Assembly: GCF_021049305.1 (NCBI RefSeq)
Contig: NZ_CP088081.1
Location: 3,162,001-3,226,000, forward strand
Source: Ideonella dechloratans
Lineage (GTDB): Bacteria; Pseudomonadota; Gammaproteobacteria; Burkholderiales; Burkholderiaceae_C
DNA: 64,000 nucleotides
Reading direction: 5' to 3'
The notes beneath the pieces were generated by a model. That model saw only the letters and a list, made by a program, of their open reading frames with translations, searched no databases and was not told the origin of the DNA. A program made the translations under genes and the position numbers. Shown piece by piece: positions 1-64,000 of the stretch (position 1 is the stretch's first letter; every line of letters begins with the position of its first letter).

Positions 1-861
1 CACACCGTCGGCCTCCATGTCGGCCACGAAGTAGCGCTTGCCATTGGGCGAGATGCGGATGTCCTGCGGCATGCCCTTCTGGGCCGAGCAGATCTCGCTG
101 CCGGGCGGGCCGCCATCCACCGGGCCGGCGGCCTTGAAGCGGGTGGAGGGCATCTTCAGCTTCAGGTAGCCCAGCACCTGGCGGTTGATCAGATCGATCC
201 GCGCCACGCTGCCCTGGAATTCGCAGGTGAACAGGGCCTCACGCCCGTCGATGGAGAAATCGGCGTGGTTGATGCCGCCGCACTGCGGCACGTCGATGCT
301 GTACTGCATCGCCAGGGTCTTGGGATCGCGGAAGTCCAGGCGATGCCGGGCCTCGGCCACCACGATGGCGGACTTGCCATCGGGCGTGAAGTACAGGTTG
401 TAGGGGTCGTCCACCTCCACCGATTCGCCCGGCTTGCCGGTGCGAGGGTCGATGGGGGTCAGGCTGCCGTCGGTGCGGCGCTCGGCGTTGTTGGCCACCC
501 ACAGGGTGCGCAGGTCCCACGAGGGCACGATGTGCTGCGGGCCGCGGCCGACCTTGAAAGTGTCCACCACCTTGAGCGTGGCCGGATCGATCACCGACAC
601 GCTGTTGCCGCGCAGATTGGGCACATAGACGCGCGGCAGATCGCCCTGGAGCGCCGGGCTGACGCGGCCGGTGGCGGTTTCGCTGTAGAGGTTGGCCGGG
701 TTCACCACCCGGGGCATGCCCGGCACGGTGACGACAGCGGCCGCCGCGGGCGCGGCAGCCGGCGCAGCGGCGTGGGCGTACAGGGCTGCGGCGGCCGCAG
801 TGGCCCCCAGCAACGCACCCGCCCAGCGCAGGCGGCGTGTCGAGACGGTCGAAGAGATCAA
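1..861 (-). CDS. Exported YVTN-type beta-propeller protein (3' end outside window)
   Basis: The minus strand reads open from a TTG at 861 to the window edge (287 codons, no stop), so the C-terminus is missing. The N-terminus has an Arg-rich stretch (TRRLRWAGALLGA) followed by a long Ala-rich hydrophobic segment, which looks like a signal peptide, so the product is probably periplasmic. The mature part shows beta-propeller repeats such as VYVPNLRGNSVSVIDP and LYFTPDGKSAIVV, and further on ICSAQKGMPQDIRISPNGK, as in YncE-like proteins. No catalytic residue is evident; such proteins often bind partners or ligands. No ATG lies nearby upstream in frame, so TTG is the best start, but the start is uncertain. 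It lies 49 bp downstream of the creatininase-family gene on the same strand and is probably cotranscribed with it. Confidence 0.75.
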   Translation of the reverse strand, partial: MISSTVSTRRLRWAGALLGATAAAAALYAHAAAPAAAPAAAAVVTVPGMPRVVNPANLYSETATGRVSPALQGDLPRVYVPNLRGNSVSVIDPATLKVVDTFKVGRGPQHIVPSWDLRTLWVANNAERRTDGSLTPIDPRTGKPGESVEVDDPYNLYFTPDGKSAIVVAEARHRLDFRDPKTLAMQYSIDVPQCGGINHADFSIDGREALFTCEFQGSVARIDLINRQVLGYLKLKMPSTRFKAAGPVDGGPPGSEICSAQKGMPQDIRISPNGKRYFVADMEADGV

Positions 862-910
862 GAGAACGTCCTGGGAAAGAAGGCGGGTGATCGATTCGGC
901 GACCGATCGG

Positions 911-1777
911 TCAACGGGTGGGAGAGGACACCGGAGGCAACTGCGCACGCAGCGCCGCGACCGAAGTGTCGATGATGTGGCGAATGCCGGGCTGACCCAG
1001 CGCAGACGTGGCCCGTGCGGGCTGACCCCGCACGCCATCGGCGCCATGGTCGATGCCGGCGCCACGCAGTCGATCGACACGCACCAGCGAGGGATCGACC
1101 GCCATCATCAGCGCGGTGTCGGCCAGACCGGCGTGCAGGCCGATCTCGGCCTCGGAGAAGCCCTGGGCCTTGAGCATGCCGTTGAAGTCCTCGGCGGCGC
1201 GGTAATACCCGGTCAGGGCGACCACGGCCGGCCCGCCGCTGCCGCCCTTCCACTCCTTGTTCAGACGGTTGGCCACGACCTCCAGGCTGTGCTGGTAGCC
1301 GCCGTGGTCGCCCAGGAACACGACATGGCGGAAGCCGTGCTGGTGGAAGCTGCGGGCCGCCCCTTCCAGCACGCCCTCGAAGACCGGCGTGGGGATAGAG
1401 ATGGTGCCGGTGAAGCGCATGTGACCCTGCGGCGGCGTGACCGTGCCCTCGGGCACATAGGCCAGCACCGGGGCCACCACGGCCCGGCCCCAGGCCCGGG
1501 CGATCTCGTCGGCCAGGTGGTGCACCCGCACGTTGTGCTTGCCCAGCGCCATGTGCGGACCGCTTTGCTCGGTGCCGCCCACGGGGACCAGCACGGTGTC
1601 CACGCCGGCGGCCTGCCGAGCCGCCAGTTCGGTGGTCGTCAGGGCCTCCAGATCGACCGACTGTCCCGGTGCGACCGAGGCGCCCGGCTGGGCGGCGGCC
1701 GTCAGGCATCCGAAGGAAAAACCCAGCGCGCCAAGCGCCGCAGGGAACCGCCGTAGAAAAGTGAGGAACAAATGCAT
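911..1777 (-). CDS. Creatininase-family amidohydrolase, exported
   Basis: A 288-residue protein of the creatininase family (metal-dependent amidohydrolases that open cyclic amides or cleave related bonds). Visible family motifs are VGGTEQSGPHMALGKHN near residue 65-80 (Glu and His ligands plus the GPH signature) and LGDHGGYQHS near 155-165 (the Gly-rich His motif). The N-terminus MHLFLTFLRRFPAALGALGF followed by an Ala-rich stretch looks like a signal peptide, which is unusual because most creatininases are cytoplasmic. Start chosen at ATG 1777 because it gives a clean signal peptide; an ATG at 1798 is an alternative. The substrate cannot be told. The beta-propeller gene 49 bp downstream suggests a joint periplasmic role, which is inference. 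Confidence 0.75.
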   Translation of the reverse strand: MHLFLTFLRRFPAALGALGFSFGCLTAAAQPGASVAPGQSVDLEALTTTELAARQAAGVDTVLVPVGGTEQSGPHMALGKHNVRVHHLADEIARAWGRAVVAPVLAYVPEGTVTPPQGHMRFTGTISIPTPVFEGVLEGAARSFHQHGFRHVVFLGDHGGYQHSLEVVANRLNKEWKGGSGGPAVVALTGYYRAAEDFNGMLKAQGFSEAEIGLHAGLADTALMMAVDPSLVRVDRLRGAGIDHGADGVRGQPARATSALGQPGIRHIIDTSVAALRAQLPPVSSPTR

Positions 1778-1907
1778 ATGTGCTGCCAGAGGCTCCATTG
1801 TCGCCGGCCCCGCAGGGGGTAGACCACGAGGCAGCGTCCGCGCGACACTGGGCGTGAAGGATTCACCGACAGCGCACACCACTTCGTCTCATCCCAACGG
1901 AGGCACC

Positions 1908-2201
1908 ATGAGCCAAGTTGACCGCCTGATCGAACAACACATCCTGGAGTCCGAGTCGCACCTGCGTCACATTGACGAGTTGATGGACCAGGCGCGCGAG
2001 ACGAGCGCCCCCCTGCATCCCGCCCTGCAGGCCCGGCTCAGCGAAATCGACCAGATGCGCCAGGCCGTCGCCGACGACCTGGCCGGCCTGCGCATGGACA
2101 CCGGCAGCGGGGATCCGGTTCAGGTGCGCAGCACGCTGCAGACCCTCGGTGCCGAGTTGGAGAAAGCCCTGGCGGCGGTGATGGACACCGGCCGCCACTG
2201 A
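1908..2201 (+). CDS. Small charged helical protein, function unknown
   Basis: A 97-residue protein starting at ATG 1908 with a good ribosome binding site (GGAGG six bases upstream). I do not recognise a family. The sequence is strongly helical with heptad-like spacing of hydrophobic residues (VDRLIEQHILESESHLRHID, then LSEIDQMRQAVADDLAGL), so a short coiled coil or helical bundle is likely. It has no signal peptide, membrane segment or cysteine. It is transcribed divergently from the creatininase-family gene and ends 7 bp from the 3' end of the convergent glutathione transferase gene. The codon pattern (third-position GC) and the ribosome site support a real gene. Confidence 0.7.
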   Translation: MSQVDRLIEQHILESESHLRHIDELMDQARETSAPLHPALQARLSEIDQMRQAVADDLAGLRMDTGSGDPVQVRSTLQTLGAELEKALAAVMDTGRH

Positions 2202-2208
2202 GACGGCC

Positions 2209-2940
2209 TCAGGGCCGGCCCGTCACCGAAGCCGCCGTCTGCCCGAACAGCAGCTTCTTGCCGGCCTCGGTGACCGCCGAACGGCCGCTGAAAGGCTCGG
2301 TCTGCGCCACGGCATAGGCCCGCACCGTGGCCGGCCGCGCCGCCACCTCGGCGAACCAGCGCGACAGGTGCGGAAAGTCGGCCAGGCGCTGCTGCTGCCG
2401 CTCCCAGGGCACGATCCAGGGGTAGATCGCCATGTCGGCGATGGTGTAGGCCTCCCCCGCGACGAAAGGCACCAAGGCCAGGCGCCGGTCCAGCACGCCG
2501 TAGAGACGGTTGGTCTCCTTGACGTAGCGCTCGATGGCGTAGGGGATTTTCTCGGGCGCGTAGATCCCGAAGTGGTGGTTCTGCCCGGCCATGGGCCCCA
2601 GGCCGCCAACCTGCCAGAACAGCCATTCCAGCACCGCCTTGCGACCGCGCAGATCGGCCGGCAGGAAGGCGCCGTGCTTTTCCGCCAGGTACATCAGGAT
2701 GGCGCCGGACTCGAACAGGCTCAGCGGCTCGCCGCCATCGGCCGGCGCCGGGTCCACCAGAGCCGGCATGCGGTTGTTGGGCGCGATGGCCAGGAATTCG
2801 GGCTTGAACTGATCTCCGGCGCTGATATTCACCGGATGGATCTCGTAGGGCTGGCCGAGTTCTTCGAGCAGCATCGTGATCTTGTGGCCGTTGGGCGTGG
2901 GCCAGTAGTGCAGCGCATAGGGGGGCGAGGCAAGGGACAT
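2209..2940 (-). CDS. yfcG: Glutathione S-transferase, YfcG/YghU-like disulfide-bond oxidoreductase
   Basis: A 243-residue cytosolic glutathione transferase. The N-terminal thioredoxin-like domain carries PTPNGHKITMLLEE, then PNNRMPALVDPAPADGG and the glutathione-binding SLFESGAILMYLAEK (about residues 14-90). The C-terminal helical domain contains LFWQVGGLGPMAGQNHHF, a signature shared almost word for word with the E. coli YfcG/YghU (Nu class) group. These enzymes have weak classical transferase activity and act as glutathione-dependent disulfide reductases, with a Thr/Asn (here in TPNG) instead of a catalytic Ser/Cys. The gene is divergent from the beta-propeller gene at 3112 across a 171-bp spacer, so the two may share a control region. 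The length matches the YghU-like end of the range. Confidence 0.88.
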   Translation of the reverse strand: MSLASPPYALHYWPTPNGHKITMLLEELGQPYEIHPVNISAGDQFKPEFLAIAPNNRMPALVDPAPADGGEPLSLFESGAILMYLAEKHGAFLPADLRGRKAVLEWLFWQVGGLGPMAGQNHHFGIYAPEKIPYAIERYVKETNRLYGVLDRRLALVPFVAGEAYTIADMAIYPWIVPWERQQQRLADFPHLSRWFAEVAARPATVRAYAVAQTEPFSGRSAVTEAGKKLLFGQTAASVTGRP

Positions 2941-3111
2941 GATGACCTTTCTGGATGCGAGGATCCGCCGCTGTGACGCGGGAGTGCTCCATTCTGGGAC
3001 GTCTGCAATGGCCCTGGTACAGCCAGGTCCAGGGTTCGGCCGCTACCCCGGAACCAGCGGGCTTTCTACACTGAATCCGAAGCGGCGCCCCTGCCGCTGC
3101 AAGGATCCGTG

Positions 3112-4071
3112 ATGCCTCCCGTTTCACCCCGATTGAAGCTCCTGAGCGCCGCGCTGCTGGCGGGCGCCTGCCTGACGCCCGCCTGGGCCGGCCCCCATGC
3201 CTATGTGCCCAACGAGGGCTCCGGCACCCTCAGCGTGATCGACACCGAGACCGACCAGGTCGTGGCCGAGATCCCCGCCGGCAAGAAGCCGCGCGGCACG
3301 GTGGTCACCCCCGATGCGCGCACCGCCTTCGTCACCGACCAGCCCGCCGGCGCGCTGAACGTGGTGGACCTGGTGGCCGGCAAGCTGGTGGGCAGCATCC
3401 CGCTGGGCACCTCGCCCGAGGGCGCCGGCATCTCGGCCGATGGCCGCTGGGTGGCCGCCGCGGTCGAGGAAGGCAACGAGGTGATGTTCATCGACACCGC
3501 CACCCGGCAGAAGGTGTTCGAGGTCAAGGTCAAGGGCCGAAACCCCGAGCACGCGGTGTTCTCGCCCGATGGCAAGACGGTGATCGTCAGTGCCGAGGAA
3601 GGCGAGGCGGTGGACGTGATCGACTTCGCCAGCCGCAGCGAGCTGACCCAGATCCCGGTGGGCGCGCGGCCGCGCGGCATGGGCTTCTCGCCCGATGGCA
3701 AGTTCGCCTGGGTGGCGGCCGAGACGGCCAGCGAGGTCTACAAGATCGACACCGCGAGCTGGAAGATCGTGGGCCAGGTGAAGGTCGGCCTGCGCAGCAA
3801 CGGCATCGTGGTGCACCCGGACGGCCAGCGGGTCTTCGTCTCCAACGGCGGCGACCACAACGTGATGGTCATCGACACCCGGACGCTGGCGGTGCAGGCC
3901 ACCATCCCGGTGGGCCAGCGGCCCTGGAACATGGCGCTCACCCCCGACGGCCAGAAACTCTACGTGGCCTGTGGCCGTTCGGGCGCGGTCTCGGTCATCG
4001 ACCTGACGAAGAACGAGAAGATCAAGGACATCCCGGTGGGCAAGCTGCCCTGGGGCGTGGCCATCCGCTGA
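3112..4071 (+). CDS. Periplasmic YVTN-family beta-propeller protein
   Basis: A 319-residue exported protein. The first 27 residues form a signal peptide (LKLLSAALLAGACLTPAWA, cleavage after AWA). The rest is built of about seven repeats of roughly 42 residues, each with a V.DT....V..IPVG..P.G....PDG...V pattern, for example GSGTLSVIDTETDQVVAEIP and VGQRPWNMALTPDGQKLYVA. This is the YVTN seven-bladed propeller (YncE-like; also seen in PQQ-alcohol oxidation loci). It may scaffold or bind a ligand; no enzyme residues are visible. ATG 3112 is chosen; a GTG directly before it (3109) is possible, and AAGG at 3101-3104 serves either. A strong terminator follows. It is a different sequence from the propeller gene at the window's left end. 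Confidence 0.85.
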   Translation: MPPVSPRLKLLSAALLAGACLTPAWAGPHAYVPNEGSGTLSVIDTETDQVVAEIPAGKKPRGTVVTPDARTAFVTDQPAGALNVVDLVAGKLVGSIPLGTSPEGAGISADGRWVAAAVEEGNEVMFIDTATRQKVFEVKVKGRNPEHAVFSPDGKTVIVSAEEGEAVDVIDFASRSELTQIPVGARPRGMGFSPDGKFAWVAAETASEVYKIDTASWKIVGQVKVGLRSNGIVVHPDGQRVFVSNGGDHNVMVIDTRTLAVQATIPVGQRPWNMALTPDGQKLYVACGRSGAVSVIDLTKNEKIKDIPVGKLPWGVAIR

Positions 4072-4088
4072 CGCGAGCACCAAAGCAA

Positions 4089-4114
4089 AGGGCGGTCCGA
4101 GGACCGCCCTTTTT
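4089..4114 (+). terminator. Rho-independent terminator after the propeller gene
   Basis: A perfect GC-rich hairpin with arms AGGGCGGTCC (4089-4098) and GGACCGCCCT (4101-4110), whose innermost bases form the loop, followed by a T-run. It lies between the convergent propeller gene (ends 4071) and cyoE (ends 4143) and may stop transcription from both sides, though the T-tract is much better in the plus direction. Confidence 0.9.
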
Positions 4115-4142
4115 CATGGCCGAACCGCGGTTCAGCGCTGCA

Positions 4143-5030
4143 TCACAGCACCCAGCCCACGTGGGCCGGCACCTGGCCGTCGACCGCCATCATCACGCTC
4201 AGGGCGGAGATGGTGATGGTCGAGAACAGGAAGACCTGGCGGGCCCAGCGGCGGTCGTCCACCGCCGGCTGGTAGCCGGCCAGCGCCATCTTCAGCCACC
4301 ACAGGCTGGTGGCCACCGCCACCGCCAGGTAGCCGTAGCCGGCGTAGCCGCCCACCACCAGCAGCACGGTCGCCGCGGCAAAGGCCAGGATGTAGAGCAC
4401 GATCTGGCGCTTGGCCTCGGAGATGCCTCGCACCACCGGCAGCACCGGGATCTGGGCCGCTTCATAGTCCTTGAAGCGGAAGATCGCGATGGCGTAGGAG
4501 TGTGGCATCTGCCACAGGCAGAACATCAGCAGCAGGATCAGCGCGCCGGTGTCGAAGCGGCCGCTGGCGGCGCAGTAGCCCGCCACCGGCGGCACCGCCC
4601 CCGACAGGCTGCCCACCACCGTGCCGTAGACCGAGCGGCGCTTCATCCACAGGCTGTAGACGCCCACGTAGATGAAGTAGCCGAAGGCCGCGCAGGCCGT
4701 GGCCAGCGCGTTGGTCCACAGCGCCAGGGTGGCGAAGCCCGCCACACCCAGCAGCAGGCCATGCGCGAAGGCCGCCTTCACACTCATCGCGCCGGTCACC
4801 AGCACCCGCTTCTGGGTGCGGGCCATGCGGCTGTCGATGTCGCGGTCGATGCAGTTGTTGATCGCGCAACCCGAGGCCACCACCAGCGACAGGCCGATCG
4901 CCGTGGCCAGCATCAGCCCCCAGTCCAGGGTGTGGCCCTGGCTGGCGAGCAGAAAGCCGCCGAAGGTGGCGATCAGGTTGCCGCCCGTGATGCCGGGCTT
5001 GGTGACCTGGAGGTAACGGCTGAGCTTCAA
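4143..5030 (-). CDS. cyoE: Protoheme IX farnesyltransferase (heme O synthase)
   Basis: A 295-residue polytopic UbiA-family prenyltransferase that attaches a farnesyl group to heme B, making the heme O used by the adjacent bo3 oxidase. Visible signatures are [18 protein letters not shown] at the N-terminus and the Asp-rich prenyl-diphosphate motif [18 protein letters not shown] (about residues 70-90), with eight or nine hydrophobic segments. The start is a TTG at 5030, preceded by GAGG at a good distance; the next Met would remove the first membrane helix, so TTG is very probable. It is the last gene of cyoABCDE, 11 bp after cyoD, and ends facing the terminator at 4089-4114. Confidence 0.95.
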
Positions 5031-5041
5031 GTCGGCCTCGC

Positions 5042-5374
5042 TCAGCGCAGCATCAGCGCGTCGGCGGTGGTGATGATCCAGATCGACAGACCCACCAGCA
5101 GCACGATCACCATCGCCGTGAAGGCGAAGGAGAAGGTGTTGACCCGGCCGGATTCGGTCGTGAAGTTCAGGTGCAGGAAGTACTTCAGGTGCACCAGGAT
5201 CTGCACCACCGCGAAGATCAGGATGCCGGCCGTGGCCGCCGAGGCGGTGAAGTGGCCGCTCATCACGATCCAGAACGGGATGGCCGTCAGGATCACGGAC
5301 AGCGCGAAGCCGACCAGGTAGCTCTTGACGCTGCCATGGTCCTCGGCGGCGTGTTCATGCGAAGCGGCGCTCAT
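5042..5374 (-). CDS. cyoD: Cytochrome bo3 quinol oxidase subunit IV
   Basis: A 110-residue subunit with three membrane helices ([20 protein letters not shown], the stretch around [18 protein letters not shown], and [18 protein letters not shown]). The segment [13 protein letters not shown] is the CyoD/CtaF family signature. The subunit helps assembly and stability of the oxidase and has no cofactor. ATG 5374 overlaps the cyoC stop (TGATG); a GTG at 5377 is the alternative. The His/Glu-rich N-terminus ([10 protein letters not shown]) is typical. It is translationally coupled to cyoC. Confidence 0.93.
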
Positions 5375-5988
5375 CACAGCACTCCCTTCAGGTAGACGAC
5401 GGTGAAGACGCAGATCCAGACGATGTCCAGGAAGTGCCAGAACAGGCTCAGGCAGCTCAGGCGCGTCATCAGGCGATCGCTCAGGCCGGACTTGACGGTC
5501 TCGATCATCAGGATCGCCATCCAGATCAGGCCCGAGGTCACGTGCAGACCGTGCAGACCCACCAGGCCGAAGAAGGCCGACAGGAAGGCGCTGACCTGCG
5601 GGCCGTGGCCCTCCTCGATCATGTGGTGGAACTCGTTGACTTCCATCCCGATGAAGACCGCGCCGAAGACGAAGGTCAGGGCCAGCCAGGCCAGCACGCC
5701 CGACTTGTTCTTCTTGTGGCCGGCGATCATCGCGAAGCCGTAGGTGATGGAGCTCAGCAGCAGGGCCGCCGTTTCCACCATCACATAGGGCAGGTCGAAG
5801 ATCTCGCGGCCCATCGGGCCGGTGGCCACGTTCCGGTACAGCACCGCATAGCCCGCGAACGCCGTCGCGAACAGGATGCAGTCGGTCATCAGGTAGAGCC
5901 AGAAGCCCAGCACCGTCTGGGAACCGGTGTCGTGGTGCTCGTGCTCGTCGTGCGCGCCGTGCGCGTGCTCAGCAACGTAGGTGCTCAT
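5374..5988 (-). CDS. cyoC: Cytochrome bo3 quinol oxidase subunit III
   Basis: A 204-residue membrane protein of the heme-copper oxidase subunit III family with five predicted helices. Recognisable stretches are [20 protein letters not shown] near the N-terminus, [17 protein letters not shown] in the middle, and [16 protein letters not shown] and [19 protein letters not shown] toward the end. It carries no redox centre and stabilises subunit I. The N-terminus is His-rich ([12 protein letters not shown]), as in many CyoC proteins. It sits 16 bp after cyoB and overlaps cyoD by one base. ATG 5988 lacks a clear ribosome site, so translation may depend on coupling to cyoB. Confidence 0.94.
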
Positions 5989-6004
5989 GTCGGTTCACTC
6001 GCTC

Positions 6005-8059
6005 TCAGGCCGTGGCCACGCCGGCGCTGCCGGGCAGGGCCTGGCCGTCGGCCTGGGGTTGCACACCAGCCTGGGCCGCGCGCACCTTGGCCAGGTGGGC
6101 GTTCTCGGTGGCCAGGATCTCGTCGGGCTGGATGTAGAAGTCCTTGTCCGGGTCGTAGGCGCGGCCCAGGGTGCCGGCCACGATGCCCAGCAGACCCACG
6201 ATGGCCAGCCACCAGATGTGCCAGATCAGCGCGAAGCCCATGGCCAGCGTGAACAGGCCGATGACCACGCCCCAGGGGGTGTTCTTGGGCATGTGGATCG
6301 GCGCGTACTTGGCCGGCTGCTGGTAGGCCACGCCCTTCTCCTTCATGTCGGTCCAGGCGTCCACGTCATGCACCGTGGGGATCACGGCGAAGTTGTAGGC
6401 CGGCGGCGGCGAGGAGGTGGACCACTCCAGGGTGTGGCCGTTCCAGGGGTCGCCCGACAGGTCCAGGGCCTGGGCCTGCTTGCGCTGCATCAGGCTGACG
6501 GCCAGCTGCAGCAGCTGGAAGGCGATGCCCAGGGCGATCAGCGCGGCACCGACGGCGGCCACGTACAGGTACGGGGTCCACAGCGGGTTGTCGGTGTGGT
6601 TCAGGCGACGGGTCATGCCCAGGAAGCCCAGGGCATACAGCGGCATGAAGGCGATGAAGAAGCCGATCTGCCAGCACCAGAAGGCGGCCTTGCCCAGGGT
6701 GGGGTTCAGCTTGAAGCCGAACACCTTGGGGAACCAGAAGGCGAAGCCGGCCAGGTAGCCGAACACCGCGCCACCGATGATGGTGTTGTGGAAGTGGGCG
6801 ATCAGGAACAGGCTGTTGTGCAGCACGAAGTCCGCGCCCGGCACGGCCATCAGCACGCCGGTCATGCCGCCGATCGAGAAGGTCACCATCGCACCCAGGA
6901 TCCAGAAGATCGGGGGTTCGAAGCGCAGGCGGCCGCGGTAGATGGTGAACAGCCAGTTGAACAGCTTCACGCCGGTGGGCACCGAGATGACCATCGTGGC
7001 GATGCCGAAGAAGGCGTTCACGTCGGCGCCGGAGCCCATCGTGAAGAAGTGGTGCAGCCAGACCATGAAGCCCAGCACCGAGATCACGCCGGAGGCGATG
7101 ATCATCGAGGTGTGGCCGAACAGGCGCTTGCCGGTGAAGGTGGAGACCACTTCCGAGAAGATGCCGAACGCCGGCAGGACCAGGATGTACACCTCAGGGT
7201 GACCCCAGGCCCAGAACAGGTTCAGGTACATCATCGCGTTGCCGCCGGCATCCGCGGTGAAGAAGTGGAAGCCCAGGTAGCGATCCAGGCTCAGCATGGC
7301 CAGGGCGCCGGTCAGGATCGGGAACGAGGCGACGATCAGCACGTTGGCCCAGGTGCAGGTCCAGGTGAAGATCGGCATCTGCATCAGCTTCATGCCGGGG
7401 GCACGCATCTTCCACACGGTCACCAGGAAGTTGACCGCGGTCAGCGTGGTGCCGATGCCGGAGATCTGCAGGGCCCAGGTGTAGTAGTCCACCCCCACGT
7501 CCGGGCTGAAGCCCAGCTCGGCCAGCGGCGGATAGGCCACCCAGCCGGTGCGGGCGAAGTTGCCCACGCCCAGCGACAGGTTCACCAGCGCCGCGCCCGC
7601 CACCAGCAGCCAGAACGACAGCGAGTTCAGGAAGGGGAAGGCCACGTCACGCGCGCCGATCTGCAGCGGCACCACGATGTTCATCAGGCCCGTCATGAAC
7701 GGCATGGCCATGAAGATGATCATGATCACGCCGTGGGCGGTGAAGATCTGGTCGTAGTGTTCCGGCGGGAAGATGCCGAGGTTGCCCCCGGTGGCCATGG
7801 CCAGCTGGCCACGCATCATCGCGGCGTCGGCGAAGCCGCGCAGCAGCATCACCATGGCGACGATGATGTACATCACGCCGATCTTCTTGTGGTCCACCGA
7901 GGTGAGCCACTCACGCCACAGGTAGCCCCACTTGCCGTACTTGGTGATCAGGGCGACGATCACCAGCCCCAGCAGGCCGGCCCCGGTCAGCGTGCCCATG
8001 ATGATGGGCTCGTGCAGGGGAACGGCGTCCAGGCTCAGCTTGCCCAAAAACGTCGACAT
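6005..8059 (-). CDS. cyoB: Cytochrome bo3 quinol oxidase subunit I
   Basis: The 684-residue catalytic subunit that oxidises ubiquinol, reduces O2 to water and pumps protons across the inner membrane. The low-spin heme ligand lies in [16 protein letters not shown] (His about 109). The CuB site and cross-linked Tyr are in [15 protein letters not shown] (about 285-300) with the His pair in [10 protein letters not shown], and the high-spin and low-spin heme His ligands are in [12 protein letters not shown] (about 420). A glutamate in HPEVY marks the K/D-channel A-type family. Length is slightly above the E. coli protein (663). ATG 8059 has a good ribosome site (GGAGT). The C-terminal tail carries extra Ala/Gln-rich residues. 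Confidence 0.97.
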
Positions 8060-8063
8060 CGCG

Positions 8064-9002
8064 TTACTCCTTGGTGGCGGCCACGGGCTCGCACAGCGCC
8101 TTGCTCAGCGCGGCCAGCTTCAGGTCGTCGTCGGTGGCGGCCAGCGACTGGCGGCCTGCCATGTACTTGTGCATCACGGCGTCGAACAGACGCGGCTCTG
8201 CGGCGGTGAAGTAGGCCGGCGGGTTGTTCTCGCTCGGCTGGGCCAGGGCCAGGTAGGCCTGGGCATCCAGCGGCGTCGCCTGGGCCTTGACCTTGGCCAC
8301 CCAGGCCTGGAAGTCCTCGGGGGTCTCGGTGGCGATGGCCTTGAACTTCATGCCCGAGAAACCGGCGCCGCTGTAATTGGCGGACATGCCGTCATAGCTG
8401 CCGGCCTCGTTGGCCAGCAGATGCAGCTTGGTCTCCATGCCGGCCATGGCGTAGATCTGGCCGCCCAGCTGCGGGATGAAGAAGGAGTTCATCGCCACAT
8501 CGGAGGTGATGCGGAAATTGACCGGCGTGTCCTTGGGGAAGGCCAGCTGGTTGACCGTGGCGATGCCCAGGTCCGGGTAGATGAACAGCCACTTCCAGTT
8601 CAGGGCCACCACGTCCACCTTGATCGGCGCCTTGTCCGATTCCAGCGGACGGTATGGGTCCAGCTTGTGGGTCGTTTCCCAGGCCAGGATGGCCAGGCCG
8701 ATCACGATGATCACGGGGATCGTCCAGACCACCACTTCAATTTTCGTGGAGTGGGCCCATTTGGGGGTGTAGACGGCGGCCGTGTTGCTGGCCCGGTACT
8801 TCCAGGCGAACACCAGGGTCATCACGATGACCGGCACCACCACCAGCAGCATCAGGAAGGTGGCGGTCAGGATCAGCGATTTCTCGTCGGCACCGATCGG
8901 CCCTTTCGGGTCGAGGATGCCGCCCTTGCAGCCCGACAGGAGCGTGGCCAGCAGCGCTGTGCCGACGCCCAACCAGCGGGTGGGTCTAGAGTTACTCGTC
9001 AT
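8064..9002 (-). CDS. cyoA: Cytochrome bo3 quinol oxidase subunit II (lipoprotein)
   Basis: A 312-residue subunit II. The start at ATG 9002 gives a lipoprotein signal with lipobox LLSGC. Two membrane helices follow ([20 protein letters not shown] and [19 protein letters not shown]), then a periplasmic cupredoxin domain with [16 protein letters not shown] and [18 protein letters not shown]. The CuA ligands (two Cys, His, Met) of cytochrome c oxidases are absent, which marks this as a quinol oxidase. The segment [13 protein letters not shown] is CyoA-specific. First gene of the cyo operon, 4 bp before cyoB, with a roughly 690-bp upstream control region. An in-frame ATG at 9113 would extend the protein but would bury the lipoprotein signal. 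Confidence 0.95.
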
Positions 9003-9341
9003 ACGACTGGATGGTTGATGAAGATTCGGGAACCGCAGGGCGGCAGGACGATCGGTGCCGGGTACATCCGGCGCTGGGGGGCTGGGCGGGCGCGCGGGGC
9101 GCCGGCCAGGCATCAGCCCGGTGAGGCGGACGCCACTCCCCCGGACGGCGGACCGGCCGGGAACTCGGCACCAGGCGGCCAGACCGCCACCGGCACGAAT
9201 GCACCGACACCCGCGCGCACCGCGCAGGCGTCACCCGAGCGCCGACGCGGGCGGCGCGCTTGATGCATCCGATTCATGTGGCTGGCCCCGCGGCATACCG
9301 CCCACCCCATTGATCTGGCGCATGACGCCAGGGGGCGGCGA

Positions 9342-9355
9342 TTGATGTGCCGCAA
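9342..9355. promoter_or_regulatory. Candidate FNR/ANR-type box near the cyo promoter
   Basis: TTGAT-GTGC-CGCAA matches the FNR/ANR consensus TTGAT-N4-ATCAA at 8 of 10 positions. A weaker copy (TTGAT-CTGG-CGCAT) lies at 9310-9323. Both are just downstream of the candidate -10 TACAAT (9374-9379, minus strand), a position suited to repression. In E. coli FNR represses cyo without oxygen. Not tested; chance matches occur. Confidence 0.35.
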
Positions 9356-9446
9356 TACTGGTACTTGACCTAGATTGTAGGCGCTGCGCTGGTTAGCTCC
9401 ATTGACGGGGCTGTCGTGTCGGAATAAGTTGCCAAGTTTTGCTCGC

Positions 9447-9460
9447 TTGCAGTAGATCAA
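9447..9460. promoter_or_regulatory. Second candidate FNR/ANR-type box upstream of cyo
   Basis: TTGCA-GTAG-ATCAA matches TTGAT-N4-ATCAA at 8 of 10 positions. It is centred about 85 bp upstream of the transcription start predicted from the TACAAT hexamer on the minus strand. It lies in the same AT-richer patch as the box at 9342-9355. Confidence 0.35.
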
Positions 9461-9696
9461 ATTTGTGCAAAGGCACCGCGGCCAAACCCGGCGGTCGGCG
9501 GCCTGACCCGATCCCTGCCCTTCCTCGGTGGGCCGGTTCCCGCCGCACCGCCGTCCCGCCTTGCAGGCGCGGCTCTCGGCAGGCGTGGTGCGGCCCACCC
9601 TGGCGTCAGAAAGCCCTGACACCCCGAATGGGCCGTGGTGGATGGACAACAAGCTGTCACACTCTCCGACAGCCTTCTGCAAGCTTGTAGAGAACA

Positions 9697-11175
9697 TCAC
9701 CAAAACGTCATCTGCGAAGGCGACGGAACAGGGGCCCGGCCCCGTCGGCGTCCCGAGGGTGGCAGGCCCGAGCGGCGCGAGCCGTGACGCGCCTGGATGG
9801 CCTGGGCCTCGGCCCGGGCAGGTGCCTGCTGACGCAGGCCGTAGAGCACGGTCTTGGCGTGGGCCAGCACCGTGGCCTCCTCCACCACCGGGGCCGGGTA
9901 GGCCGGCGTGCCCCACTCGGGCAGCCAGCGTCGCCGGTAGCGGCCCTCGGGGTCGTGCTCGGCGGCCTGCTTGGCCGGCGAGTAGATGCGCAGCGTGTTG
10001 ATGCCGGTGGTGCCCGACTGCATCTGCATCTGGCTCCAGTGGATGCCCGGCTCGAAGTCCAGGAACTGGCGGGCCAGGAACAGGCCCGGCGCGCGCCAGT
10101 GCAGCCACAGGTGGTAGGCCGCGAAGCTCACCAGCATCGCCCGCATGCGGAAGTTCAGCCAGCCGGTGGCGCGCAGCTGGCGCATGCAGGCGTCCACCAT
10201 CGGATAGCCGGTGCGGCCCTCGCACCAGGCCTCGAACAGCTCCTGGCGCCAGGGCGCCTCGCAACCGGCGTCGCCGGGCCGCAGACCGTCGTGGGCGCGG
10301 GAGAAGTTGCGCCACTCCACCGCCGGCTCGTCCTCCAGCTTCTGCATGAAGTGGCAGTGCCAGCGCAGCCGGGCGCCGAAGGACGTCAGGTCGCGGGCCA
10401 GCGCGGCATCGGGGGTGGCCTGGCGCGCCCGCTCGGTGGCCTGGAAGACGCAGCGCATCGACACCGTGCCGAAGGCCAGGTGCTCGCTCAGGCGGCTGCA
10501 GCCGGTCTCGGCGCTCAGCGGGCTGGACAGGGCGCGCCGGTAGCCGGCCGCCCGCCCCTGCAGAAAGCTGCCCAGCCCGGCCCAGGCCGCGGCCTCGCCG
10601 GCCGGCGGCAAGGTGGGCCCCGGGCCGGACAGGCCCAGATCGCCCAGGGTCGGCAACGGCTCGGGCAGCAAGTCGGGCACGCCGGCCCAGCCGGCAGAAC
10701 GGGGCAGCGGCGGCGCCTGCATGCGGCGCGCCCACTGCGCAGCCCAGCCGCTGCGGCTGCGCAGCCGCCGCACCACGCCGGTCTGCGGCCATTCCAGCCA
10801 GGCCACGCCCTGGGTCCGGCACCAGGCGGCCACCGCCTTGTCACGGGTGTAGCTCCAACCGGGCCCGGTCTCCTCGTGGCTGAGCAGGTGGCTCAGGCCA
10901 TGCATGCGGCGCAGCGCCTCCAGCACCGGCACCGCCTCGCCCACCCGCACCAGCAGCGGCAGGCCGCGTGCGGCCAGGGCCTCGCGCAGCGGCGCCAGGC
11001 AGGCCAGCAGATAGGCCACGTGGCGGGGGTGGCATTCGGGGCTGTCCAGCCAGGCCGGCTCGATCAGCACCAGTGCCAGCGCCCGCTCGAAACGGGCCGC
11101 CTCAACCAGCGGCGCATGGTCGCGCAGGCGCAGGTCGCGCTTGAACCAGACCAGGGCGGTGGCCGGCTCAGCCAT
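9697..11175 (-). CDS. Cryptochrome/photolyase family protein (deoxyribodipyrimidine photolyase-like)
   Basis: A 492-residue protein with the N-terminal alpha/beta photolyase domain (ALVWFKRDLRLRDHAPLVEA at residues 7-26) and a C-terminal FAD-binding helical domain. The FAD domain shows LSEHLAFGTVSMR, WHCHFMQKLEDEP, GRTGYPMVDACMRQL, TGWLNFRMRAMLVSF and the FAD/substrate segment HWSQMQMQSGTTGINTLRIYSP. It would repair UV-induced pyrimidine dimers using blue light. The WxMQxQ-type sequence with NTLRIY resembles the class found in light-induced bacterial clusters; its exact lesion is not certain. The start at ATG 11175 overlaps the DCC gene by 8 nt. It is the last gene of a tightly overlapping five-gene operon. 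The final 30 residues are basic and low in complexity. Confidence 0.85.
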   Translation of the reverse strand: MAEPATALVWFKRDLRLRDHAPLVEAARFERALALVLIEPAWLDSPECHPRHVAYLLACLAPLREALAARGLPLLVRVGEAVPVLEALRRMHGLSHLLSHEETGPGWSYTRDKAVAAWCRTQGVAWLEWPQTGVVRRLRSRSGWAAQWARRMQAPPLPRSAGWAGVPDLLPEPLPTLGDLGLSGPGPTLPPAGEAAAWAGLGSFLQGRAAGYRRALSSPLSAETGCSRLSEHLAFGTVSMRCVFQATERARQATPDAALARDLTSFGARLRWHCHFMQKLEDEPAVEWRNFSRAHDGLRPGDAGCEAPWRQELFEAWCEGRTGYPMVDACMRQLRATGWLNFRMRAMLVSFAAYHLWLHWRAPGLFLARQFLDFEPGIHWSQMQMQSGTTGINTLRIYSPAKQAAEHDPEGRYRRRWLPEWGTPAYPAPVVEEATVLAHAKTVLYGLRQQAPARAEAQAIQARHGSRRSGLPPSGRRRGRAPVPSPSQMTFW

Positions 11176-11635
11176 GGCGCCCCCGGTCGGGATCGCAGGC
11201 AGCGCCGCAGTCCGCCTCGGCCCCTTCGCCCAGCAGGCGGCGGGCCCGCGCCTGCAGCGCCGGGCGCCAGCGCAGGAAGCGGCGGTAGGCCCGCTCGGCC
11301 AGCCAGGGCGCGCCCGGCAGGGCCTGCACCGCCGCGGCCAGCAACCACCAGCGCGGCAAGGCCGCCCACAGCCGCAGAAAGCCCGCAGCCCCGCCATGCC
11401 AGTGCCCGACCGCATCGCGCACATGAAAGCGCGCCAGCAGCGCGGCCCGGTCCGGCGCACGGGGGTCGTCCAGCGCGGCGCAGGTCGCGGGCTCGCTCAG
11501 GTCGCGCCAGACGATGGGCTGGCGGGGCGTGAGCCGACGGTAGTGGGCGATCTCACGCCGGCACAGGGGGCAGGCGCCGTCGAAGAAGACCTCCAGCGCA
11601 GCCGCGGCCTCGGGGCGGGAGAGCGGCTGGTTCAT
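11168..11635 (-). CDS. DCC family protein (DUF393, putative thiol-disulfide oxidoreductase)
   Basis: A 155-residue small protein with the family-defining start LEVFFDGACPLCRREIAHYRRL (residues 14-35; two Cys spaced CPLC, with D-G-x-C just before). The family name comes from this DxxCxxC motif and a thioredoxin-like fold is assumed, but the role is not established. A hydrophobic stretch (WWLLAAAVQALPGAPWLAERAYRR) is also typical. It sits between two photolyase genes: its ATG overlaps the stop of the iron-sulfur photolyase gene (ATGA) and its end overlaps the start of the next photolyase by 8 nt. Such placement suggests redox support for the repair flavoproteins, which is inference. Confidence 0.85.
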   Translation of the reverse strand: MNQPLSRPEAAAALEVFFDGACPLCRREIAHYRRLTPRQPIVWRDLSEPATCAALDDPRAPDRAALLARFHVRDAVGHWHGGAAGFLRLWAALPRWWLLAAAVQALPGAPWLAERAYRRFLRWRPALQARARRLLGEGAEADCGAACDPDRGRHG

Positions 11636-13215
11636 GCCGGCACCTCCTGCGCCTCCTGTTCCCCCTGCGCGCGCAGCGCCCGGGCCTGGGCCTGCAGCGC
11701 GGTGCGCTCGGTCTCGTCCAGGCGGGCCAGGTGGCGCACCTGCATGCCCAGGCGGGGGTGGCCGGCCAGCCAGTCCTGGTGGCGCAGCAGGAAGTCCCAG
11801 TACAGCGTGGTGTAGGGGCAGGCCCGCGGGCCGCTGCGCTGGCGCGGGTCGAAGGCGCAGCCCGCGCAGGGCGCGCCCTGGCGCTGCAGGTACTGGCCGC
11901 TGGCGATGTAGGGCTTGCTGGCCATCACGCCGCCATCGGCGTGCTGGGACATGCCCAGGGTGTTGGGCAGCTCCACCCACTCCACCGCATCGACATAGAC
12001 GGCCAGGAACCAACGGTGGACTTCCTGAGGCCGCACGCCCAGCAGCTGGGCATAGAGGCCGATCACCATCAGGCGCTGGATGTGGTGGGCATAACCCCAG
12101 CGCAGGGTCTGGTGCAGCGCATCGCGCAGGCAGGCCATCGGCGTCTGGCCGGTCCAGAACCAGGCGGGCAGCGGCAGCGTGGCGTCCAGGCCGTTGAGCT
12201 CGGCGTAGCCCGGCATGCGCGTCCAGTAAATGCCGCGCACGTACTCGCGCCAGCCCAGGATCTGGCGGATGAAGCCTTCGGCGCCGGCCAGCGGCACCTG
12301 GCCGGCGCGCCAGGCGGCCTCGGCCGCGGCCACCACCTCGCGCGGGTCCAGCAGCTTGAGGTTGAGGGCCGCGGACAGCTGCGAGTGGTAGAGCCAGGGC
12401 TCGCCGACCCACAGCGCATCCTGGTAGCGGCCGAACAGCGGCAGCCGCTCACGCACGAAGGCGTCCAGCGCCTGCAGGGCCTGCGCGCGCGTGACCGGCC
12501 AGGCGAAGTCGTCCAGCGCGCCGGGATGCCCGGCCAGGCGGGTGCGCACCAGGGCCAGCACCTGCTGCGTGATCGCATCGGGCGCGAAGCGCGGCGGGGC
12601 CGGCAGCGGGCCCGGTCCCTCGGGACCGAAGGCGGCGCGGTTGTCGGCGTCGAAGTTCCAGCGCTCGCCCTCGGGCTCGCCATCGGGCCGCATCAGCACG
12701 CCAAAGCGGCGGCGCAGATGGCGGTACCAGTGCTCCAGCCGCAGGCCCTTGCGACCGCGGGCGAAGGCGGCGAATTCGCGCACCGTGGTGTAGAAGTGGC
12801 GGTCCTCGCGCAGGTCCAGCGGCAGGCCCTGGTCCCGGGCCACGGCCCGCAAGGCCTGCAGCACGCGCCAGTCGCCCGGCGCGGTCAGCACCAGGGCGGC
12901 CGGGCGCTGGCGGGCCAGCGTGGCGGCCAGGGCCGCGCCCAGGCTGGCGCCCGCGCCGGGGTGGGCCGGGTCCTCGGGTGCATCCAAGGGCCGGTAGTGC
13001 ACCGTCCAGCCACGCTCCCGCAGGGCCTGGGCGAAGTGGCGCATGGCGGCCAGGAACAGCGCGGTGCGCGGCTGGGACGACCAGACATGGGTGCTTTCCT
13101 CCATCACCTCGGCCATCCACACCGCGTCACGGGCCGGGTCGAAGCCGTCGAAGGCCGAGGACCGCAGGTCGAGCTGGTCGCCCAGCACCAGCACCAGGTG
13201 GCGCAGTTCAGCCAT
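11632..13215 (-). CDS. phrB: Iron-sulfur bacterial cryptochrome/(6-4) photolyase (PhrB/CryB type)
   Basis: A 527-residue flavoprotein of the FeS-BCP group, which repairs (6-4) photoproducts and carries FAD, a lumazine-type antenna and a [4Fe-4S] cluster. The N-terminus LVLVLGDQLDLRSSAF is the group's signature. The FAD domain has EGFIRQILGWREYVRGIYW and WGYAHHIQRLMVIGLYAQL (with the His-His pair of this class), then WVELPNTLGMSQHADGG. The C-terminal cluster ligands are visible in CAGCAFDPRQRSGPRACPY, with a further Cys expected upstream in the helical domain. Length fits the family (about 510). The start at ATG 13215 overlaps the DUF2256 gene by 8 nt. Confidence 0.93.
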   Translation of the reverse strand: MAELRHLVLVLGDQLDLRSSAFDGFDPARDAVWMAEVMEESTHVWSSQPRTALFLAAMRHFAQALRERGWTVHYRPLDAPEDPAHPGAGASLGAALAATLARQRPAALVLTAPGDWRVLQALRAVARDQGLPLDLREDRHFYTTVREFAAFARGRKGLRLEHWYRHLRRRFGVLMRPDGEPEGERWNFDADNRAAFGPEGPGPLPAPPRFAPDAITQQVLALVRTRLAGHPGALDDFAWPVTRAQALQALDAFVRERLPLFGRYQDALWVGEPWLYHSQLSAALNLKLLDPREVVAAAEAAWRAGQVPLAGAEGFIRQILGWREYVRGIYWTRMPGYAELNGLDATLPLPAWFWTGQTPMACLRDALHQTLRWGYAHHIQRLMVIGLYAQLLGVRPQEVHRWFLAVYVDAVEWVELPNTLGMSQHADGGVMASKPYIASGQYLQRQGAPCAGCAFDPRQRSGPRACPYTTLYWDFLLRHQDWLAGHPRLGMQVRHLARLDETERTALQAQARALRAQGEQEAQEVPA

Positions 13216-13393
13216 CGCCCCCTCCCCGGCGCCCGGCCTGGCGGCGGCAGGCCGCGGAGCAGTGGCGCACCTCGTCCCAGCAGCGGGCCCAGCGCTTGCG
13301 CCAGCCCATGGGCCGGCCGCAGTGCTGACAGGGCTTGACCGGCAGGGCCGCCTTCAGGCCCTTGACCGCGCCGGCCACCTTGGGGGCCTTCAT
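13208..13393 (-). CDS. DUF2256 small zinc-finger-like protein
   Basis: A 61-residue basic protein with CQHCGRPMGWRKRWARCWD followed by VRHCSAACRR. The two Cys pairs (CxxC and CxxxC) and the invariant W-RKRWAR-W-DEVR core identify DUF2256, probably a small zinc-binding module. Its role is unknown, but members are nearly always next to photolyase/cryptochrome genes, as here. It overlaps the flavoprotein gene upstream (ATGA) and the iron-sulfur photolyase downstream by 8 nt, so all three are translationally coupled. Confidence 0.88.
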   Translation of the reverse strand: MKAPKVAGAVKGLKAALPVKPCQHCGRPMGWRKRWARCWDEVRHCSAACRRQAGRRGGGDG

Positions 13394-14430
13394 GCCAGCA
13401 CCTCCACCACGCTGGTCTGCAGGGCACCGGCCAGGTCGCGCGCGGAACTCCAGGCCCGCTCCACCGGCTCCACCCCGGCGGGCAGCTGCGCGCCCCCCAG
13501 GAAGTCGCCGCAGACGCCCAGGGCCAGCTCGCCATCCCACCAGTGGGAGGCACCGGCCGGCGGCAGGGCGGGCACGGCGTAGCGCCAGCGGTGCGCCACC
13601 GCGCTGCGCCAGAGCACCGGCTCGCCCAGCCATTCGGCCAAGGCGGCCTGCAGTGCGGGCAGCACCACCTCGGGGGGCTCCTCCAGATGCAGCTGGCTCC
13701 AGGTCGGCGTGGCCTGCAGGACCCAGTGCGCCTCGCCCACGCGCTGTTCGCGGCCGGGCCGGGCATCCTGCCGCAGCACGCGGGCCAGCGGCCCGGTGGG
13801 CGGGCAGGCCAGGGCGCCGCCGGGCACTTCGGCCGCCAGTTCGGAGCTCACGCCCATCACCGTCCAGCAGGGCAGCATGGGCACCGCGGCGGCAGCGCCC
13901 GCCCAGTCCGGCCGCCAGGGCGCAAGCAGGGGCGCGGCCTGGGCCGGCGGCAGCGCCAGCACCACCGCGTCCAGCCCCTCGGCCACCCGCTGCCCCCCGG
14001 ATTCCAGCCACCAGCCGTGCAGGCCGCGGCCCAGGGTGTCGACGGGGCAGGACCACCGCGCGTTCAGGCCGTCCAGCAGGCCGCGGCACCAGTCGGGCAT
14101 GCCGGCCTGGCCCAGCCAGCGCGGCGTCACCTCGGCCAGCGGCGAGCTCGGCCGCGGTTGCCAGCGGCGGCACCAGCCTTCGGCCTGGGCCCGCAACAGC
14201 GCCCGCTGGAAGGCCGGCCCACGGGCCCCGAAATCGGCCGCCCCGTGGTCCAGCCAGGTCACCCGCTCCTGGCCGTCGGGGGTGGTCCAGACCATGCGCC
14301 GGGTGGCCAGGCGTCCGCCGGGTCCCCGGGCCTTGTCGAACACCTGCACCTGCCAACCGGCGTCGGCCAGCCAGCGCGCACAACTGGCACCGGCCAGACC
14401 GGCCCCCACCACGGCGGCACGGGGGTTCAT
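13390..14430 (-). CDS. Renalase-like FAD-dependent oxidoreductase
   Basis: A 346-residue flavoprotein. The N-terminus AAVVGAGLAGASCARWLADAG (GxGxxG) with the acidic strand end VQVFDKARGPGGRLATRR is the dinucleotide-binding Rossmann fold of renalase/amine-oxidase-like NAD(P)/FAD proteins. WLDHGAADFGARGPAF and the C-terminal LALGVCGDFLGGAQ (FAD pyrophosphate region) fit the same group. Reaction unknown; renalases oxidise misreduced NAD(P)H isomers, so a role in clearing photo- or oxidatively damaged cofactors is possible. The start at ATG 14430 is chosen because the Rossmann strand begins right after it; an ATG at 14454 is possible. First gene of the photolyase arm, divergent from the MerR gene. 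Confidence 0.8.
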   Translation of the reverse strand: MNPRAAVVGAGLAGASCARWLADAGWQVQVFDKARGPGGRLATRRMVWTTPDGQERVTWLDHGAADFGARGPAFQRALLRAQAEGWCRRWQPRPSSPLAEVTPRWLGQAGMPDWCRGLLDGLNARWSCPVDTLGRGLHGWWLESGGQRVAEGLDAVVLALPPAQAAPLLAPWRPDWAGAAAAVPMLPCWTVMGVSSELAAEVPGGALACPPTGPLARVLRQDARPGREQRVGEAHWVLQATPTWSQLHLEEPPEVVLPALQAALAEWLGEPVLWRSAVAHRWRYAVPALPPAGASHWWDGELALGVCGDFLGGAQLPAGVEPVERAWSSARDLAGALQTSVVEVLA

Positions 14431-14538
14431 GGGGCTCAGTTCAGGGCATTTCATGGCGAGCAGCTTAGTCAGCTTGGCGCCTGAGTGCATCGTCTTTGAC
14501 GCATACTGTCGCTCCATCGGCTGCTTTTGCGAGTCAAT

Positions 14539-15558
14539 ATGGATTCATCCGAACCCGATCCCAGCCGCCGCCCGCAGTACCGCAGCGGGGCCGTGGCACG
14601 CATGGTGCGCATGCCGGTGACCACCCTGCGGGTGTGGGAGAGGCGCTACCGGCTCACCCAGGCCGCGCTCAGCCCCAGCGGCCAGCGGCTCTACAGCGCG
14701 GCCGATGTGCAGCGCCTGGCGCTCATCAAGCAGCTGACCGACCTGGGGCACGCCATCGGGCAACTGGCCGGGCTGGACATGGCCGCGCTGCTGGCGGTGC
14801 AGGCCACCCACGCCCAGGCGGTGGCCGGCAGCCCGGCCGCCCTGCCCCCGGCACCGGCCCCTGCCAGCCCGGCGCCCTGGCGGGTCGGGGTGGTGGGGGA
14901 GGCCTTGTTCCGGCGCCTGGCGCGCGACGCCGACCTGCCGGATAGCGGCCAGCCACGGCTGCTGGGGCCCTGGGCCGACCCGGCCGAGGCCGAGGCCGCC
15001 TGCGCGGCCCTGCGGGCACGGGGCGAAGCACCGGGGCTGCTGCTGTGGCACTGCCCCAGCCTGCAACCCGAGGCCTGGGCCCGGTGGCAGGCCGAGGCCC
15101 CCACGCTGAGCAGCCAGGCCCGGCTGGGCGTGGTCTACAGCTTTGCCAGCGCGGCCGGGCGGGCCCCGCTGCTGGCCGCCGGTGCCAGCCTGCTGCACGA
15201 GCCTGCCGAGGACGTGGCGCTGTGGCGCTGGCTGGGCACGCTGGGACCCACGGCGCCACCGCCTCTGCCCGGCCCGGCCGCCCTGCCCCCGGCGCCGCCG
15301 CGACGTTGGGACGATGCCGCGCTGGTGGCGCTGGCCGGCCTGTCGACCACCATGGCCTGCGAATGCCCGCGCCACATCGCCGGCCTGCTGCGCCAGCTGA
15401 TGCACTTCGAGGCCTACAGCCGCGAATGCGCCCACCGCAGCCCCGACGATGCCGCCCTGCACGCCCACCTGGCCGAGGTGAGCACCCGCTGCCGGCTGGC
15501 CTTCGAGGAGGCCCTGGCCCGCGTCATCGCCCACGAGGGGCTGCTGCCCGGGGGCTGA
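14539..15558 (+). CDS. MerR-family regulator with C-terminal CxCxxxH domain
   Basis: A 339-residue regulator. Residues 14-60 form the MerR winged helix (YRSGAVARMVRMPVTTLRVW then ERRYRLT, SGQRLYSAADVQRLALI). The middle (about 95-230) is the flavodoxin-like region that binds cobalamin in CarH/LitR light sensors, but I see no DxHxxG or similar His motif, so B12 binding looks lost. The C-terminus (273-339) has ACECPRHIAGLLRQLMHFEA and a further Cys (about 297) and His. This domain is shared by MerR proteins beside photolyase/cfa clusters and could hold a metal or react with oxidants. It is divergent from the photolyase operon and 18 bp upstream of the FabG4-type gene. Most likely it controls the island. 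ATG 14539 is chosen; a TTG at 14527 is possible. Confidence 0.85.
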   Translation: MDSSEPDPSRRPQYRSGAVARMVRMPVTTLRVWERRYRLTQAALSPSGQRLYSAADVQRLALIKQLTDLGHAIGQLAGLDMAALLAVQATHAQAVAGSPAALPPAPAPASPAPWRVGVVGEALFRRLARDADLPDSGQPRLLGPWADPAEAEAACAALRARGEAPGLLLWHCPSLQPEAWARWQAEAPTLSSQARLGVVYSFASAAGRAPLLAAGASLLHEPAEDVALWRWLGTLGPTAPPPLPGPAALPPAPPRRWDDAALVALAGLSTTMACECPRHIAGLLRQLMHFEAYSRECAHRSPDDAALHAHLAEVSTRCRLAFEEALARVIAHEGLLPGG

Positions 15559-15576
15559 GCCGCCACAATCGGCGCC

Positions 15577-16965
15577 ATGTCGCCCGCCGCCCCCCACGCC
15601 CGTTCCACCCCCACGCCCACGGGCGACCGCCTGATCGCCCTGGCCGCCGGCCGCTGGACCGGCCCGCTGATCCGTGCCCTGGGCCTGCCCAGCCCGAAGG
15701 CCCTGCCCCGCGAGACCGGCCCGCTGCAGGCCGTGGCCCTGGCGGGACGGAGAGGCGCGCTGGGCGGCACCGGCATGACGCCCACCTTGCAGGCGGCCGA
15801 GGCTGCGCTGCGGGCGCTGGGTGTGCAGGGGCTGCAGGAGCAAGGACAGGCGGGGCCGACCGACGGCCCGCTGGACCTGGCGGTCTTCGACGCCACCGGC
15901 CTGGTGACAGTGGCCGCGCTGGACGGGCTGCGCCGCTTCTTCGCCCCCGGCCTGGGCCGGCTGCGGCCGGGCGCTCGCCTGCTGCTGCTGGCCCGCGCGC
16001 CCGACACGCTGACCGCACCCGAGGCCGCCGCCGCGGCCCAGGCATGCGAGGGTTTCATGCGCAGCCTGGCCAAGGAGGTGGGCCGGCGCGGCGCCACCGC
16101 CAACCTGCTGTGGCTGGAGCCCGGGTCCGAGGCCGGCCTGGCGGCGCCGCTGGCCTTCTTCGGCGGCCCGCGCAGCGCCTATGTCTCGGGCCGCACGCTG
16201 CGGCTGACGGCAGCGCCCATCCCCGCCGGCCACGGTCTGGGCGGGCGCACCGCGGTGGTGACCGGCGCGGCCCGCGGCCTGGGCGCCGCCACCGCCGAGC
16301 GCCTGGCTGCCGAAGGCGCGCGCGTGCTGTGCGTGGACGTGCCGGCGGCCGGCGAGCCGCTGGAAGCGCTGGCCCGGCGCCTGGCCGGCCAGGCCCTGGC
16401 GCTGGACATCACCGCGGCCGATGCCGGCGCCCGCCTGGTGGCGGCGCTGCAGGCCGCGGGCGGGGCGGACGTGGTGGTGCACAACGCCGGCATCACCCGC
16501 GACCGCACGCTGGCCCGCATGAGCGAGGCCGAGTGGAACGCGGTGCTGGCCGTCAACCTGCGCGCGGTGCTGGGCCTGGACGCGGCACTGGACGCCGCCG
16601 GCCTGTGGCGGCCGGGCGCGCGGGAGGTCTGCCTGTCCTCCATCAGCGGCATCGCCGGCAACGGCGGCCAGACCAATTACGCGGCCAGCAAGGCGGCGTT
16701 GCTGGGCTATGTGGCGGCCCGGGCCCGCCAGGCGCCTGCCGCGGGCATGACGGTCAATGCGGTGGCGCCGGGCTTCATCGAGACGGAGATGACGGCGCGC
16801 ATCCCTTGGATGATCCGCGAGGCCGGCCGGCGCATGAATGCCCTGGCACAGGGCGGCCAGCCGCAGGACGTGGCCGAGGCCATCGCCTTCCTGGCCCAGC
16901 CGGGCGCGGCGGGCGTCAACGGCCAGGTGCTGCGGGTCTGCGGCCAGGCGCTGCTGGGGGCCTGA
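15577..16965 (+). CDS. Long-form 3-oxoacyl-ACP/CoA reductase (FabG4-like SDR)
   Basis: A 462-residue protein with two domains. The C-terminal half (about 220-460) is a complete classical SDR: TAVVTGAARGLGAATAERLA (TGxxxGxG, NAD(P) binding), VVHNAGITRDRTLARM, the catalytic Ser in CLSSISGIAGNGGQ, YAASK (Tyr and Lys), and VNAVAPGFIETEMTA. The N-terminal half (about 40-215) is a degenerate Rossmann/flavodoxin-like domain. This architecture is the high-molecular-weight FabG (FabG4) type, which reduces 3-oxoacyl-CoA/ACP. It starts 18 bp after the MerR gene and is probably cotranscribed with it, suggesting light or oxidative-stress control of an acyl-chain step. It ends 34 bp before the convergent pirin gene. 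Confidence 0.85.
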   Translation: MSPAAPHARSTPTPTGDRLIALAAGRWTGPLIRALGLPSPKALPRETGPLQAVALAGRRGALGGTGMTPTLQAAEAALRALGVQGLQEQGQAGPTDGPLDLAVFDATGLVTVAALDGLRRFFAPGLGRLRPGARLLLLARAPDTLTAPEAAAAAQACEGFMRSLAKEVGRRGATANLLWLEPGSEAGLAAPLAFFGGPRSAYVSGRTLRLTAAPIPAGHGLGGRTAVVTGAARGLGAATAERLAAEGARVLCVDVPAAGEPLEALARRLAGQALALDITAADAGARLVAALQAAGGADVVVHNAGITRDRTLARMSEAEWNAVLAVNLRAVLGLDAALDAAGLWRPGAREVCLSSISGIAGNGGQTNYAASKAALLGYVAARARQAPAAGMTVNAVAPGFIETEMTARIPWMIREAGRRMNALAQGGQPQDVAEAIAFLAQPGAAGVNGQVLRVCGQALLGA

Positions 16966-16999
16966 GCCGCCCCGCTTCGACCCTTCAGGTCTTCACGCC

Positions 17000-17893
17000 T
17001 CAGGTCTTGAGGTGCATGCCCGCCAGCGCGGGTGCCAGCAGGCGCGGGGCCGGGCTGCCCGGGCGCACCGTGCCGAAGCGGCCGCTGTCGCCGTTCCAGT
17101 CGGCCAGCGCGGCCTCCAGTCCGGCCTGATCGCGGCCGACGAAGTTCCACCACAGCAGGATGGGCGTGTCGGCCCAGGGCTGGCCGCCCAGCCACAGCAG
17201 GCGCAGCGGCCCGCGGCTGCGCAGCTCCACGCCGTCGGCACCGGGGGGCAGGTAGAGCAGTTCGTCGGCGTCCAGGCGCTCGCCGTCCACCCAGGCCTCG
17301 CCCTCCAGCACCATGGCCGCGTGCTCGAAACCCGGGTCCAGCGGCAAGCGCACCTCGCCCGCGGCCGGGGCCAGCAGCTCCAGCCCCACCAGCGGCGTGA
17401 AGACCTGGGCCGGCGAGGTGGCGCCCAGCGCGCTGCCGGCCAGCACCGTCACCTGCCAGTCGCCCAGCGTCCGCACCGGCAGCACCGGGTGGTTCTGGAA
17501 GGCGGGTGCGCGCTCGCGCTCGGCGTCGGGCAGGGCGATCCACAGCTGGGCCGCGTGCATGCGCGCGCCCTCGGCGGCGGAATCCTCGGTGTGGGAGATG
17601 CCGTGGCCGGCCGTCATCAGGTTGACCTGGCCGGGGCGGATGACCTGCTCGTTGCCCAGCGAATCGCGGTGCAGCACCTCGCCCTCGATCATCCAGGTGA
17701 AGGTCTGCAGGCCGATGTGGGGATGGGCGCCCACATGCATGCCGTCGCCCGGCGCGAACTGGGTGGGGCCCAAGTGGTCCAGAAAGCACCAGGCGCCCAC
17801 CATGCGGCGCTCGCGGTGCGGCAGGGCCCGCAGGATGGGCGTGTCCACGCCCAGAATGGTCTTGCGGGCGGGCAGGCGCTGGAGGGCGCTCAT
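17000..17893 (-). CDS. Pirin family protein
   Basis: A 297-residue bicupin of the pirin family. The first cupin carries the metal-binding set in GMHVGAHPHIGLQTFTWMIE (two His) and a later Glu/His in GHGISHTEDS, the residues that bind iron in pirins. The second cupin (VVLEGEAWVDGERLDADELL region) lacks metal ligands, as usual. The C-terminal PILLWWNFVGRD is a family signature. Bacterial pirins include quercetin 2,3-dioxygenases and regulatory proteins; the function here is open. ATG 17893 has AAAGGA upstream. It lies 22 bp downstream of tetR and is likely cotranscribed with it. Confidence 0.9.
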   Translation of the reverse strand: MSALQRLPARKTILGVDTPILRALPHRERRMVGAWCFLDHLGPTQFAPGDGMHVGAHPHIGLQTFTWMIEGEVLHRDSLGNEQVIRPGQVNLMTAGHGISHTEDSAAEGARMHAAQLWIALPDAERERAPAFQNHPVLPVRTLGDWQVTVLAGSALGATSPAQVFTPLVGLELLAPAAGEVRLPLDPGFEHAAMVLEGEAWVDGERLDADELLYLPPGADGVELRSRGPLRLLWLGGQPWADTPILLWWNFVGRDQAGLEAALADWNGDSGRFGTVRPGSPAPRLLAPALAGMHLKT

Positions 17894-17915
17894 GGCGGTC
17901 CTTTCGGCGTTCAGG

Positions 17916-18551
17916 TCAACGCAGGGCCATGCCGTCGAAGGTCGTCGACGTGACCCAGTCGAGGATCTGCGCGTGGGTGTACTGGCCCGACTCCTTGAGC
18001 ATGGCCACCACCGGATCGCAGGCCCGGGCAAAGAGGGTATAGAGCACCAGCTCGCCCGGCAAGGCCGGGTTGAGCTGGCCGCCGGTCTGGGCCTCGGTGA
18101 TCCAGATGCTCAGCCGGTTGCTCAGCGCGATCAGACGGTCCATGTACTCGTCGTTGGACTGCAGCGAGGCGCTCAGGCTGGAGTTCTGCGCCGGCAGCGT
18201 GGGCATCTCGCCTTCCAGCTGGGTCTGCATGGCCCAGCGGGTCACGGCCTTGAGCTGGTCCAGCGCCCGCACCGGCTGGCCGGACTGCGCCGCCTCGACG
18301 GCCTGGGCCCGCAGGCCGTCGACGAAGGCCAAGGCCCGGTCCAGCACGCCCACCATGGCCGCACCGGCCAGGTCTTCCTTGGAGGGAAAGAGCTTGTAGA
18401 GGCTGGCCTTGGCCAGACCGGCCTCGGCGGCCACCTCGTCCACCGTCATCGCGTCATAGCCCTTGGTGGCCAGCAGGCGGTTCACGGCGGCCACGATGGC
18501 CTCCTCGCGCACACGCTGCATCTGCTCTCGGATCGACGGACGGGCTCCCAT
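17916..18551 (-). CDS. TetR-family transcriptional regulator
   Basis: A 211-residue repressor. The N-terminal helix-turn-helix is clear: IVAAVNRLLATKGYDAMTVD, then EVAAEAGLAKASLYKLFPSK. The C-terminal ligand domain ends in LYTLFARACDPVVAMLKES. The gene is divergent from the FAD oxidoreductase operon; the 127-bp spacer holds two tandem palindromic sites (18624-18641 and 18645-18662), which makes it the probable local repressor of that operon. It forms a two-gene unit with pirin. The ligand is unknown; an acyl chain or oxidised lipid would fit the target genes (inference). Confidence 0.92.
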   Translation of the reverse strand: MGARPSIREQMQRVREEAIVAAVNRLLATKGYDAMTVDEVAAEAGLAKASLYKLFPSKEDLAGAAMVGVLDRALAFVDGLRAQAVEAAQSGQPVRALDQLKAVTRWAMQTQLEGEMPTLPAQNSSLSASLQSNDEYMDRLIALSNRLSIWITEAQTGGQLNPALPGELVLYTLFARACDPVVAMLKESGQYTHAQILDWVTSTTFDGMALR

Positions 18552-18623
18552 GGGCCGGATTCTAGACCCGGCGAGCCATCTTCAATACCCGATAGTGCAA
18601 AGTGGATACCAAACGGTTATATT

Positions 18624-18662
18624 TTGAACTCATCAGTTCAATCATTGATCTGACAAGTTCAA
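18624..18662. promoter_or_regulatory. Tandem operator-like palindromes between tetR and the FAD oxidoreductase operon
   Basis: Site 1 (18624-18641) is TTGAACT-CATC-AGTTCAA, a perfect 7-bp inverted repeat. Site 2 (18645-18662), TTGATCTGACAAGTTCAA, is an imperfect copy sharing most positions, offset by 21 bp (two helical turns). An AT-rich TATATT lies at about 18619-18624 as a possible -10 for the plus-strand operon, so bound repressor would cover the start point. Site 2 ends just before the ribosome site GGGAGG (18664-18669). Confidence 0.75.
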
Positions 18663-18678
18663 CCGGGAGGTCTTCCAC

Positions 18679-20013
18679 ATGCACCGAGTCGCTGTCATCG
18701 GTTCCGGCATCGCCGGCCTGGGCGCCGCCTGGCGACTGAGCCGAGCGCAGGCCGGCCAGCCGCCGCTGCAGGTCACCCTGTTCGAGGCCGGCCGCCACTT
18801 CGGCGGCCACGCCCACACGGTGGACCTGGCGCTCGACGGTGTCCACCAGGGCGTGGACACCGGCTTCCTGGTCTACAACCAGCGCACCTACCCGCTGCTG
18901 ACCCGGCTCTTCGCCGAGCTGGGGGTGGAGGTGGCGGCCTCGGACATGTCCTTCTCGGTGCAGGTGCCGCGGCCCGACGGCCGGCCCGGCCTGGAATGGA
19001 GCGGCAGCTCGCTGGCCAGCGTCTTCGCCCAGCGCAGCAACCTGCTGCGTCCGCGCTTCTGGCACATGCTGGCCGAGATCCTGCGCTTCAACCGCCTGGC
19101 CACCGACCTGGCCCGGCGCCAGGCCGAGGCGGAGCTGGACACCTCGATCGGTGCCTTCCTCGACCTTCACGGCTTCGGCCCGGCCTTCCGCGAGGACTAC
19201 CTGCTGCCGATGATCGGCTGCATCTGGTCCTGCCCCACCGACCAGATGCTGCGCTTCCCGGTGGCCACGCTGATCCGCTTCTGCCACAACCATGGCCTGA
19301 TCCAGGTCACCGACCGGCCGCAGTGGTACACGGTGCGCGGCGGCTCGCGCCAGTACGTGCGCCGGCTGGTGGCCCAGCTGCCCGACGCCCGGCTGAACAC
19401 GCCGGTGCTGGGCCTCAAGCGCCTGGACCAGGGCGTGGTGCTGCAAACCGCGCATGGCAGCGAGCACTTCGACGCGGTGGTGCTGGCCTGCCACAGCGAC
19501 CAGGCCCTGGCCCTGCTGGGCGAGGACGCCAGCGCCGACGAGCGCGCGGTGCTGGGCGCCATCCGCTACCAGCCCAACGAGGCCGTGCTGCACACCGACA
19601 CCGGCGTGCTGCCCACCCGCCCCGCCGCCTGGGCGGCCTGGAACTACGAGCGCGCCGCCAGCACGCAGCAGGAACAGACCCAGGTCTGCCTGCACTACCT
19701 GATCAACCGCCTGCAGCCCCTGCCCTGGGAACGCCCGGTCATCGTCTCGCTCAACCCGGCCCGGCCGATCGACGAGCGCCAGGTGCACCAGCGCATCGCC
19801 TACAGCCACCCGGTGTTCGACCTGGCCGCCATCGAGGCCCAGCGCCGCGTGCCCGGGCTGCAGGGGCGGCGCCACACCTGGTTCTGCGGCGCCTGGTGCG
19901 GCTACGGCTTCCACGAGGACGGCCTGCGCGCCGGCACCGAGGCCGCCGAGGATCTGCGCCGTGCGCTGGCCGGCCGGCCCGACACGGCCGACAGCGCCCG
20001 GGGGGCCGCATGA
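18679..20013 (+). CDS. NAD(P)/FAD-dependent oxidoreductase (amine-oxidase-like, photo-oxidative stress cluster)
   Basis: A 444-residue flavoprotein. It opens with VAVIGSGIAGLGAAWRLSRA (GxGxxG) and FEAGRHFGGHAHTVD, the FAD-binding start of the amine oxidase/phytoene-desaturase superfamily, followed by GVDTGFLVYNQRTYP. Typical later segments are FREDYLLPMIGCIWS, WYTVRGGSRQYVRRL, and the FAD-closing WFCGAWCGYGFHEDGLRAG. Orthologues lie in singlet-oxygen regulons of other proteobacteria, where such enzymes are linked to fatty-acid desaturation or furan fatty-acid formation; that role is inferred here. ATG 18679 follows GGGAGG. First gene of the eight-gene operon; it overlaps the DUF1365 gene (ATGA). 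Confidence 0.9.
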   Translation: MHRVAVIGSGIAGLGAAWRLSRAQAGQPPLQVTLFEAGRHFGGHAHTVDLALDGVHQGVDTGFLVYNQRTYPLLTRLFAELGVEVAASDMSFSVQVPRPDGRPGLEWSGSSLASVFAQRSNLLRPRFWHMLAEILRFNRLATDLARRQAEAELDTSIGAFLDLHGFGPAFREDYLLPMIGCIWSCPTDQMLRFPVATLIRFCHNHGLIQVTDRPQWYTVRGGSRQYVRRLVAQLPDARLNTPVLGLKRLDQGVVLQTAHGSEHFDAVVLACHSDQALALLGEDASADERAVLGAIRYQPNEAVLHTDTGVLPTRPAAWAAWNYERAASTQQEQTQVCLHYLINRLQPLPWERPVIVSLNPARPIDERQVHQRIAYSHPVFDLAAIEAQRRVPGLQGRRHTWFCGAWCGYGFHEDGLRAGTEAAEDLRRALAGRPDTADSARGAA

Positions 20014-20804
20014 ACGCCACCCCCCGTGCCACCGCCGCCGCGCAGCCGCTGATCGGCTTCGGCAGCGTCTGGCACCGCCGCTTGCGGCCGGTGGAACATG
20101 CCTTCCGCTACCCCAGCTACTTCCTGCTGCTGCCGCTGCGCAGCCTGCGCGGCGCGCCGCAGGCCGCGCTGCGCCGCAACCGCTGGGGCTGGCTGAGCTT
20201 CCATGACCGCGACCACGGCGAGGGCGGCCCCGACGCGCTGGCCTGGTTCGAGGACCTGCTGGCGCGCGAGGGCATCACCGACGCCGACGGCGAGGTCTGG
20301 CTGCACACCTTCCCCCGGGTGCTGGGCTATGTCTTCAAGCCGGTGAGCTTCTGGTACGCGCACCGGGCCGACGGCTCGCTGGCCGCCGTGCTGGCCGAAG
20401 TCAACAACACCTTCGGCGAGCGCCACGCCTACCTGCTGGCCGGGCCGGACCTGGCCTGGGGCCGCGAACAGCACGCCCGCAAGGTCTTCCACGTCTCGCC
20501 CTTCTGCCGGGTCGAGGGGGCCTACCGCTTCCGCTTCGAGCGCCACGCGGGCGATGCGCAGCAGCCGCCCCACACCCTGGTGCGGGTGGACCTGGACGAT
20601 GCCCAGGGCCCGCTGCTGCAGACCAGCGTGGGCGGCCGGCTCGAGGCCCTGAGCCCGGCCAGCGTGCGCCGGGCCTGCTTCGGCACCCCGCTGATGACCC
20701 TGGGCGTGATCGCCCGCATCCACTGGCAGGCGCTGCAGCTCTGGCGCAAGCGCGTGCCCTTCTTCGGCAAACCCGCCGCCCCCGAGCACTTCGTCACCCG
20801 ATGA
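20010..20804 (+). CDS. DUF1365 family protein
   Basis: A 264-residue protein of DUF1365. The motifs GSVWHRRLRPVEHAFRYPSY at the N-terminus (residues 20-39), LHTFPRVLGYVFKPVSFWYA in the middle, AEVNNTFGERHAYLL, and KVFHVSPFCRVEGAYRFRF are the conserved family blocks. Biochemical activity is not established; the family is almost always encoded beside an FAD oxidoreductase and a cyclopropane-synthase-like methyltransferase, as here, and is thought to act with them on membrane acyl chains. It overlaps both neighbours by ATGA junctions, so three proteins are made in a coupled way. Confidence 0.92.
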   Translation: MNATPRATAAAQPLIGFGSVWHRRLRPVEHAFRYPSYFLLLPLRSLRGAPQAALRRNRWGWLSFHDRDHGEGGPDALAWFEDLLAREGITDADGEVWLHTFPRVLGYVFKPVSFWYAHRADGSLAAVLAEVNNTFGERHAYLLAGPDLAWGREQHARKVFHVSPFCRVEGAYRFRFERHAGDAQQPPHTLVRVDLDDAQGPLLQTSVGGRLEALSPASVRRACFGTPLMTLGVIARIHWQALQLWRKRVPFFGKPAAPEHFVTR

Positions 20805-22060
20805 ACACGACCACCGCGACCTCCCCCCGCTCCGCGGCCGTGCCCGGCGCCGCACCCGCCGCCGCCCGCCGCGTGCTCAACTTGCTGGCCCGCCTGCCCC
20901 AGGGCCGGCTGGACCTGCAGCTGCCCGATGGCCAGGTGCAGCGCCTGTCCGGCGCCACCGGCAGCGGCCAGCCCGTCGGCAGCATGGTGCTGCACAACTG
21001 GGCCGTCTTCGAGCGCACCTTGAAGGCCGGCGACATCGGCCTGGCCGAGAGCTACATCGACGGCGACTGGGACAGCTCCGACCTGGCCGCCCTGCTGCGC
21101 CTGTGCATCCGCAACCGCGAGCACATCGAGGGCCTCATCTACGGCCGCTGGTGGGGCGCCCTGGCCTACCGGCTGCGCCACCTGCTGCGGCGCAACAGCC
21201 GCAGCGGCAGCGCCAAGAACATCCATGCCCACTACGACCTGGGCAACAGCTTCTACCGCCTGTGGCTGGACCCGACCATGAGCTACAGCGCGGCCTGGTT
21301 CGAGGGCCGCGACCCGCGCGGCGTGGACCTCCAGGCCGCCCAGCAGGCCAAGGTGCGCCGCGCCCTGCGCGAAGCCCGGGTGACGCCCGGCGCCCGGGTG
21401 CTGGAGATCGGCTGCGGCTGGGGCGGGCTGGCGGAGATCGCGGCCGGCGAGTTCGGCGCCCATGTCACCGGCGTGACCCTCTCGCGCGAGCAGCTGCAAT
21501 GGGGCCAGGCGCGCATGCAGGCCCTGGGCCTGGGCCGGCAGGTGGACCTGCGCTACCAGGACTACCGCGACCTGGCCGAGCGGCACGCGGACGCGCCCTT
21601 CGATGCCATCGTCTCCATCGAGATGTTCGAGGCGGTGGGCCGCGAGTACTGGCGCGGCTACTTCGAGACCCTGCGCGCCTGCCTCAAGCCCGGTGGTCAC
21701 GCCTGCATCCAGACCATCACCATCCGCGACGACCTGTTCGAGCGCTATGTGCGCTCGACCGACTTCATCCAGCAGTACATCTTCCCCGGCGGCCTGCTGC
21801 CCAGCCCCTCGGCCTTCGAGGCCGAGGCCCGCCGTGCCGGCTTCATCGTCGAGCAGCGCCTGGCCTTCGGGCCCGACTACGCCGAAACCCTGCGCCGCTG
21901 GCGCGAGGCCTTCCTGCGCGAGATCGACACGGTGCAGCGCCTGGGCTTCGACGCCCGCTTCCAGCGCATCTGGGCCTTCTACCTGGCCTATTGCGAGGCG
22001 GCCTTCGACACCGGCAACACCGACGTCATCCAGTTCACGCTGCGCAAGCCCCTGTCATGA
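20801..22060 (+). CDS. Cyclopropane-fatty-acyl-phospholipid synthase family methyltransferase
   Basis: A 419-residue SAM-dependent methyltransferase of the CfaA/CMAS family. The N-terminal helical domain contains VLHNWAVFERTLKAGDIGLA and ESYIDGDWD. The catalytic domain starts at NIHAHYDLGNSFYRLWLD, then YSAAWFEG, the SAM motif VLEIGCGWGGLAEIAA, and IVSIEMFEAVGREYWRGYF. These are the active-site blocks of enzymes that methylate double bonds in phospholipid acyl chains. In singlet-oxygen clusters such paralogues make methylated or furan fatty acids rather than plain cyclopropanes, so the product here is open. A second, more canonical Cfa is at 41499-42680. It overlaps both neighbours (ATGA). 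Confidence 0.9.
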   Translation: MNTTTATSPRSAAVPGAAPAAARRVLNLLARLPQGRLDLQLPDGQVQRLSGATGSGQPVGSMVLHNWAVFERTLKAGDIGLAESYIDGDWDSSDLAALLRLCIRNREHIEGLIYGRWWGALAYRLRHLLRRNSRSGSAKNIHAHYDLGNSFYRLWLDPTMSYSAAWFEGRDPRGVDLQAAQQAKVRRALREARVTPGARVLEIGCGWGGLAEIAAGEFGAHVTGVTLSREQLQWGQARMQALGLGRQVDLRYQDYRDLAERHADAPFDAIVSIEMFEAVGREYWRGYFETLRACLKPGGHACIQTITIRDDLFERYVRSTDFIQQYIFPGGLLPSPSAFEAEARRAGFIVEQRLAFGPDYAETLRRWREAFLREIDTVQRLGFDARFQRIWAFYLAYCEAAFDTGNTDVIQFTLRKPLS

Positions 22061-22683
22061 CATCCGCCATGCAACCCGCCCCGTCCCCGCACTGCACCCG
22101 GCGCCGGAGCCTGGCCTGCATGGCCCGGATGGCCGGCATGCTGGCCACCCTGCCCGTCACCTTGAACACCCCCATGACCGCCCTCGCCCAGACCGCTGCC
22201 CCCACCCCGACGCCCCCGGCCGAACTCCGGCCCCTGCTGCCCACGGCCCGCCTGCTGGGCAGTGGCGTGCTGCGCTTCTTCGGCCTGCGCGTGTACGAGG
22301 CACGGCTGTGGGCCGCCCCCGGCTTCCAGCCCGAGCGCTACGCCCAGCAGCCCTTTGGCCTGGAACTGGCCTACGACCGCAAGCTCGAGGGCGAAGCCAT
22401 CGCCGAACGCTCCATCGCCGAGATGCGCCGCGTGGGCCCCTTCAGCGAGAGCCAGGCCAACCAGTGGCTGGCCCTGATGAAGCAGGCCTTCCCGGACGTG
22501 GCCGCGCAGGACCGGCTGCTGGGCCTGAACGACGGCCAGGGCGACGTGCGCTTCTTCCACAACGGCCAGCCCACCGCGCAGACCCGGGACGCCGAATACG
22601 CCCGGCTGTTCTTCGGCATCTGGCTGGCGCCGCAGACCTCGGCCCCCGCGCTGCGCGACGCCCTGCTGGGCCTGGCACGCTGA
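22057..22683 (+). CDS. Chalcone-isomerase-like exported protein
   Basis: A 208-residue protein with a hydrophobic N-terminal segment after Arg residues (RRRSLACMARMAGMLATLPV, residues 16-35) that fits a signal peptide. The mature part shows LLGSGVLRFFGLRVYEARLW, FGLELAYDRKLEGEAIAERS and EYARLFFGIWLAPQTSAPAL, the pattern of the bacterial chalcone-isomerase-like family (CHI-fold, fatty-acid-binding relatives). Catalysis is not known; binding of oxidised fatty acids is plausible in this operon. ATG 22057 overlaps the methyltransferase stop. It ends 22 bp before the MFS carrier gene. Confidence 0.82.
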   Translation: MTSAMQPAPSPHCTRRRSLACMARMAGMLATLPVTLNTPMTALAQTAAPTPTPPAELRPLLPTARLLGSGVLRFFGLRVYEARLWAAPGFQPERYAQQPFGLELAYDRKLEGEAIAERSIAEMRRVGPFSESQANQWLALMKQAFPDVAAQDRLLGLNDGQGDVRFFHNGQPTAQTRDAEYARLFFGIWLAPQTSAPALRDALLGLAR

Positions 22684-22705
22684 ACCTCGTCCAACCAGCC
22701 CCAAC

Positions 22706-24028
22706 ATGCCCACGCCACACGCCCCCGCCGCCGCCCTGCCCTGGCGCACCGGGCTGGCCTATGGCGCGCTGGCCCTGCCGCTGGCCTTCGTCTCGCTGCC
22801 GCTCTACGTGACGCTGCCGCACCACTACGCCACCGAGGCCGGCGCCCCGCTGGCCGCCCTGGGCATGGTGCTGCTGGCCACCCGCGGCCTGGACGCCGTG
22901 GTGGACCCGGCCCTGGGGCGCTGGGCCGACCACCTGTTCCGGCGCGGCCTGCGCCCGGCCTGGCAGGCCGCGGCCGGGGGCGCGCTGGCCCTGGCGCTGG
23001 CCTTTGCCGCGCTGTGGCACCCGCCACGCGGGCCGGCCGCCGCCACCCTGGCCTGGCTGGGCCTGACCCTGCTGGCCTGCACCCTGGCCTACAGCGGCGT
23101 GGCCATCCTGCACCAGGCCTGGGGCACCCGCTGGGGCGGCGCGCCGGCCTGGCGGGCCCAGGTCAGCGCCTGGCGCGAGGGCGCCACCCTGCTGGGCGTG
23201 GTGCTGGCCAGCGCCCTGCCCGCCTGGCTGGGGCTGGACGGGACCAGCGCCGTGCTGGCCGTGGCCCTGGGTGCCGGCCTGCTCGGCCTGGGCTGGCTGC
23301 TGCGCCGCCCTGGCGTGGCCACCCTGCCGACCGCCGCCGCGGATGCGTCAGCCGAAACCCCGTCGCCCCCTGCGCGCACGACCGCCACCTCGCCCTGGCG
23401 CGACGCCGCCTTCCGCCGCCTGCTGGCGGTCTTCATGCTCAACGGCGTGGCCAGCGCCATCCCGGCCACGCTGCTGCCCTTCTTCGTGGCCGACCGGCTG
23501 CAGGCCGCCGGCCTGCAGCCCCTGCTGCTGCTGACCTACTTCGGCGCCGCCGCGCTGGGCCTGCCGCTGTGGGTGCGGGCGGTGCGGCGCTGGGGCCTGT
23601 CGCCCACCTGGCGCGCCGGCATGGCCGCCAGCGTGGCGGCCTTCGCCTGCACCCCGGCCCTGGGCGCGGGCGACGGCCCGGCCTTTGCCGCCATCTGCCT
23701 GGCCAGCGGCCTGGCCCTGGGGGCCGACCTGGCCCTGCCCGGCGCCCTGCTGACCGGCGTGATCCACCAGGCCGGCGCGGGCCAGCAGGGCGAGGGCCGC
23801 TACCTGGGCTGGTGGGCCTGCGCCACCAAGCTCAACCTGGCCCTGGCCGCCGGCCTGGCCCTGCCGCTGCTGGCCGCCGCCGGCTACCAACCCGGTCAGG
23901 CGGCTCCCGCGGGGCTGCAGGCCCTGGCCTGGGCCTACGGCGGCCTGCCCCTGCTGCTCAAGCTGGCGGCCCTGGCCGCGCTGTGGCGCGCCGAGCAGCG
24001 CCACCCCACCTGGAGAGACACCGCATGA
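22706..24028 (+). CDS. MFS transporter, GPH (glycoside-pentoside-hexuronide) type
   Basis: A 440-residue inner-membrane carrier with about twelve hydrophobic segments. The loop [21 protein letters not shown] with its Asp residues is the MFS_2/GPH hallmark, between helices 2 and 3. Other members of this type transport sugars with a cation, but homologues in photo-oxidative clusters have no known substrate; movement of a lipid or lipid fragment is a guess. It overlaps the DUF3833 gene by ATGA (24025). The central loop (about residues 205-230) is a Pro/Thr/Ala-rich linker. Confidence 0.87.
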
Positions 24029-24639
24029 TCCGCCTCCTCCCCTTCGCCATTCCCCCCAGCGCCCGGCGTGTGCTGCTGACCCTGGCGGCCACCGGCGCCC
24101 TGGCCGGCCTGGCCGCTTGCGCCGGCCCCAGCGTGCAGGATTACGCCCAGGAAAAGCCGGTGCTGGACCTGCGCGACTACCTCAACGGCCCGCTGACCGC
24201 CCAGGGCCTGTTCACCGACCGCTCCGGCCGCGTCGTCAAGCGCTTCACGGTGCAGATGACCGGCCAGTGGCAGGGTGACGAGGGCACGCTGGACGAGCAT
24301 TTCCGCTACAGCGACGGCACGACCCAGCGCCGCGTCTGGCACCTGCGCCACCTCGGCGACGGGCGTTATGTGGGCCGGGCCGACGACGTGGTGGGCGAAG
24401 CCCGCGGCGAGAGCGCCGGCAACGCCTTCCACTGGACCTACACCCTGGCCCTGCCGGTGGACGGCCGGGTCTGGAACGTCGAGTTCGACGACTGGATGTA
24501 CCGCATGGACGAAACCACCGTGCTCAACCGCTCGGCCATGAGCAAGTTCGGCATCCACCTGGGCGACGTGACCCTGGCCTTCACCAAGCCGGCGCAGGCC
24601 GTGAGCCACTCCAGCGGCACCATCGACCACAAGGACTGA
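24025..24639 (+). CDS. DUF3833 family lipoprotein
   Basis: A 204-residue protein with an N-terminal signal ending in a lipobox-like LAGLAACAG (Cys about 32), so it is probably anchored in a membrane facing the periplasm. The family blocks are LDLRDYLNGPLTAQGLFTDR, RVVKRFTVQMTGQWQGDEGT, LDEHFRYSDGTTQRRVW and WNVEFDDWMYRMDETTVLNR, which define DUF3833. Function unknown; the fold is probably a lipocalin-like barrel, and members sit consistently in this gene cluster. It overlaps the carrier gene by 4 nt and is followed after 4 bp by the SDR. Confidence 0.9.
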   Translation: MIRLLPFAIPPSARRVLLTLAATGALAGLAACAGPSVQDYAQEKPVLDLRDYLNGPLTAQGLFTDRSGRVVKRFTVQMTGQWQGDEGTLDEHFRYSDGTTQRRVWHLRHLGDGRYVGRADDVVGEARGESAGNAFHWTYTLALPVDGRVWNVEFDDWMYRMDETTVLNRSAMSKFGIHLGDVTLAFTKPAQAVSHSSGTIDHKD

Positions 24640-24643
24640 CACC

Positions 24644-25435
24644 ATGGGCTGGCTGGGACGGGACCTGAACCCCCGCATCACCGACTGGGCCGGACGCTGG
24701 GTCTGGCTGGTGGGCGCCTCCTCGGGCATCGGCCGGGCGCTGGCCGAGGCCCTGCACCGGCGCGGCGCGCGGGTCATCGTCTCGGCCCGGCAGGCCGCCG
24801 CGCTGCAGGACTTCGCCCGGGCCCACCCGGGCAGCCTGGCCCTGCCGCTGGACGTGACCGATGCCCAGGCCGTGCGGCAGGCCGCCGCCCGGGTGGCCGA
24901 GGCCGCCGGCGGCGCCCCGGCCCTGGTGCTGTTCTGCGCCGGCCATTACCGGGCCCAGAGCGCGACCGCCTTCGACCTGGCGGAGATGCAGCGTCATCTG
25001 GCCGTGAACTACCAGGGCGCCCTGCATCTGCTCGACGCGGTGCTGCCGCTGCTGCTGGCCGCCGGCCGCGGCCACCTCAGCCTGGTGGGCAGCGTGGCCG
25101 GCTACCGCGGGCTGCCGCTGTCGCTGGCCTACGGGCCGACCAAGGCGGCGCTGAACAACCTGGCCGAGAGCCTGTACCTGGACCTGCACCCGCGCGGCCT
25201 GGGCGTGTCCATCGTCAACCCGGGCTTCGTCGAAACCCCGCTGACCGCGCAGAACGCCTTTCGGATGCCGGCGCTGATCACGCCCGAACAGGCCGCCCAG
25301 GCCATGTTGCAGGGCTGGGCCCAGGGCCGCTTCGAGATGAACTTCCCGCGCCGCTTCACCCGCTGGGTGCGGCTGCTGCGCGGCCTGCCCGACGCCTGGT
25401 ACTTCGCCCTGGTGCGCCGGGCCACCGGTGCCTGA
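24644..25435 (+). CDS. Short-chain dehydrogenase/reductase
   Basis: A 263-residue classical SDR. VWLVGASSGIGRALAEALHR is the NAD(P) motif, LFCAGHYRAQSA covers the NAG position (changed to CAG), the catalytic Ser is in LSLVGSVAGYRGLPLSLA with Tyr and Lys in YGPTKAA, and the PG motif is SIVNPGFVETPLTA. The C-terminal part (PRRFTRWVRLLRGLPDAWYF) is typical for SDRs of the DUF3833/NTF2 cluster. The substrate is unknown; an oxidised fatty-acid or aldehyde intermediate would suit the operon. It begins 4 bp after the DUF3833 gene and ends 4 bp before the NTF2-like gene. Confidence 0.9.
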   Translation: MGWLGRDLNPRITDWAGRWVWLVGASSGIGRALAEALHRRGARVIVSARQAAALQDFARAHPGSLALPLDVTDAQAVRQAAARVAEAAGGAPALVLFCAGHYRAQSATAFDLAEMQRHLAVNYQGALHLLDAVLPLLLAAGRGHLSLVGSVAGYRGLPLSLAYGPTKAALNNLAESLYLDLHPRGLGVSIVNPGFVETPLTAQNAFRMPALITPEQAAQAMLQGWAQGRFEMNFPRRFTRWVRLLRGLPDAWYFALVRRATGA

Positions 25436-25439
25436 ACCC

Positions 25440-25886
25440 ATGCCGCCCCGCCCCATCAACGACCCCCGCACCGCGCGCCTGGTGGCCGCCTACGAGGCCC
25501 TGCGGCCCGATACCGTGCCGCAACTGCTGGCGCTCTACGACGACGAGGCCCTGTTCAAGGACCCCTTCAACGAGGTGCGCGGTCAGGCCGCGATCGGCCG
25601 CATCTTCACCCACATGTTCCAGGCCCTGGACGCCCCGCGCTTCGACGTGCGGGTGGCGGTGACGGAGGGCGACGACGCCTTCCTGACCTGGGATTTCCAT
25701 TTCGCCCGCCGCGGCCAGTCGGAGCGCTGGACCATCCGCGGTGCCAGCCACCTGCTCTACACCCCGGCGGGGCAGGTCTCGGTGCACCGCGACTACTGGG
25801 ACGCGGCCGAGGAGCTGTACGCCAAGCTGCCTCTGCTGGGCGTGCTGATGCGGGCGCTGCAGCGGCGGCTGGGCACGCCGGCCTGA
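25440..25886 (+). CDS. NTF2-like (SnoaL) protein
   Basis: A 148-residue protein with the cone-shaped NTF2-like fold signatures: LVAAYEALRPDTVPQLLALY, ALFKDPFNEVRGQAAIGRIF, DAFLTWDFHFARR and VSVHRDYWDAAEELYAKLPL. Members of this subfamily follow the SDR in photo-oxidative clusters. It may be a small isomerase or binding protein; no reaction is known. ATG 25440 gives the usual length; a GTG at 25428 inside the SDR end is less likely. Last gene of the operon. No hairpin with a T-run follows in the 59 bp before the aminotransferase gene, so read-through is possible. Confidence 0.88.
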   Translation: MPPRPINDPRTARLVAAYEALRPDTVPQLLALYDDEALFKDPFNEVRGQAAIGRIFTHMFQALDAPRFDVRVAVTEGDDAFLTWDFHFARRGQSERWTIRGASHLLYTPAGQVSVHRDYWDAAEELYAKLPLLGVLMRALQRRLGTPA

Positions 25887-25945
25887 GGACGGCGAGACGG
25901 GCTGACAGAATCGGCGCATCCTCCGCCGTCTGCCCTCACGCCGCC

Positions 25946-27142
25946 ATGTCCTCACCGTCCCGCCCCCCCGTCCAGGCCCGTCCCGCCGTCCATGCGCTGG
26001 CCGGCTCGCTGATCCGCGAGGTGGCCAACAGCGCCATGGGCCGGGCCGACGTGCTGCCCTTCTGGTTCGGCGAGTCGGACCAGCCCACCGCCGACTACAT
26101 CCGCGCCGCGGCCGTGCAGTCGCTGGACGCGGGCGAGACCTTCTACAGCCAGAACCTGGGTCGGCCCTATCTGCGCGAGGCCATCGCCGCCTACCTGGGG
26201 CGCCTGCATGGCCGGCCGCTGGACGCGGCCCGCGTGGGCGTGGTGGCCTCGGGCGACACCGGCCTGATGGTGACGATGCAGCTGCTGCTCTCGCCCGGTG
26301 ACCGGGTGGTGGCCGTCACGCCGCTGTGGCCCAACATCTGCGAGATGCCGCGGGTGCTGGGCGCCGAGGTGGTGCGGGTGCCGCTGTCGTCCACCGAGGG
26401 CCGCTGGCACCTGGACCTGGACCGGCTGCTGGCCGCCCTGACGCCCGAGACCCGGCTCCTGATCATCAACTCACCCAGCAACCCCACCGGCTGGACCATC
26501 GAGGAGGCCCAGGTGGACGTGCTGCTGGCCCACTGCCGCCGGCACGGCATCTGGGTGCTGAGCGACGATGTGTACGAGCGCCTGGTGTACGACCCGGCCC
26601 GGGTCTCGGCGCCCTCCTTTCTGCGTCGCTACGAAGCAGGCGACCGCATCATCTCGGTCAACAGCTTCTCCAAGGCCTGGCGCATGACCGGCTGGCGCGC
26701 CGGCTGGATGGTGGTGCCCGAGGTGCTGGCCGACGACCTGGCCAAGCTGATCGAATACAACTTCTCCTGCGTCTTCGAGCCGGTGCAGCGCGCCGCGGTG
26801 GCGGCACTGGAACAGGGCGAGCCCGATGTGGCCCGCCTGCGCACCGAGCTGCAGAGCACCCGGCGCGTGCTGGGCGAGGCGCTGCGCGCCCTGCCCGGCG
26901 TGGAGGTGCCCGAGGCCGGCGGCGCGATGTACGCCTTCTTCCGCCTGGACGGCTTTGCCGATTCGCTGGACCTGGCCAAGCGCCTGGTGGCCGAGGTGGG
27001 CCTGGGCCTGGCCCCCGGCGCGGCCTTCGGCCCCGAGGGCGATGGCTGGCTGCGCTGGTGCCACGCGGTGAGCGACCCGCAGAAGCTGCTGGCCGGCGTG
27101 GACCGGCTGGCCGGCTTCGTGGCCCGTCACCGCACCGCCTGA
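25946..27142 (+). CDS. Pyridoxal-phosphate-dependent aminotransferase (class I/II)
   Basis: A 398-residue fold-type I aminotransferase. PFWFGESDQPTADYIRAAAV and GETFYSQNLGRPYLREAIAA form the N-terminal part, LLIINSPSNPTGWTIEEAQ holds the substrate-carboxylate/PLP Asn, VLSDDVYERLVYD has the PLP-binding Asp and Tyr, and SVNSFSKAWRMTGWRAGWMV has the Schiff-base Lys (about 245). The active-site Arg is in GDGWLRWCHA near the end. It resembles aspartate/aromatic aminotransferases; the amino donor is not predictable. It follows the NTF2-like gene by 59 bp and may form its own unit. Confidence 0.9.
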   Translation: MSSPSRPPVQARPAVHALAGSLIREVANSAMGRADVLPFWFGESDQPTADYIRAAAVQSLDAGETFYSQNLGRPYLREAIAAYLGRLHGRPLDAARVGVVASGDTGLMVTMQLLLSPGDRVVAVTPLWPNICEMPRVLGAEVVRVPLSSTEGRWHLDLDRLLAALTPETRLLIINSPSNPTGWTIEEAQVDVLLAHCRRHGIWVLSDDVYERLVYDPARVSAPSFLRRYEAGDRIISVNSFSKAWRMTGWRAGWMVVPEVLADDLAKLIEYNFSCVFEPVQRAAVAALEQGEPDVARLRTELQSTRRVLGEALRALPGVEVPEAGGAMYAFFRLDGFADSLDLAKRLVAEVGLGLAPGAAFGPEGDGWLRWCHAVSDPQKLLAGVDRLAGFVARHRTA

Positions 27143-27167
27143 CGCCTGACGCCTGACGCCTGACGCC
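27137..27167 (+). repeat. Four tandem copies of GCCTGAC
   Basis: The heptamer GCCTGAC is repeated exactly four times (27137-27164) and followed by GCC. The first copy contains the aminotransferase stop codon TGA. It is a short simple repeat that could vary in number by slippage without changing the protein. Confidence 0.9.
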
Positions 27168-27283
27168 AGGCCGAGGCCCGGTGGCTCACGGCCTGAACCT
27201 GTGCGATTCGCTCGGGCAAGCGCCGGGCCGGCCGCAGCGCCTCCCCACCCCGCCTAGGATGCAGCGTCACCACAGGAGGGGCC

Positions 27284-27727
27284 ATGCCCACCGACGCCAC
27301 CGCGCCCGCGCCCTTTCGGGCCATCCTCTGCCACTTCGACAGCTACAGCGCCGCGCTGAACTTCGCCTGCTGGCCCGAACGCCGCCTGCTGTGGCCCAGC
27401 CCCCTGCCCGAGTGTGCGGCGCTGGGGCCCGTGAGCCTGCCGCGCGATGGCGAGGACGCCCGCCAGGCCATGGCCCGCGCGCTGGGCCTGCCCGACAGCG
27501 AGCTGGTCTGGGCGCCGGACTACGACCAGGGCTTGCGGACCCCCGAGGGCGAGATCCGCGTCCACCTGCTGCGCAGCACCGCCTTCGAGCCGCCGACGGA
27601 GGCTCTTGAGGCCGCCGGCGGCGCGTTCAAGCCCATTTCGGCCCTGCGCGGCTACCCGCCAGTGGAACTGGCCCTGGTGCGCGAGGTGTTCAACCTGATC
27701 GTCGGCGGCGCGGGCCACCGCGCCTGA
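27284..27727 (+). CDS. Hypothetical protein
   Basis: A 147-residue protein with a strong ribosome site (AGGAGGGG before ATG 27284). I do not recognise a family. It starts FRAILCHFDSYSAALNFACW, has ARALGLPDSELVWAPDYDQG in the middle, ends VELALVREVFNLIVGG, and contains three Cys in the first third. No signal peptide or membrane helix is seen. The overall make-up suggests a small soluble alpha/beta protein; no Nudix box or other catalytic motif is present. It stands alone between the aminotransferase and the PuuD-like gene. Confidence 0.7.
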   Translation: MPTDATAPAPFRAILCHFDSYSAALNFACWPERRLLWPSPLPECAALGPVSLPRDGEDARQAMARALGLPDSELVWAPDYDQGLRTPEGEIRVHLLRSTAFEPPTEALEAAGGAFKPISALRGYPPVELALVREVFNLIVGGAGHRA

Positions 27728-27929
27728 GCCGAGGTCTCCCAGACCCGATGGTCTTCCTCGGCCAGCACCTGCCGCACCACCGGCATGCGGTGCAGCCTGG
27801 CCGGGCGGCGGGCGGGCCGCTCGCCCAAGGCGTCTAGGCGGACGGCCGGATGCGGGCCTGTCCTACAGCCCCGGACACCCTGGGCGAAAAGAATGGTGGG
27901 CCCGACATCACCCTCGCGAAGACCTGCCC

Positions 27930-28742
27930 ATGTCCCACGCCGCGCCCCCTCTGCTGATCGGCGTTTCCGCCCGCATCCACCACCCCGACGCCCCGGTGCT
28001 GGACCTGGGCGGCGTGTGGACCAAGACGCTGCACTACCTGGAGCAGTCGGTGGCGCTGTGGCTGATGACGCAGGACGCGGTGCCGGTGATGGTGCCGGCC
28101 GTGACCTCCGGCAGCCTGCAGTCGCGCAAGGCTCTGCAGCTGGAGGCCTATGCCGCCACGCTGGACGGGCTGGTGCTGCAGGGGGGCGCCGACGTGGCCC
28201 CCCAGAGCTATGGCGAGCAGCCGCTGCGACCCGAGTGGCGCGGCGACGCGGTGCGCGACCAGTACGAGGTGGCGCTGATCCACGCCTTCGTCGCGGCGCG
28301 CAAGCCGGTGTTCGGCATCTGCCGCGGCCTGCAGATCCTCAACGTGGCCTTCGGCGGCACGCTGTACCAGGACCTGCCGACCCAGCATGGTCCCGCCGTG
28401 ACCCACTTCGCCCACGGCATCTACGAGCGCAACCACCACCCGGTGGACATCGAACCCGGCTCCTGGCTGGCCGGTGTGTACCCCGGCCTGCGGCGCACCT
28501 GGGTCAACAGCATCCACCACCAGGCCATCCAGCGCCTGGCCCCCGGCTTCGAGGTGGGGGCTCGCAGCCCGGAGGACCAGACCATCGAGGCCATCAGCTG
28601 CCACGAGGGCAGCTACATCGCCGGCGTGCAGTGGCACCCGGAATTTCCCACCAAGGGTGGCGACAGTCCGTTCGACGATCAGCCGCTGCTGCACGACTTC
28701 CTGCAGGCCTGCGCGGCCCGCAAGGCCGAACGCAGCGGCTGA
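27930..28742 (+). CDS. puuD: Gamma-glutamyl-gamma-aminobutyrate hydrolase family protein (peptidase C26)
   Basis: A 270-residue class-I glutamine-amidotransferase-like hydrolase. VLQGGADVAPQSYGEQPL matches the PuuD substrate-loop region, PVFGICRGLQILNVAFGGTL carries the nucleophile Cys (about 131), and YIAGVQWHPEFP carries the catalytic His and Glu. PuuD splits gamma-glutamyl-GABA into glutamate and GABA in putrescine breakdown; related proteins hydrolyse other gamma-glutamyl compounds. No other puu genes are in the window, so the substrate is uncertain. It is 38 bp upstream of the YbdK-like ligase, and the pair may be cotranscribed. Confidence 0.88.
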   Translation: MSHAAPPLLIGVSARIHHPDAPVLDLGGVWTKTLHYLEQSVALWLMTQDAVPVMVPAVTSGSLQSRKALQLEAYAATLDGLVLQGGADVAPQSYGEQPLRPEWRGDAVRDQYEVALIHAFVAARKPVFGICRGLQILNVAFGGTLYQDLPTQHGPAVTHFAHGIYERNHHPVDIEPGSWLAGVYPGLRRTWVNSIHHQAIQRLAPGFEVGARSPEDQTIEAISCHEGSYIAGVQWHPEFPTKGGDSPFDDQPLLHDFLQACAARKAERSG

Positions 28743-28780
28743 CGGCCTGTCCCGCCCCCAAGAACGAGAAGGAGACCCCC

Positions 28781-29935
28781 ATGCGTTTTGCCGCATCCGA
28801 GCCCCTGACCCTGGGACTGGAGCTGGAGCTCCAGGTGGTGTCGCCCCGCACCGGCCAGCTCTCGCCCTCGGGCCATGCGCTGTGGGAGGCCCTGCAGCGC
28901 AGCCCGCAGGGCCGGCACTTCGCCCAGGAGGCCACCCAGGCCACCATCGAGCTCAACGCCTCGGTGCACCAGGCGGCCCGGACCCTGCGCGAGGAGGTGC
29001 ATGCGCTGGTGGCGCAGGCCCAGGCGGTGGCCGGCGAGCAGGGCCTGGCGCTGCGCGGCGGCGGCACGCACGTGGCCCAGTTCTGGAACGAGCGGGTGCT
29101 CTCGCCCACCGACCGCGCCCAGGTGCTGGATCGGCGCTTCGGCTTCCTGCCCAAGCGCTTCTCCACCTACGGCATGCACGTGCATGTGGGCATGCCCGAC
29201 GCCGAGAGCGCAGTGCGGGTGGCCAATGTGCTGCAGGCCCACACGCCACTGTTCATCGCCCTGTCGGCCGCCTCGCCCTTCCTGCAGCACGGCGACTCGG
29301 GCTTTGCCGCCTGCCGCCCGCTGGAGCCGCTGGTCTATCCGCACGGCGGGCCCATGCCCCACCTGCTGGACTGGGCGCACTTCGAATCGCTGGTGCAGGA
29401 GTTCTGCGACACCGGCATCGCCGAGTCGCTCAAGGACATCTACTGGGACGTGCGGCCCAAACCCGAGTTCGGCACGGTGGAGGTGCGGGTCTTCGACACG
29501 CCGCTGAGCGTGGACAAGGCGGTGAACCTGGCCGCCTGGACGCGGGCGCTGGCCGGCCTGGCGCTGCACGGCCAGCTGGCACTGCCCCAGCCCCGGCGCC
29601 ATGTCACCGAAGGCAAGGTCAGCCGCTTCCTGGCCTGCCGCGACGGCCTGCAGGCCCGCCTCTTCGACCCGGTGCAGGGCCGGTGGGTGATCGCGCGCGA
29701 CTGGGCCCTGGCCCTGTCGGACCGGATGGCCACGCACGCGCCCACGCCGATGGACGAGGCCGCCCTGGCCGCGCTGCGCCGCAGTTGCGCCGGCGAGGAG
29801 GACCACGCCCGGATGCGCGCGCTCTGGCGCAGCCTCTCGCCCTCGGGCGGCCTGCCCGAGGGCTCGGCCCCCTGCGGCGACGCCCTGGCGGCCTACTCGG
29901 CGGCGCTGTGCGCCCAGCTCGGCGGCGGCGCATAA
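28781..29935 (+). CDS. ybdK: YbdK-family carboxylate-amine ligase (weak glutamate-cysteine ligase)
   Basis: A 384-residue GCS2-type ligase. LGLELELQVVSPRTGQLSPS at the N-terminus has the Glu residues that bind Mg-ATP, TIELNASVHQAARTLREEV follows, then FLPKRFSTYGMHVHVGMPD (about 125-145), and YWDVRPKPEFGTVEVRVFDT toward the middle. These blocks define the YbdK family, whose E. coli member has low glutamate-cysteine ligase activity. The true substrates are probably different carboxylate/amine pairs. ATG 28781 follows AGAAGGAGA. With the PuuD-like hydrolase directly upstream, a make-and-break gamma-glutamyl pair is possible (inference). Confidence 0.9.
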   Translation: MRFAASEPLTLGLELELQVVSPRTGQLSPSGHALWEALQRSPQGRHFAQEATQATIELNASVHQAARTLREEVHALVAQAQAVAGEQGLALRGGGTHVAQFWNERVLSPTDRAQVLDRRFGFLPKRFSTYGMHVHVGMPDAESAVRVANVLQAHTPLFIALSAASPFLQHGDSGFAACRPLEPLVYPHGGPMPHLLDWAHFESLVQEFCDTGIAESLKDIYWDVRPKPEFGTVEVRVFDTPLSVDKAVNLAAWTRALAGLALHGQLALPQPRRHVTEGKVSRFLACRDGLQARLFDPVQGRWVIARDWALALSDRMATHAPTPMDEAALAALRRSCAGEEDHARMRALWRSLSPSGGLPEGSAPCGDALAAYSAALCAQLGGGA

Positions 29936-29999
29936 ACTGCCGCCCTGGGCGGGCCGGACAGCGGCCCCTGCCCGCTGTCCCCGAGCCACCGGCCTTTCC

Positions 30000-31697
30000 G
30001 TGCAATCACCCGACCACCCTTTGCAGGGCACACGCCAGCTGATCTGGCAGCACCCCGTCGTCTTCGCCGCGCTCATCGGTGTGGCCGGCGCCCTGCTGAC
30101 CATCGGCTTTCGCGAAGCCATCCACGGGGTCGAGACCCTGGCCTACGGGCGCAGCGACAGCCTGGTGAGCATCGCCCGCGGCCTGCAGGGCTGGCAGCGG
30201 GTGCTGCCACCGGTCATCGGCGGCGTGGTGGCCGGGCTGCTGCTGCGCTGGACCCAGCGCTGGGTGCGCGAGGAACACGGCGGCGACTACATGGAGGCCA
30301 TCGCGCTGGGCAATGGCGAGCTGGACGTGCGCCGCTCGCTGCTCAAGGCGCTGTCCTCACTGGCCACGGTGGCCAGCGGCGGCGCCATCGGCCGCGAGGG
30401 CCCGATGGTGCAGCTGGCCGCGCTGGCCGGCTCGCTGTTCGGCCGCTGGTGGGCGCTGCCGGTGCCGCGGCGGCGGCTCTACGTGGCCTGCGGCGCCGCG
30501 GCCGGCGTCGCCACCGCCTACAACGCGCCCATCGCCGGCGCGCTGTTCATTGCGGAGATCGTGCTGAACTCGCTGTCCCTGGCCAGCCTGGCGCCGCTGA
30601 TCGTCTCGGCCTTCACCGCCAACCTGGTGGTGCGCCAGCTGGCCGGCTACGCCCCCACGTACCACATGCCCTTCAGCGCGCTCAACCACGATGTGGAGAT
30701 CATGGCGCTGCTGCCGCTGGGCCTGCTGGCGGGCGCGGTCGCGCCGCTGTACCTGGCGGTGCTGGACCAGGCCCATGTGCAGTTCCGCCGCTGGCACGCG
30801 CCGCTGTGGCTCAAGCTGGGCACCGGCGGCCTGCTGGTGGGCCTGATCTCGCTGCTCAGCCCCGAGGTCTGGGGCAATGGCTACAGCGTGGTCAACGCCA
30901 TCCTGCAGGACCATTGGTCGATGGCCGCGCTACTGGCGGTGCTGTTCTGGAAGGTGCTGGCCGTCTCGGCCACCACGGGTTCGGGCGCGGTGGGCGGCAT
31001 CTTCACGCCCACGCTGTTCGTGGGCGCGGTGCTGGGCGCGCTGTTCGGCGACCTGCTGCAGCAGCTGTGGCCCGGCCTGGTGCCGGTGCCCGTGGCGGTG
31101 GTCATCGGCATGGGGGCCTTCCTGGCGGCCTGCACCCACGCGCCGCTGATGTCCATCCTGATGCTGTTCGAGATGACCCAGAACTACAACCTGATGGTGC
31201 CGCTGATGGCCACCTGCGTGCTGGGTTACCTCGTCTCGCATGCGCTGCGGGTGCGCTCCATCTACGCCGTCACCCAGGAACAGATCAAGCCCGCGGCGGC
31301 GCTGACCATCGCCGCCGACCTGCTGCACACCGAGCCGCCCACCGTCACGCTGGGCCAACCCATGCAGGTGGTGGAAGAACGCTTCCGCCAGAGCCGCTGG
31401 CAGCATGTCTATGTGACCGACGCGGCGGGCCGCTTCCTGGGCGCCATCCCGCTGCAGGACTTCCGGCTGCAGCGGCTGCCCGACGGCACCGCCGCCGCGC
31501 AACCCTGGCCGCCCCAGCTGCTGCGCGCCGACTACCCGCGCGTGCGGCTGGAGGCCCCGGCCTGGGAGGTGCTGGAGGTGTTCAGCCGCCACCCGGGCGA
31601 GCGCCTGCCGGTGCTGGACACGCAGGACCGGCTGATCGGCTATGTGGTCAAGTCGGACCTGGTGCTGCTGTGCCGGGACTACCTGGCCCAGCTCTGA
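30000..31697 (+). CDS. clcB: ClC-type chloride channel/antiporter with CBS domains (ClcB-like)
   Basis: A 565-residue membrane protein. The selectivity regions are GGDYMEAIALGNGELDV (ClcB-type replacement of the GSGIP motif), SGGAIGREGPMVQLAALAGS with the gating Glu (about 130), and GSGAVGGIFTPTLFVGAVLG. About ten hydrophobic helices are followed by a cytoplasmic pair of CBS repeats (about 440-560: QPMQVVEERFRQSRWQHVYV, then EVLEVFSRHPGERLPVLDTQ), which may sense nucleotides. Translation starts at GTG 30000, with no in-frame ATG before the first helix. It stands alone, 64 bp after the YbdK-like gene, and converges with the kinase-like gene. Confidence 0.93.
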   Translation: MQSPDHPLQGTRQLIWQHPVVFAALIGVAGALLTIGFREAIHGVETLAYGRSDSLVSIARGLQGWQRVLPPVIGGVVAGLLLRWTQRWVREEHGGDYMEAIALGNGELDVRRSLLKALSSLATVASGGAIGREGPMVQLAALAGSLFGRWWALPVPRRRLYVACGAAAGVATAYNAPIAGALFIAEIVLNSLSLASLAPLIVSAFTANLVVRQLAGYAPTYHMPFSALNHDVEIMALLPLGLLAGAVAPLYLAVLDQAHVQFRRWHAPLWLKLGTGGLLVGLISLLSPEVWGNGYSVVNAILQDHWSMAALLAVLFWKVLAVSATTGSGAVGGIFTPTLFVGAVLGALFGDLLQQLWPGLVPVPVAVVIGMGAFLAACTHAPLMSILMLFEMTQNYNLMVPLMATCVLGYLVSHALRVRSIYAVTQEQIKPAAALTIAADLLHTEPPTVTLGQPMQVVEERFRQSRWQHVYVTDAAGRFLGAIPLQDFRLQRLPDGTAAAQPWPPQLLRADYPRVRLEAPAWEVLEVFSRHPGERLPVLDTQDRLIGYVVKSDLVLLCRDYLAQL

Positions 31698-31712
31698 GCC
31701 CCGGCCGGGCCT

Positions 31713-32408
31713 TCAGCCCGGCAGACGATGGGCCAGGTCCGCCCGCCGCGCCAGCAGCTGCTGCGCCAGCGCGGGCGCGCCCCCGTGACGCAGCACGCAG
31801 GCCTGGATCATGGCGGCCGGCAGCGCGGTGACCACCTGCCCGGCGGCCTGCCGTTCGGCCGCGTCCATGTCGGCAAACAGGCGCCGGGCATGCGGGTTGT
31901 CGGGGTCGCGGCGCAGCCGGTCCCACTCGCCCACCCGGGTGCCGAAGGCCTCGCCCTTGGGGTCGCCCTGGGCGCGGTAGCGCAGCGCGCCGCCCACGTC
32001 CAGCGTCAGCACCGTGCCATCGGTGGCCACGCCCTGGTTGTCGCCCTCGAAGCCGACGGCGTCCCAGTTGGCCAGCCAGGCGTGCACGCCCAGCCAGTGG
32101 CGGGCCTGGCGCCGCTCGGCCTCGCTGAACCGGGACAGGCGGCTGTGCTGCAGCGTCTGCCAGGCGGTGGCCACCTGGTCCGGCGCGCGGCAGCGGCGGT
32201 AGTGCAGCGTGGGCGCGCCGGCCAGGGCGTAGAGCTGAGCGGCCAGCCACTCGTTGCGCGCATGGTCGGGAGACTCCACGGTCTTGACGTACCAGCGCCG
32301 GCCCCGGGCGTCTTCGTAAAGCCCCGCCGGGTGGCTGCCCAGGGCGCCGCCCACCCGCTGCATCGCCGCGGTGTCCAGCGGCGCACGGTCCTCGTCTTGC
32401 AGGGTCAT
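31713..32408 (-). CDS. Putative atypical kinase-like protein
   Basis: A 231-residue protein I can only place by pattern. GSHPAGLYEDARGRRWYVKT looks like a glycine-rich ATP loop with a following Lys. HARNEWLAAQLYALAGAP has a conserved Glu, WLGVHAWLANWDAVGFEGDN resembles a catalytic loop with Asp/Asn, and TVLTLDVGGALRYRAQG resembles a metal-binding Asp-x-Gly. The order G-loop, Lys, Glu, N-W-D...N, D-x-GG fits HipA/PI-kinase-like or other minimal kinase folds seen in some effectors. It is 8 bp downstream of a CX5R phosphatase gene, so the two are one unit. A signal peptide is absent. The biochemical call is inference. Confidence 0.55.
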   Translation of the reverse strand: MTLQDEDRAPLDTAAMQRVGGALGSHPAGLYEDARGRRWYVKTVESPDHARNEWLAAQLYALAGAPTLHYRRCRAPDQVATAWQTLQHSRLSRFSEAERRQARHWLGVHAWLANWDAVGFEGDNQGVATDGTVLTLDVGGALRYRAQGDPKGEAFGTRVGEWDRLRRDPDNPHARRLFADMDAAERQAAGQVVTALPAAMIQACVLRHGGAPALAQQLLARRADLAHRLPG

Positions 32409-32416
32409 GGCGGGCC

Positions 32417-32971
32417 TCAGGGCTGAGGCAGGGTGCGGCGCACCAGGGCCAGCTGCCCCGGCGTCTCGATGGCGCCGCGGCGCACCCGGCGCACCGCGCG
32501 GATGGCCTCGTCCGGCGCCCAGCCCAGTTCCACCAGCAGGCGCGCGGCCACCATGCCGGCGCGGCCCAGGCCGCCCTTGCAGTGCACCAGCACATCGCCC
32601 CCGGCGCGCAGCAGGGCGCGGATCTCGGCCCCCTGCGCCACCCAGGCCCGCTCGAAGGGCTCGGCCGGCACGCCGAAATCCGCGATCGGCAGGTGCCGCC
32701 AGCGCAGGCCGCGCCGCTGCACCTCCAGCCCCAGGCGCGGCACGCGCAGGGCCACGAGTTCATCGGGCTCCACCAGGGTCAGCACCAGCTGCGCGCCCCA
32801 GGCGGCGATGGCGTCCAGGTCCACCCCCAGGTCGCGGGCCCAGGCGCCGGTGGCCGCGGCATGGTCGTGCTTGCCGGGGCAGAAGGTGATGCCGATGCGG
32901 CCCCAGCCATCGCCGGCGCGCAACTCGGCGATCTGCAGCGGGTGGGTGTGGCTGGTGCGCACGACGGTCAT
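32417..32971 (-). CDS. Dual-specificity/tyrosine phosphatase, CDKN3-like
   Basis: A 184-residue cysteine phosphatase. The P-loop is VLVHCKGGLGRAGMVAARLL (CX5R; Cys about 134), and the general-acid Asp is probably in LPIADFGVPAEPF. The N-terminal block RIGITFCPGKHDH and VDLDAIAAWGAQLVLTLVEP matches bacterial CDKN3-type phosphatases, which are often joined or linked to an ADP-ribosylglycohydrolase. Here the partner is a kinase-like gene, 8 bp downstream. ATG 32971 is chosen because it sits at the start of conserved sequence; an ATG at 32986 is possible. It would remove phosphate from protein or small-molecule targets in the cytoplasm. Confidence 0.82.
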   Translation of the reverse strand: MTVVRTSHTHPLQIAELRAGDGWGRIGITFCPGKHDHAAATGAWARDLGVDLDAIAAWGAQLVLTLVEPDELVALRVPRLGLEVQRRGLRWRHLPIADFGVPAEPFERAWVAQGAEIRALLRAGGDVLVHCKGGLGRAGMVAARLLVELGWAPDEAIRAVRRVRRGAIETPGQLALVRRTLPQP

Positions 32972-33030
32972 GCCCCATCGTGCCACCGCACAGCTGTGGC
33001 CACCGCATTGGCCCAGCGGGGCAGTCTGGC

Positions 33031-33627
33031 TCAGGCGCGCAGCAGTTCGTCCGCCACCGCGCGGCCCTCGGCCCCGGCCCAGTCCACCGCCCCCATCAGC
33101 TGGAAGCGGGCCCGACCCTGGCGGTCGATGCCCACCGTGCAGGGGAAGACCCGGGCCTCGAAGGCCTTGGCCACCGCGCCCTCGTCGTCCAGCGCCACCG
33201 GCAGGTCCAGGCCCAGCGGCGCCAGGAAGCTGCGCACGGTGCTGGCCGGCTCGCGGTAGTCCACCGCCATCAGCTGCAGGCCGCGGGCGCGTTCGCGCCG
33301 GGCCATGGCGGCCAGCTGGGGCAGCTCTTCACGGCAGGGCTCGCACCAGGTGGCCCAGAAGTGCAGCAGCACGGCCTGGCCCCGGGCACTGGCCAGGGTC
33401 CAGCGGCCGCCGTCCAGCAGCGGCAGATCCACCGCCGGCGTGGCGCGCCCTTTCGGCCAGGCCTTGCGCAGCACCGTGGGGGCGGCCAGCGCCCGGTGTG
33501 GCGCGGCGGCGCCCAGCACGGCCAGCAGCATGGACGCCGACGCGGCGGCCAGGCCCTGGCGCCGCCGCTGGTCGGGAACACCCCTGCCACCCGCGGGGCA
33601 GGGTTCACGGGGGGGGAAACCCTTCAT
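33031..33627 (-). CDS. TlpA-like thioredoxin-fold disulfide reductase, exported
   Basis: A 198-residue protein of the TlpA/ResA group. After an N-terminal segment with three Arg and a hydrophobic stretch (RRRQGLAAASASMLLAVLGA, possibly a Tat-type signal), the thioredoxin domain shows VLLHFWATWCEPCREELPQL with the redox CxxC (WCEPC), and a later cis-Pro region FPCTVGIDRQGRARFQLMG. It would reduce disulfides on periplasmic proteins. Start ATG 33627 is chosen; an ATG at 33651 is possible. It is divergent from the transglutaminase gene with only 38 bp between them, so their promoters overlap the coding ends. Confidence 0.87.
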   Translation of the reverse strand: MKGFPPREPCPAGGRGVPDQRRRQGLAAASASMLLAVLGAAAPHRALAAPTVLRKAWPKGRATPAVDLPLLDGGRWTLASARGQAVLLHFWATWCEPCREELPQLAAMARRERARGLQLMAVDYREPASTVRSFLAPLGLDLPVALDDEGAVAKAFEARVFPCTVGIDRQGRARFQLMGAVDWAGAEGRAVADELLRA

Positions 33628-33665
33628 CGTTAGAATTTTCCCTCCTTCCACAGGATCTCTTGCCC

Positions 33666-34778
33666 ATGACCTCCTTCCTGTCGAGGCGCAGCCTCGTGAA
33701 ATCGGCCTCTGCTTCCCTGCTGCTCGCGGGCGTGCCCGCCCTGCGCGCCGAGGAGGCCCAGCGCCATTTCGATCCCAAGCCCAACGGCTGGCGCACCTTC
33801 GACGTGACGACCACCGTGTCGCTGAAGGAGGCCAAGGGCCCGTCCACCATCTGGCTGCCAGTGCCCTCGCTGGACAACGGCTGGCAGCGCACGCTGGACG
33901 TGCACTGGACCGACAACGCCGGCAAGGTGCAGATGAGCACCGATGGCGACACCGGCGCCAAGATCCTGACCGCCAGCTACGACGCCTCGGTGGCGCTACC
34001 CACCCTCACCCTGGTGACCCGCGTGCAGACGCAGAACCGGGGTGTGGACTGGCAGGCCAAGTCCTCCGAGCCGGTGGACCCGGCCGAGCTGCGCCGCTGG
34101 GTGCAGCCCAGCGAGCTGATCCCGGTGGACGGCATCGTGCGCAAGGTGGCCCAGCAGATCGTGGCAGGCACCCGCACCGACCGCGAGAAGGCCCAGCGCA
34201 TCTACGACTGGGTGATCGTCAGCTCCTACCGCGACCCCAAGGTGCGCGGCTGCGGCGTGGGCGACATCCGGGCGATGCTGGAAAGCGGCAACCTCTCGGG
34301 CAAGTGCGCCGACATCAACGCCCTGTTCGTGGGCCTGTGCCGCGCGGCCGGCATCCCGGCGCGTGACATCTACGGCGTGCGCCTGGTGCCCAGCGCCTTC
34401 GGCTACCGCGAGCTGGGCGGCAACCCCGCCAGCCTCAAGGGCGCGCAGCACTGCCGCTCCGAGATCTACCTGAAGGGCCACGGCTGGGTGGCCATGGACC
34501 CGGCCGACGTCACCAAGGTGATGCGCCAGGAAACCCCCGAGTGGATCAAGGACCCGGCCCACCCCATCGTCACCCCGGTGCGCCGCGCCCTGTTCGGCAG
34601 CTGGGAAGGCAACTGGATGGGCTACAGCAGCGCCGCCGACCTCACCTTGCCGGGCGCCAAGAAGGGCAAGCTGCCCTTCTTCATGTACCCGCAGGCCGAG
34701 ACGGCCGACGGCGCCCGCGACCCCTACGCGCCGGACACCTTCGTCTACCAGATCACCGCCAAGGAGATCACCGCCTGA
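33666..34778 (+). CDS. Tat-exported transglutaminase-like protein
   Basis: A 370-residue protein. The N-terminus SRRSLVKSASASLLLAGVPA (residues 6-25) is a good twin-arginine signal, so the folded protein is sent to the periplasm. The transglutaminase/protease core has the catalytic Cys in LSGKCADINALFVGLCRAAG (about 218), the His in GAQHCRSEIYLKGHGWVAMD and the Asp at the end of that block. Such proteins act as cysteine peptidases or amidases in the envelope. The Tat signal may indicate folding in the cytoplasm. It begins the unit transglutaminase, merT, merP, with 17 bp to merT. Confidence 0.88.
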   Translation: MTSFLSRRSLVKSASASLLLAGVPALRAEEAQRHFDPKPNGWRTFDVTTTVSLKEAKGPSTIWLPVPSLDNGWQRTLDVHWTDNAGKVQMSTDGDTGAKILTASYDASVALPTLTLVTRVQTQNRGVDWQAKSSEPVDPAELRRWVQPSELIPVDGIVRKVAQQIVAGTRTDREKAQRIYDWVIVSSYRDPKVRGCGVGDIRAMLESGNLSGKCADINALFVGLCRAAGIPARDIYGVRLVPSAFGYRELGGNPASLKGAQHCRSEIYLKGHGWVAMDPADVTKVMRQETPEWIKDPAHPIVTPVRRALFGSWEGNWMGYSSAADLTLPGAKKGKLPFFMYPQAETADGARDPYAPDTFVYQITAKEITA

Positions 34779-34795
34779 ACGGGCGGCGCGACGCC

Positions 34796-35176
34796 ATGGT
34801 GAGCCAGGGCCTTCCTGCCACGTCCCCGGCCCGCGGCCTGGGCGCGTTGTTGGCCGCCGGGCTGGCGGCGCTGCTGGCCTCGGGCTGCTGCGTGGCGCCG
34901 CTGGCCCTGGCCCTGCTGGGCGTCTCCGGTGCCTGGATCGGCCAGCTGCGGGTGCTGGAACCCTGGTCGCCCTGGCTGCTGGGCGGCGCTCTGGGGGCCC
35001 TGGGCCTGGCGGCCTGGCAGATCTACCGCCGCCCCGCCCCGGGCGACGCCGCCTGCACGCTGGACGACCCGGCCTGCGGCCAGACCCGCCGCGGCCTGCG
35101 CCGCTGGTTCTGGGTGGTGGCCCTGCTCACCGCCGTGCCCCTGTTGCTGCCGCTGGTGGCGCCCTGGTTCTACTGA
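34796..35176 (+). CDS. merT: Mercuric ion transport protein MerT
   Basis: A 126-residue inner-membrane protein with three helices. LAALLASGCCVAPLALALLG in helix 1 holds the vicinal Cys pair that takes Hg(II) from MerP. The second Cys pair of the cytoplasmic loop is in GDAACTLDDPACGQTRRGLR. The last helix is WVVALLTAVPLLLPLVAPWF. It imports Hg(II) for reduction, but no merA lies in the window. Start ATG 34796 is 17 bp after the transglutaminase gene, with merP 10 bp downstream. No merR is adjacent, so regulation differs from standard mer operons. Confidence 0.93.
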   Translation: MVSQGLPATSPARGLGALLAAGLAALLASGCCVAPLALALLGVSGAWIGQLRVLEPWSPWLLGGALGALGLAAWQIYRRPAPGDAACTLDDPACGQTRRGLRRWFWVVALLTAVPLLLPLVAPWFY

Positions 35177-35186
35177 AAGCCCTGCG

Positions 35187-35477
35187 ATGAAGCCCCTGCT
35201 CACCCTGACCGGCGCCCTGGCCGCCCTGGCGCTGGCCGCCCCCGCTCTGGCGGCCCCGCAGCAGGTCACGCTCAACGTGCCCACCATGGACTGCGCGACC
35301 TGCCCCATCACCATCCGCGTCGCGCTGATGAAGGTGCCCGGCGTCAGCAAGGCGGTGGTGAGCTACAACAAGCGCACCGCCAAGGTCAGCTACGACGACG
35401 CCAAGACCGATGTGGCAGCGCTGATGCGCGCCACCGAGGGCGTGGGCTACCCGTCCTTCAAGGCCGACGAGCAGTAA
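35187..35477 (+). CDS. merP: Periplasmic mercuric-ion-binding protein MerP
   Basis: A 96-residue heavy-metal-associated (HMA) protein. After a 22-residue signal peptide (LTLTGALAALALAAPALAAP) comes the metal loop PTMDCATCPITIRVALMKVP with the CxxC-type Cys pair (Cys about 36 and 39), then GVSKAVVSYNKRTAKVSYDD. It captures Hg(II) in the periplasm and hands it to MerT. It is 10 bp downstream of merT. Length and motif are typical. A hairpin region follows at 35487-35506. Confidence 0.94.
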   Translation: MKPLLTLTGALAALALAAPALAAPQQVTLNVPTMDCATCPITIRVALMKVPGVSKAVVSYNKRTAKVSYDDAKTDVAALMRATEGVGYPSFKADEQ

Positions 35478-35486
35478 GCCCCTTCC

Positions 35487-35506
35487 GATTCAGGATTCCC
35501 TGAATC
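35487..35506. repeat. Inverted repeat after merP
   Basis: GATTCAGG-ATTC-CCTGAATC is a perfect 8-bp inverted repeat beginning 9 bp after the merP stop. No T-run follows, so it may be a weak terminator or an operator for the downstream cysteine desulfurase gene rather than a standard rho-independent terminator. Confidence 0.6.
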
Positions 35507-35546
35507 TCGGGTTATGTGGAATTTTCGACCCTGAGAAATCCATACC

Positions 35547-35563
35547 GGAGAAATTTATTCTCC
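35547..35563. repeat. Hairpin in the leader of the desulfurase-rhodanese gene
   Basis: GGAGAA-ATTTA-TTCTCC, a perfect 6-bp stem with a 5-nt loop, in an AT-rich patch 68 bp before the start codon. It could be a regulatory site or a leader hairpin; nothing more can be said. Confidence 0.5.
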
Positions 35564-35630
35564 GCGCAGCGCAATCACGGGTCCAGAACAGCAATTTCTC
35601 CCGGGCCGGGCTGACCAGAATCTCCAGCCC

Positions 35631-37247
35631 ATGGAGATCTACCTCGACGCCAACGCCACCACCCCGGTGCTGCCGGCCGCCCAGGCCGCGGCGCTGGCCT
35701 GCATGAGCGAGCAGTTCGGCAACCCCAGCAGCACGCACGCCACCGGCCTGCGCGCCCATGCCCTGCTGGACGACACCCGTGCCCGCGCCCGCCGCGTGCT
35801 GGGCATCCCGACCGGACAGCTGCTGTTCACCAGCGGCGCCACCGAGGGCATCCAGACCGCCGTGCTCTCGGCGCTGATGAGCCTGCGCGGCCGGGACGAT
35901 GTGGACTGCCTGCTCTACGGCGCCACCGAGCACAAGGCCGTGCCAGCGGCCCTGCACCACTGGAACCGGGTGCTGGACCTGGGCCTGGTGGTCGCCCCCA
36001 TCCCGGTGGACCCGCAGGGGCGCCACGAGCTGGACTGGCTGCGCCGACACGCGGGCCGCGCCGGCCTGGTCTGCACCATGGCCGCCAACAACGAAAGCGG
36101 CGTCATCAGCGACCTGGACGGCATTGCCGCCGCGCTGGCCGACAGCCCGGCCCTGTGGCTGGTGGACGGCGTGCAGGGCCTGGGCAAGCTGGACCTGCGC
36201 CTGGCCGAGCGGCGCGTCGACTACGCGCCGTTTTCCGGTCACAAGCTCTACGCACCCAAGGGCATCGGCCTGCTCTATGTGCGCGAAGGCGCCCCCTTCA
36301 CCCCGCTGATGGCCGGCGGCGGGCAGGAGGGAGGCCTGCGCTCAGGCACCGAGAACATGGCCGGCGTGGCCGCCCTGGGCGCCGTGCTGACCGCGCTGGA
36401 AGACGGCCACACCTTTGCCTCCCCTGCCCTGCTGGCCCAACACCGTGCGCACCTGACGGAGGCGCTGAGCGAGGCCTTTCCCGGCCTGGTCTTCAACGCC
36501 CCGGCCGCGCTGAGCCTGCCCACCACGCTGAACTTCTCGGTGCCCGGCGTGGCCTCGCGCCTGCTGCTGGAGTTGTTCGATGCCGCGGGCGTGCGGGTCA
36601 GTGGGGGCTCGGCCTGCAGCGCCGCCCAGGCCGCCCCCAGCTTCGTGCTGGAGGCCATGGGCCTGCCAGCCTGGCAGACCGGCTCGGCCATCCGCCTGTC
36701 CTTCGGGCCACTGGCCAACGAGGCCTTCATCGACGCGGCCTGCGCGCGCATCCGCGCCTGCGGCGAGGTTCTGCGGTCCCAGGGGCGGCAGGGCCAGCGC
36801 CCGCCCGACGCAACGGCCCATCCCGTCTGCGCCCCCGCGGGCAAGCCCGAGCAGGACCTGCTGTGCAGCGTGGCCGACGTGGCCGCCCTGGCCCATCGAC
36901 ATCCGGGGCTGACGCTGGTGGATGTGCACGAGGCCCATGAACAGGGCTGGGATGACGAGCGCCTGGACAGCCTGGGCTTGCCCCGTCGGCGCCTGCCACT
37001 GAGTCAGTGGCTCGACACCCCACCCGGACAGCAGACACGCACGGTGCCTGAAGAACTGCCCGACACCCCGCTACTGTTCATCTGCCGCAGTGGCCAGCGC
37101 AGCGCCCAGGCTGCCCGGCGGCTGCGGCAACAGGGTCAGCCCAGAGCCTGGAGTCTGGCAGGGGGGGTGGCGCTGCTGCCCGAGGCACCGGCCGGTGCGC
37201 GCACCGCCACCGATGCCATCGGAGACCGCCCCTCTCTCCCAGCCTAG
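35631..37247 (+). CDS. Cysteine desulfurase (IscS/NifS-like) fused to a C-terminal rhodanese domain
   Basis: A 538-residue fusion. Residues 1-385 are an IscS/NifS-type class V aminotransferase: IYLDANATTPVLPAA at the start, GATEHKAV (His stacking on PLP), VDGVQGLGKLDLR (PLP Asp), FSGHKLYAPKGIGLLYVREG with the Schiff-base Lys (about 205), and the sulfur-carrying Cys in VSGGSACSAAQAAPSFVLEA (about 327). Residues about 400-520 form a rhodanese domain with active-site LLFICRSGQRSAQAARRL. It would take sulfur from cysteine, pass it as persulfide to the rhodanese Cys and on to an acceptor. It follows merTP by 153 bp; a link to metal or thiol handling is possible. Confidence 0.87.
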   Translation: MEIYLDANATTPVLPAAQAAALACMSEQFGNPSSTHATGLRAHALLDDTRARARRVLGIPTGQLLFTSGATEGIQTAVLSALMSLRGRDDVDCLLYGATEHKAVPAALHHWNRVLDLGLVVAPIPVDPQGRHELDWLRRHAGRAGLVCTMAANNESGVISDLDGIAAALADSPALWLVDGVQGLGKLDLRLAERRVDYAPFSGHKLYAPKGIGLLYVREGAPFTPLMAGGGQEGGLRSGTENMAGVAALGAVLTALEDGHTFASPALLAQHRAHLTEALSEAFPGLVFNAPAALSLPTTLNFSVPGVASRLLLELFDAAGVRVSGGSACSAAQAAPSFVLEAMGLPAWQTGSAIRLSFGPLANEAFIDAACARIRACGEVLRSQGRQGQRPPDATAHPVCAPAGKPEQDLLCSVADVAALAHRHPGLTLVDVHEAHEQGWDDERLDSLGLPRRRLPLSQWLDTPPGQQTRTVPEELPDTPLLFICRSGQRSAQAARRLRQQGQPRAWSLAGGVALLPEAPAGARTATDAIGDRPSLPA

Positions 37248-37687
37248 GGCTGGCTCAAGCGCGCCATCAAGCCCAGGGCCTGGCGGAGCGTCTCCAGCTC
37301 CGCCGCGTCCAGGCGGGATGCGAGCCGCTCGGACAGCAGCGCCGAGCGGCTGGCCATGTCCGCTTCGACGGCGCGCTTTCCCGCCGGAGTCAGCGCCACC
37401 TCCTGGCTGCGGCGGTCCAGCCGCCCCGGGTGCAGTTCGACCCAGCCGAGCTGCTGGAGCCGCCCGATGACCAGTCGCATGCTCTGGTGCTTCACCTGTC
37501 TGGCCTTGGCCAGCTGGGCGATGTTGGCAGGCCCCTGACGATAGAGGAACGCCAGCGTTTCGGTGTGAGCGGTAGAAGCCGTTGCGCTGGCCGAGCGGAC
37601 CGAGCGGACAAAGTCGCCCACGACCATGCGCAGCTGCTCGGCCAGGCTGGCGACGTCCTGCTCGGCGCTTGCATTCTTCGGGCTCAT
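37244..37687 (-). CDS. MarR-family transcriptional regulator
   Basis: A 147-residue MarR-type repressor: HTETLAFLYRQGPANIAQLA, then KARQVKHQSMRLVIGRLQQL (recognition helix) and GWVELHPGRLDRRSQEVALT, the winged-helix with the beta-wing Asp/Arg. It is cotranscribed with the SnoaL-like gene (ATGA overlap at 37684-37687) and overlaps the stop of the desulfurase gene by 4 bp tail to tail. A perfect palindrome in front of the operon is its probable operator, so autoregulation is likely. MarR proteins often respond to phenolics or oxidants; the ligand is unknown. Confidence 0.92.
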   Translation of the reverse strand: MSPKNASAEQDVASLAEQLRMVVGDFVRSVRSASATASTAHTETLAFLYRQGPANIAQLAKARQVKHQSMRLVIGRLQQLGWVELHPGRLDRRSQEVALTPAGKRAVEADMASRSALLSERLASRLDAAELETLRQALGLMARLSQP

Positions 37688-38118
37688 GTGCCCGACCGGT
37701 CAGGGCTGGGCGGAATCCTGAGGGCACCCACCACGGCCGCCAGGTTGTTCACCCCCCAATGCTCGCGGTATTGCCCATCGGTCACCCGCACGATGTCGAT
37801 GGCATCAATGGAGACCGCGCGACCCGTCGGCTCTATCCCCATCAGCGACCCGCTGTGCACGCCGGTGATCGACTTGCGGGTCGTCACCTTGTCACCCTCG
37901 CACAGCTGCTCGTGGATGACGACCTTCAGGTCGGACAGTGCCGGGCGGAGCACGTTCTCGAAGGTGTTCCACATGCCCTCCGCACCGCGCGCCTGGGGCG
38001 GCGCCGACCAGTTGACGAAGTCCGGCGCCATCAAGGCCTCGAACGCCTCGCGCCGGCCCTGCTGAATCACCTCGATGTTGAAACGCGTGACCGTTTGCTT
38101 GTTGGCGGCACTGTCCAT
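37684..38118 (-). CDS. SnoaL-like polyketide-cyclase/ester-cyclase family protein
   Basis: A 144-residue SnoaL/NTF2-fold protein: TVTRFNIEVIQQGRREAFEA, APDFVNWSAPPQARGAEGMW, DKVTTRKSITGVHSGSLMGI, and DIVRVTDGQYREHWGVNNLA. These blocks fit the ester cyclase/SnoaL family, in which members act as small isomerases or hydrolases; the catalytic pair cannot be fixed here. ATG 38118 follows AAGGAGTGAG. First gene of a two-gene operon with marR, controlled from the palindrome at 38141-38165. Possibly a detoxification enzyme for the MarR ligand (inference). Confidence 0.85.
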   Translation of the reverse strand: MDSAANKQTVTRFNIEVIQQGRREAFEALMAPDFVNWSAPPQARGAEGMWNTFENVLRPALSDLKVVIHEQLCEGDKVTTRKSITGVHSGSLMGIEPTGRAVSIDAIDIVRVTDGQYREHWGVNNLAAVVGALRIPPSPDRSGT

Positions 38119-38140
38119 AGCTCACTCCTTTGGAAGCTGC

Positions 38141-38165
38141 AAATATACAGTTAGACTGTATATTT
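38141..38165. promoter_or_regulatory. Perfect 25-bp palindromic operator in front of the snoaL-marR operon
   Basis: AAATATACAGT-TAG-ACTGTATATTT is a perfect 11-bp inverted repeat with a 3-nt centre, starting 22 bp upstream of the SnoaL start codon. It is AT-rich in a GC-rich neighbourhood and probably overlaps the promoter. Size and symmetry suit a MarR dimer. Confidence 0.85.
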
Positions 38166-38287
38166 ATACTCGCTCCAGGGGAATCGGACCAATGATGTGA
38201 ATCGACCCCGTGGCCAGGTCGGCTTCTGGATCTGGACCAGGCACGGGCCCGGCTGCGCAGCGGTCCCTCTGATGGAAGCGATTCGTG

Positions 38288-38983
38288 TCAGTGAATCAGC
38301 CCAAAGCCGATTCCGGAAACGGCGACGGCCGTTCCCGCCAGCAGGGGCAGAAGAATGGCGGCGAACCCGGCCAGCGTCGTCGCATGCACGCGGCGCAGCG
38401 TGGCCCAGTCATAAGCGGCCGCAGCCAGGGTGAGCAGCAACATGCCAGCGCCCGCGAAGGCCGGCGCCAGTGCCAGCCCCGCGCCGATGATCGGCCAGAA
38501 GGCAAAGCGGGCGCAGGCGGGACCGATGATGGCAATGGATGCGAACAGCACCAGCCGCCGGTGCTCAGGCAGCCGCCGCCGCTTCACCACCGCCATGCCC
38601 ACCAGCGCTGCGAACGAGAGCAGGCTCATGTAGTTGGCCCAGATGAACATGTTCTCCGGGTCCTGCGCCGACTGGATCTGCCAGGCCAGTGCGGTGTTCA
38701 CCCAGGCGCCGGTGATCAGAACGGCAGGAACCACCAGAACCGTGGCCCACGCCGTCCGGACGTGAAGGCTCCTCCGGCCGCTGGCGGCGAACCAGGCCTG
38801 GGGCACCGTCAGCACGAACCACAGTGTCAGCGCGACCCCGTGAATCGCCAGACGCAGATGCAGCGGAATCTCGAGGAACAGCCCGCGCAGGTAGAAGCTG
38901 CGCGCAAATCCGACGAGGACCACGCACAGCAGAAAGGCATGGGCCCTCAGAAATGTCCTCGATTCCCTCTGCTGTGCGTTCAT
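38288..38983 (-). CDS. Polytopic membrane protein, function unknown
   Basis: A 231-residue membrane protein with about seven hydrophobic helices: FLLCVVLVGFARSFYLRGLF, LAIHGVALTLWFVLTVPQAW, AWATVLVVPAVLITGAW, YMSLLSFAALVGMAVV, LVLFASIAIIGPACARFAFW, GAGLALAPAFAGAGMLLLTL and a last one near the C-terminus. The spaced histidines (HLRLAIHG, LHVRTAW, EHRRLV) recall heme- or quinone-binding membrane proteins, but no family is certain. ATG 38983 is preceded by GGAG. It is transcribed toward the snoaL-marR promoter with 122 bp between, and lies upstream of nothing else on its strand; glmS is 34 bp before it. Confidence 0.75.
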   Translation of the reverse strand: MNAQQRESRTFLRAHAFLLCVVLVGFARSFYLRGLFLEIPLHLRLAIHGVALTLWFVLTVPQAWFAASGRRSLHVRTAWATVLVVPAVLITGAWVNTALAWQIQSAQDPENMFIWANYMSLLSFAALVGMAVVKRRRLPEHRRLVLFASIAIIGPACARFAFWPIIGAGLALAPAFAGAGMLLLTLAAAAYDWATLRRVHATTLAGFAAILLPLLAGTAVAVSGIGFGLIH

Positions 38984-39017
38984 GGCCCGCTCCATTTCCA
39001 GACGGGCCGGCGGCCCC

Positions 39018-40859
<1,842 letters not shown>

Positions 40860-40936
40860 GAATCGCTCACTTGGAAGTTGACCCGCGGGTCGATGGTTGG
40901 CATCCTAGGCTCGCTCAATCCAAAGATGCTTTCTTG

Positions 40937-40959
40937 TTTTCATTCAAAATGAATGAAAA
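40937..40959. promoter_or_regulatory. AT-rich palindrome between glmS and the Lrp-type gene
   Basis: TTTTCATTC-AAAAT-GAATGAAAA is a perfect 9-bp inverted repeat with a 5-nt spacer. It lies in the AT-rich intergenic stretch (about 40920-41007) between divergent glmS and the AsnC/Lrp gene, in a place suited for Lrp-type autoregulation or control of glmS. Confidence 0.65.
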
Positions 40960-41007
40960 TTTCTACAAACTCTGTTGTTGGCGTTTTATTTCATTTTTAA
41001 AAGATAG

Positions 41008-41517
41008 ATGGAATTTCCAATCGCCATGGATGCCACCGACTGGCGCCTGCTGGACCTGCTGCAGGCCGATGCCGGCCTGACCAACCATGCGCTGGCCCAG
41101 GCAGCCCATGTGTCGCCCGCCACCGCGCTGCGCCGGGTGCGGCGCCTGCGCGAGGCCGGGGTGATCGAACGTTTCACCGCCCTGCTGGGCGCGCCCCTGG
41201 CCGGCCAGGGTCTGCAGGTGCTGTGCGAGGTGGTGCTGGACCGCCAGGGCGCCGAACACCTGGACGCCTTCGAGGCCCGGGCGGTGGACGAGCCCTTGGT
41301 GCAGCAGTGCTGGCGGGTGTCGCCGGGGCCGGATTTCCTGCTGGTGGTCTGGTCACCCGACATGCCCACCTTCCAGGCCCTCACGGCACGCCTGTTCACA
41401 CAGGATGCGAACGTGCGCAACGTGAAGAGCTTCTTCGCGCTCAAGCGGGCCAAGTTCGACCCGCGGGTGCCGGTGGAAACGCTGGCCGACCGCGGCGATC
41501 AGGACGCGCGGCGGTAG
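41008..41517 (+). CDS. Lrp/AsnC-family transcriptional regulator
   Basis: A 169-residue regulator (163 if it starts at the ATG at 41026). The helix-turn-helix is DWRLLDLLQADAGLTNHALA then QAAHVSPATALRRVRRLREA, followed by GVIERFTALL and an RAM/AsnC effector domain (EVVLDRQGAEHLDAFEARAV, then VQQCWRVSPGPDFLLVVWSP, VRNVKSFFALKRAKFD). It probably controls amino-acid-related genes and itself; a perfect palindrome (40937-40959) lies upstream in an AT-rich leader. It is divergent from glmS and its 3' end overlaps the convergent cfa gene by 19 bp. Confidence 0.92.
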   Translation: MEFPIAMDATDWRLLDLLQADAGLTNHALAQAAHVSPATALRRVRRLREAGVIERFTALLGAPLAGQGLQVLCEVVLDRQGAEHLDAFEARAVDEPLVQQCWRVSPGPDFLLVVWSPDMPTFQALTARLFTQDANVRNVKSFFALKRAKFDPRVPVETLADRGDQDARR

Positions 41518-42680
41518 CCGCCGGGCACCCCGCGGGGCGAGAGCACCCACTGCCAGAGCTGGATGTCGCGAGCCCGGAAGGCCCCGGCGCAGCACAGCAG
41601 GTAGTAGCGCCAGCGGCGGTAGAAGCGCTCACCCAGCTCGCCGGCAAAGCGCGGCCAGGCCGCCTCGAAGTTGCCGTGCCAGGCCATCAGCGTGCGGTCG
41701 TAGTCGGCGCCGAAGTTGTGCAGGTCTTCCACCACGAAGTGCGGCTCCACCGCCCGGCCGATGCGGGCGATGCTGGGCAGCTCGCCATTGGGAAAGACGT
41801 AGCGGTCGATCCAGGGATCGGTGCCCTCGGCCGTGTCGTTGCGGCCGATGGTGTGCAGCAGGAACAGGCCGTCCTCGGCCAGGCAGCGCCGGGCCACGGC
41901 CATGTAGTCGGGGTAGTTCTTGTGGCCCACATGCTCGAACATGCCCAGGCTGACGACGCGGTCGAAATGCTCGTCGAGCTCGCGGTAGTCCTGCAGGCGG
42001 AATTCCACCGGCAGGTGCGCCAGGCGCTGGCGCCCCAGGGCGGCCTGCTGCTCGGAGATGGTCACCCCCACGCAGTGCACGCCGTAGCGCTCGGCGGCAA
42101 AGCCCATGAAGCTGCCCCAGCCACAGCCGATGTCCAGCACCCGCATGCCCGGCTGCAGGCCCAGCTTGCGGCACACCAGGTCCAGCTTGGCTTCCTGAGC
42201 CTGGTCCAGCGTGGTGGCCTCACCCCGCCCTTCGGAGCCTTGCCAGTAGGCGCAGGTGTAGGTCATGCGCGCATCCAGCATGGCCGCGTAGAAGTCGTTG
42301 CCCAGGTCGTAGTGCTCGCGCCCCACCTGCCAGGCCCGGCGCGGGCTCTGCAGGTTCAGCAGCTTGGCGCGCAGCACATGCCAGGCCATGGACAGGCCGC
42401 TCATGTTCTCGCCCAGGCGGGCGCGGGTCAGGCGGGTGAACAGTTCGTCCAGGCGCTCGCAACTCCAGGCGCCATCCATGTAGGCCTCGCCGAAGGCCAG
42501 CGAGCCGCCGGCCAGCACCCGCTCGGCCACACCCGGCTGCAGCAGCCGGATGTCCCAGGGGCGCTCGCCATCGAGCCGCACATCGGCCAGGGCCAGCCAT
42601 TGCCCCAGTGCGTCTTCGGCCGAAGACCGGCCGCCCTGACGCCCGCCGCCGGACGCCGCTTCGGAAATGACCTCGTTCAT
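41499..42680 (-). CDS. cfa: Cyclopropane-fatty-acyl-phospholipid synthase
   Basis: A 393-residue canonical Cfa, which uses SAM to put a methylene across unsaturated acyl chains of membrane phospholipids. The N-terminal domain has GEAYMDGAWSCERLDELF. The catalytic part starts REHYDLGNDFYAAMLDARMT, with YTCAYW, VLDIGCGWGSFMGFAAERYG (SAM motif), VSLGMFEHVGHKNYPDYMAV, and FPNGELPSIA. The C-terminal YYLLCCAGAFRARDIQLWQW matches E. coli Cfa. The start at ATG 42680 follows AGGG; an upstream TTG is unlikely. It overlaps the Lrp gene at the 3' end. Together with the paralogue at 20801 the cell has two acyl-chain methylating enzymes. Confidence 0.94.
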   Translation of the reverse strand: MNEVISEAASGGGRQGGRSSAEDALGQWLALADVRLDGERPWDIRLLQPGVAERVLAGGSLAFGEAYMDGAWSCERLDELFTRLTRARLGENMSGLSMAWHVLRAKLLNLQSPRRAWQVGREHYDLGNDFYAAMLDARMTYTCAYWQGSEGRGEATTLDQAQEAKLDLVCRKLGLQPGMRVLDIGCGWGSFMGFAAERYGVHCVGVTISEQQAALGRQRLAHLPVEFRLQDYRELDEHFDRVVSLGMFEHVGHKNYPDYMAVARRCLAEDGLFLLHTIGRNDTAEGTDPWIDRYVFPNGELPSIARIGRAVEPHFVVEDLHNFGADYDRTLMAWHGNFEAAWPRFAGELGERFYRRWRYYLLCCAGAFRARDIQLWQWVLSPRGVPGGYRRAS

Positions 42681-42875
42681 GCACAAGCCCTGTCATGGTG
42701 AAAGGGTGGGTGCAGATGCGGTGCCCCTGCCACATCGCAGCAAGGTGCAATGTGCGCCAATCCCGCACGGGATGCCAATGCAAAGTTTTGCGGCCCCGCA
42801 TAGCCTGGGGCTATGGACGCTCGGCGGCTGTCAGCGTTCTCTGAATGTGGCGGGCCGTGAGCACCGCGGGCCTGC

Positions 42876-44078
42876 TCAACCCTGCTTGAGGACGACCAGC
42901 CCCTTGAGGTACTCCCCTTCCGGGAAGCACAGCGTGGTCGGGTGGTCGGGCGAGGCCTCCAGGCGCTGCAGCAGGTAGCCGTCCACCTGGGCATCCAGGC
43001 CGGCGCCGGCCACGATCTTGTGGAACAGCTCGGCGCCGATGCCACCCGAGCAGCTGAAGGTCAGCAGCAGGCCGCCGGGCTTGAGCAGCTTCAGGCCCAG
43101 GCGGTTGATGTCCTTGTAGGCGCGGCTGGCGCGGTCGGCATGGGCGGCGCTGGGGGCGAACTTGGGCGGGTCCAGCACGATGGCGTCGAACTGGCGGCCG
43201 TCCTTGAGCATCTGGCGCAGGGTGCCGTTCACATCGGCGTCCAGCGCGGTGTGGTGGGCCGGGTCGAAGCCGTTGAGCAGCACATGGGCGTTGGCCCGGG
43301 CCAGGGCCGGGCCGGAAGAATCGACGCTCACCACCTCGGTGGCGCCGCCAGCCAAGGCCGACACGCTGAAGCCGCCGGTGTAGCTGTAGCAGTTCAGCAC
43401 GCTTTGGCAGCCGAACTGGGCCACCAGTTTGGCGAACAGCGCACGGTTCTCGCGCTGGTCCAGGTAGTAGCCGGTCTTGTGGCCCTCTTCCACGTCCACG
43501 GTCAGCTGGATGCTGTGCTCGCGCAGGGTGATGGTGGTGTCCCCGCCGCCGCGCAGCCAGCCCTTGGCGGGTTCCAGCCCCTCCATCTGGCGCACACCAG
43601 AATCGCTGCGCTCGTACAGGCGGGTGCAGCCCAGCGCGGCCGTTTCGGCCAGCAAGGCGTCCGCGATCTGGGCCTTCCAGCGCTCGGTGCCGGCCGAGAG
43701 AAACTGCACCGAGAGGATGTCCTCGTAGCTGTCCACGATCAGGCCGGGCAGGCCGTCGGCCTCGCCGTGGATCAGGCGCACACCATTGCTCTGGATGGCC
43801 AGACGCTGGCGCATGGCCACGGCCGCGGCAATGCGGCGCTGGAAGAAGCCCGCATCGATGCGCTCGGCCTCGTCGAAGCTCCAGGCCCGCACCCGGATCT
43901 GCGAGCTGGGGCTGAAGGACGCCCAGGCCAGGAAGTGGCCATCGTGGCTTTCCACCCGCACCGTCTCGCCCAGGTCGGCCTTGCCCTTCTCCACGCTGCC
44001 GGCGAACACCCAGGGGTGGCGGCGCAGCAGCGAACGTTCTTTTCCTTCGCGCAGGCGGATCACTTTCATGATCGCCAT
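42876..44078 (-). CDS. rlmI: 23S rRNA m5C1962 methyltransferase (RlmI family)
   Basis: A 400-residue SAM-dependent methyltransferase with an N-terminal PUA domain (EGKERSLLRRHPWVFAGSVE). The central RlmI region contains LPGLIVDSYEDILSVQFLS. The Rossmann domain has VLNCYSYTGGFSVSALAGGA (SAM) and FDAIVLDPPKFAPSAAHADR with the DPP motif, then LLTFSCSGGIGAELFHKIV with the catalytic Cys. This is the RlmI/RlmK-type 23S rRNA cytosine-C5 methyltransferase. ATG 44078 is given; an ATG at 44069 gives a more typical start. It is followed by 195 bp before cfa and is 45 bp downstream of the ABC permease gene. Confidence 0.92.
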   Translation of the reverse strand: MAIMKVIRLREGKERSLLRRHPWVFAGSVEKGKADLGETVRVESHDGHFLAWASFSPSSQIRVRAWSFDEAERIDAGFFQRRIAAAVAMRQRLAIQSNGVRLIHGEADGLPGLIVDSYEDILSVQFLSAGTERWKAQIADALLAETAALGCTRLYERSDSGVRQMEGLEPAKGWLRGGGDTTITLREHSIQLTVDVEEGHKTGYYLDQRENRALFAKLVAQFGCQSVLNCYSYTGGFSVSALAGGATEVVSVDSSGPALARANAHVLLNGFDPAHHTALDADVNGTLRQMLKDGRQFDAIVLDPPKFAPSAAHADRASRAYKDINRLGLKLLKPGGLLLTFSCSGGIGAELFHKIVAGAGLDAQVDGYLLQRLEASPDHPTTLCFPEGEYLKGLVVLKQG

Positions 44079-44123
44079 TTTCGCCTGCGGACCCGCCGGG
44101 CGGCCAGGTCCGCCGACGATCGG

Positions 44124-45002
44124 TCAGCCGCGCTGGCGGCGCCAGACCAGCAGCGCGAAGCCCAGGGCCGAGAGCAGCACCGCCACCGCGGCCCAGCCGC
44201 TGGCCAGCTCCTGCAGGCGCAGCAGGGCGTCCTGGCCCAGCAGGCCGGGCAGAGCCGCCAGATCCGGCTGCGGACTGGCCAGGGACGACAGCACGTCCTG
44301 GCGGTGGCGCAGGGGCAGCAGGGCGTCGCCCACCCGCTCGCTGAAGGTCTGCAGCGCCTGCAGCACCTCGGGATGGCCATAGCCCTTGGCCAGGATGGAG
44401 CCGCCCAGACCCCAGCTCACCCACAGCACCGGCACGCCCCAGCGCTTGAGCCAGGCCGCCGCAGCCATGGTCAGCAGGGCCACCGGCGCGATCCAGAAGC
44501 TCGCCAGCAGCGAGCCCAGCAGCAGGCGCAGGGCGCCGGCGCCGGCCACGGCGGCCACCTCGTGCCAGGGCACGCCGGCCAGGGCGCTCCAGCCGAAGCC
44601 GCGCGCCACCACCATCAGGGCCACCACCAGGCCGCTGGGCACGGCCAGGGCCATCACCAGCAGGGGCAGCAGCACCAGGTGCATCAGCACCGTGGCGCCC
44701 ACGGCAGCGCTGTCGGGCACGGGCAGCGAGCGCCAGAACTCGATGCTGCGGTCCTGCCAGTCGCGCCGGGCCATGCCGCCGGACTGGATGTAGGCCACCA
44801 GCCAGCCCACGCCGGCCATCACCGCGGCATAGACGCCCGCGGTGAGCAGCAAGGTGGCCACGACATGGTCGTCCTCGCCCAGCTGCACCTGACCGAACTG
44901 CAGGGCCAGCAGGCTGATGCCCAGCGGAATCAGGGCAATGAGCCACCAGCGGCTGCCGTGCTGCATCCATTCACGCAGCAGCAGGGTCTGAAAGGTCTGC
45001 AT
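44124..45002 (-). CDS. ABC transporter permease (GntR/YtrA-linked exporter)
   Basis: A 292-residue membrane protein with about six helices: WWLIALIPLGISLLALQFGQ at the N-terminus, LLTAGVYAAVMAGVGWLVAY, VLMHLVLLPLLVMALAVP, and more. It is the permease half of an ABC-2-like exporter. The partner ATPase is 15 bp upstream. A cytoplasmic loop MARRDWQDRSIEFWRSLPVP may contact the ATPase. There is no signal of a particular substrate; related GntR (YtrA)-linked exporters act in cell-envelope stress or antibiotic efflux. Third gene of the operon. Confidence 0.85.
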   Translation of the reverse strand: MQTFQTLLLREWMQHGSRWWLIALIPLGISLLALQFGQVQLGEDDHVVATLLLTAGVYAAVMAGVGWLVAYIQSGGMARRDWQDRSIEFWRSLPVPDSAAVGATVLMHLVLLPLLVMALAVPSGLVVALMVVARGFGWSALAGVPWHEVAAVAGAGALRLLLGSLLASFWIAPVALLTMAAAAWLKRWGVPVLWVSWGLGGSILAKGYGHPEVLQALQTFSERVGDALLPLRHRQDVLSSLASPQPDLAALPGLLGQDALLRLQELASGWAAVAVLLSALGFALLVWRRQRG

Positions 45003-45017
45003 GGTCGGTCCTCCGGT

Positions 45018-45899
45018 TCAGCGCGGGATCGTGGGGTTGAGCTCGGGCGCGCGGGTGAGCGCGACGAACAGGTCCACCAGGCTGGGGCGCATGCGCTGGC
45101 CCAGGGCCTGCACCTCGGGCGGCGGCGCGCCGTCGAACAGCGCGGCCGACTGGCCCTGCTGGCGGTAGCGCAGGATGGGGTGGGCGGCGGCCACCGCGTC
45201 GGCGGCAGCCGGGTCGTGGCTCAGGGCCACGAAGCGCTCGTCCACCTCGGCCAGCGGGATGTTGAGCACCAGCCTGCCCTCGCTGAGCATCAGCACATCC
45301 GACAGCAGCGACTCCACCTCCTCCACCTGGTGGGTGGAGATCAGCACGCTGCGTTCGCCGTCGCACCATTCGTCGATCAGCATCTCGTAGAAGGCCTTGC
45401 GCGAGAGCACGTCCAGGCCCAGCGTGGGCTCGTCCAGCACCATCAGCCGCGCGTCGATGGCCGCCACCAGGGCCAGGTGCAGCTGCACCACCATGCCGCG
45501 CGAGAGCGTCTTGACCTTGTCGTTCAGGCCGACGCTGGTGCGCTTGAGCAGCTGCCGGGCGCGCTCGGCCGAAAAGTTGGGGTGCAGGCCGGCCATCAGC
45601 GTGATGAGCTCCGAGGCGCGGGCCCAGCGCGGCAGGATGGCCACGTCCGGGATGTAGCACAGCGACTGCAGCAGCGCGGTGCGCTGGCGCTGCGGCGACA
45701 GGCCCAGCACGCTGAGCTCGCCCTCGTGGCCGGTCAGGCCCACCAGGGCCCGCATCAGGCTGGTCTTGCCGGCACCGTTGTGGCCCAGCAGGCCGACAAC
45801 GCGGCCGGCGGGGATCTCGAAATCCAGCCCGTCGAGCACGCGCTTGCTGCCGTACTGCAGGCCCAGGCCACGGGCCCGGATCAGGGGTTCGCCACTCAT
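45018..45899 (-). CDS. ABC transporter ATP-binding protein (YtrB/CcmA type)
   Basis: A 293-residue ATPase: VVGLLGHNGAGKTSLMRALV is the Walker A, TLSRGMVVQLHLALVAAIDA the signature region (LSRGM in place of LSGGQ), LMVLDEPTLGLDVLSRKAFY the Walker B with D-loop, and SVLISTHQVEEVESLLSDVL the switch His. The C-terminal domain (about 215-293) is an extension found in bacitracin/YtrB-type exporters. ATG 45899 overlaps the GntR stop (TGATG) with GGGAGG upstream; ATG 45902 is the alternative. It is translationally coupled to the regulator gene. Confidence 0.93.
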   Translation of the reverse strand: MSGEPLIRARGLGLQYGSKRVLDGLDFEIPAGRVVGLLGHNGAGKTSLMRALVGLTGHEGELSVLGLSPQRQRTALLQSLCYIPDVAILPRWARASELITLMAGLHPNFSAERARQLLKRTSVGLNDKVKTLSRGMVVQLHLALVAAIDARLMVLDEPTLGLDVLSRKAFYEMLIDEWCDGERSVLISTHQVEEVESLLSDVLMLSEGRLVLNIPLAEVDERFVALSHDPAAADAVAAAHPILRYRQQGQSAALFDGAPPPEVQALGQRMRPSLVDLFVALTRAPELNPTIPR

Positions 45900-46243
45900 C
45901 ATGCCTCCCAATCGAGTTCTTCCGGACGCAGGCCCAGCCGGCGCAGACGCAGCCGCAGCTGGGGCCATTCCTGTTCGAGAAAGCGCTGCCTCTCCAGCAT
46001 GCGCAGGTGTTCGCGTGCCCCGGTCCGCACGTACAGGCCCAGGCCGCGGCGATTCTCCAGCAGCCCGTCGTCGCTCAGGGCCTGCAGGGCCCTCCCTACG
46101 GTGAGGGGGTTGAGCAGGTAGCTGCTGGCCAGCACGCGCACCGACGGCATGGCCTCGCCCTCGCGCGGCTCGCCGTCGAGCAGGCGGCCGGCCAGCTGGT
46201 CGGCCAGCTGGCGGTAGATCGGTTGACGGTCATCCCAGTGCAT
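45899..46243 (-). CDS. GntR-family regulator, YtrA subfamily
   Basis: A short 114-residue GntR protein. The N-terminus HWDDRQPIYRQLADQLAGRL then GEAMPSVRVLASSYLLNPLT, GRALQALSDDGLLENRRGLG, is the winged helix of this family. Only a short helical tail (LERQRFLEQEWPQLRLRLRR) follows, which is the YtrA type. ATG 46243 has a strong AGGAGGG. It leads the operon GntR, ATPase, permease and probably represses it in the absence of an inducer. The direct repeat at 46260-46283 and the GTGTG/CACAC arms overlapping it are candidate operators. Confidence 0.9.
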   Translation of the reverse strand: MHWDDRQPIYRQLADQLAGRLLDGEPREGEAMPSVRVLASSYLLNPLTVGRALQALSDDGLLENRRGLGLYVRTGAREHLRMLERQRFLEQEWPQLRLRLRRLGLRPEELDWEA

Positions 46244-46259
46244 GGGGGCCCTCCTGAAG

Positions 46260-46290
46260 GCTGGTGACGTGTGCTGGTGACGTAACACAC
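46260..46290. promoter_or_regulatory. Repeat-rich candidate operator upstream of the GntR operon
   Basis: GCTGGTGACGT occurs twice (46260-46270 and 46273-46283, 13-bp period). GTGTG (46269-46273) and CACAC (46286-46290) form short inverted arms across the second copy. The place, 17-47 bp before the GntR start codon on the minus strand, suits autoregulation. Confidence 0.45.
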
Positions 46291-46448
46291 TGTAGGACTT
46301 GGACCCGCCCGCCGCGAGCCCGATGCGACAGACTGCAGGGCGGGCCGATGAACTGCAGCCACGCGCCCTGTCACCCAGGTGCGGGATGGCGGGGCCGGCG
46401 CGGCACTGGCAGCATGCGCCCCGCACACAAGACACCTCTGGAGGAACC

Positions 46449-47018
46449 ATGAGCCTGAACATCCCCCGCCGCGCCCTGCCCGTCCTGCTGATTCCGCTGG
46501 CCCTGGCCGGCTGCGGCAAGGTGCAGGAGGCGGCCAGCGAAAAGGCCGCCGAGAAGATGATCGAAGCCACCATCAACAAGGACGGCAGCAACGCCAAGGT
46601 GGACATCCACGACGGCGGCGTGAAGGTGCAGGGCACCGACGAGAAGGGCCAGTCCTTCAACATGGAGATGGGCAGCGCCAGCATCAGCGAGAAGGACCTG
46701 GGCATCCCCTTCTACCCCGGCGCCACCGTGGCCCCCAACCAGAGCAGCCGCTTCGTCAACGGCGGCAACGAGATGCTGCAGGTGGAGCTGAACAGCCCCG
46801 ATGACGCCAAGAAGGTGAGCGACTGGTACCGGGCCCAGCTCAAGGGCAGCACCGAGGGCAAGATGGTGATGGACCAGACCGATGCCCAGGGCATGTCCAT
46901 GACCATCACCGACAGCAAGACCGAGAGCAGCATGATCATCGGCGTCAAGGCCACCGAGGGGCAACCGGGCAGCACGATCAGCCTGGTCCACAGCCGCAAG
47001 GCCGCCGCCAAGGGCTGA
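46449..47018 (+). CDS. Lipoprotein, function unknown
   Basis: A 189-residue protein with a lipoprotein signal (ALPVLLIPLALAGCGKVQEA; lipobox LAGC, Cys about 22), so it is anchored at a membrane. An Ala/Glu/Lys-rich helical segment follows (ASEKAAEKMIEATINKDGSN). The remainder (about 80-175) includes LGIPFYPGATVAPNQSSRFV and VSDWYRAQLKGSTEGKMVMD, a pattern seen in small envelope proteins of unknown role. ATG 46449 follows GGAGGAACC. It is divergent from the GntR operon, and the CoA-transferase gene lies 56 bp beyond its stop. Confidence 0.82.
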   Translation: MSLNIPRRALPVLLIPLALAGCGKVQEAASEKAAEKMIEATINKDGSNAKVDIHDGGVKVQGTDEKGQSFNMEMGSASISEKDLGIPFYPGATVAPNQSSRFVNGGNEMLQVELNSPDDAKKVSDWYRAQLKGSTEGKMVMDQTDAQGMSMTITDSKTESSMIIGVKATEGQPGSTISLVHSRKAAAKG

Positions 47019-47032
47019 GTCCGCCCTCAACC

Positions 47033-47052
47033 CTTACGTATATCAACGTAAG
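47033..47052. promoter_or_regulatory. Palindromic operator-like site upstream of the CoA-transferase gene
   Basis: CTTACGT-ATATCA-ACGTAAG is a perfect 7-bp inverted repeat with a 6-nt spacer, 22 bp upstream of the ATG at 47075. The TTACG/CGTAA arms resemble known sites of MerR-type LiuR and related regulators of acyl-CoA catabolism in proteobacteria. The regulator is not in the window. Confidence 0.6.
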
Positions 47053-47074
47053 ACATTCCCCGTACCATCGGTGG

Positions 47075-48370
47075 ATGTCATGGACTGAAGACCGGGCCCG
47101 GCGGCGGGCCACCGTGGAGGATGCCCTCGCCCTGGTGCGCGATGGCGACTGGATCGTGGTGCCCATCGGCTGCGGCGAGCCGCCGGCCCTGCTGGAAGGC
47201 CTGTCGGCCCGGCGCCAGCGCTTTCAAGGCGTGCGGGTGGTGCAGATGCTGCCGCTGCGCCGCTTCGACTACTTCGACCCGCAGACGGTCGCCCACGTGC
47301 AGCCGGTCTCGATGTTCCTGGGCGGCCCCTCGCGCCCGGGCGCGCAGGCCGGCTGGCTGCCGCTGATCCACACCCACCTGTCCGAGGCACCGCAGCTCTT
47401 CGCCCGCGGTGAAGTGCCGGCCGACGTGGTGTTCGCCCTGGCCTCGCCGATGGACGCCGAAGGCTGGTTCCACCTCGGGGTCTCAGCCGACTACACGCTG
47501 GCCGCCCTGGAGCGGGCCCGCAGCGTGGTGCTGGAGGTGAACCCCCACGTGCCGCGCACGGCCGGCCCGGCGCGGGTGCATGTCTCCCGGGTGAGCGCCT
47601 GGGTGGAAGACGACCGCCCGCTCTTCACCCTGCCCCCCTCGGAGATCGGGCCGGTGCAGCAGGCCATCGCCCGCCACGTGGCCCCGCTGATCGAGGACGG
47701 CGACACGCTGCAGATCGGCATCGGCGGCATCCCGGACGCGGTGGTGGCCCAGCTGCAGGGCAAGCGCGACCTGGGCGTGCACAGCGAGATGATCGGCGAC
47801 GGCCTGCTGAGCCTGATCGAGAGCGGCGCGGTGACCAACCGGCGCAAGAACTTCATGCCCGGCAAGATGGTGGCCACCTTCGCGCTGGGCTCGGAAAAGC
47901 TCTACCGCTTCCTGGACCGCTGCCCGGATTTCGAGCTGCACCCGGCCGACTTCACCAACGACCCGTGCATCGCCGGCCAGAACGACCGGCTGGTGTCGCT
48001 CAACGCCACGCTGCAGGTGGACCTGCTGGGCCAGTGCGGCTCCGAGAGCCTGGGCGCCCTGCCCTACTCCGGCACCGGCGGCCAGAGCGACTTCGTGCGC
48101 GCGGCCAACCGCTCGCGCGGGGGCAAGGCCATCATGGTGCTGCCCTCCACCGCCAAGGGCGACACCGTCTCGCGCATCGTCCCCACGCTGAACCTGGGCA
48201 CCCATGTGAGCACCGGCAAGAACGACGTGAACTACGTGGTGACCGAGTACGGCGTGGCCCGGCTGCGCGGACGCCCCTCGCACGAACGGGTGGCGGCCCT
48301 GATCGCCATCGCCCACCCGGCCTTCCGCGAGGAACTGCAGGCCCAGGCGCGCGCCCTGCACCTGGTCTGA
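47075..48370 (+). CDS. Acetyl-CoA hydrolase/CoA-transferase family protein
   Basis: A 431-residue class I CoA-transferase of the acetyl-CoA hydrolase/4-hydroxybutyrate CoA-transferase family. The N-terminal half has WIVVPIGCGEPPALLEGLSA. The C-terminal half has DGDTLQIGIGGIPDAVVAQL, GVHSEMIGDGLLSLIESGAV with the catalytic Glu (in HSEMIGDG, about 249), and NYVVTEYGVARLRGRP near the end. It moves CoA between acetyl-CoA and short-chain acids. ATG 47075 is supported by the end of the upstream spacer; the ribosome site is weak. The palindrome at 47033-47052 suggests regulation with acyl-CoA degradation genes. Confidence 0.9.
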   Translation: MSWTEDRARRRATVEDALALVRDGDWIVVPIGCGEPPALLEGLSARRQRFQGVRVVQMLPLRRFDYFDPQTVAHVQPVSMFLGGPSRPGAQAGWLPLIHTHLSEAPQLFARGEVPADVVFALASPMDAEGWFHLGVSADYTLAALERARSVVLEVNPHVPRTAGPARVHVSRVSAWVEDDRPLFTLPPSEIGPVQQAIARHVAPLIEDGDTLQIGIGGIPDAVVAQLQGKRDLGVHSEMIGDGLLSLIESGAVTNRRKNFMPGKMVATFALGSEKLYRFLDRCPDFELHPADFTNDPCIAGQNDRLVSLNATLQVDLLGQCGSESLGALPYSGTGGQSDFVRAANRSRGGKAIMVLPSTAKGDTVSRIVPTLNLGTHVSTGKNDVNYVVTEYGVARLRGRPSHERVAALIAIAHPAFREELQAQARALHLV

Positions 48371-48377
48371 GGCGGCC

Positions 48378-49391
48378 TCAGCCGCCGCCGGACTTGCGCT
48401 TGGCCCGCGGGTGGGCCGCGTCATACACCTTGGCCAGGTGCTGGAAGTCCAGCTGGGTGTAGATCTGGGTGGTGCTGATGCTGGCGTGGCCCAGCAGTTC
48501 CTGCACCGCGCGCAGGTCGCCGCTGGACTGCAGCAGGTGCGAAGCGAAGCTGTGGCGCAGCATGTGCGGGTGCACCGAGGTGGGCAGGCCCGCGGCCAGG
48601 GCCAGCTGGCGCAGCCGGCTGCGCACCTGGCTGTCCGACAAGCGGGTGCCGCGCTGGCTGACGAAGAGTGCCGGCTCGCCCGGGGCGGCCAAACCACCGC
48701 GCTGGGCTTCCCAGTCGGCCAGGGCCTTCAGCGCATGCGAGCCCACCGGCACGCTGCGGCGCTTGCGGCCCTTGCCCAGCACATGGACGGTGGCATCGTC
48801 GGCGTCCACCCAGCCAGCGGCCTCGGGCCCGGGCCGGGCGTCGAGCGAAACCAGCTCGCCCACCCGCAGGCCGCTGCCGTAAAGCAGCTCGACGATGGCG
48901 TGGTCGCGCGCGGCCAGGGCCGGGTCGCTGGCCTCGGGCACCTGGCTGGCCAGGGCCACGGCCTGGTCCACCGGCAGGGCCTTCGGCAGCGGTTTGGGCG
49001 CCTTGGGCGGGCGGATGCCGTCCACCGGGTTGAGCGCCACGCCACCACGCCGGCCCCACCAGCGGTACAGGCCGCGCCAGGCCGAGAGCTGCAGCGCCAG
49101 GCTGCGCGGCGAGAGGCCCGGCCGCTCACCGGCGCCATGCAGCTGGGCCAGCAGTATGCGCACATGGTGGGGCTGCAGCCGCTCCAGCGGCACGGCCAGG
49201 CGCGCCGTGCCGCGCACCAGGCGGCGCAGGGCATCGGTGTAGAGCGCCAGGGTGCGCTCGGCCACGCGCCGCTCGACCTTCAGGTGCTCGAGATAGCGCA
49301 GCACGACCTCCGGCAGCGCCAGCGCCCCATCGGCCCCGTCCGGCTCGTCCGGCCCGTGCGTCGAAGGCGCCACCGAGCCGTGGGCGCTCAT
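48378..49391 (-). CDS. xerC: Tyrosine recombinase XerC
   Basis: A 337-residue site-specific recombinase that with XerD resolves chromosome dimers at dif. The N-terminal SAM-like domain has VVLRYLEHLKVERRVAERTL. The catalytic residues are visible: Arg in LLYGSGLRVGELVSL, Lys in VLGKGRKRRSVPV, His-x-x-Arg in HMLRHSFASHLL, His in LLGHASISTTQIYT, and the nucleophile Tyr at its end. It is the third gene of dapF, DUF484, xerC, a conserved proteobacterial operon, so it is the chromosomal enzyme and not a mobile integrase. The protein has a longer N-terminus than E. coli XerC (298). Confidence 0.95.
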   Translation of the reverse strand: MSAHGSVAPSTHGPDEPDGADGALALPEVVLRYLEHLKVERRVAERTLALYTDALRRLVRGTARLAVPLERLQPHHVRILLAQLHGAGERPGLSPRSLALQLSAWRGLYRWWGRRGGVALNPVDGIRPPKAPKPLPKALPVDQAVALASQVPEASDPALAARDHAIVELLYGSGLRVGELVSLDARPGPEAAGWVDADDATVHVLGKGRKRRSVPVGSHALKALADWEAQRGGLAAPGEPALFVSQRGTRLSDSQVRSRLRQLALAAGLPTSVHPHMLRHSFASHLLQSSGDLRAVQELLGHASISTTQIYTQLDFQHLAKVYDAAHPRAKRKSGGG

Positions 49392-49398
49392 CGCCGGC

Positions 49399-50094
49399 TC
49401 ACTCGGCCAGCAGCAGGCGGCCCATCGCCGCGCTGGCGATGTCGCCCACCTGTTGCAGGAATTCGGTGCCCATGTCGTTCTGGTAGCGCAGTGCGTCGGG
49501 CGAGCCCAGCACCAGCAGGCCGAAGCACTCGCCGGCCGACTTGCCCAGGCGCAGCGGAATCATGGCCAGCGACTGGGCCGGCGTGGCGTCACCCAGCCAT
49601 TGGGCGGCCTCGAACTGGGCGTTGAGGCCGCAGTAGGGCTGGGACAGGCTCGAAGCGAAGGTCTTGACGTCCTCGCTGGCGCCCTGGGCCCAGGGCAGGT
49701 GGGCATAGGCCGGGGCCACACCCCAGACGCGCACGGCCGCCTGCGGGATCAGGAACTCGTGCTTGAGCTCGGCCACCAGCACCTCGCCCAGCATCACCGC
49801 GCTGCGCGCCAGCATCACGGCGCAGGTCCAGCGGTGCATGCGCTCGGCGATCTGCACGTTCTCCTGGCCGGCGCGGATCATCTCCATGATCTTGCGCTCC
49901 AGGCCCTTGATGCGCTCGCGCAGCATCTCCATCTGCCGCTCCTGCAGCGAGACGGCGCGCTGGCCGTGGGGGCTGGTGAGCTGGATGGTGGCCAGCAGCT
50001 CGGCCTGGCGCTCGAAGAAGCCGGGGTTGTTGGCCAGGTAGTTGGCGATGTCCTGTTCGGTGATGCCGTGCACCCCGTTCTCGTTGCTCGTCAC
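49399..50094 (-). CDS. DUF484 family protein (GAF-like)
   Basis: A 231-residue protein: [20 protein letters not shown] and [20 protein letters not shown] are the DUF484 signatures, followed by a coiled helix ([19 protein letters not shown]) and a GAF-like C-terminal domain with [20 protein letters not shown]. The function is not known; the gene is conserved between dapF and xerC in proteobacteria. It starts with GTG 50094 overlapping the dapF stop, which is a typical coupled arrangement. It ends 7 bp before xerC. Confidence 0.93.
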
Positions 50095-50948
50095 AGCTCG
50101 ATCTCTCCTTCAAAGACGGTCACCGCGGGACCGGTCATCATCACCGAATGGCCCTCGCCGGCCCAGCTGATGGTCAGCACGCCGCCGCGGGTGTGCACAT
50201 CCACCGTGGCATCCAGCCAGCCCAGGCGGATGCCGGCCACCACCGCCGCGCAGGCACCGGTGCCGCAGGCCAGGGTCTCGCCCGCGTCGCGCTCGAACAC
50301 ACGCAAGGCCACCTCGCTGCGCGAGCGCACCTGCAGGAAGCCGGCGTTGACCTTGCGCGGGAAACGCGGGTGGGCCTCGATCTTCGGGCCCCAGTCGGCC
50401 ACCGGGGCGGTGGCCACGTCATCCACCCGCAGCACGGCGTGCGGGTTGCCCATGGACACCAGGGCCACCTCGGCCTGCGCCCCCTCGCCCAGGTCCAGCG
50501 GCCACAGCGGCATGCCGTTCACCTCGCGCGGCACCAGCCCGCTGGCGTCGAACGGTAGATCGGCCGGCGCGAAGCGGGGCTGGTTCATGTCCACCGTCAC
50601 CCGGCCGTCGGGCTGCAGGGTCAGCGTCAGTCGGTTGTTGACCGTCTCCACGCGGATGGTGGTCTGGTCGCTCAGCCCGTGGTCGTGCACATAGCGCACG
50701 AAGCAGCGCGAACCGTTGCCGCACTGCTCCACCTCGTCGCCGGTGGCGCCGTTGAAGATGCGGTAGCGGAAGTCCACGCCAGGCGTCTGCGCGGCCTCGA
50801 CGACCAGGATCTGGTCGGCGCCCACGCCGAATCGGCGGTCGCCCAGGAGCTGCAGCTGTTCCCGGCTGAGCGCCAGCGGCGCGCGGGTGGCGTCCAGCAC
50901 GACGAAGTCGTTGCCGGCGCCGTGCATCTTGGTGAAGTGCAAACGCAT
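50091..50948 (-). CDS. dapF: Diaminopimelate epimerase
   Basis: A 285-residue PLP-independent epimerase that converts LL- to meso-diaminopimelate for lysine and peptidoglycan synthesis. [20 protein letters not shown] is the N-terminal signature. The two catalytic Cys are in [20 protein letters not shown] (about 79) and [20 protein letters not shown] (about 224). Paired motifs with Asn residues (NPHAVL, NAGFLQV) complete the active site. ATG 50948 gives the normal length. It leads the operon dapF, DUF484, xerC, and lies 52 bp downstream of the two acyltransferase genes. Confidence 0.97.
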
Positions 50949-51000
50949 GGGCGGATTATCCGACGCCCCGAGGGCCTGCCTCACACGGCACCGCGGGGAA

Positions 51001-51891
51001 TCAGTAGATCCTGGCCTCGCCCTCGGGCCGGGTCTTGAAGCGGCGGTGCACCCAGTAGTACTGGGCCGGCTGCTCGCGGATGCGGGCTTCCAACCAGCGG
51101 TTGAAGGCCGCAGCCGCCTGCGGCAGGTCGGGGTTGTCGAAGCCCTCGGGCGCCTCGCAGAAGCGCACCACATAGCCCTGTCCGCGCGGCAGCATGGTCA
51201 CGACGATGGGCTGCACCAGCATGTGCATGGACTGGGCCATGCGCGCCGGCGCCAGCAGCGTGGCGGCCGGCACACCGAAGAAGGGCACGAAGGCCGCGTC
51301 CTTGGTGCCGAAATCCATGTCCGGCAGGTTGACGAAGCCCGCACCCTCCTTCTGGATGGCGCGCAGCACCGGCCGGATGCCGGCCTGGCGATCGAACAAC
51401 CGGGCCTGGCCGAAACGGGCCCGGGCCTTGAGGAGGGCCTCGTCGAAGACGGCGTTGCTCTGCCGCTGGTAGATGGTGATGGCCGGCTTGCTCTGCTTGA
51501 GCATCAGCGCCGGGGCGGTGTAGTCCAGCCCCACGAAATGCGGCAGCAGCCACATCACCGGCCGGCCGGTGCGCTCGGCCAGGTGGATGTCGCCCTCGAT
51601 GCGCACCATGCGCAGCAGGCGTTCCTCCGAGGCGAACCAGAGGTAACTGTGCTCCAGGAAGCCGCGCGCCACGGCACCGAAGTGCTCGCGGGCCAGGCGC
51701 CGCCGGGCGGCCTCGTCCAGCTCCGGAAAGCACAGGGCCAGGTTCTTGAGCACCACCTTGCGGCGCGAGCCGGCCAGGCGCCACAGCAGCGCCCCCACGC
51801 CCTCGCCGATGGCCGCCAGCAGCGGCAGCGGCAGCCAGTGCAGCAGCCACATCAGGAAGACGATGGCCTGCGATCCCCAACGCTTGATCAT
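51001..51891 (-). CDS. Lipid A biosynthesis acyltransferase (LpxL/HtrB family)
   Basis: A 296-residue membrane-bound acyltransferase. The N-terminal hydrophobic stretch is [20 protein letters not shown]. The HX4D motif of the active site is in [40 protein letters not shown] follows, and [20 protein letters not shown] gives the second acceptor block. The C-terminal [18 protein letters not shown] is the family tail. It adds a secondary acyl chain to Kdo2-lipid IVA. It overlaps the paralogue upstream by ATGA (51888-51891). Which of the two adds laurate or myristate cannot be said. Confidence 0.9.
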
Positions 51892-52754
51892 GCTTTGGCT
51901 TCTCCGGCGCTCGCCTCGACGCGCCGTGGTTGTTTGTAGCGGTTGTAGCCCCAGAGGTACTGGTCCGGGCAGTGGCCGATGACCCATTCCATGGCCTGGT
52001 TGACGAGGGCGGCCGACGCCTCCTCGCCGCTGTCGGGCAGGGGCTGGGGCAGCGGCCGGTAATGGATGGCAAAGCCCTGCCCGCCCGGCAGGCGCTCGCA
52101 CCAGGTCAGCACCACGGCGCAGCCGGTCTGCTGGGCCAGGCGGGCCGCCAGCGTCATGGTGTAGGCCGTGCGGCCGAAGTACGGCACCCAGACGCCCTGC
52201 CCGTCCGGCGGCACCTGATCGGGCAGCAGCCCCACCGTTTCGCCCTTGCGCAGGGCCCGCAGCATCTGCCGCACGCCCGAGAGATTGGCCGGCGCGGCCT
52301 GCATGCCCGGCGCCGTGCGGGAGTAGGTCTGCCACTGCGCCAGCATGGCCTGGCGGGCCGGGCGATACAGCACGGTGATGGGCTGGCGCTGGCCGTAACG
52401 CTCGGCGTAGCCGCGGGCGGCGAACTCGAAGGCGCCCAGGTGGGGCGTGAGCAGCAGCAGGCCCTTGCCGGCCTGGATGGCCTGCTCGACCAGTTCCTCG
52501 CCGTCCCACTGGATCAGCGCGCCCAGCGGGCGGTCGGCGGTGCGGAACCACAGCCAGGGCACCTCGGCCGACATGCGACCGGCCTGGGCCACCGCGGCCC
52601 GGGCCTGGGCCGGCGTGAGACCCGCCTGCCGGGCATTGGCCGCCAGCCGGCGCCGGTAGCTGGGCGAGGCCGCCCAGACGATCCAGCCCAGGACCGCCCC
52701 ACAGAACTGCACCAACCCGAGGGGCCAATGCGCCACCCAACGCAGCAATAACAT
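51888..52754 (-). CDS. Lysophospholipid/lipid A acyltransferase family protein
   Basis: A 288-residue paralogue of the next gene. PLGLVQFCGAVLGWIVWAAS is the N-terminal membrane segment. The HX4D-type motif is in KGLLLLTPHLGAFEFAARGY (His-x4-Glu rather than Asp). VGLLPDQVPPDGQGVWVPYF and PDQYLWGYNRYKQPRRVE are the later LpxL-type blocks. The altered acid in HLGAFE occurs in some betaproteobacterial members. It leads the acyltransferase pair and is divergent from metK. The first codon could be ATG 52757 or 52754. Confidence 0.85.
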   Translation of the reverse strand: MLLLRWVAHWPLGLVQFCGAVLGWIVWAASPSYRRRLAANARQAGLTPAQARAAVAQAGRMSAEVPWLWFRTADRPLGALIQWDGEELVEQAIQAGKGLLLLTPHLGAFEFAARGYAERYGQRQPITVLYRPARQAMLAQWQTYSRTAPGMQAAPANLSGVRQMLRALRKGETVGLLPDQVPPDGQGVWVPYFGRTAYTMTLAARLAQQTGCAVVLTWCERLPGGQGFAIHYRPLPQPLPDSGEEASAALVNQAMEWVIGHCPDQYLWGYNRYKQPRRVEASAGEAKA

Positions 52755-52842
52755 CATGCTTCAGCTAAGATTCCGGCATCGCCGAGTTAACAGGACAACT
52801 TGCGGGGCGATTGGCACGGTCTTCCACCGATGCCTGCAGAGC

Positions 52843-52858
52843 CGATTCTCCAGAATCG
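52843..52858. promoter_or_regulatory. Palindrome in the metK/lpxL divergent region
   Basis: CGATTCT-CC-AGAATCG is a perfect 7-bp inverted repeat with a 2-nt centre, 91 bp before the metK start. It may be an operator for a methionine/SAM-cycle regulator. The whole 191-bp spacer holds no riboswitch I can recognise. Confidence 0.45.
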
Positions 52859-52948
52859 TCTGACCAAATGCCGCTAAAGCGTTCGCCGCTCCCAGGGTTG
52901 CCGAGTTGGACGACGCTCCTTTGACACGCAACCGAAAGTAGAACCACA

Positions 52949-54136
52949 GTGGCGAACGATTATCTCTTCACCTCCGAATCGGTCTCGGAAGGCCACCCCG
53001 ACAAGGTCGCCGACCAGATCTCCGATGCCATCCTGGACGCCCTGCTGACGCAGGACCCCTACGCCCGTGTCGCAGCCGAGACGCTGACCAACACGGGCCT
53101 GGTGGTGCTGGCCGGCGAGATCACCGCCAAGGAAGGCACCAACGTCGACTACATCCAGGTCGCGCGCGACACCATCAAGCGCATCGGCTACGACAACACC
53201 GAGTACGGCATCGACTACAAGGGCTGCGCGGTGCTGGTGGCCTACGACAAGCAGAGCGCCGACATCGCCCAGGGCGTGGACCGCGCCAGCGACGACTACC
53301 TGAACATCGGCGCCGGCGACCAGGGCCTGATGTTCGGCTACGCCTGCGACGAGACGCCCGAGCTGATGCCCGCGCCGATCTACTACGCCCACCGCGTGGT
53401 CGAGCGCCAGGCCCAGCTGCGCAAGGACGGCCGCCTGCCCTTCCTGCGCCCGGACGCCAAGAGCCAGATCACGATGCGCTACGTGGACGGCAAGCCCCAC
53501 AGCATCGACACCGTGGTGCTGTCCACCCAGCACAGCCCGGACCAGTCCGAGACCGCCACCAAGATGAAGGCCAGCTTCTACGAAGCCTGCATCGAGGAAA
53601 TCATCAAGCCGGTGCTGCCGGCCGAGTGGCTGCAGGACACCAAGTTCCTGATCAACCCGACCGGCCGCTTCGTCATCGGCGGCCCGCAGGGCGACTGCGG
53701 CCTGACCGGCCGCAAGATCATCGTGGACACCTACGGCGGCGCCTGCCCGCACGGCGGTGGCGCCTTCTCGGGCAAGGATCCGACCAAGGTGGACCGCTCG
53801 GCCGCCTACGCCGCGCGCTACGTGGCCAAGAACATCGTGGCCGCCGGCCTGGCCCGCCAGTGCCAGATCCAGGTGAGCTACGCCATCGGCGTGGCCCGCC
53901 CGATCAACATCACGGTCTACACCGAAGGCACCGGCGTGATCTCCGACGAGAAGATCGCCGCCCTGGTGAACGAGCAGTTCGACCTGCGCCCGAAGGGCAT
54001 CATCCAGATGCTGGACCTGCAGCGCCCGATCTTCGCCAAGACCGCCGCCTACGGCCACTTCGGCCGCGAGGAGCCCGAGTTCACTTGGGAGCGCACCGAC
54101 AAGGCCCAAGCGCTGCGCGCCGCAGCCGGGTTGTAA
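52949..54136 (+). CDS. metK: S-adenosylmethionine synthase
   Basis: A 395-residue enzyme that makes SAM from methionine and ATP. The N-terminus [20 protein letters not shown] carries the Mg/ATP-binding His and Asp. [18 protein letters not shown] is the flexible-loop signature, [20 protein letters not shown] the substrate loop, and [20 protein letters not shown] the phosphate-binding loop. Translation starts with GTG 52949. It supplies SAM to the many methyltransferases here (two Cfa-type enzymes, RlmI). A strong terminator follows at 54167. Confidence 0.98.
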
Positions 54137-54166
54137 GCAGCGGCTGCACACCGCCTTGCCCATGCA

Positions 54167-54189
54167 GGCCACCTCCGGGTGGCCTTTTT
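54167..54189 (+). terminator. Rho-independent terminator after metK
   Basis: GGCCACC-TCCG-GGTGGCC stem-loop (54167-54184) followed by TTTTT, 30 bp after the metK stop. Confidence 0.92.
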
Positions 54190-54296
54190 CATGCCCGGGG
54201 GACACAGCTGGTAGCACATGCGCCGTCCGCGGACCCTTCAAGCGGAGGCAGGATGACCGAATTCCAGGCATCACCTGCCGCAACCCTGGAGGCATC

Positions 54297-54680
54297 ATGC
54301 GCCCCACCACCGACCCTTCCGCCTGGCTGGCCCAGGCCGACCCCTGCTCGGCACGGGAGGCCTGGGATCTGTTCGCCGCCGCCGCCACGCTGCGCAGCGT
54401 GGGTGTGTACCGCTGTCAGCCCAGCGCCGATGGACGGACCGTGAAGTTGACGGTCAGGCATGTGCCGCAGGCCCTGGTGCTGTACGGCCTGACCGGCCGC
54501 CAGCGCTTGGTGGATGCCTTGATGGCGTGGTGCGAGGCGGAGTTGCCCCAGGTGACATTGCCCGAGATCACCGTGCAACCGATGGCGTCGACCACGGCCA
54601 GCAGGCGGCCGGGCATGGATTCGATCCAGCCCGTGCAGACCGCAGGACAAAGGACCGGTTTCCGATTCCCCGCCGCCTGA
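54297..54680 (+). CDS. Hypothetical protein
   Basis: A 127-residue protein starting at ATG 54297 with a clear GGAGG 4 bp upstream. I recognise no family. It contains WLAQADPCSAREAWDLFAAA, TLRSVGVYRCQPSADGRTVK and LVLYGLTGRQRLVDALMAWC, then a Ser/Arg/Gln-rich tail. No signal peptide or membrane helix is visible. It lies between the metK terminator and the convergent sfnG gene. The C-terminal 30 residues look disordered. Confidence 0.62.
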   Translation: MRPTTDPSAWLAQADPCSAREAWDLFAAAATLRSVGVYRCQPSADGRTVKLTVRHVPQALVLYGLTGRQRLVDALMAWCEAELPQVTLPEITVQPMASTTASRRPGMDSIQPVQTAGQRTGFRFPAA

Positions 54681-54734
54681 CGGGCCGCGGTCAGCCGGGC
54701 CTGCGGCCTCTTTCTGAATCTCAGAGGCGCCTGT

Positions 54735-55835
54735 TCAGGCCGTCACGGCCTGGGGGATGGTCTCGCCGCGGGCTTCCAGGGCCCGCACCAGCGGCAGCAC
54801 CTTCTCGCCGAAATAGGCCACTTCTTCCTGGAAATGCAGGAAGCCGGCCAGCACCAGGTCCACCCCCACCGCCTTGAGGGCGACGATGCGCTCGGCGATC
54901 TGCTCGGGCGTGCCGATCAGGTTGGTGCGGAAGCCGTCGTTGTACTGCACCAGGTCCTCGAAGCTGGACTTGGCCCAGTTGCCCTCGCCCTCCGGGCTGG
55001 CCTTGCCGGCCTGCTTGACGGCATCGCCGAAGGCGTTGACCGCCTCGGGGTCGGCCTTGTCGATGATCTCCTGCAGCACGGCCCGGGCCTCGGCCTCGGT
55101 GTCGCGGGCGATGATGAAGGCGTTCACGCCGATCTTCACCTTGTGGCCATAGACGGCGGCCTTGGCACGGATGTCGTCGACCTGGGCCTGGATGCCCTCA
55201 GGCGTGTTGCCGTTGGTGAAGTACCAGTCCGACACGCGCGCGGCCATGTCGCGGGCCGCACGGGAGCTGCCGCCCTGGAAGATCTCCGGGTGGGGCTTCT
55301 GCAGCGGCTTGGGACGCAGCGTGTAGTCGCGGAAGCGGTAGAAGTCACCGGCGAAGCTGAAGCCGTCGGTGGTCCAGATGCCCTTGAGCGCACGGATGAA
55401 CTCTTCGGAGCGGCGGTAGCGCTCGTCATGCTCCAACCAGGGTTCACCAATGGCGGTGAACTCGCCCTTGAACCAGCCCGACACGATGTTCACCGCGATG
55501 CGCCCCCCGGTGAGCTGATCGATGGTGGCGATCTGCTTGGCCAACAGCGCCGGGTTCCAAGGCCCGGGCAGCACGGCCGCGATGACCTTCAGCCGCTCGG
55601 TGGCCGCCAGCAACGCATGGCTGAAGGACACCGATTCGTGCTGGTATTCAGCGCCGTAGCCAGCGGTGAAGCGGATCTGGCTCAGGGCATAGGCAAAACC
55701 GGCCCTTTCCGCGATCTGGGCGAGCTTGCGGTTGTAGTCGATGTCCCAATGAGTCCGCTGCTCGATCTTGCTGACGACCAGGCCGCCGCTGACATTGGGA
55801 ACCCAGTAGGCAAACTGGATGGGAGAGGTGCTCAT
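54735..55835 (-). CDS. sfnG: Dimethylsulfone monooxygenase (FMNH2-dependent, SfnG)
   Basis: A 366-residue luciferase-like monooxygenase. The sequence FAYWVPNVSGGLVVSKIEQR at the N-terminus, FTAGYGAEYQHESVSFSHAL, LPGPWNPALLAKQIATIDQL, VNIVSGWFKGEFTAIGEPWL and HPEIFQGGSSRAARDMAARV closely match Pseudomonas SfnG, which converts dimethylsulfone to methanesulfinate with FMNH2 and O2 for use as a sulfur source. The reductase partner (SfnF/MsuE type) is not in the window. It is the last gene of the transporter cluster, 215 bp after the binding-protein gene, so it may have its own promoter. Confidence 0.92.
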   Translation of the reverse strand: MSTSPIQFAYWVPNVSGGLVVSKIEQRTHWDIDYNRKLAQIAERAGFAYALSQIRFTAGYGAEYQHESVSFSHALLAATERLKVIAAVLPGPWNPALLAKQIATIDQLTGGRIAVNIVSGWFKGEFTAIGEPWLEHDERYRRSEEFIRALKGIWTTDGFSFAGDFYRFRDYTLRPKPLQKPHPEIFQGGSSRAARDMAARVSDWYFTNGNTPEGIQAQVDDIRAKAAVYGHKVKIGVNAFIIARDTEAEARAVLQEIIDKADPEAVNAFGDAVKQAGKASPEGEGNWAKSSFEDLVQYNDGFRTNLIGTPEQIAERIVALKAVGVDLVLAGFLHFQEEVAYFGEKVLPLVRALEARGETIPQAVTA

Positions 55836-56050
55836 GGTGTTGGGAGGTGGCAGGTGGGAATGAGAGGGTGGACAGACGACCGGCGGATCCGGCCTGCAGG
55901 CCCTTTCGCAGCTCCTGTGCCACGGGGGGTCAGCCAAAAGAATCAAGCAGTTAGCGCTGCGGCGAGCCCCCGGACTGCTGGCGGGGCAGCAGCCTGGGGG
56001 CGGCCCTGCTGGCCCCGCAACAGCCCCGGGGAGCCCGTGGAGGCCGGGTC

Positions 56051-57400
56051 TCAACCCGCCTTGCGGCAGTCCCGCGGGGTGATGCCCTTCTCCTTGGCGT
56101 AGGCCGCGGCCTTCTGGTCGATCAGCGGGCGCAGCGTGGGCCGGTCGGCCTGCACCCAGTCGGTGATCTGCACCCACTTGCTGCCATCCCATTCCTGCAG
56201 GCGCGCCGCACCGCCCCCTTCGTGCTCGTTGCAGGAGAGCTTGATCTTCTGCAGCAGGCCGTAGAAGCCGATCTCCTTGAGGCGGGCGTCGGTGATGTCC
56301 AGGTGCTCGAAGGCCCAGCGGCCCTCTTCGCCGTTGAGCGGCCGGTTGCCGAACTTCTGCTGGCCCGTGCGCAGGGCCTCCACCGCCGTGGCGGCATTGA
56401 TGAGGCCGATGTTGTAGTACACGCTGCCGAAGAACTTGGGATCCTTCAGGTCGCTCTTGCCGGCGTCGAGGATGGCCTTCTTGAGCCGCTTGTGGATCTC
56501 GAACTGCGCCCCGCCCGGGAAGGGCGCAATCGCCTTGTAGCCCTTGGCGGCGGCCCCGGCTGGCAGCACGTCGGCTTCGGAGCCGGCCCAGACGTCGCCG
56601 ATGATGTGGTCCACCGGGAAGCCGAAACGCGCGGCCGTCTTGATCGCCACCGGGGTCGAGACGCCCCAGGTGCGCAGGAAGATCCAGTCCGGCTTGGCCT
56701 GGCGCACCTGGCGCCATTGCGCGGACTGCTCATTGCCCGGGTCGGCCACCGGGATCTGGATGTTCTCGAAACCGTACTTCTTGGCCAGCAGCGCGATGGC
56801 CGCCTGGGTTTCCCGCCCATAGGCCGAGTCGTGGTAGACAGTGGCGATCTTCTTGCCCTTGAGCTTGTCGAAGCCGCCCTCGCGCTGGGCGATGAAGTTG
56901 ATGCCCACCGAAGCCTGGCTGTAGTAGTTCAGCAGCAGTGGGAAGGCGTAGGGGAAGACACCGCCATCGGTCGACTCGGTGCGGCCACCGGCCGGGTCGA
57001 TCAGGGGGATGTGGTCCGCCGCGCCTTTGTCCATCAGGGCGTAGGACGCCGGGGTGCTGTGGGTGAAGAAGAAGGCCGTGGGCGCGCCATCCCGGCCGTT
57101 CTTGAAGCGCTCGTAGCACTCGACGATGCGGTCGGTGGACCACTCGGTCTCGCATTCCTGCCAGACCAGCTTGACGCCGTTGATGCCCCCCTCCACCTCG
57201 TTGATGTAGCGGAAGTAGTCGAGGATGCCCGCCCACCACAGCGTGCCGCTGGAGGCGTACGGCCCGACCCGGTAGGTGGGCAGCGGCACGAATTGCTCGT
57301 TGGGGGCCGCGAGGGCCGGGGCACTGGCAGCGCCCAGGCCTGCCAGCGCCAGCAGGGTCAGGCCCAGCACACGCCGGGCGGGACGGAAGGAAACAGTCAT
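56051..57400 (-). CDS. ABC transporter substrate-binding protein, branched-chain amino-acid/amide type (copy 1)
   Basis: A 449-residue periplasmic binding protein. The signal peptide is RRVLGLTLLALAGLGAASAP with cleavage after ALA. The mature part has EQFVPLPTYRVGPYASSGTL, then GVKLVWQECETEWSTDRIVE, GKKIATVYHDSAYGRETQAA, and AKPDWIFLRTWGVSTPVAIK, typical of the LivK-like Periplasmic_binding_6 family. It is a close paralogue of the next gene, clearly a tandem duplication. Ligand unknown; sfnG downstream suggests a sulfonated or sulfone compound. Confidence 0.88.
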   Translation of the reverse strand: MTVSFRPARRVLGLTLLALAGLGAASAPALAAPNEQFVPLPTYRVGPYASSGTLWWAGILDYFRYINEVEGGINGVKLVWQECETEWSTDRIVECYERFKNGRDGAPTAFFFTHSTPASYALMDKGAADHIPLIDPAGGRTESTDGGVFPYAFPLLLNYYSQASVGINFIAQREGGFDKLKGKKIATVYHDSAYGRETQAAIALLAKKYGFENIQIPVADPGNEQSAQWRQVRQAKPDWIFLRTWGVSTPVAIKTAARFGFPVDHIIGDVWAGSEADVLPAGAAAKGYKAIAPFPGGAQFEIHKRLKKAILDAGKSDLKDPKFFGSVYYNIGLINAATAVEALRTGQQKFGNRPLNGEEGRWAFEHLDITDARLKEIGFYGLLQKIKLSCNEHEGGGAARLQEWDGSKWVQITDWVQADRPTLRPLIDQKAAAYAKEKGITPRDCRKAG

Positions 57401-57473
57401 GGTGAAACTCTCTGGAAGGTCTTGGAGTGGGAGAAGCGGGTCGGGAGGGACACGGGAAAGGCGATGACGGGGA

Positions 57474-58817
57474 TCAGCTGTCCTTGCGGCAGTCGCGTGG
57501 CGTGATGCCTTTTTCCTTGGCATAGGCCGCGGCCTTGGCATCGATCAGCGGGCGCAGCGTGGCGCGGTCGGCCTGCACCCAGTCGGTCACCAGGTTCCAT
57601 TGCCGGCCATCCCATTGCTGCACACGGGCGGCACCGCCGCCCTCGTGGTCGGAGCAGGACAGCGACAGGCGCTGCATCAGGCCGTAGAAACCGATCTGGC
57701 GCAGGCGCGCGTCGTCCAGCTGCAGATGCTCCAGGCCCCAGCGCGCCTCGTCACCGCTGAGCGGACGCTGGCCGAACTTCTTCTGCCCGGCGCGCAGCGC
57801 CTCCACCACGATGGCACCGTCGATGAGGCCCGAGTTGTAGTAGACGCTGCCGAAGCTCTTGGGGTCCTTCAGATCGCTCTTGCCGGCGTCCAGGATGTGC
57901 TTCTTCAGGCGGTGATGGATGTCGAAGTCGGCCCCGCCGGGATAGGGCGTGAGCGCCAGATAGCCCTTGCCGGCCTCGCCAGTGGGCAGCACGTCTTCGT
58001 TGGAGCTGGCCCAGATGTCACCGACGATGCGGTTGACGGGATAGCCAAAGCGCGCGGCCGTCTTGATCGCCACCGGAGTCGAGACACCCCAGGTGCGCAG
58101 GAAGACCCAATCCGGCCTGGCCTGGCGCACCTGGCGCCACTGGGCCGACTGTTCATTGCCCGGATCGGCCACCGGGATCTGGATGTTCTCGAAGCCGTAC
58201 TTCTTGGCCAGCAAGGCCAGCGGACCTTGCGTCTCCCGCCCATAGGCCGAGTCGTGGTAGACGGTGGCGATCTTCTTGCCCTTGAGCTTGTCGAAGCCGC
58301 CTTCCTTCTGCGCCACGTAGTTGATGAAAACCGAGGCCTCGCTGTAGAAGGTCAGCATCAGCGGAAAGTTGTAGGGGAAGACACTGCCATCGGTGGCCTC
58401 GGTGCGACCGTAGCCCAGCGTGATCAGCGGAATCTTGTCGGCCGTGGCCTTGTCGGACAGGGCATAGGCGGCCGGTGCGCCATTGGGCAGATAGGGCCCG
58501 ACCGGCGCACCGTTGAGGCCGTTCTTGAAGCGCTCGTAGCACTCGATGCCCTTCTCGGCCGTCCATTCGGTCTCGCACTCCTGCCAGACCAGCTTGACGC
58601 CGTTGATGCCGCCTTCCACCTCGTTGATGTAGCGCAGGTAGTCGATGATGCCGGCCCAGACCGGGATCCCGCTGGACGCGTAGGCGCCCACGCGGTAGGT
58701 GGCCAGGGGCACGAACTGCTCGCCGGGCGCGGCCTGCGTGGGCCGCCCCATCAAGAACAACACCGCCGCGGCAAACAGCGCCGCTGCATGGCGACCCCAT
58801 CGGACAGAAATGGACAT
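57474..58817 (-). CDS. ABC transporter substrate-binding protein, branched-chain amino-acid/amide type (copy 2)
   Basis: A 447-residue paralogue of the gene at 56051 with most of the mature sequence conserved (identical runs such as WRQVRQA, GKKIATVYHDSAYGRET and AAYAKEKGITPRDCRK). The signal peptide is AAALFAAAVLFLMGRPTQA. Differences cluster where ligand contacts would be expected: for example GPYLPNGAPAAYALSDKATA and PLITLGYGRTEATDGS here against FFFTHSTPASYALMDKGAAD and PLIDPAGGRTESTDGG in copy 1. The two may bind different substrates and share one membrane complex. ATG 58817. Confidence 0.88.
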   Translation of the reverse strand: MSISVRWGRHAAALFAAAVLFLMGRPTQAAPGEQFVPLATYRVGAYASSGIPVWAGIIDYLRYINEVEGGINGVKLVWQECETEWTAEKGIECYERFKNGLNGAPVGPYLPNGAPAAYALSDKATADKIPLITLGYGRTEATDGSVFPYNFPLMLTFYSEASVFINYVAQKEGGFDKLKGKKIATVYHDSAYGRETQGPLALLAKKYGFENIQIPVADPGNEQSAQWRQVRQARPDWVFLRTWGVSTPVAIKTAARFGYPVNRIVGDIWASSNEDVLPTGEAGKGYLALTPYPGGADFDIHHRLKKHILDAGKSDLKDPKSFGSVYYNSGLIDGAIVVEALRAGQKKFGQRPLSGDEARWGLEHLQLDDARLRQIGFYGLMQRLSLSCSDHEGGGAARVQQWDGRQWNLVTDWVQADRATLRPLIDAKAAAYAKEKGITPRDCRKDS

Positions 58818-58918
58818 GGGTGACAAAACTCCAGACAAAGAAAGGGACACCGGACCGGCCACGCGGCCCGGGACGGACAAGAAAAGAGGGGTGGTGATCG
58901 CGGTGGTCCGAACCCGCC

Positions 58919-59986
58919 TCAGAACCGCAAGGGCCACACGGCGAGCCTCTCTCGCCACAGGGTCAGCAGCCGTGCCAGGCCATCCGGCTCCCTGATCAGG
59001 AAGCCGATGATCAACACCCCGAAAAGAATCTTCTGCAGGTTCTGGATCTGGCCGGGGTCGACCGCCCCGCCCAGCAGCCACTGCCCCGCGGCGCTCAGTG
59101 CGATGGGCAACAGGCTGATGAAGGCGGCGCCGATGAAGTTGCCCGCCAGGCTGCCCATGCCCCCGATGATGATGATGAAGAGGATCTGGAACGAGCGGTT
59201 GATGTCGAAGCTGCTGGCGCTCGCCGTGCCCAGGTAGGCGAAGGCCCACAGCGCGCCGGCAATGCCCAGGTAGAAGGAGCTGACCGCGAAGGCCTGCCGC
59301 TTGACCCGCTCCACCGGGATGCCGATCACCGCGGCGGCCGTGTCCATGTCGCGCACCGCCATCCAGTTGCGGCCGGTCTGGCTGCGCACCAGGTTGGCGG
59401 CAGCCCAGGTCAGCAGCGCCACGCAGGCCAGGGTCAGGCCGTAGCGGCCGCCCGGCCCGGACAGATCCCAACCGCCCCACTGCAGGCGCGGGGCTGAGAT
59501 GGTGCCCGAGGATGCGTTGTTGTAGAACCAGGGGAACTTGACGAACAGCCATTCCAGGAAGAACTGCGAGGCCAGGGTCGTCACCATCAGATAGAAGCCC
59601 TTGATGCGGCCGCTGGGCAGGCCGAACAACCAGCCCACGCCTGCGGCGATCACACCGCCCCCCAGCAGGGCCAGGGGCAGTGGCAGAGGCGGCACACGCA
59701 GCAGGAGGCCGTAGGTGGCGAAGGCCCCCACCGCCATGAAGCCGGCGGCCCCCACCGAGGTCTGACCGGTGTAGCCGGTGAGCAGGTTCAGGCCCAGCCC
59801 CGCCAGCGACAGCACCAGGGTCGGGATCAGGATGGCGTTGATCCAGTAGGTCGAGACCCACCAGGGCAGGCTCGCCAGGACCAGGGCCAGCCCCAGCCAG
59901 ACCCAGGCGTGGCGGCGGCGTGAGACCACCAGCTCGACAGGTGCCACCAGCGGCGGCGAGGGAAACACATGCAGGGAAGCACTCAT
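58919..59986 (-). CDS. livM: ABC transporter permease LivM type
   Basis: A 355-residue permease with about nine helices. LNLLTGYTGQTSVGAAGFMA is the LivM hallmark, GWLFGLPSGRIKGFYLMVTT follows, and MDTAAAVIGIPVERVKRQAF is the ATPase-coupling EAA-like loop. RSFQILFIIIIGGMGSLAGN is the conserved C-terminal helix. With LivH it forms the membrane channel for the binding proteins. ATG 59986 is chosen; a TTG at 59995 is possible. It is 24 bp after livH and 101 bp before the second binding-protein gene. Confidence 0.92.
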   Translation of the reverse strand: MSASLHVFPSPPLVAPVELVVSRRRHAWVWLGLALVLASLPWWVSTYWINAILIPTLVLSLAGLGLNLLTGYTGQTSVGAAGFMAVGAFATYGLLLRVPPLPLPLALLGGGVIAAGVGWLFGLPSGRIKGFYLMVTTLASQFFLEWLFVKFPWFYNNASSGTISAPRLQWGGWDLSGPGGRYGLTLACVALLTWAAANLVRSQTGRNWMAVRDMDTAAAVIGIPVERVKRQAFAVSSFYLGIAGALWAFAYLGTASASSFDINRSFQILFIIIIGGMGSLAGNFIGAAFISLLPIALSAAGQWLLGGAVDPGQIQNLQKILFGVLIIGFLIREPDGLARLLTLWRERLAVWPLRF

Positions 59987-60010
59987 GGCAGGCAATGCAG
60001 GACCTGGGGT

Positions 60011-60892
60011 TCAGACACGTTCGATGGCCCGCTCGCCAAACAGGCCCGCGGGACGGATGTAGAGAAAGGCCAAGGCCAGGAAGTAGGCAAACCAGGGCGT
60101 GATGCCACCGCCGATCGAGGGCCCCAGGTAGACCTCGGCCAGGTTCTCGCTGGCGCCCACGATCAGGCCCCCCGCGATGGCGCCGCCGATGGAGGTGAAG
60201 CCGCCGATGATCAGCACCGGCAAGGCCTTGAGCACCACCAGCGAGAGCGAGAACTGCACGCCCTGGCGGGCCCCCCACAGCAGACCGGCGACCAGCCCGA
60301 CCCAGCCCGCCACCGCCCAGACGATCTGCCAGATGCGGTGCAGGTGGATGCCGATGGACAGCGCCGCCTGGGTGTCGTCCGCCACCGCCCGCAAGGAGAT
60401 GCCAATGCGGGTGCGGTTGAACAGCAGGGCCAGCACGGCCACGAGCACCCCGGCCGTGGCGGCCGCCACCAGGTCGAAGCGGCTCAGCAGCACCCCGCCC
60501 AGTTCCAGCGGCGTGTCCTCGATGCCCAAGTCCAGCGCCCGGACCTCGGCGCCCATCAGCCCCTGGGCCAGGCCCTCCAGGATGAAGCTCAGGCCCAGCG
60601 TGGCCATGAACAGCGTGATCTGCGAGCGGTTGACCAGGGGCCGCAGCACCCAGCGCTCGATCAGCACGGCGCCCAGCGCCATCACCGCGGCGGTGAGCAG
60701 CAGGGCCGGCAGAAAGCCCAACCCCTTCTCGTGCAGCGTGACGAAAGTCAGCGCCGAGAACAGCAGCATGGCGCCCTGGGCGAAGTTGAAGACACCGCTG
60801 GCCTTGTAGATCAGCACAAAGCCGATGGCCACCAGCGAGTACATGGTGCCGGCCAGCAGGCCGCCGACCAGGGTTTCGATGAAGAATTCCAT
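60011..60892 (-). CDS. livH: ABC transporter permease LivH type
   Basis: A 293-residue permease. The start FFIETLVGGLLAGTMYSLVA and GFVLIYKASGVFNFAQGAML are diagnostic of LivH; GISLRAVADDTQAALSIGIH is the ATPase-coupling loop, and VLKALPVLIIGGFTSIGGAI the C-terminal signature. It has about eight helices. ATG 60892 is chosen because the family starts MEFFIET-like. It follows livG by 10 bp and precedes livM by 24 bp. Confidence 0.93.
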   Translation of the reverse strand: MEFFIETLVGGLLAGTMYSLVAIGFVLIYKASGVFNFAQGAMLLFSALTFVTLHEKGLGFLPALLLTAAVMALGAVLIERWVLRPLVNRSQITLFMATLGLSFILEGLAQGLMGAEVRALDLGIEDTPLELGGVLLSRFDLVAAATAGVLVAVLALLFNRTRIGISLRAVADDTQAALSIGIHLHRIWQIVWAVAGWVGLVAGLLWGARQGVQFSLSLVVLKALPVLIIGGFTSIGGAIAGGLIVGASENLAEVYLGPSIGGGITPWFAYFLALAFLYIRPAGLFGERAIERV

Positions 60893-60902
60893 GCCGGTCT
60901 CC

Positions 60903-61676
60903 TCAGTGCACGGTGCCCAGGTAGGCGGCGATGACCTCGGGGTTGCGCTGCACCTCGGCCGGCGTGCCATCGCCCACCTTGCGGCCGTAGTCCAGCACCA
61001 CCACGTGGTGGCACAGGGACATCACCACACCGATGTCGTGTTCGATCAGCACCACCGTGGCGCCGAGGTCGCGGTTGATGTCGGCGATGAAGCGACTCAT
61101 GTCGCGCTTCTCGGCGTCGTTCATGCCGGCCATCGGCTCGTCCAGCAGCAGCAGACGCGGCCCCGCGATCACGGCTCGCCCCAGCTCCACCCGCTTCTGC
61201 AGGCCGTAGGGCAGCTGGCCCACGGCCACGTCGCGGTAGGGCTGCAGCTCCAGGAACTCCAGCACGTTTTCGACCTGGGCCTGGAAGGCCGCCGCCTCGC
61301 GCCGGGCCCGCGGCAGGCCCAGCGCCTGCTCCACCAGCGTGCTGCGGGCAAAGCGCGACAGGCCGGTGGAGATGTTGTCCGCCACACTCATCTTCTTGAA
61401 CAGTGCGTTGTTCTGGAAGGTGCGGCCGATGCCGCGGCGGGCCGCCTCCAGCGGGTGCACGCGGGTAAAGCCGGCGCCGTCGAACACCAGTTCTCCGGCA
61501 TCAGCCCGGTAGACGCCGTTGAGGATGTTGAGCAGCGAACTCTTGCCCGCCCCGTTCGGGCCGATCAGGGCGCAGATCTCACCGGCGCGCACGTCGAAGG
61601 ACAGGTCGGTGATCGCCCGCACGCCCTTGAAGGACAGCGAGATGCCGCGCACCGCCAGCAGGGGCGCCGCGCTCAT
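60903..61676 (-). CDS. livG: ABC transporter ATP-binding protein LivG type
   Basis: A 257-residue ATPase: ICALIGPNGAGKSSLLNILN (Walker A), IGRTFQNNALFKKMSVADNI (Q-loop), LPYGLQKRVELGRAVIAGPR (signature, LPYGLQ in place of LSGGQ, common in this group), LLLLDEPMAGMNDAEKRDMS (Walker B), and TVVLIEHDIGVVMSLCHHVV (switch His). The short tail NPEVIAAYLGTVH is LivG-type. ATG 61676 overlaps the eroded ligase gene (stop at 61673, ATGA). Confidence 0.95.
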   Translation of the reverse strand: MSAAPLLAVRGISLSFKGVRAITDLSFDVRAGEICALIGPNGAGKSSLLNILNGVYRADAGELVFDGAGFTRVHPLEAARRGIGRTFQNNALFKKMSVADNISTGLSRFARSTLVEQALGLPRARREAAAFQAQVENVLEFLELQPYRDVAVGQLPYGLQKRVELGRAVIAGPRLLLLDEPMAGMNDAEKRDMSRFIADINRDLGATVVLIEHDIGVVMSLCHHVVVLDYGRKVGDGTPAEVQRNPEVIAAYLGTVH

Positions 61677-62656
61677 GCAGCCTCCACGAGACTGCGCAAA
61701 CGCTCGGGCAGCTCCGCTGCGCTGGACGGAACGACGACCTCCTGCAGGCGATGCAGGCCCAGGCGGCGCTGCAGCTGAACGCGCAGCCACCGGTCCCAGC
61801 GCGAGCCACCCGACACGGGCGAGGCCGAGAGCGCCCCGTCGACCCAGCGACGGCGCCAGCTGCCCGCGACCGGCAGACGCTGCTCGATCTCGTCGGACAG
61901 CTGCTGGGCACGCTGCGCCGACAACAGCAGACGGGACGGCACGGCGTCGCGCCGGTCGCGTGCGGCGGCGGCGGTGTCCTCCGGAAAGGCCAGACCCTCG
62001 CCAGTGCGCAGCCAATGGCCGACCACCAGCGCCAGGCCCTCAGACCATTCGGTGCCCTCTTCGCACCAGGTGGCCGCGGCCCGCTGGGCGCGGTGCCAGG
62101 CGTGGCGCTGCACCTGGGGCGGCACCTCTCCCAACAGGTCGCGCAGGTGCAGCCAGGCGGCAGCGTCCTGGCCCTTGGGCACCGGCTGGGGGCTGATGAG
62201 CTGGACCGCGTCCTCGGACTGCCGCCCCTGCAGGCGCAACCAGCGCACCAATTCATCGCGAGACTGCAGATAGACGTGGGTGGGCCGCCTGCGGTCCTGC
62301 CAAGCCGCCAGTTCGGCCTCGCCCAGTCCGCGGGGCAGGCTCAGCACCTGCGCTCCGGCGGCCCGGGCAGCCAGCACCAGCAACAGCAAGCGCGGCTCGA
62401 ACGCCCCGCAGACGGCCAGCCTTGCCTGCGGCCCCAGGCCCTCACGCGCCAGCCCGATGCGCAGCAGGTCGGCGGTGCGGTGCACCTGCGCCCAGGGCCA
62501 GGCCACCCAGCGCCCGCGCCGCTTGTGGCGCAGGGCCAGTGCCTGGGGATGGCGCTGGGCCCAGTGGTCCAGCCGCTGCCAGGCGTCTTCTGGCAGGGCA
62601 TCCTGCGCGTTGTGGGGAATCGGTTCGGCGGCCGATGCGTGCGTGGGGTCGGTCAT
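61673..62656 (-). CDS. Eroded AMP-dependent ligase-like protein (N-terminal part of an acyl-CoA synthetase)
   Basis: A 327-residue protein with a start typical for an acyl-CoA synthetase (AWQRLDHWAQRHPQALALRH, GRWVAWPWAQVHRTADLLRI, LGPQARLAVCGAFEPRLLLL). AMP-ligases of such transporter operons are about 600-650 residues and have a P-loop-like TSGTTG, the YGxTE motif and a C-terminal domain; none of these is present. The later half (SRLLLSAQRAQQLSDEIEQR, WLRVQLQRRLGLHRLQEVVV) matches the region just before the ATP motif of the parent enzyme. So the frame is open but the catalytic core is gone: a remnant or a regulatory derivative. It overlaps livG (ATGA) and is 22 bp after the porin gene. Confidence 0.65.
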   Translation of the reverse strand: MTDPTHASAAEPIPHNAQDALPEDAWQRLDHWAQRHPQALALRHKRRGRWVAWPWAQVHRTADLLRIGLAREGLGPQARLAVCGAFEPRLLLLVLAARAAGAQVLSLPRGLGEAELAAWQDRRRPTHVYLQSRDELVRWLRLQGRQSEDAVQLISPQPVPKGQDAAAWLHLRDLLGEVPPQVQRHAWHRAQRAAATWCEEGTEWSEGLALVVGHWLRTGEGLAFPEDTAAAARDRRDAVPSRLLLSAQRAQQLSDEIEQRLPVAGSWRRRWVDGALSASPVSGGSRWDRWLRVQLQRRLGLHRLQEVVVPSSAAELPERLRSLVEAA

Positions 62657-62678
62657 GGAGAGGTCCTCGCCCGGGGAA

Positions 62679-63779
62679 TCAGAAGTTGTGGCGCAGGCCG
62701 GCGCCAAAGCCGCGCTGGTAACCGTTGCCGGCGTTGTAACCGGCACCGACAAAGGAGGCGAGCGTGGTGGACGCCTTGGCCGCGGCGTTGTTCTGCACAT
62801 CCGCGAAGACGGCATACACCGCCGTCCGCTTGGACAGGGCGTGCTCCAGCCCCAGCGCCCACTGGCCCGCCACAGCCTGCTCGCCCCCGTCCAGCGGACG
62901 CGAGGCCCGGTGGGCATAGCTCACGCGCAGCGCGTCGGCCGCCGACAGGGGCACGGTGGCCCCCAGCAGCCATTGCCGCGTGCGTTCGGCCTCGGTGGCC
63001 CCTGTGTCGGGGCTGAAGTCACCCGCACTGGCCTGGCGCCCGCCCACCAGGGCCGCCAGCTTCAGCACACCGAAGTCGTAGGTGCCACCCACGTCCCACA
63101 CGTTGACGTTCTTGCCATGGGTGGCGCCTGCGAGGGAGGAATGCAGTTGCTGCAGATGCAGGCCGACGAACAGCGGACCGTTCTGGTACTGCGGCAGCAG
63201 CGAAGCGACGCGCACATTGCGGCCAGAGGCCTCCTGGCCGTAGCCGTTGGCCGCAAGGCTGGCCGCCACCGTCACGCCGTGGAGCGTGGGCGAAACATAG
63301 GCGACCTGGTTGTCCCAGCGGTACTCGGTCAGATAGACGTTGTTGTACTGACCGACCGTGACGCTGCCGAAGGGGTCGACGGTGGATTCGAACAGGTAGC
63401 CCGGCGTGTACTGGCGACCCAGCGAGAGCGTGCCCAGCTGCCTCTGGGTCAGGCTGACATAGGCCTGCCGACTCCAGAAGCCACCGCCGGCCACGGTGCC
63501 CGTGTCGGCGCCAAAGCCCGACTCGAACAGGAAGCCGGCCCGCAGTCCCCCACCCAGATCCTCCTGGCCCTGGAAGCCCAGGCGCGAGGGGGTGCTGAGG
63601 CCGGAGTCGATGGCCGAGTCGTGCTTGCGGCTGGGGTCGACGTTGTCGCCGCGCCAGCGGTAGCCCACATCCACCGTGCCGAAGATCGACACCTGGGAAT
63701 CGGGCTGGGACTGGGCCAGGCCCAGCAGGGGGGTCAAGAGGCCCAAGGCGGCCAGGGTGGACAAGGAAAGCTTCTTCAT
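62679..63779 (-). CDS. Gram-negative porin (OmpC/Bordetella-type)
   Basis: A 366-residue outer-membrane porin. The signal peptide is KKLSLSTLAALGLLTPLLGL with cleavage after LAQS. The mature part starts VSIFGTVDVGYRWRGD, then SRLGFQGQEDLGGGLRAGFL, FESGFGADTG and WSRQAYVSLTQRQLGTLSLG, the betaproteobacterial porin signature. It ends in GFGAGLRHNF with the C-terminal Phe needed for outer-membrane assembly. It may supply the outer-membrane step for the transporter substrate. It lies between livF and the eroded ligase. ATG 63779. Confidence 0.93.
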   Translation of the reverse strand: MKKLSLSTLAALGLLTPLLGLAQSQPDSQVSIFGTVDVGYRWRGDNVDPSRKHDSAIDSGLSTPSRLGFQGQEDLGGGLRAGFLFESGFGADTGTVAGGGFWSRQAYVSLTQRQLGTLSLGRQYTPGYLFESTVDPFGSVTVGQYNNVYLTEYRWDNQVAYVSPTLHGVTVAASLAANGYGQEASGRNVRVASLLPQYQNGPLFVGLHLQQLHSSLAGATHGKNVNVWDVGGTYDFGVLKLAALVGGRQASAGDFSPDTGATEAERTRQWLLGATVPLSAADALRVSYAHRASRPLDGGEQAVAGQWALGLEHALSKRTAVYAVFADVQNNAAAKASTTLASFVGAGYNAGNGYQRGFGAGLRHNF

Positions 63780-63899
63780 GGGTCGGATTGGTTGGAAGGA
63801 AATGAATCGTTCGGGCGTGCCGTGGCCATGCGCGGGCAAGGCGGTGCCCACCGCAGCGTCCATCGGACCTGCCCGTTGTGGTTTGGGAAAGGAAGTCAG

Positions 63900-63916
63900 G
63901 GCCCGCAGCGCGGGCC
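63900..63916 (-). terminator. Hairpin after the livF-like gene
   Basis: A perfect 7-bp stem GGCCCGC/GCGGGCC with a 3-nt loop, 6 bp downstream of the livF-like stop. No long T-run follows (TGACTTCCTTT on the minus strand), so it is at most a partial terminator that could lower transcription into the porin gene. Confidence 0.45.
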
Positions 63917-63922
63917 TGCGGC

Positions 63923-64000
63923 TCAGAGGCTGAAGGCGGCCCCCAGGTAAAGCTCGTGGATGTCGTCGCGGGCCGCCAGCGCCTGCGCACTGCCCTCGGC
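63923..64000 (-). CDS. livF: ABC transporter ATP-binding protein LivF type (C-terminal fragment, 5' end outside window)
   Basis: Only the last 25 codons are in the window. They read AARDDIHELYLGAAFSL before the TGA. The D-(I/V)-x-E-(F/L)-YLG ending is the usual C-terminus of LivF ATPases, and a LivF is the one component missing from the operon downstream. It is the upstream neighbour of the porin. The call rests on a short motif and position. Confidence 0.6.
   Translation of the reverse strand, partial: AEGSAQALAARDDIHELYLGAAFSL

Follow-up and report, generated by a model that had tools for sequence, protein, structure and literature searches.

The window, meaning the whole stretch of 64 kb analysed here (C1:3162001-3226000), belongs to a genome of 4.54 Mb in two contigs. 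All genes named in the first-pass annotation are present at their places by domain matches (Table 1), and the two arms it had described, with their gene content and overlaps of 4-8 nt, are borne out by domains and coordinates. It leaves out the 462-aa SDR encoded downstream of MerR and the pirin gene beside TetR. The window as a whole gave no Rfam match at gathering level and contains no tRNA gene.

Table 1. Genes and predicted sites of the locus, in positions of the window
Feature	Position	Strand	Evidence
Divergent DNA photolyase/cryptochrome-family protein, 492 aa	9697..11175	-	PF03441 171 bits, PF00875 73 bits
DCC1-like thiol-disulfide oxidoreductase	11168..11635	-	PF04134 79 bits
Iron-sulfur bacterial photolyase, PhrB/CryB type	11632..13215	-	PF04244 238 bits
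DUF2256 small protein	13208..13393	-	PF10013 65 bits
Renalase-like FAD protein	13390..14454 (start 14430 also possible)	-	PF13450/PF01593
Predicted photolyase-arm operator GCGTCA-N5-GATGCA	14485..14503	-	PWM 17.5, second best in window
Predicted MerR-promoter operator GAGTCA-N5-GATTCA	14530..14548	+	PWM 27.0, best in window; overlaps MerR start codon
MerR-family regulator, predicted LitR/CarH relative without B12 motifs	14539..15558	+	C-terminal C-x-C-P-x-H...C domain
SDR, 462 aa, extra N-terminal region	15577..16965	+	PF13561 158 bits; 18 nt after MerR
Pirin	17000..17893	-	PF02678/PF05726
TetR-family regulator, divergent from putative furan operon	17916..18551	-	PF00440 54 bits
Predicted TetR operator TGAACT-N4-AGTTCA	18625..18640	.	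Perfect palindrome between TetR and ufaD; only copy in window
UfaD-like FAD oxidase/desaturase	18679..20013	+	PF01593 62 bits; place and order as RPA2571
UfaO-like DUF1365 protein	20010..20804	+	PF07103 266 bits
UfaM-like Cfa-family methyltransferase	20801..22060	+	PF02353 285 bits; cyclopropane synthase 6bqc 180 bits
Chalcone-isomerase-like protein	22057..22683	+	Chalcone_3 PF16036 26.3 bits, just under cut-off 27
GPH/MFS_2 carrier	22706..24028	+	PF13347 145 bits
DUF3833 protein	24025..24639	+	PF12915 237 bits
SDR	24644..25435	+	PF00106 123 bits
SnoaL/NTF2-like protein	25440..25886 (GTG start 25428 also possible)	+	PF12680 55 bits

The minus-strand arm reads, from 5' to 3', renalase-like, DUF2256, iron-sulfur photolyase, DCC and photolyase genes, with successive overlaps of 4, 8, 4 and 8 nt. 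In case of the iron-sulfur photolyase, the matching structures include 3zxs (480 bits) and 4dja (458 bits), the alignment with CryB runs nearly end to end and PhrB is among the matches. Moreover, the DPRP domain is present, and four cysteines (in MACL, CAGC and CPY) line up with those of CryB and are presumably the cluster ligands. The 492-aa protein has photolyases as its best solved relatives (1owl, 126 bits), and to the class I photolyases it is more distantly related.

The lipid genes on the plus strand follow one another almost without gaps (-4 to +22 nt), which agrees with their description as one operon, and the Cfa-like methyltransferase, FAD oxidase-like and DUF1365 genes stand together in it.

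The MerR regulator and its predicted operator

The regulator beside the photolyase arm had been described as a MerR protein without a B12 motif, and this description holds. W-x9-EH and [DE]xHxxG, which we take to be the motifs of the B12-binding CarH and class I LitR proteins, are both absent from it, and the B12-binding_2 domain PF02607 gave no Pfam match in it at E<=0.01. Both motifs are present in 9/9 MerR proteins checked from the ufa or RNA loci of relatives. The best PDB sequence match of the window MerR is the HTH of CarH (5c8d, E 2.2e-8), covering the HTH only. When its structural model was submitted to Foldseek, 8/11 matches at E<=0.001 were T. thermophilus CarH, with low TM-scores (0.20-0.26 on the query); domain packing in the model is uncertain (pTM 0.49), and in alignments of single domains CarH has no advantage in score over receiver domains.

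By modelled fold and predicted operator layout, the window MerR is a LitR/CarH relative devoid of the B12 motifs, and the photolyase arm would thus be under a known kind of control. It shares with T. thermophilus CarH (5c8d/5c8e/5c8f) the HTH, a Rossmann-like domain and a tandem 11-bp direct-repeat operator, which is predicted here. Unlike CarH, it has neither motif, and its Rossmann-like domain is followed by a helical domain carrying C-x-C-P-x-H...C. Our guess is that this Cys/His set may form a metal or Fe-S site; the model is poor at these residues (pLDDT <50 at 273-275), and residues 112-242 account for most of what the VIA rows cover. The set is conserved in 77/78 MerRs, a proportion biased upward because the patterns with which the loci were fetched include S[ST]T[IVM]ACECP. 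One MerR of this kind is found in the genome at E<=0.001.

Two described systems come near to this regulator. The class III LitR of Burkholderia multivorans, said in passages of two papers to need a non-B12 chromophore (PMC6739363, PMC9758184), is also a LitR relative in the Burkholderiales, the likeness being by description only. The MerR-phr operon of V. cholerae (VCA0056-0058), for which a passage of PMC5241685 gives a response to blue light, is similar by gene arrangement, MerR adjoining a photolyase gene; unlike the window locus, V. cholerae also uses ChrR.

The two top-scoring PWM sites of all 64 kb both fall in one promoter region, that of MerR and the photolyase arm. In 100 shuffled windows no site reached 27.0, and 0.01 sites per window were found at 17.5. 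Both predicted operators also occur in Ideonella sp. B508-1 (scores 20.1 and 19.9, the minus-strand one at 19.9 with the same half-sites), whose MerR is the nearest named relative in the scan with 88% identity. Among the relatives, 78 loci were compared, these being 80 MerR loci minus L045 and L084, in both of which the contig starts within the gene. The strict pattern GMKTCA-N5-GMKTCA (two hexamers with a spacing of exactly 11 bp, read on the strand of MerR) lies upstream of MerR in 37 of the 78, with 42 pairs, and is missing from the other 41; on the opposite strand of these upstream regions it was found in 0/78, and dinucleotide shuffles of the upstream regions of all 80 loci gave a mean of 0.03 loci. 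A TATAAT-like box often stands just before the pair.

Both operators of the window are atypical, the plus-strand one in overlapping the MerR start codon and the minus-strand one in its half-site GATGCA and in its score, 17.5 being lower than that of every training site (lowest 20.2). A minus-strand site of at least 17.5 was found in 2/78 relatives. CarH proteins are reported in a passage of PMC9304148 to bind tandem 11-bp repeats (nnnnTnnACAn), and the window-type repeat has the same spacing with other letters. The Pseudomonas-type site T[GA]TACA-N10-14-TGTA[CT]A was also tried, and it matched 0/78 MerR upstream regions and 0/40 ufa/RNA loci. In the whole genome the strict GMKTCA pattern has 13 matches vs 3 for the reversed control; those other than the MerR site (27.0) score 6.2-22.9, a spread that does not resolve the regulon, so no further MerR target is claimed. 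A B12-free regulator of the LitR type thereby gains a specific predicted operator.

In the proposed mechanism, MerR would occupy, independently of B12, the tandem 11-bp repeats found at the photolyase promoter and at the start of its own gene, and it may let go of the DNA when light or an oxidant changes its C-terminal domain. This would make a photorepair operon with a divergent MerR, spanning 9697-15558 and perhaps extending to 16965.

The lipid operon and its TetR neighbour

Methylated or furan fatty acids had been proposed as products of the lipid operon. Acyl-chain modification, with the furan option, is supported by the D-O-M domain order, which matches that of R. palustris RPA2571-2569; according to a passage of PMC7380195 these genes suffice for furan fatty acid synthesis, and in R. 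sphaeroides a monomethyl furan fatty acid is the product of UfaM (RSP2144), UfaD (FAD, RSP1091) and UfaO (DUF1365, RSP1090). The likeness is by domain and order, the three domain types being the same as in the known pathway. Because the ufaD-ufaO-ufaM order is that of the known methylated-furan gene set, furan fatty acids, which would have a protective role, are the likelier of the two proposed products. Unlike the known set, the window operon has five further genes, and unlike the ufa genes of R. sphaeroides, which answer to ChrR, it lies beside a divergent TetR.

It can be proposed that UfaM adds a methyl group to an unsaturated acyl chain in phospholipids, that UfaD desaturates the methylated chain and that UfaO then inserts the oxygen with which the furan ring closes, the genes after ufaM being presumably accessory. 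Alternatively, the operon might not lead to a furan at all, its product being a fatty acid with a methyl branch or a cyclopropane ring, or a different lipid. The UfaM-like methyltransferase also matches cyclopropane synthases (NCBIfam scores below cut-offs), but UfaD- and UfaO-type genes directly precede the methyltransferase with 4-nt overlaps in the order of the proven R. palustris set, and we regard the absence of a furan product as unlikely, though worth keeping in mind.

A UfaO match was found in 111/150 same-family genomes at E<=1e-15. The 20 ufa loci compared below are the top of that search and are not a random sample. The window TetR matches at E<=1e-20 in 83/150 same-family genomes, many of these matches being probably paralogues. 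Five of the 20 ufa loci (L169, L170, L171, L174 and L180) have TetR next to ufaD in divergent orientation, and in L175 TetR lies ~1.5 kb from ufaD; the palindrome, in a slightly looser pattern, stands within 200 bp of ufaD in 3/6 of these TetR-bearing loci. In a set of 30 TetR loci, the window included, the palindrome was found in 11, and in 5/7 where ufaD adjoins TetR. The remaining 19/30 fail the strict pattern, among them L111 and L117, where ufaD is adjacent. The divergent TetR would repress the furan operon at TGAACT-N4-AGTTCA, and a ligand would induce it. The furan-fatty-acid operon with its TetR would then span 17916-25886.

Linkage of the arms and one regulon or two

Within 6 kb of MerR in the 80 named loci, the FeS photolyase is found in 47/80, DUF2256 in 46/80 and DCC in 32/80; in Burkholderiales the window-type MerR often adjoins the FeS photolyase. 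The lipid arm does not share this linkage: ufaD, ufaO or TetR (at least 50% identity) lies beside a window-type MerR in 0/60 loci with 6 kb downstream, and is present in L016. Further, the 20 same-family ufa loci contain no window-type MerR, the MerR matches there being of 36-42% and in 8 loci. Among the MerR loci compared, the arms adjoin only in the window genome and in one named Ideonella (on a shorter contig). In B508-1 the 7-kb contig carries as neighbours the FeS photolyase (94%), pirin (98%), TetR (99%) and UfaD (97%). As the MerR loci are without ufa (0/60) and the ufa loci without window-type MerR (0/20), the joining of the arms looks like a local event and not an old unit.

The first-pass annotation had read the locus as one island which combines DNA photorepair with acyl-chain modification under one different control. 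The combination of functions is supported. The single unusual control is not supported, the MerR being of LitR/CarH likeness, the lipid operon having its own TetR-type palindrome and the arms adjoining rarely. We consider it likely that two independent stress modules lie side by side, a photorepair operon held by MerR and a furan fatty acid operon held by TetR. Gene content, gene order, linkage in relatives and the conservation of the predicted operators were observed directly. The response to light, the products and the pairing of regulators with sites are what we infer. The enzymes, and each half of the locus, are of known kinds, and the regulatory switches are the less ordinary part; unusual are the subtype of MerR and its predicted operator, the apparent shift in how the furan operon is controlled across the family and, in relatives, the RNA.

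A single photo-oxidative regulon, in which MerR controls both arms as the LitR regulators of pseudomonads control phrB and ufaM, has precedents and is nevertheless improbable here. In P. mendocina pmlR1 encodes a class II LitR, and light induces the phrB and ufaM genes of its cluster ~25-33 fold; the class II LitR/PmlR-PplR clusters of Pseudomonas resemble the window in having photolyase, SDR, FAD oxidoreductase, UfaM and MerR close together (both from passages of PMC9758184). Moreover, relatives have a CarH-type MerR near the ufa operon, and 3 loci of this kind also contain an FeS photolyase. On the other hand, no MerR-type repeat near ufaD is among the window sites listed, the best MerR-operator score in the 200 nt before ufaD in 20 relatives is <=2.4, and none of the 60 window-type MerR loci with 6 kb downstream shows linkage to ufa. 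The Pseudomonas class II regulators differ in having PF02607, which the window MerR lacks, and in their operator, TGTACA-N12-TGTACA (PMC9758184, in part) against GMKTCA-N5-GMKTCA; also, the window furan operon is beside TetR, unlike in their clusters. The one PF02607 match in the genome lies in a 950-aa frame, which we guess to be MetH and which is too long for LitR; the genome thus yielded no LitR of the B12 type and none of class II.

The reading as two modules separates the photorepair and furan-lipid responses, which are often treated as one. It also points to a switch of regulators of the furan-lipid operon in the course of a single family's history, with a B12-type CarH neighbour in many members and TetR here; in Rhodobacter, by comparison, the furan-lipid genes are under ChrR.

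A conserved RNA element in relatives and other regulators of the genome

In 14/20 ufa loci, which are all those without TetR, a conserved element precedes ufaD, and it is absent there in the 6 with TetR. It was first seen as a polypyrimidine run in 13/20 loci. Upstream of it lies a glutathione-peroxidase-like gene in 11/14 and a CarH-type MerR alone in L188, with neither in L176 and L178. It folds as a three-way junction of ~110 nt with helices P1 (11 bp), P2 and P3 (10 bp), and P3 is capped by a C/U-rich loop of ~30 nt, which we take to resemble that of the CCUCCUCCC-motif stress RNAs of alphaproteobacteria. In 9 sequences 17/26 pairs changed on both sides, with 0/500 shuffles as high; in 34 model-aligned matches, in an alignment that leans to structure, 24/26 pairs did so. 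G-U exceeds A-C (20 vs 2), which suggests that the RNA is read from the C-rich strand. A terminator-like hairpin with a T-run follows the element in 22/34, the copy of the window genome not being among them.

With strict filters, a covariance model found the element in 284/399 same-family genomes, in single copy except in G299, and in 11/399 genomes sampled across the order, every one of the 11 being a member of that same family. The copy of the window genome lies outside the window beside a ferritin-like gene (C1:3489630-3489734, 59 bits); a match inside the window (40715-40772, minus strand, 12.9 bits, E 0.059) was rejected as chance-like. Within 4.5 kb of the element in 34 loci the neighbours are ferritin-like (27), GPx (16), ufaDOM (15) and CarH (12), counts that are not a fair sample because 14 loci were chosen for ufa and 20 hand-picked from covariance-model matches. 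No MerR-type operator was found in the 200 nt before the element (best score 6). Rfam gave no match at gathering level in 7 ufa loci; when one RNA locus was searched at E<=1, it gave two sub-threshold, unrelated matches. A literature search by title and abstract found no paper describing the element, which is not proof of novelty. If expressed, the RNA beside the ufa operon of relatives would add a riboregulator to the light and peroxide defence.

A joint reading of these results can be offered tentatively. The peroxide/furan-lipid defence of the family may be run by an undescribed, single-copy small RNA of ~110 nt, whose polypyrimidine loop could base-pair with Shine-Dalgarno sequences, placed between glutathione peroxidase and ufaD and, in many members, near a B12-type CarH. 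The furan operon of the Ideonella line may have left that locus for TetR control, while the photolyases would be held by a B12-free LitR relative sensing light or oxidant at the conserved Cys-x-Cys-x2-His...Cys site.

The genes seen at the locus fit the earlier observation that it has no ECF/ChrR pair, and the genome-wide ChrR search agrees, with 3 weak matches to TIGR02451 and 0 over the cut-off. An RpoE-ChrR-type singlet-oxygen regulon with its sigma/anti-sigma pair elsewhere in the genome would recall R. sphaeroides, where mutation of chrR raises the amount of the furan acid 9M5-FuFA (a passage of PMC7380195), and one PF12973 cupin protein over the cut-off does exist (C2:59884). The 3.3 kb around this cupin gene, inspected by eye, hold LysR-like, beta-lactamase-fold-like and FAD-oxidase-like frames and no visible sigma factor gene; together with the lack of a ChrR over the TIGR02451 cut-off, this makes such a regulon very improbable. 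With regard to the short LOV partner of class II LitR regulators, the genome has 25 PAS-like matches, the LOV motif being absent from the 8 loci fetched. It also encodes one BLUF protein, beside a frame that by eye is GTP-cyclohydrolase-like.

RNA element upstream of ufaD and its MerR neighbours

A candidate three-way-junction RNA with a polypyrimidine loop was identified, and its fold is backed by covariation in 34 loci (L181 and 33 others). The element precedes ufaD in 14 of the 20 sampled relatives, which were taken from the top of the UfaO search and not at random, and 284 of 399 family genomes carry it; Rfam gave no match at gathering level. Nine loci (L172, L173, L182-L186, L223 and L227) have CarH-type MerR proteins with both B12 motifs near this RNA, and in seven of them the glutathione-peroxidase-like gene and the furan operon accompany the pair. 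In the window's genome, no CarH-type MerR with both B12 motifs was found.

Coordinates of the RNA copies and of two other genes
Feature	Location	Strand	Remark
Three-way-junction RNA, example copy	L181:7226-7339	+	
Three-way-junction RNA, own genome	C1:3489630-3489734		outside window
462-aa SDR, N-terminal extension	window 15577-16965		18 nt after MerR
Short BLUF protein gene, own genome	C1:3436039-3436314 (L015)		

TetR relatives and the SDR following MerR

The palindrome next to the window TetR is also found upstream of TetR relatives (55-62% identity) in 6 of 23 loci having no ufaD within 1.5 kb (L115, L116, L118-L138). The SDR is conserved after MerR in the Ideonella relative B508-1 (87%); in the other named loci, SDR matches downstream of MerR reach at most 29-33% (L032, L057 and L070).

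Base composition and a BLUF gene

The G+C content is 70-77% in window 10000-38000, against 66-69% on the left and 67-73% on the right. Elsewhere in the genome, the BLUF gene directly follows a GTP-cyclohydrolase-I-like frame (named by eye), an arrangement resembling the folE link of LitR regulons.
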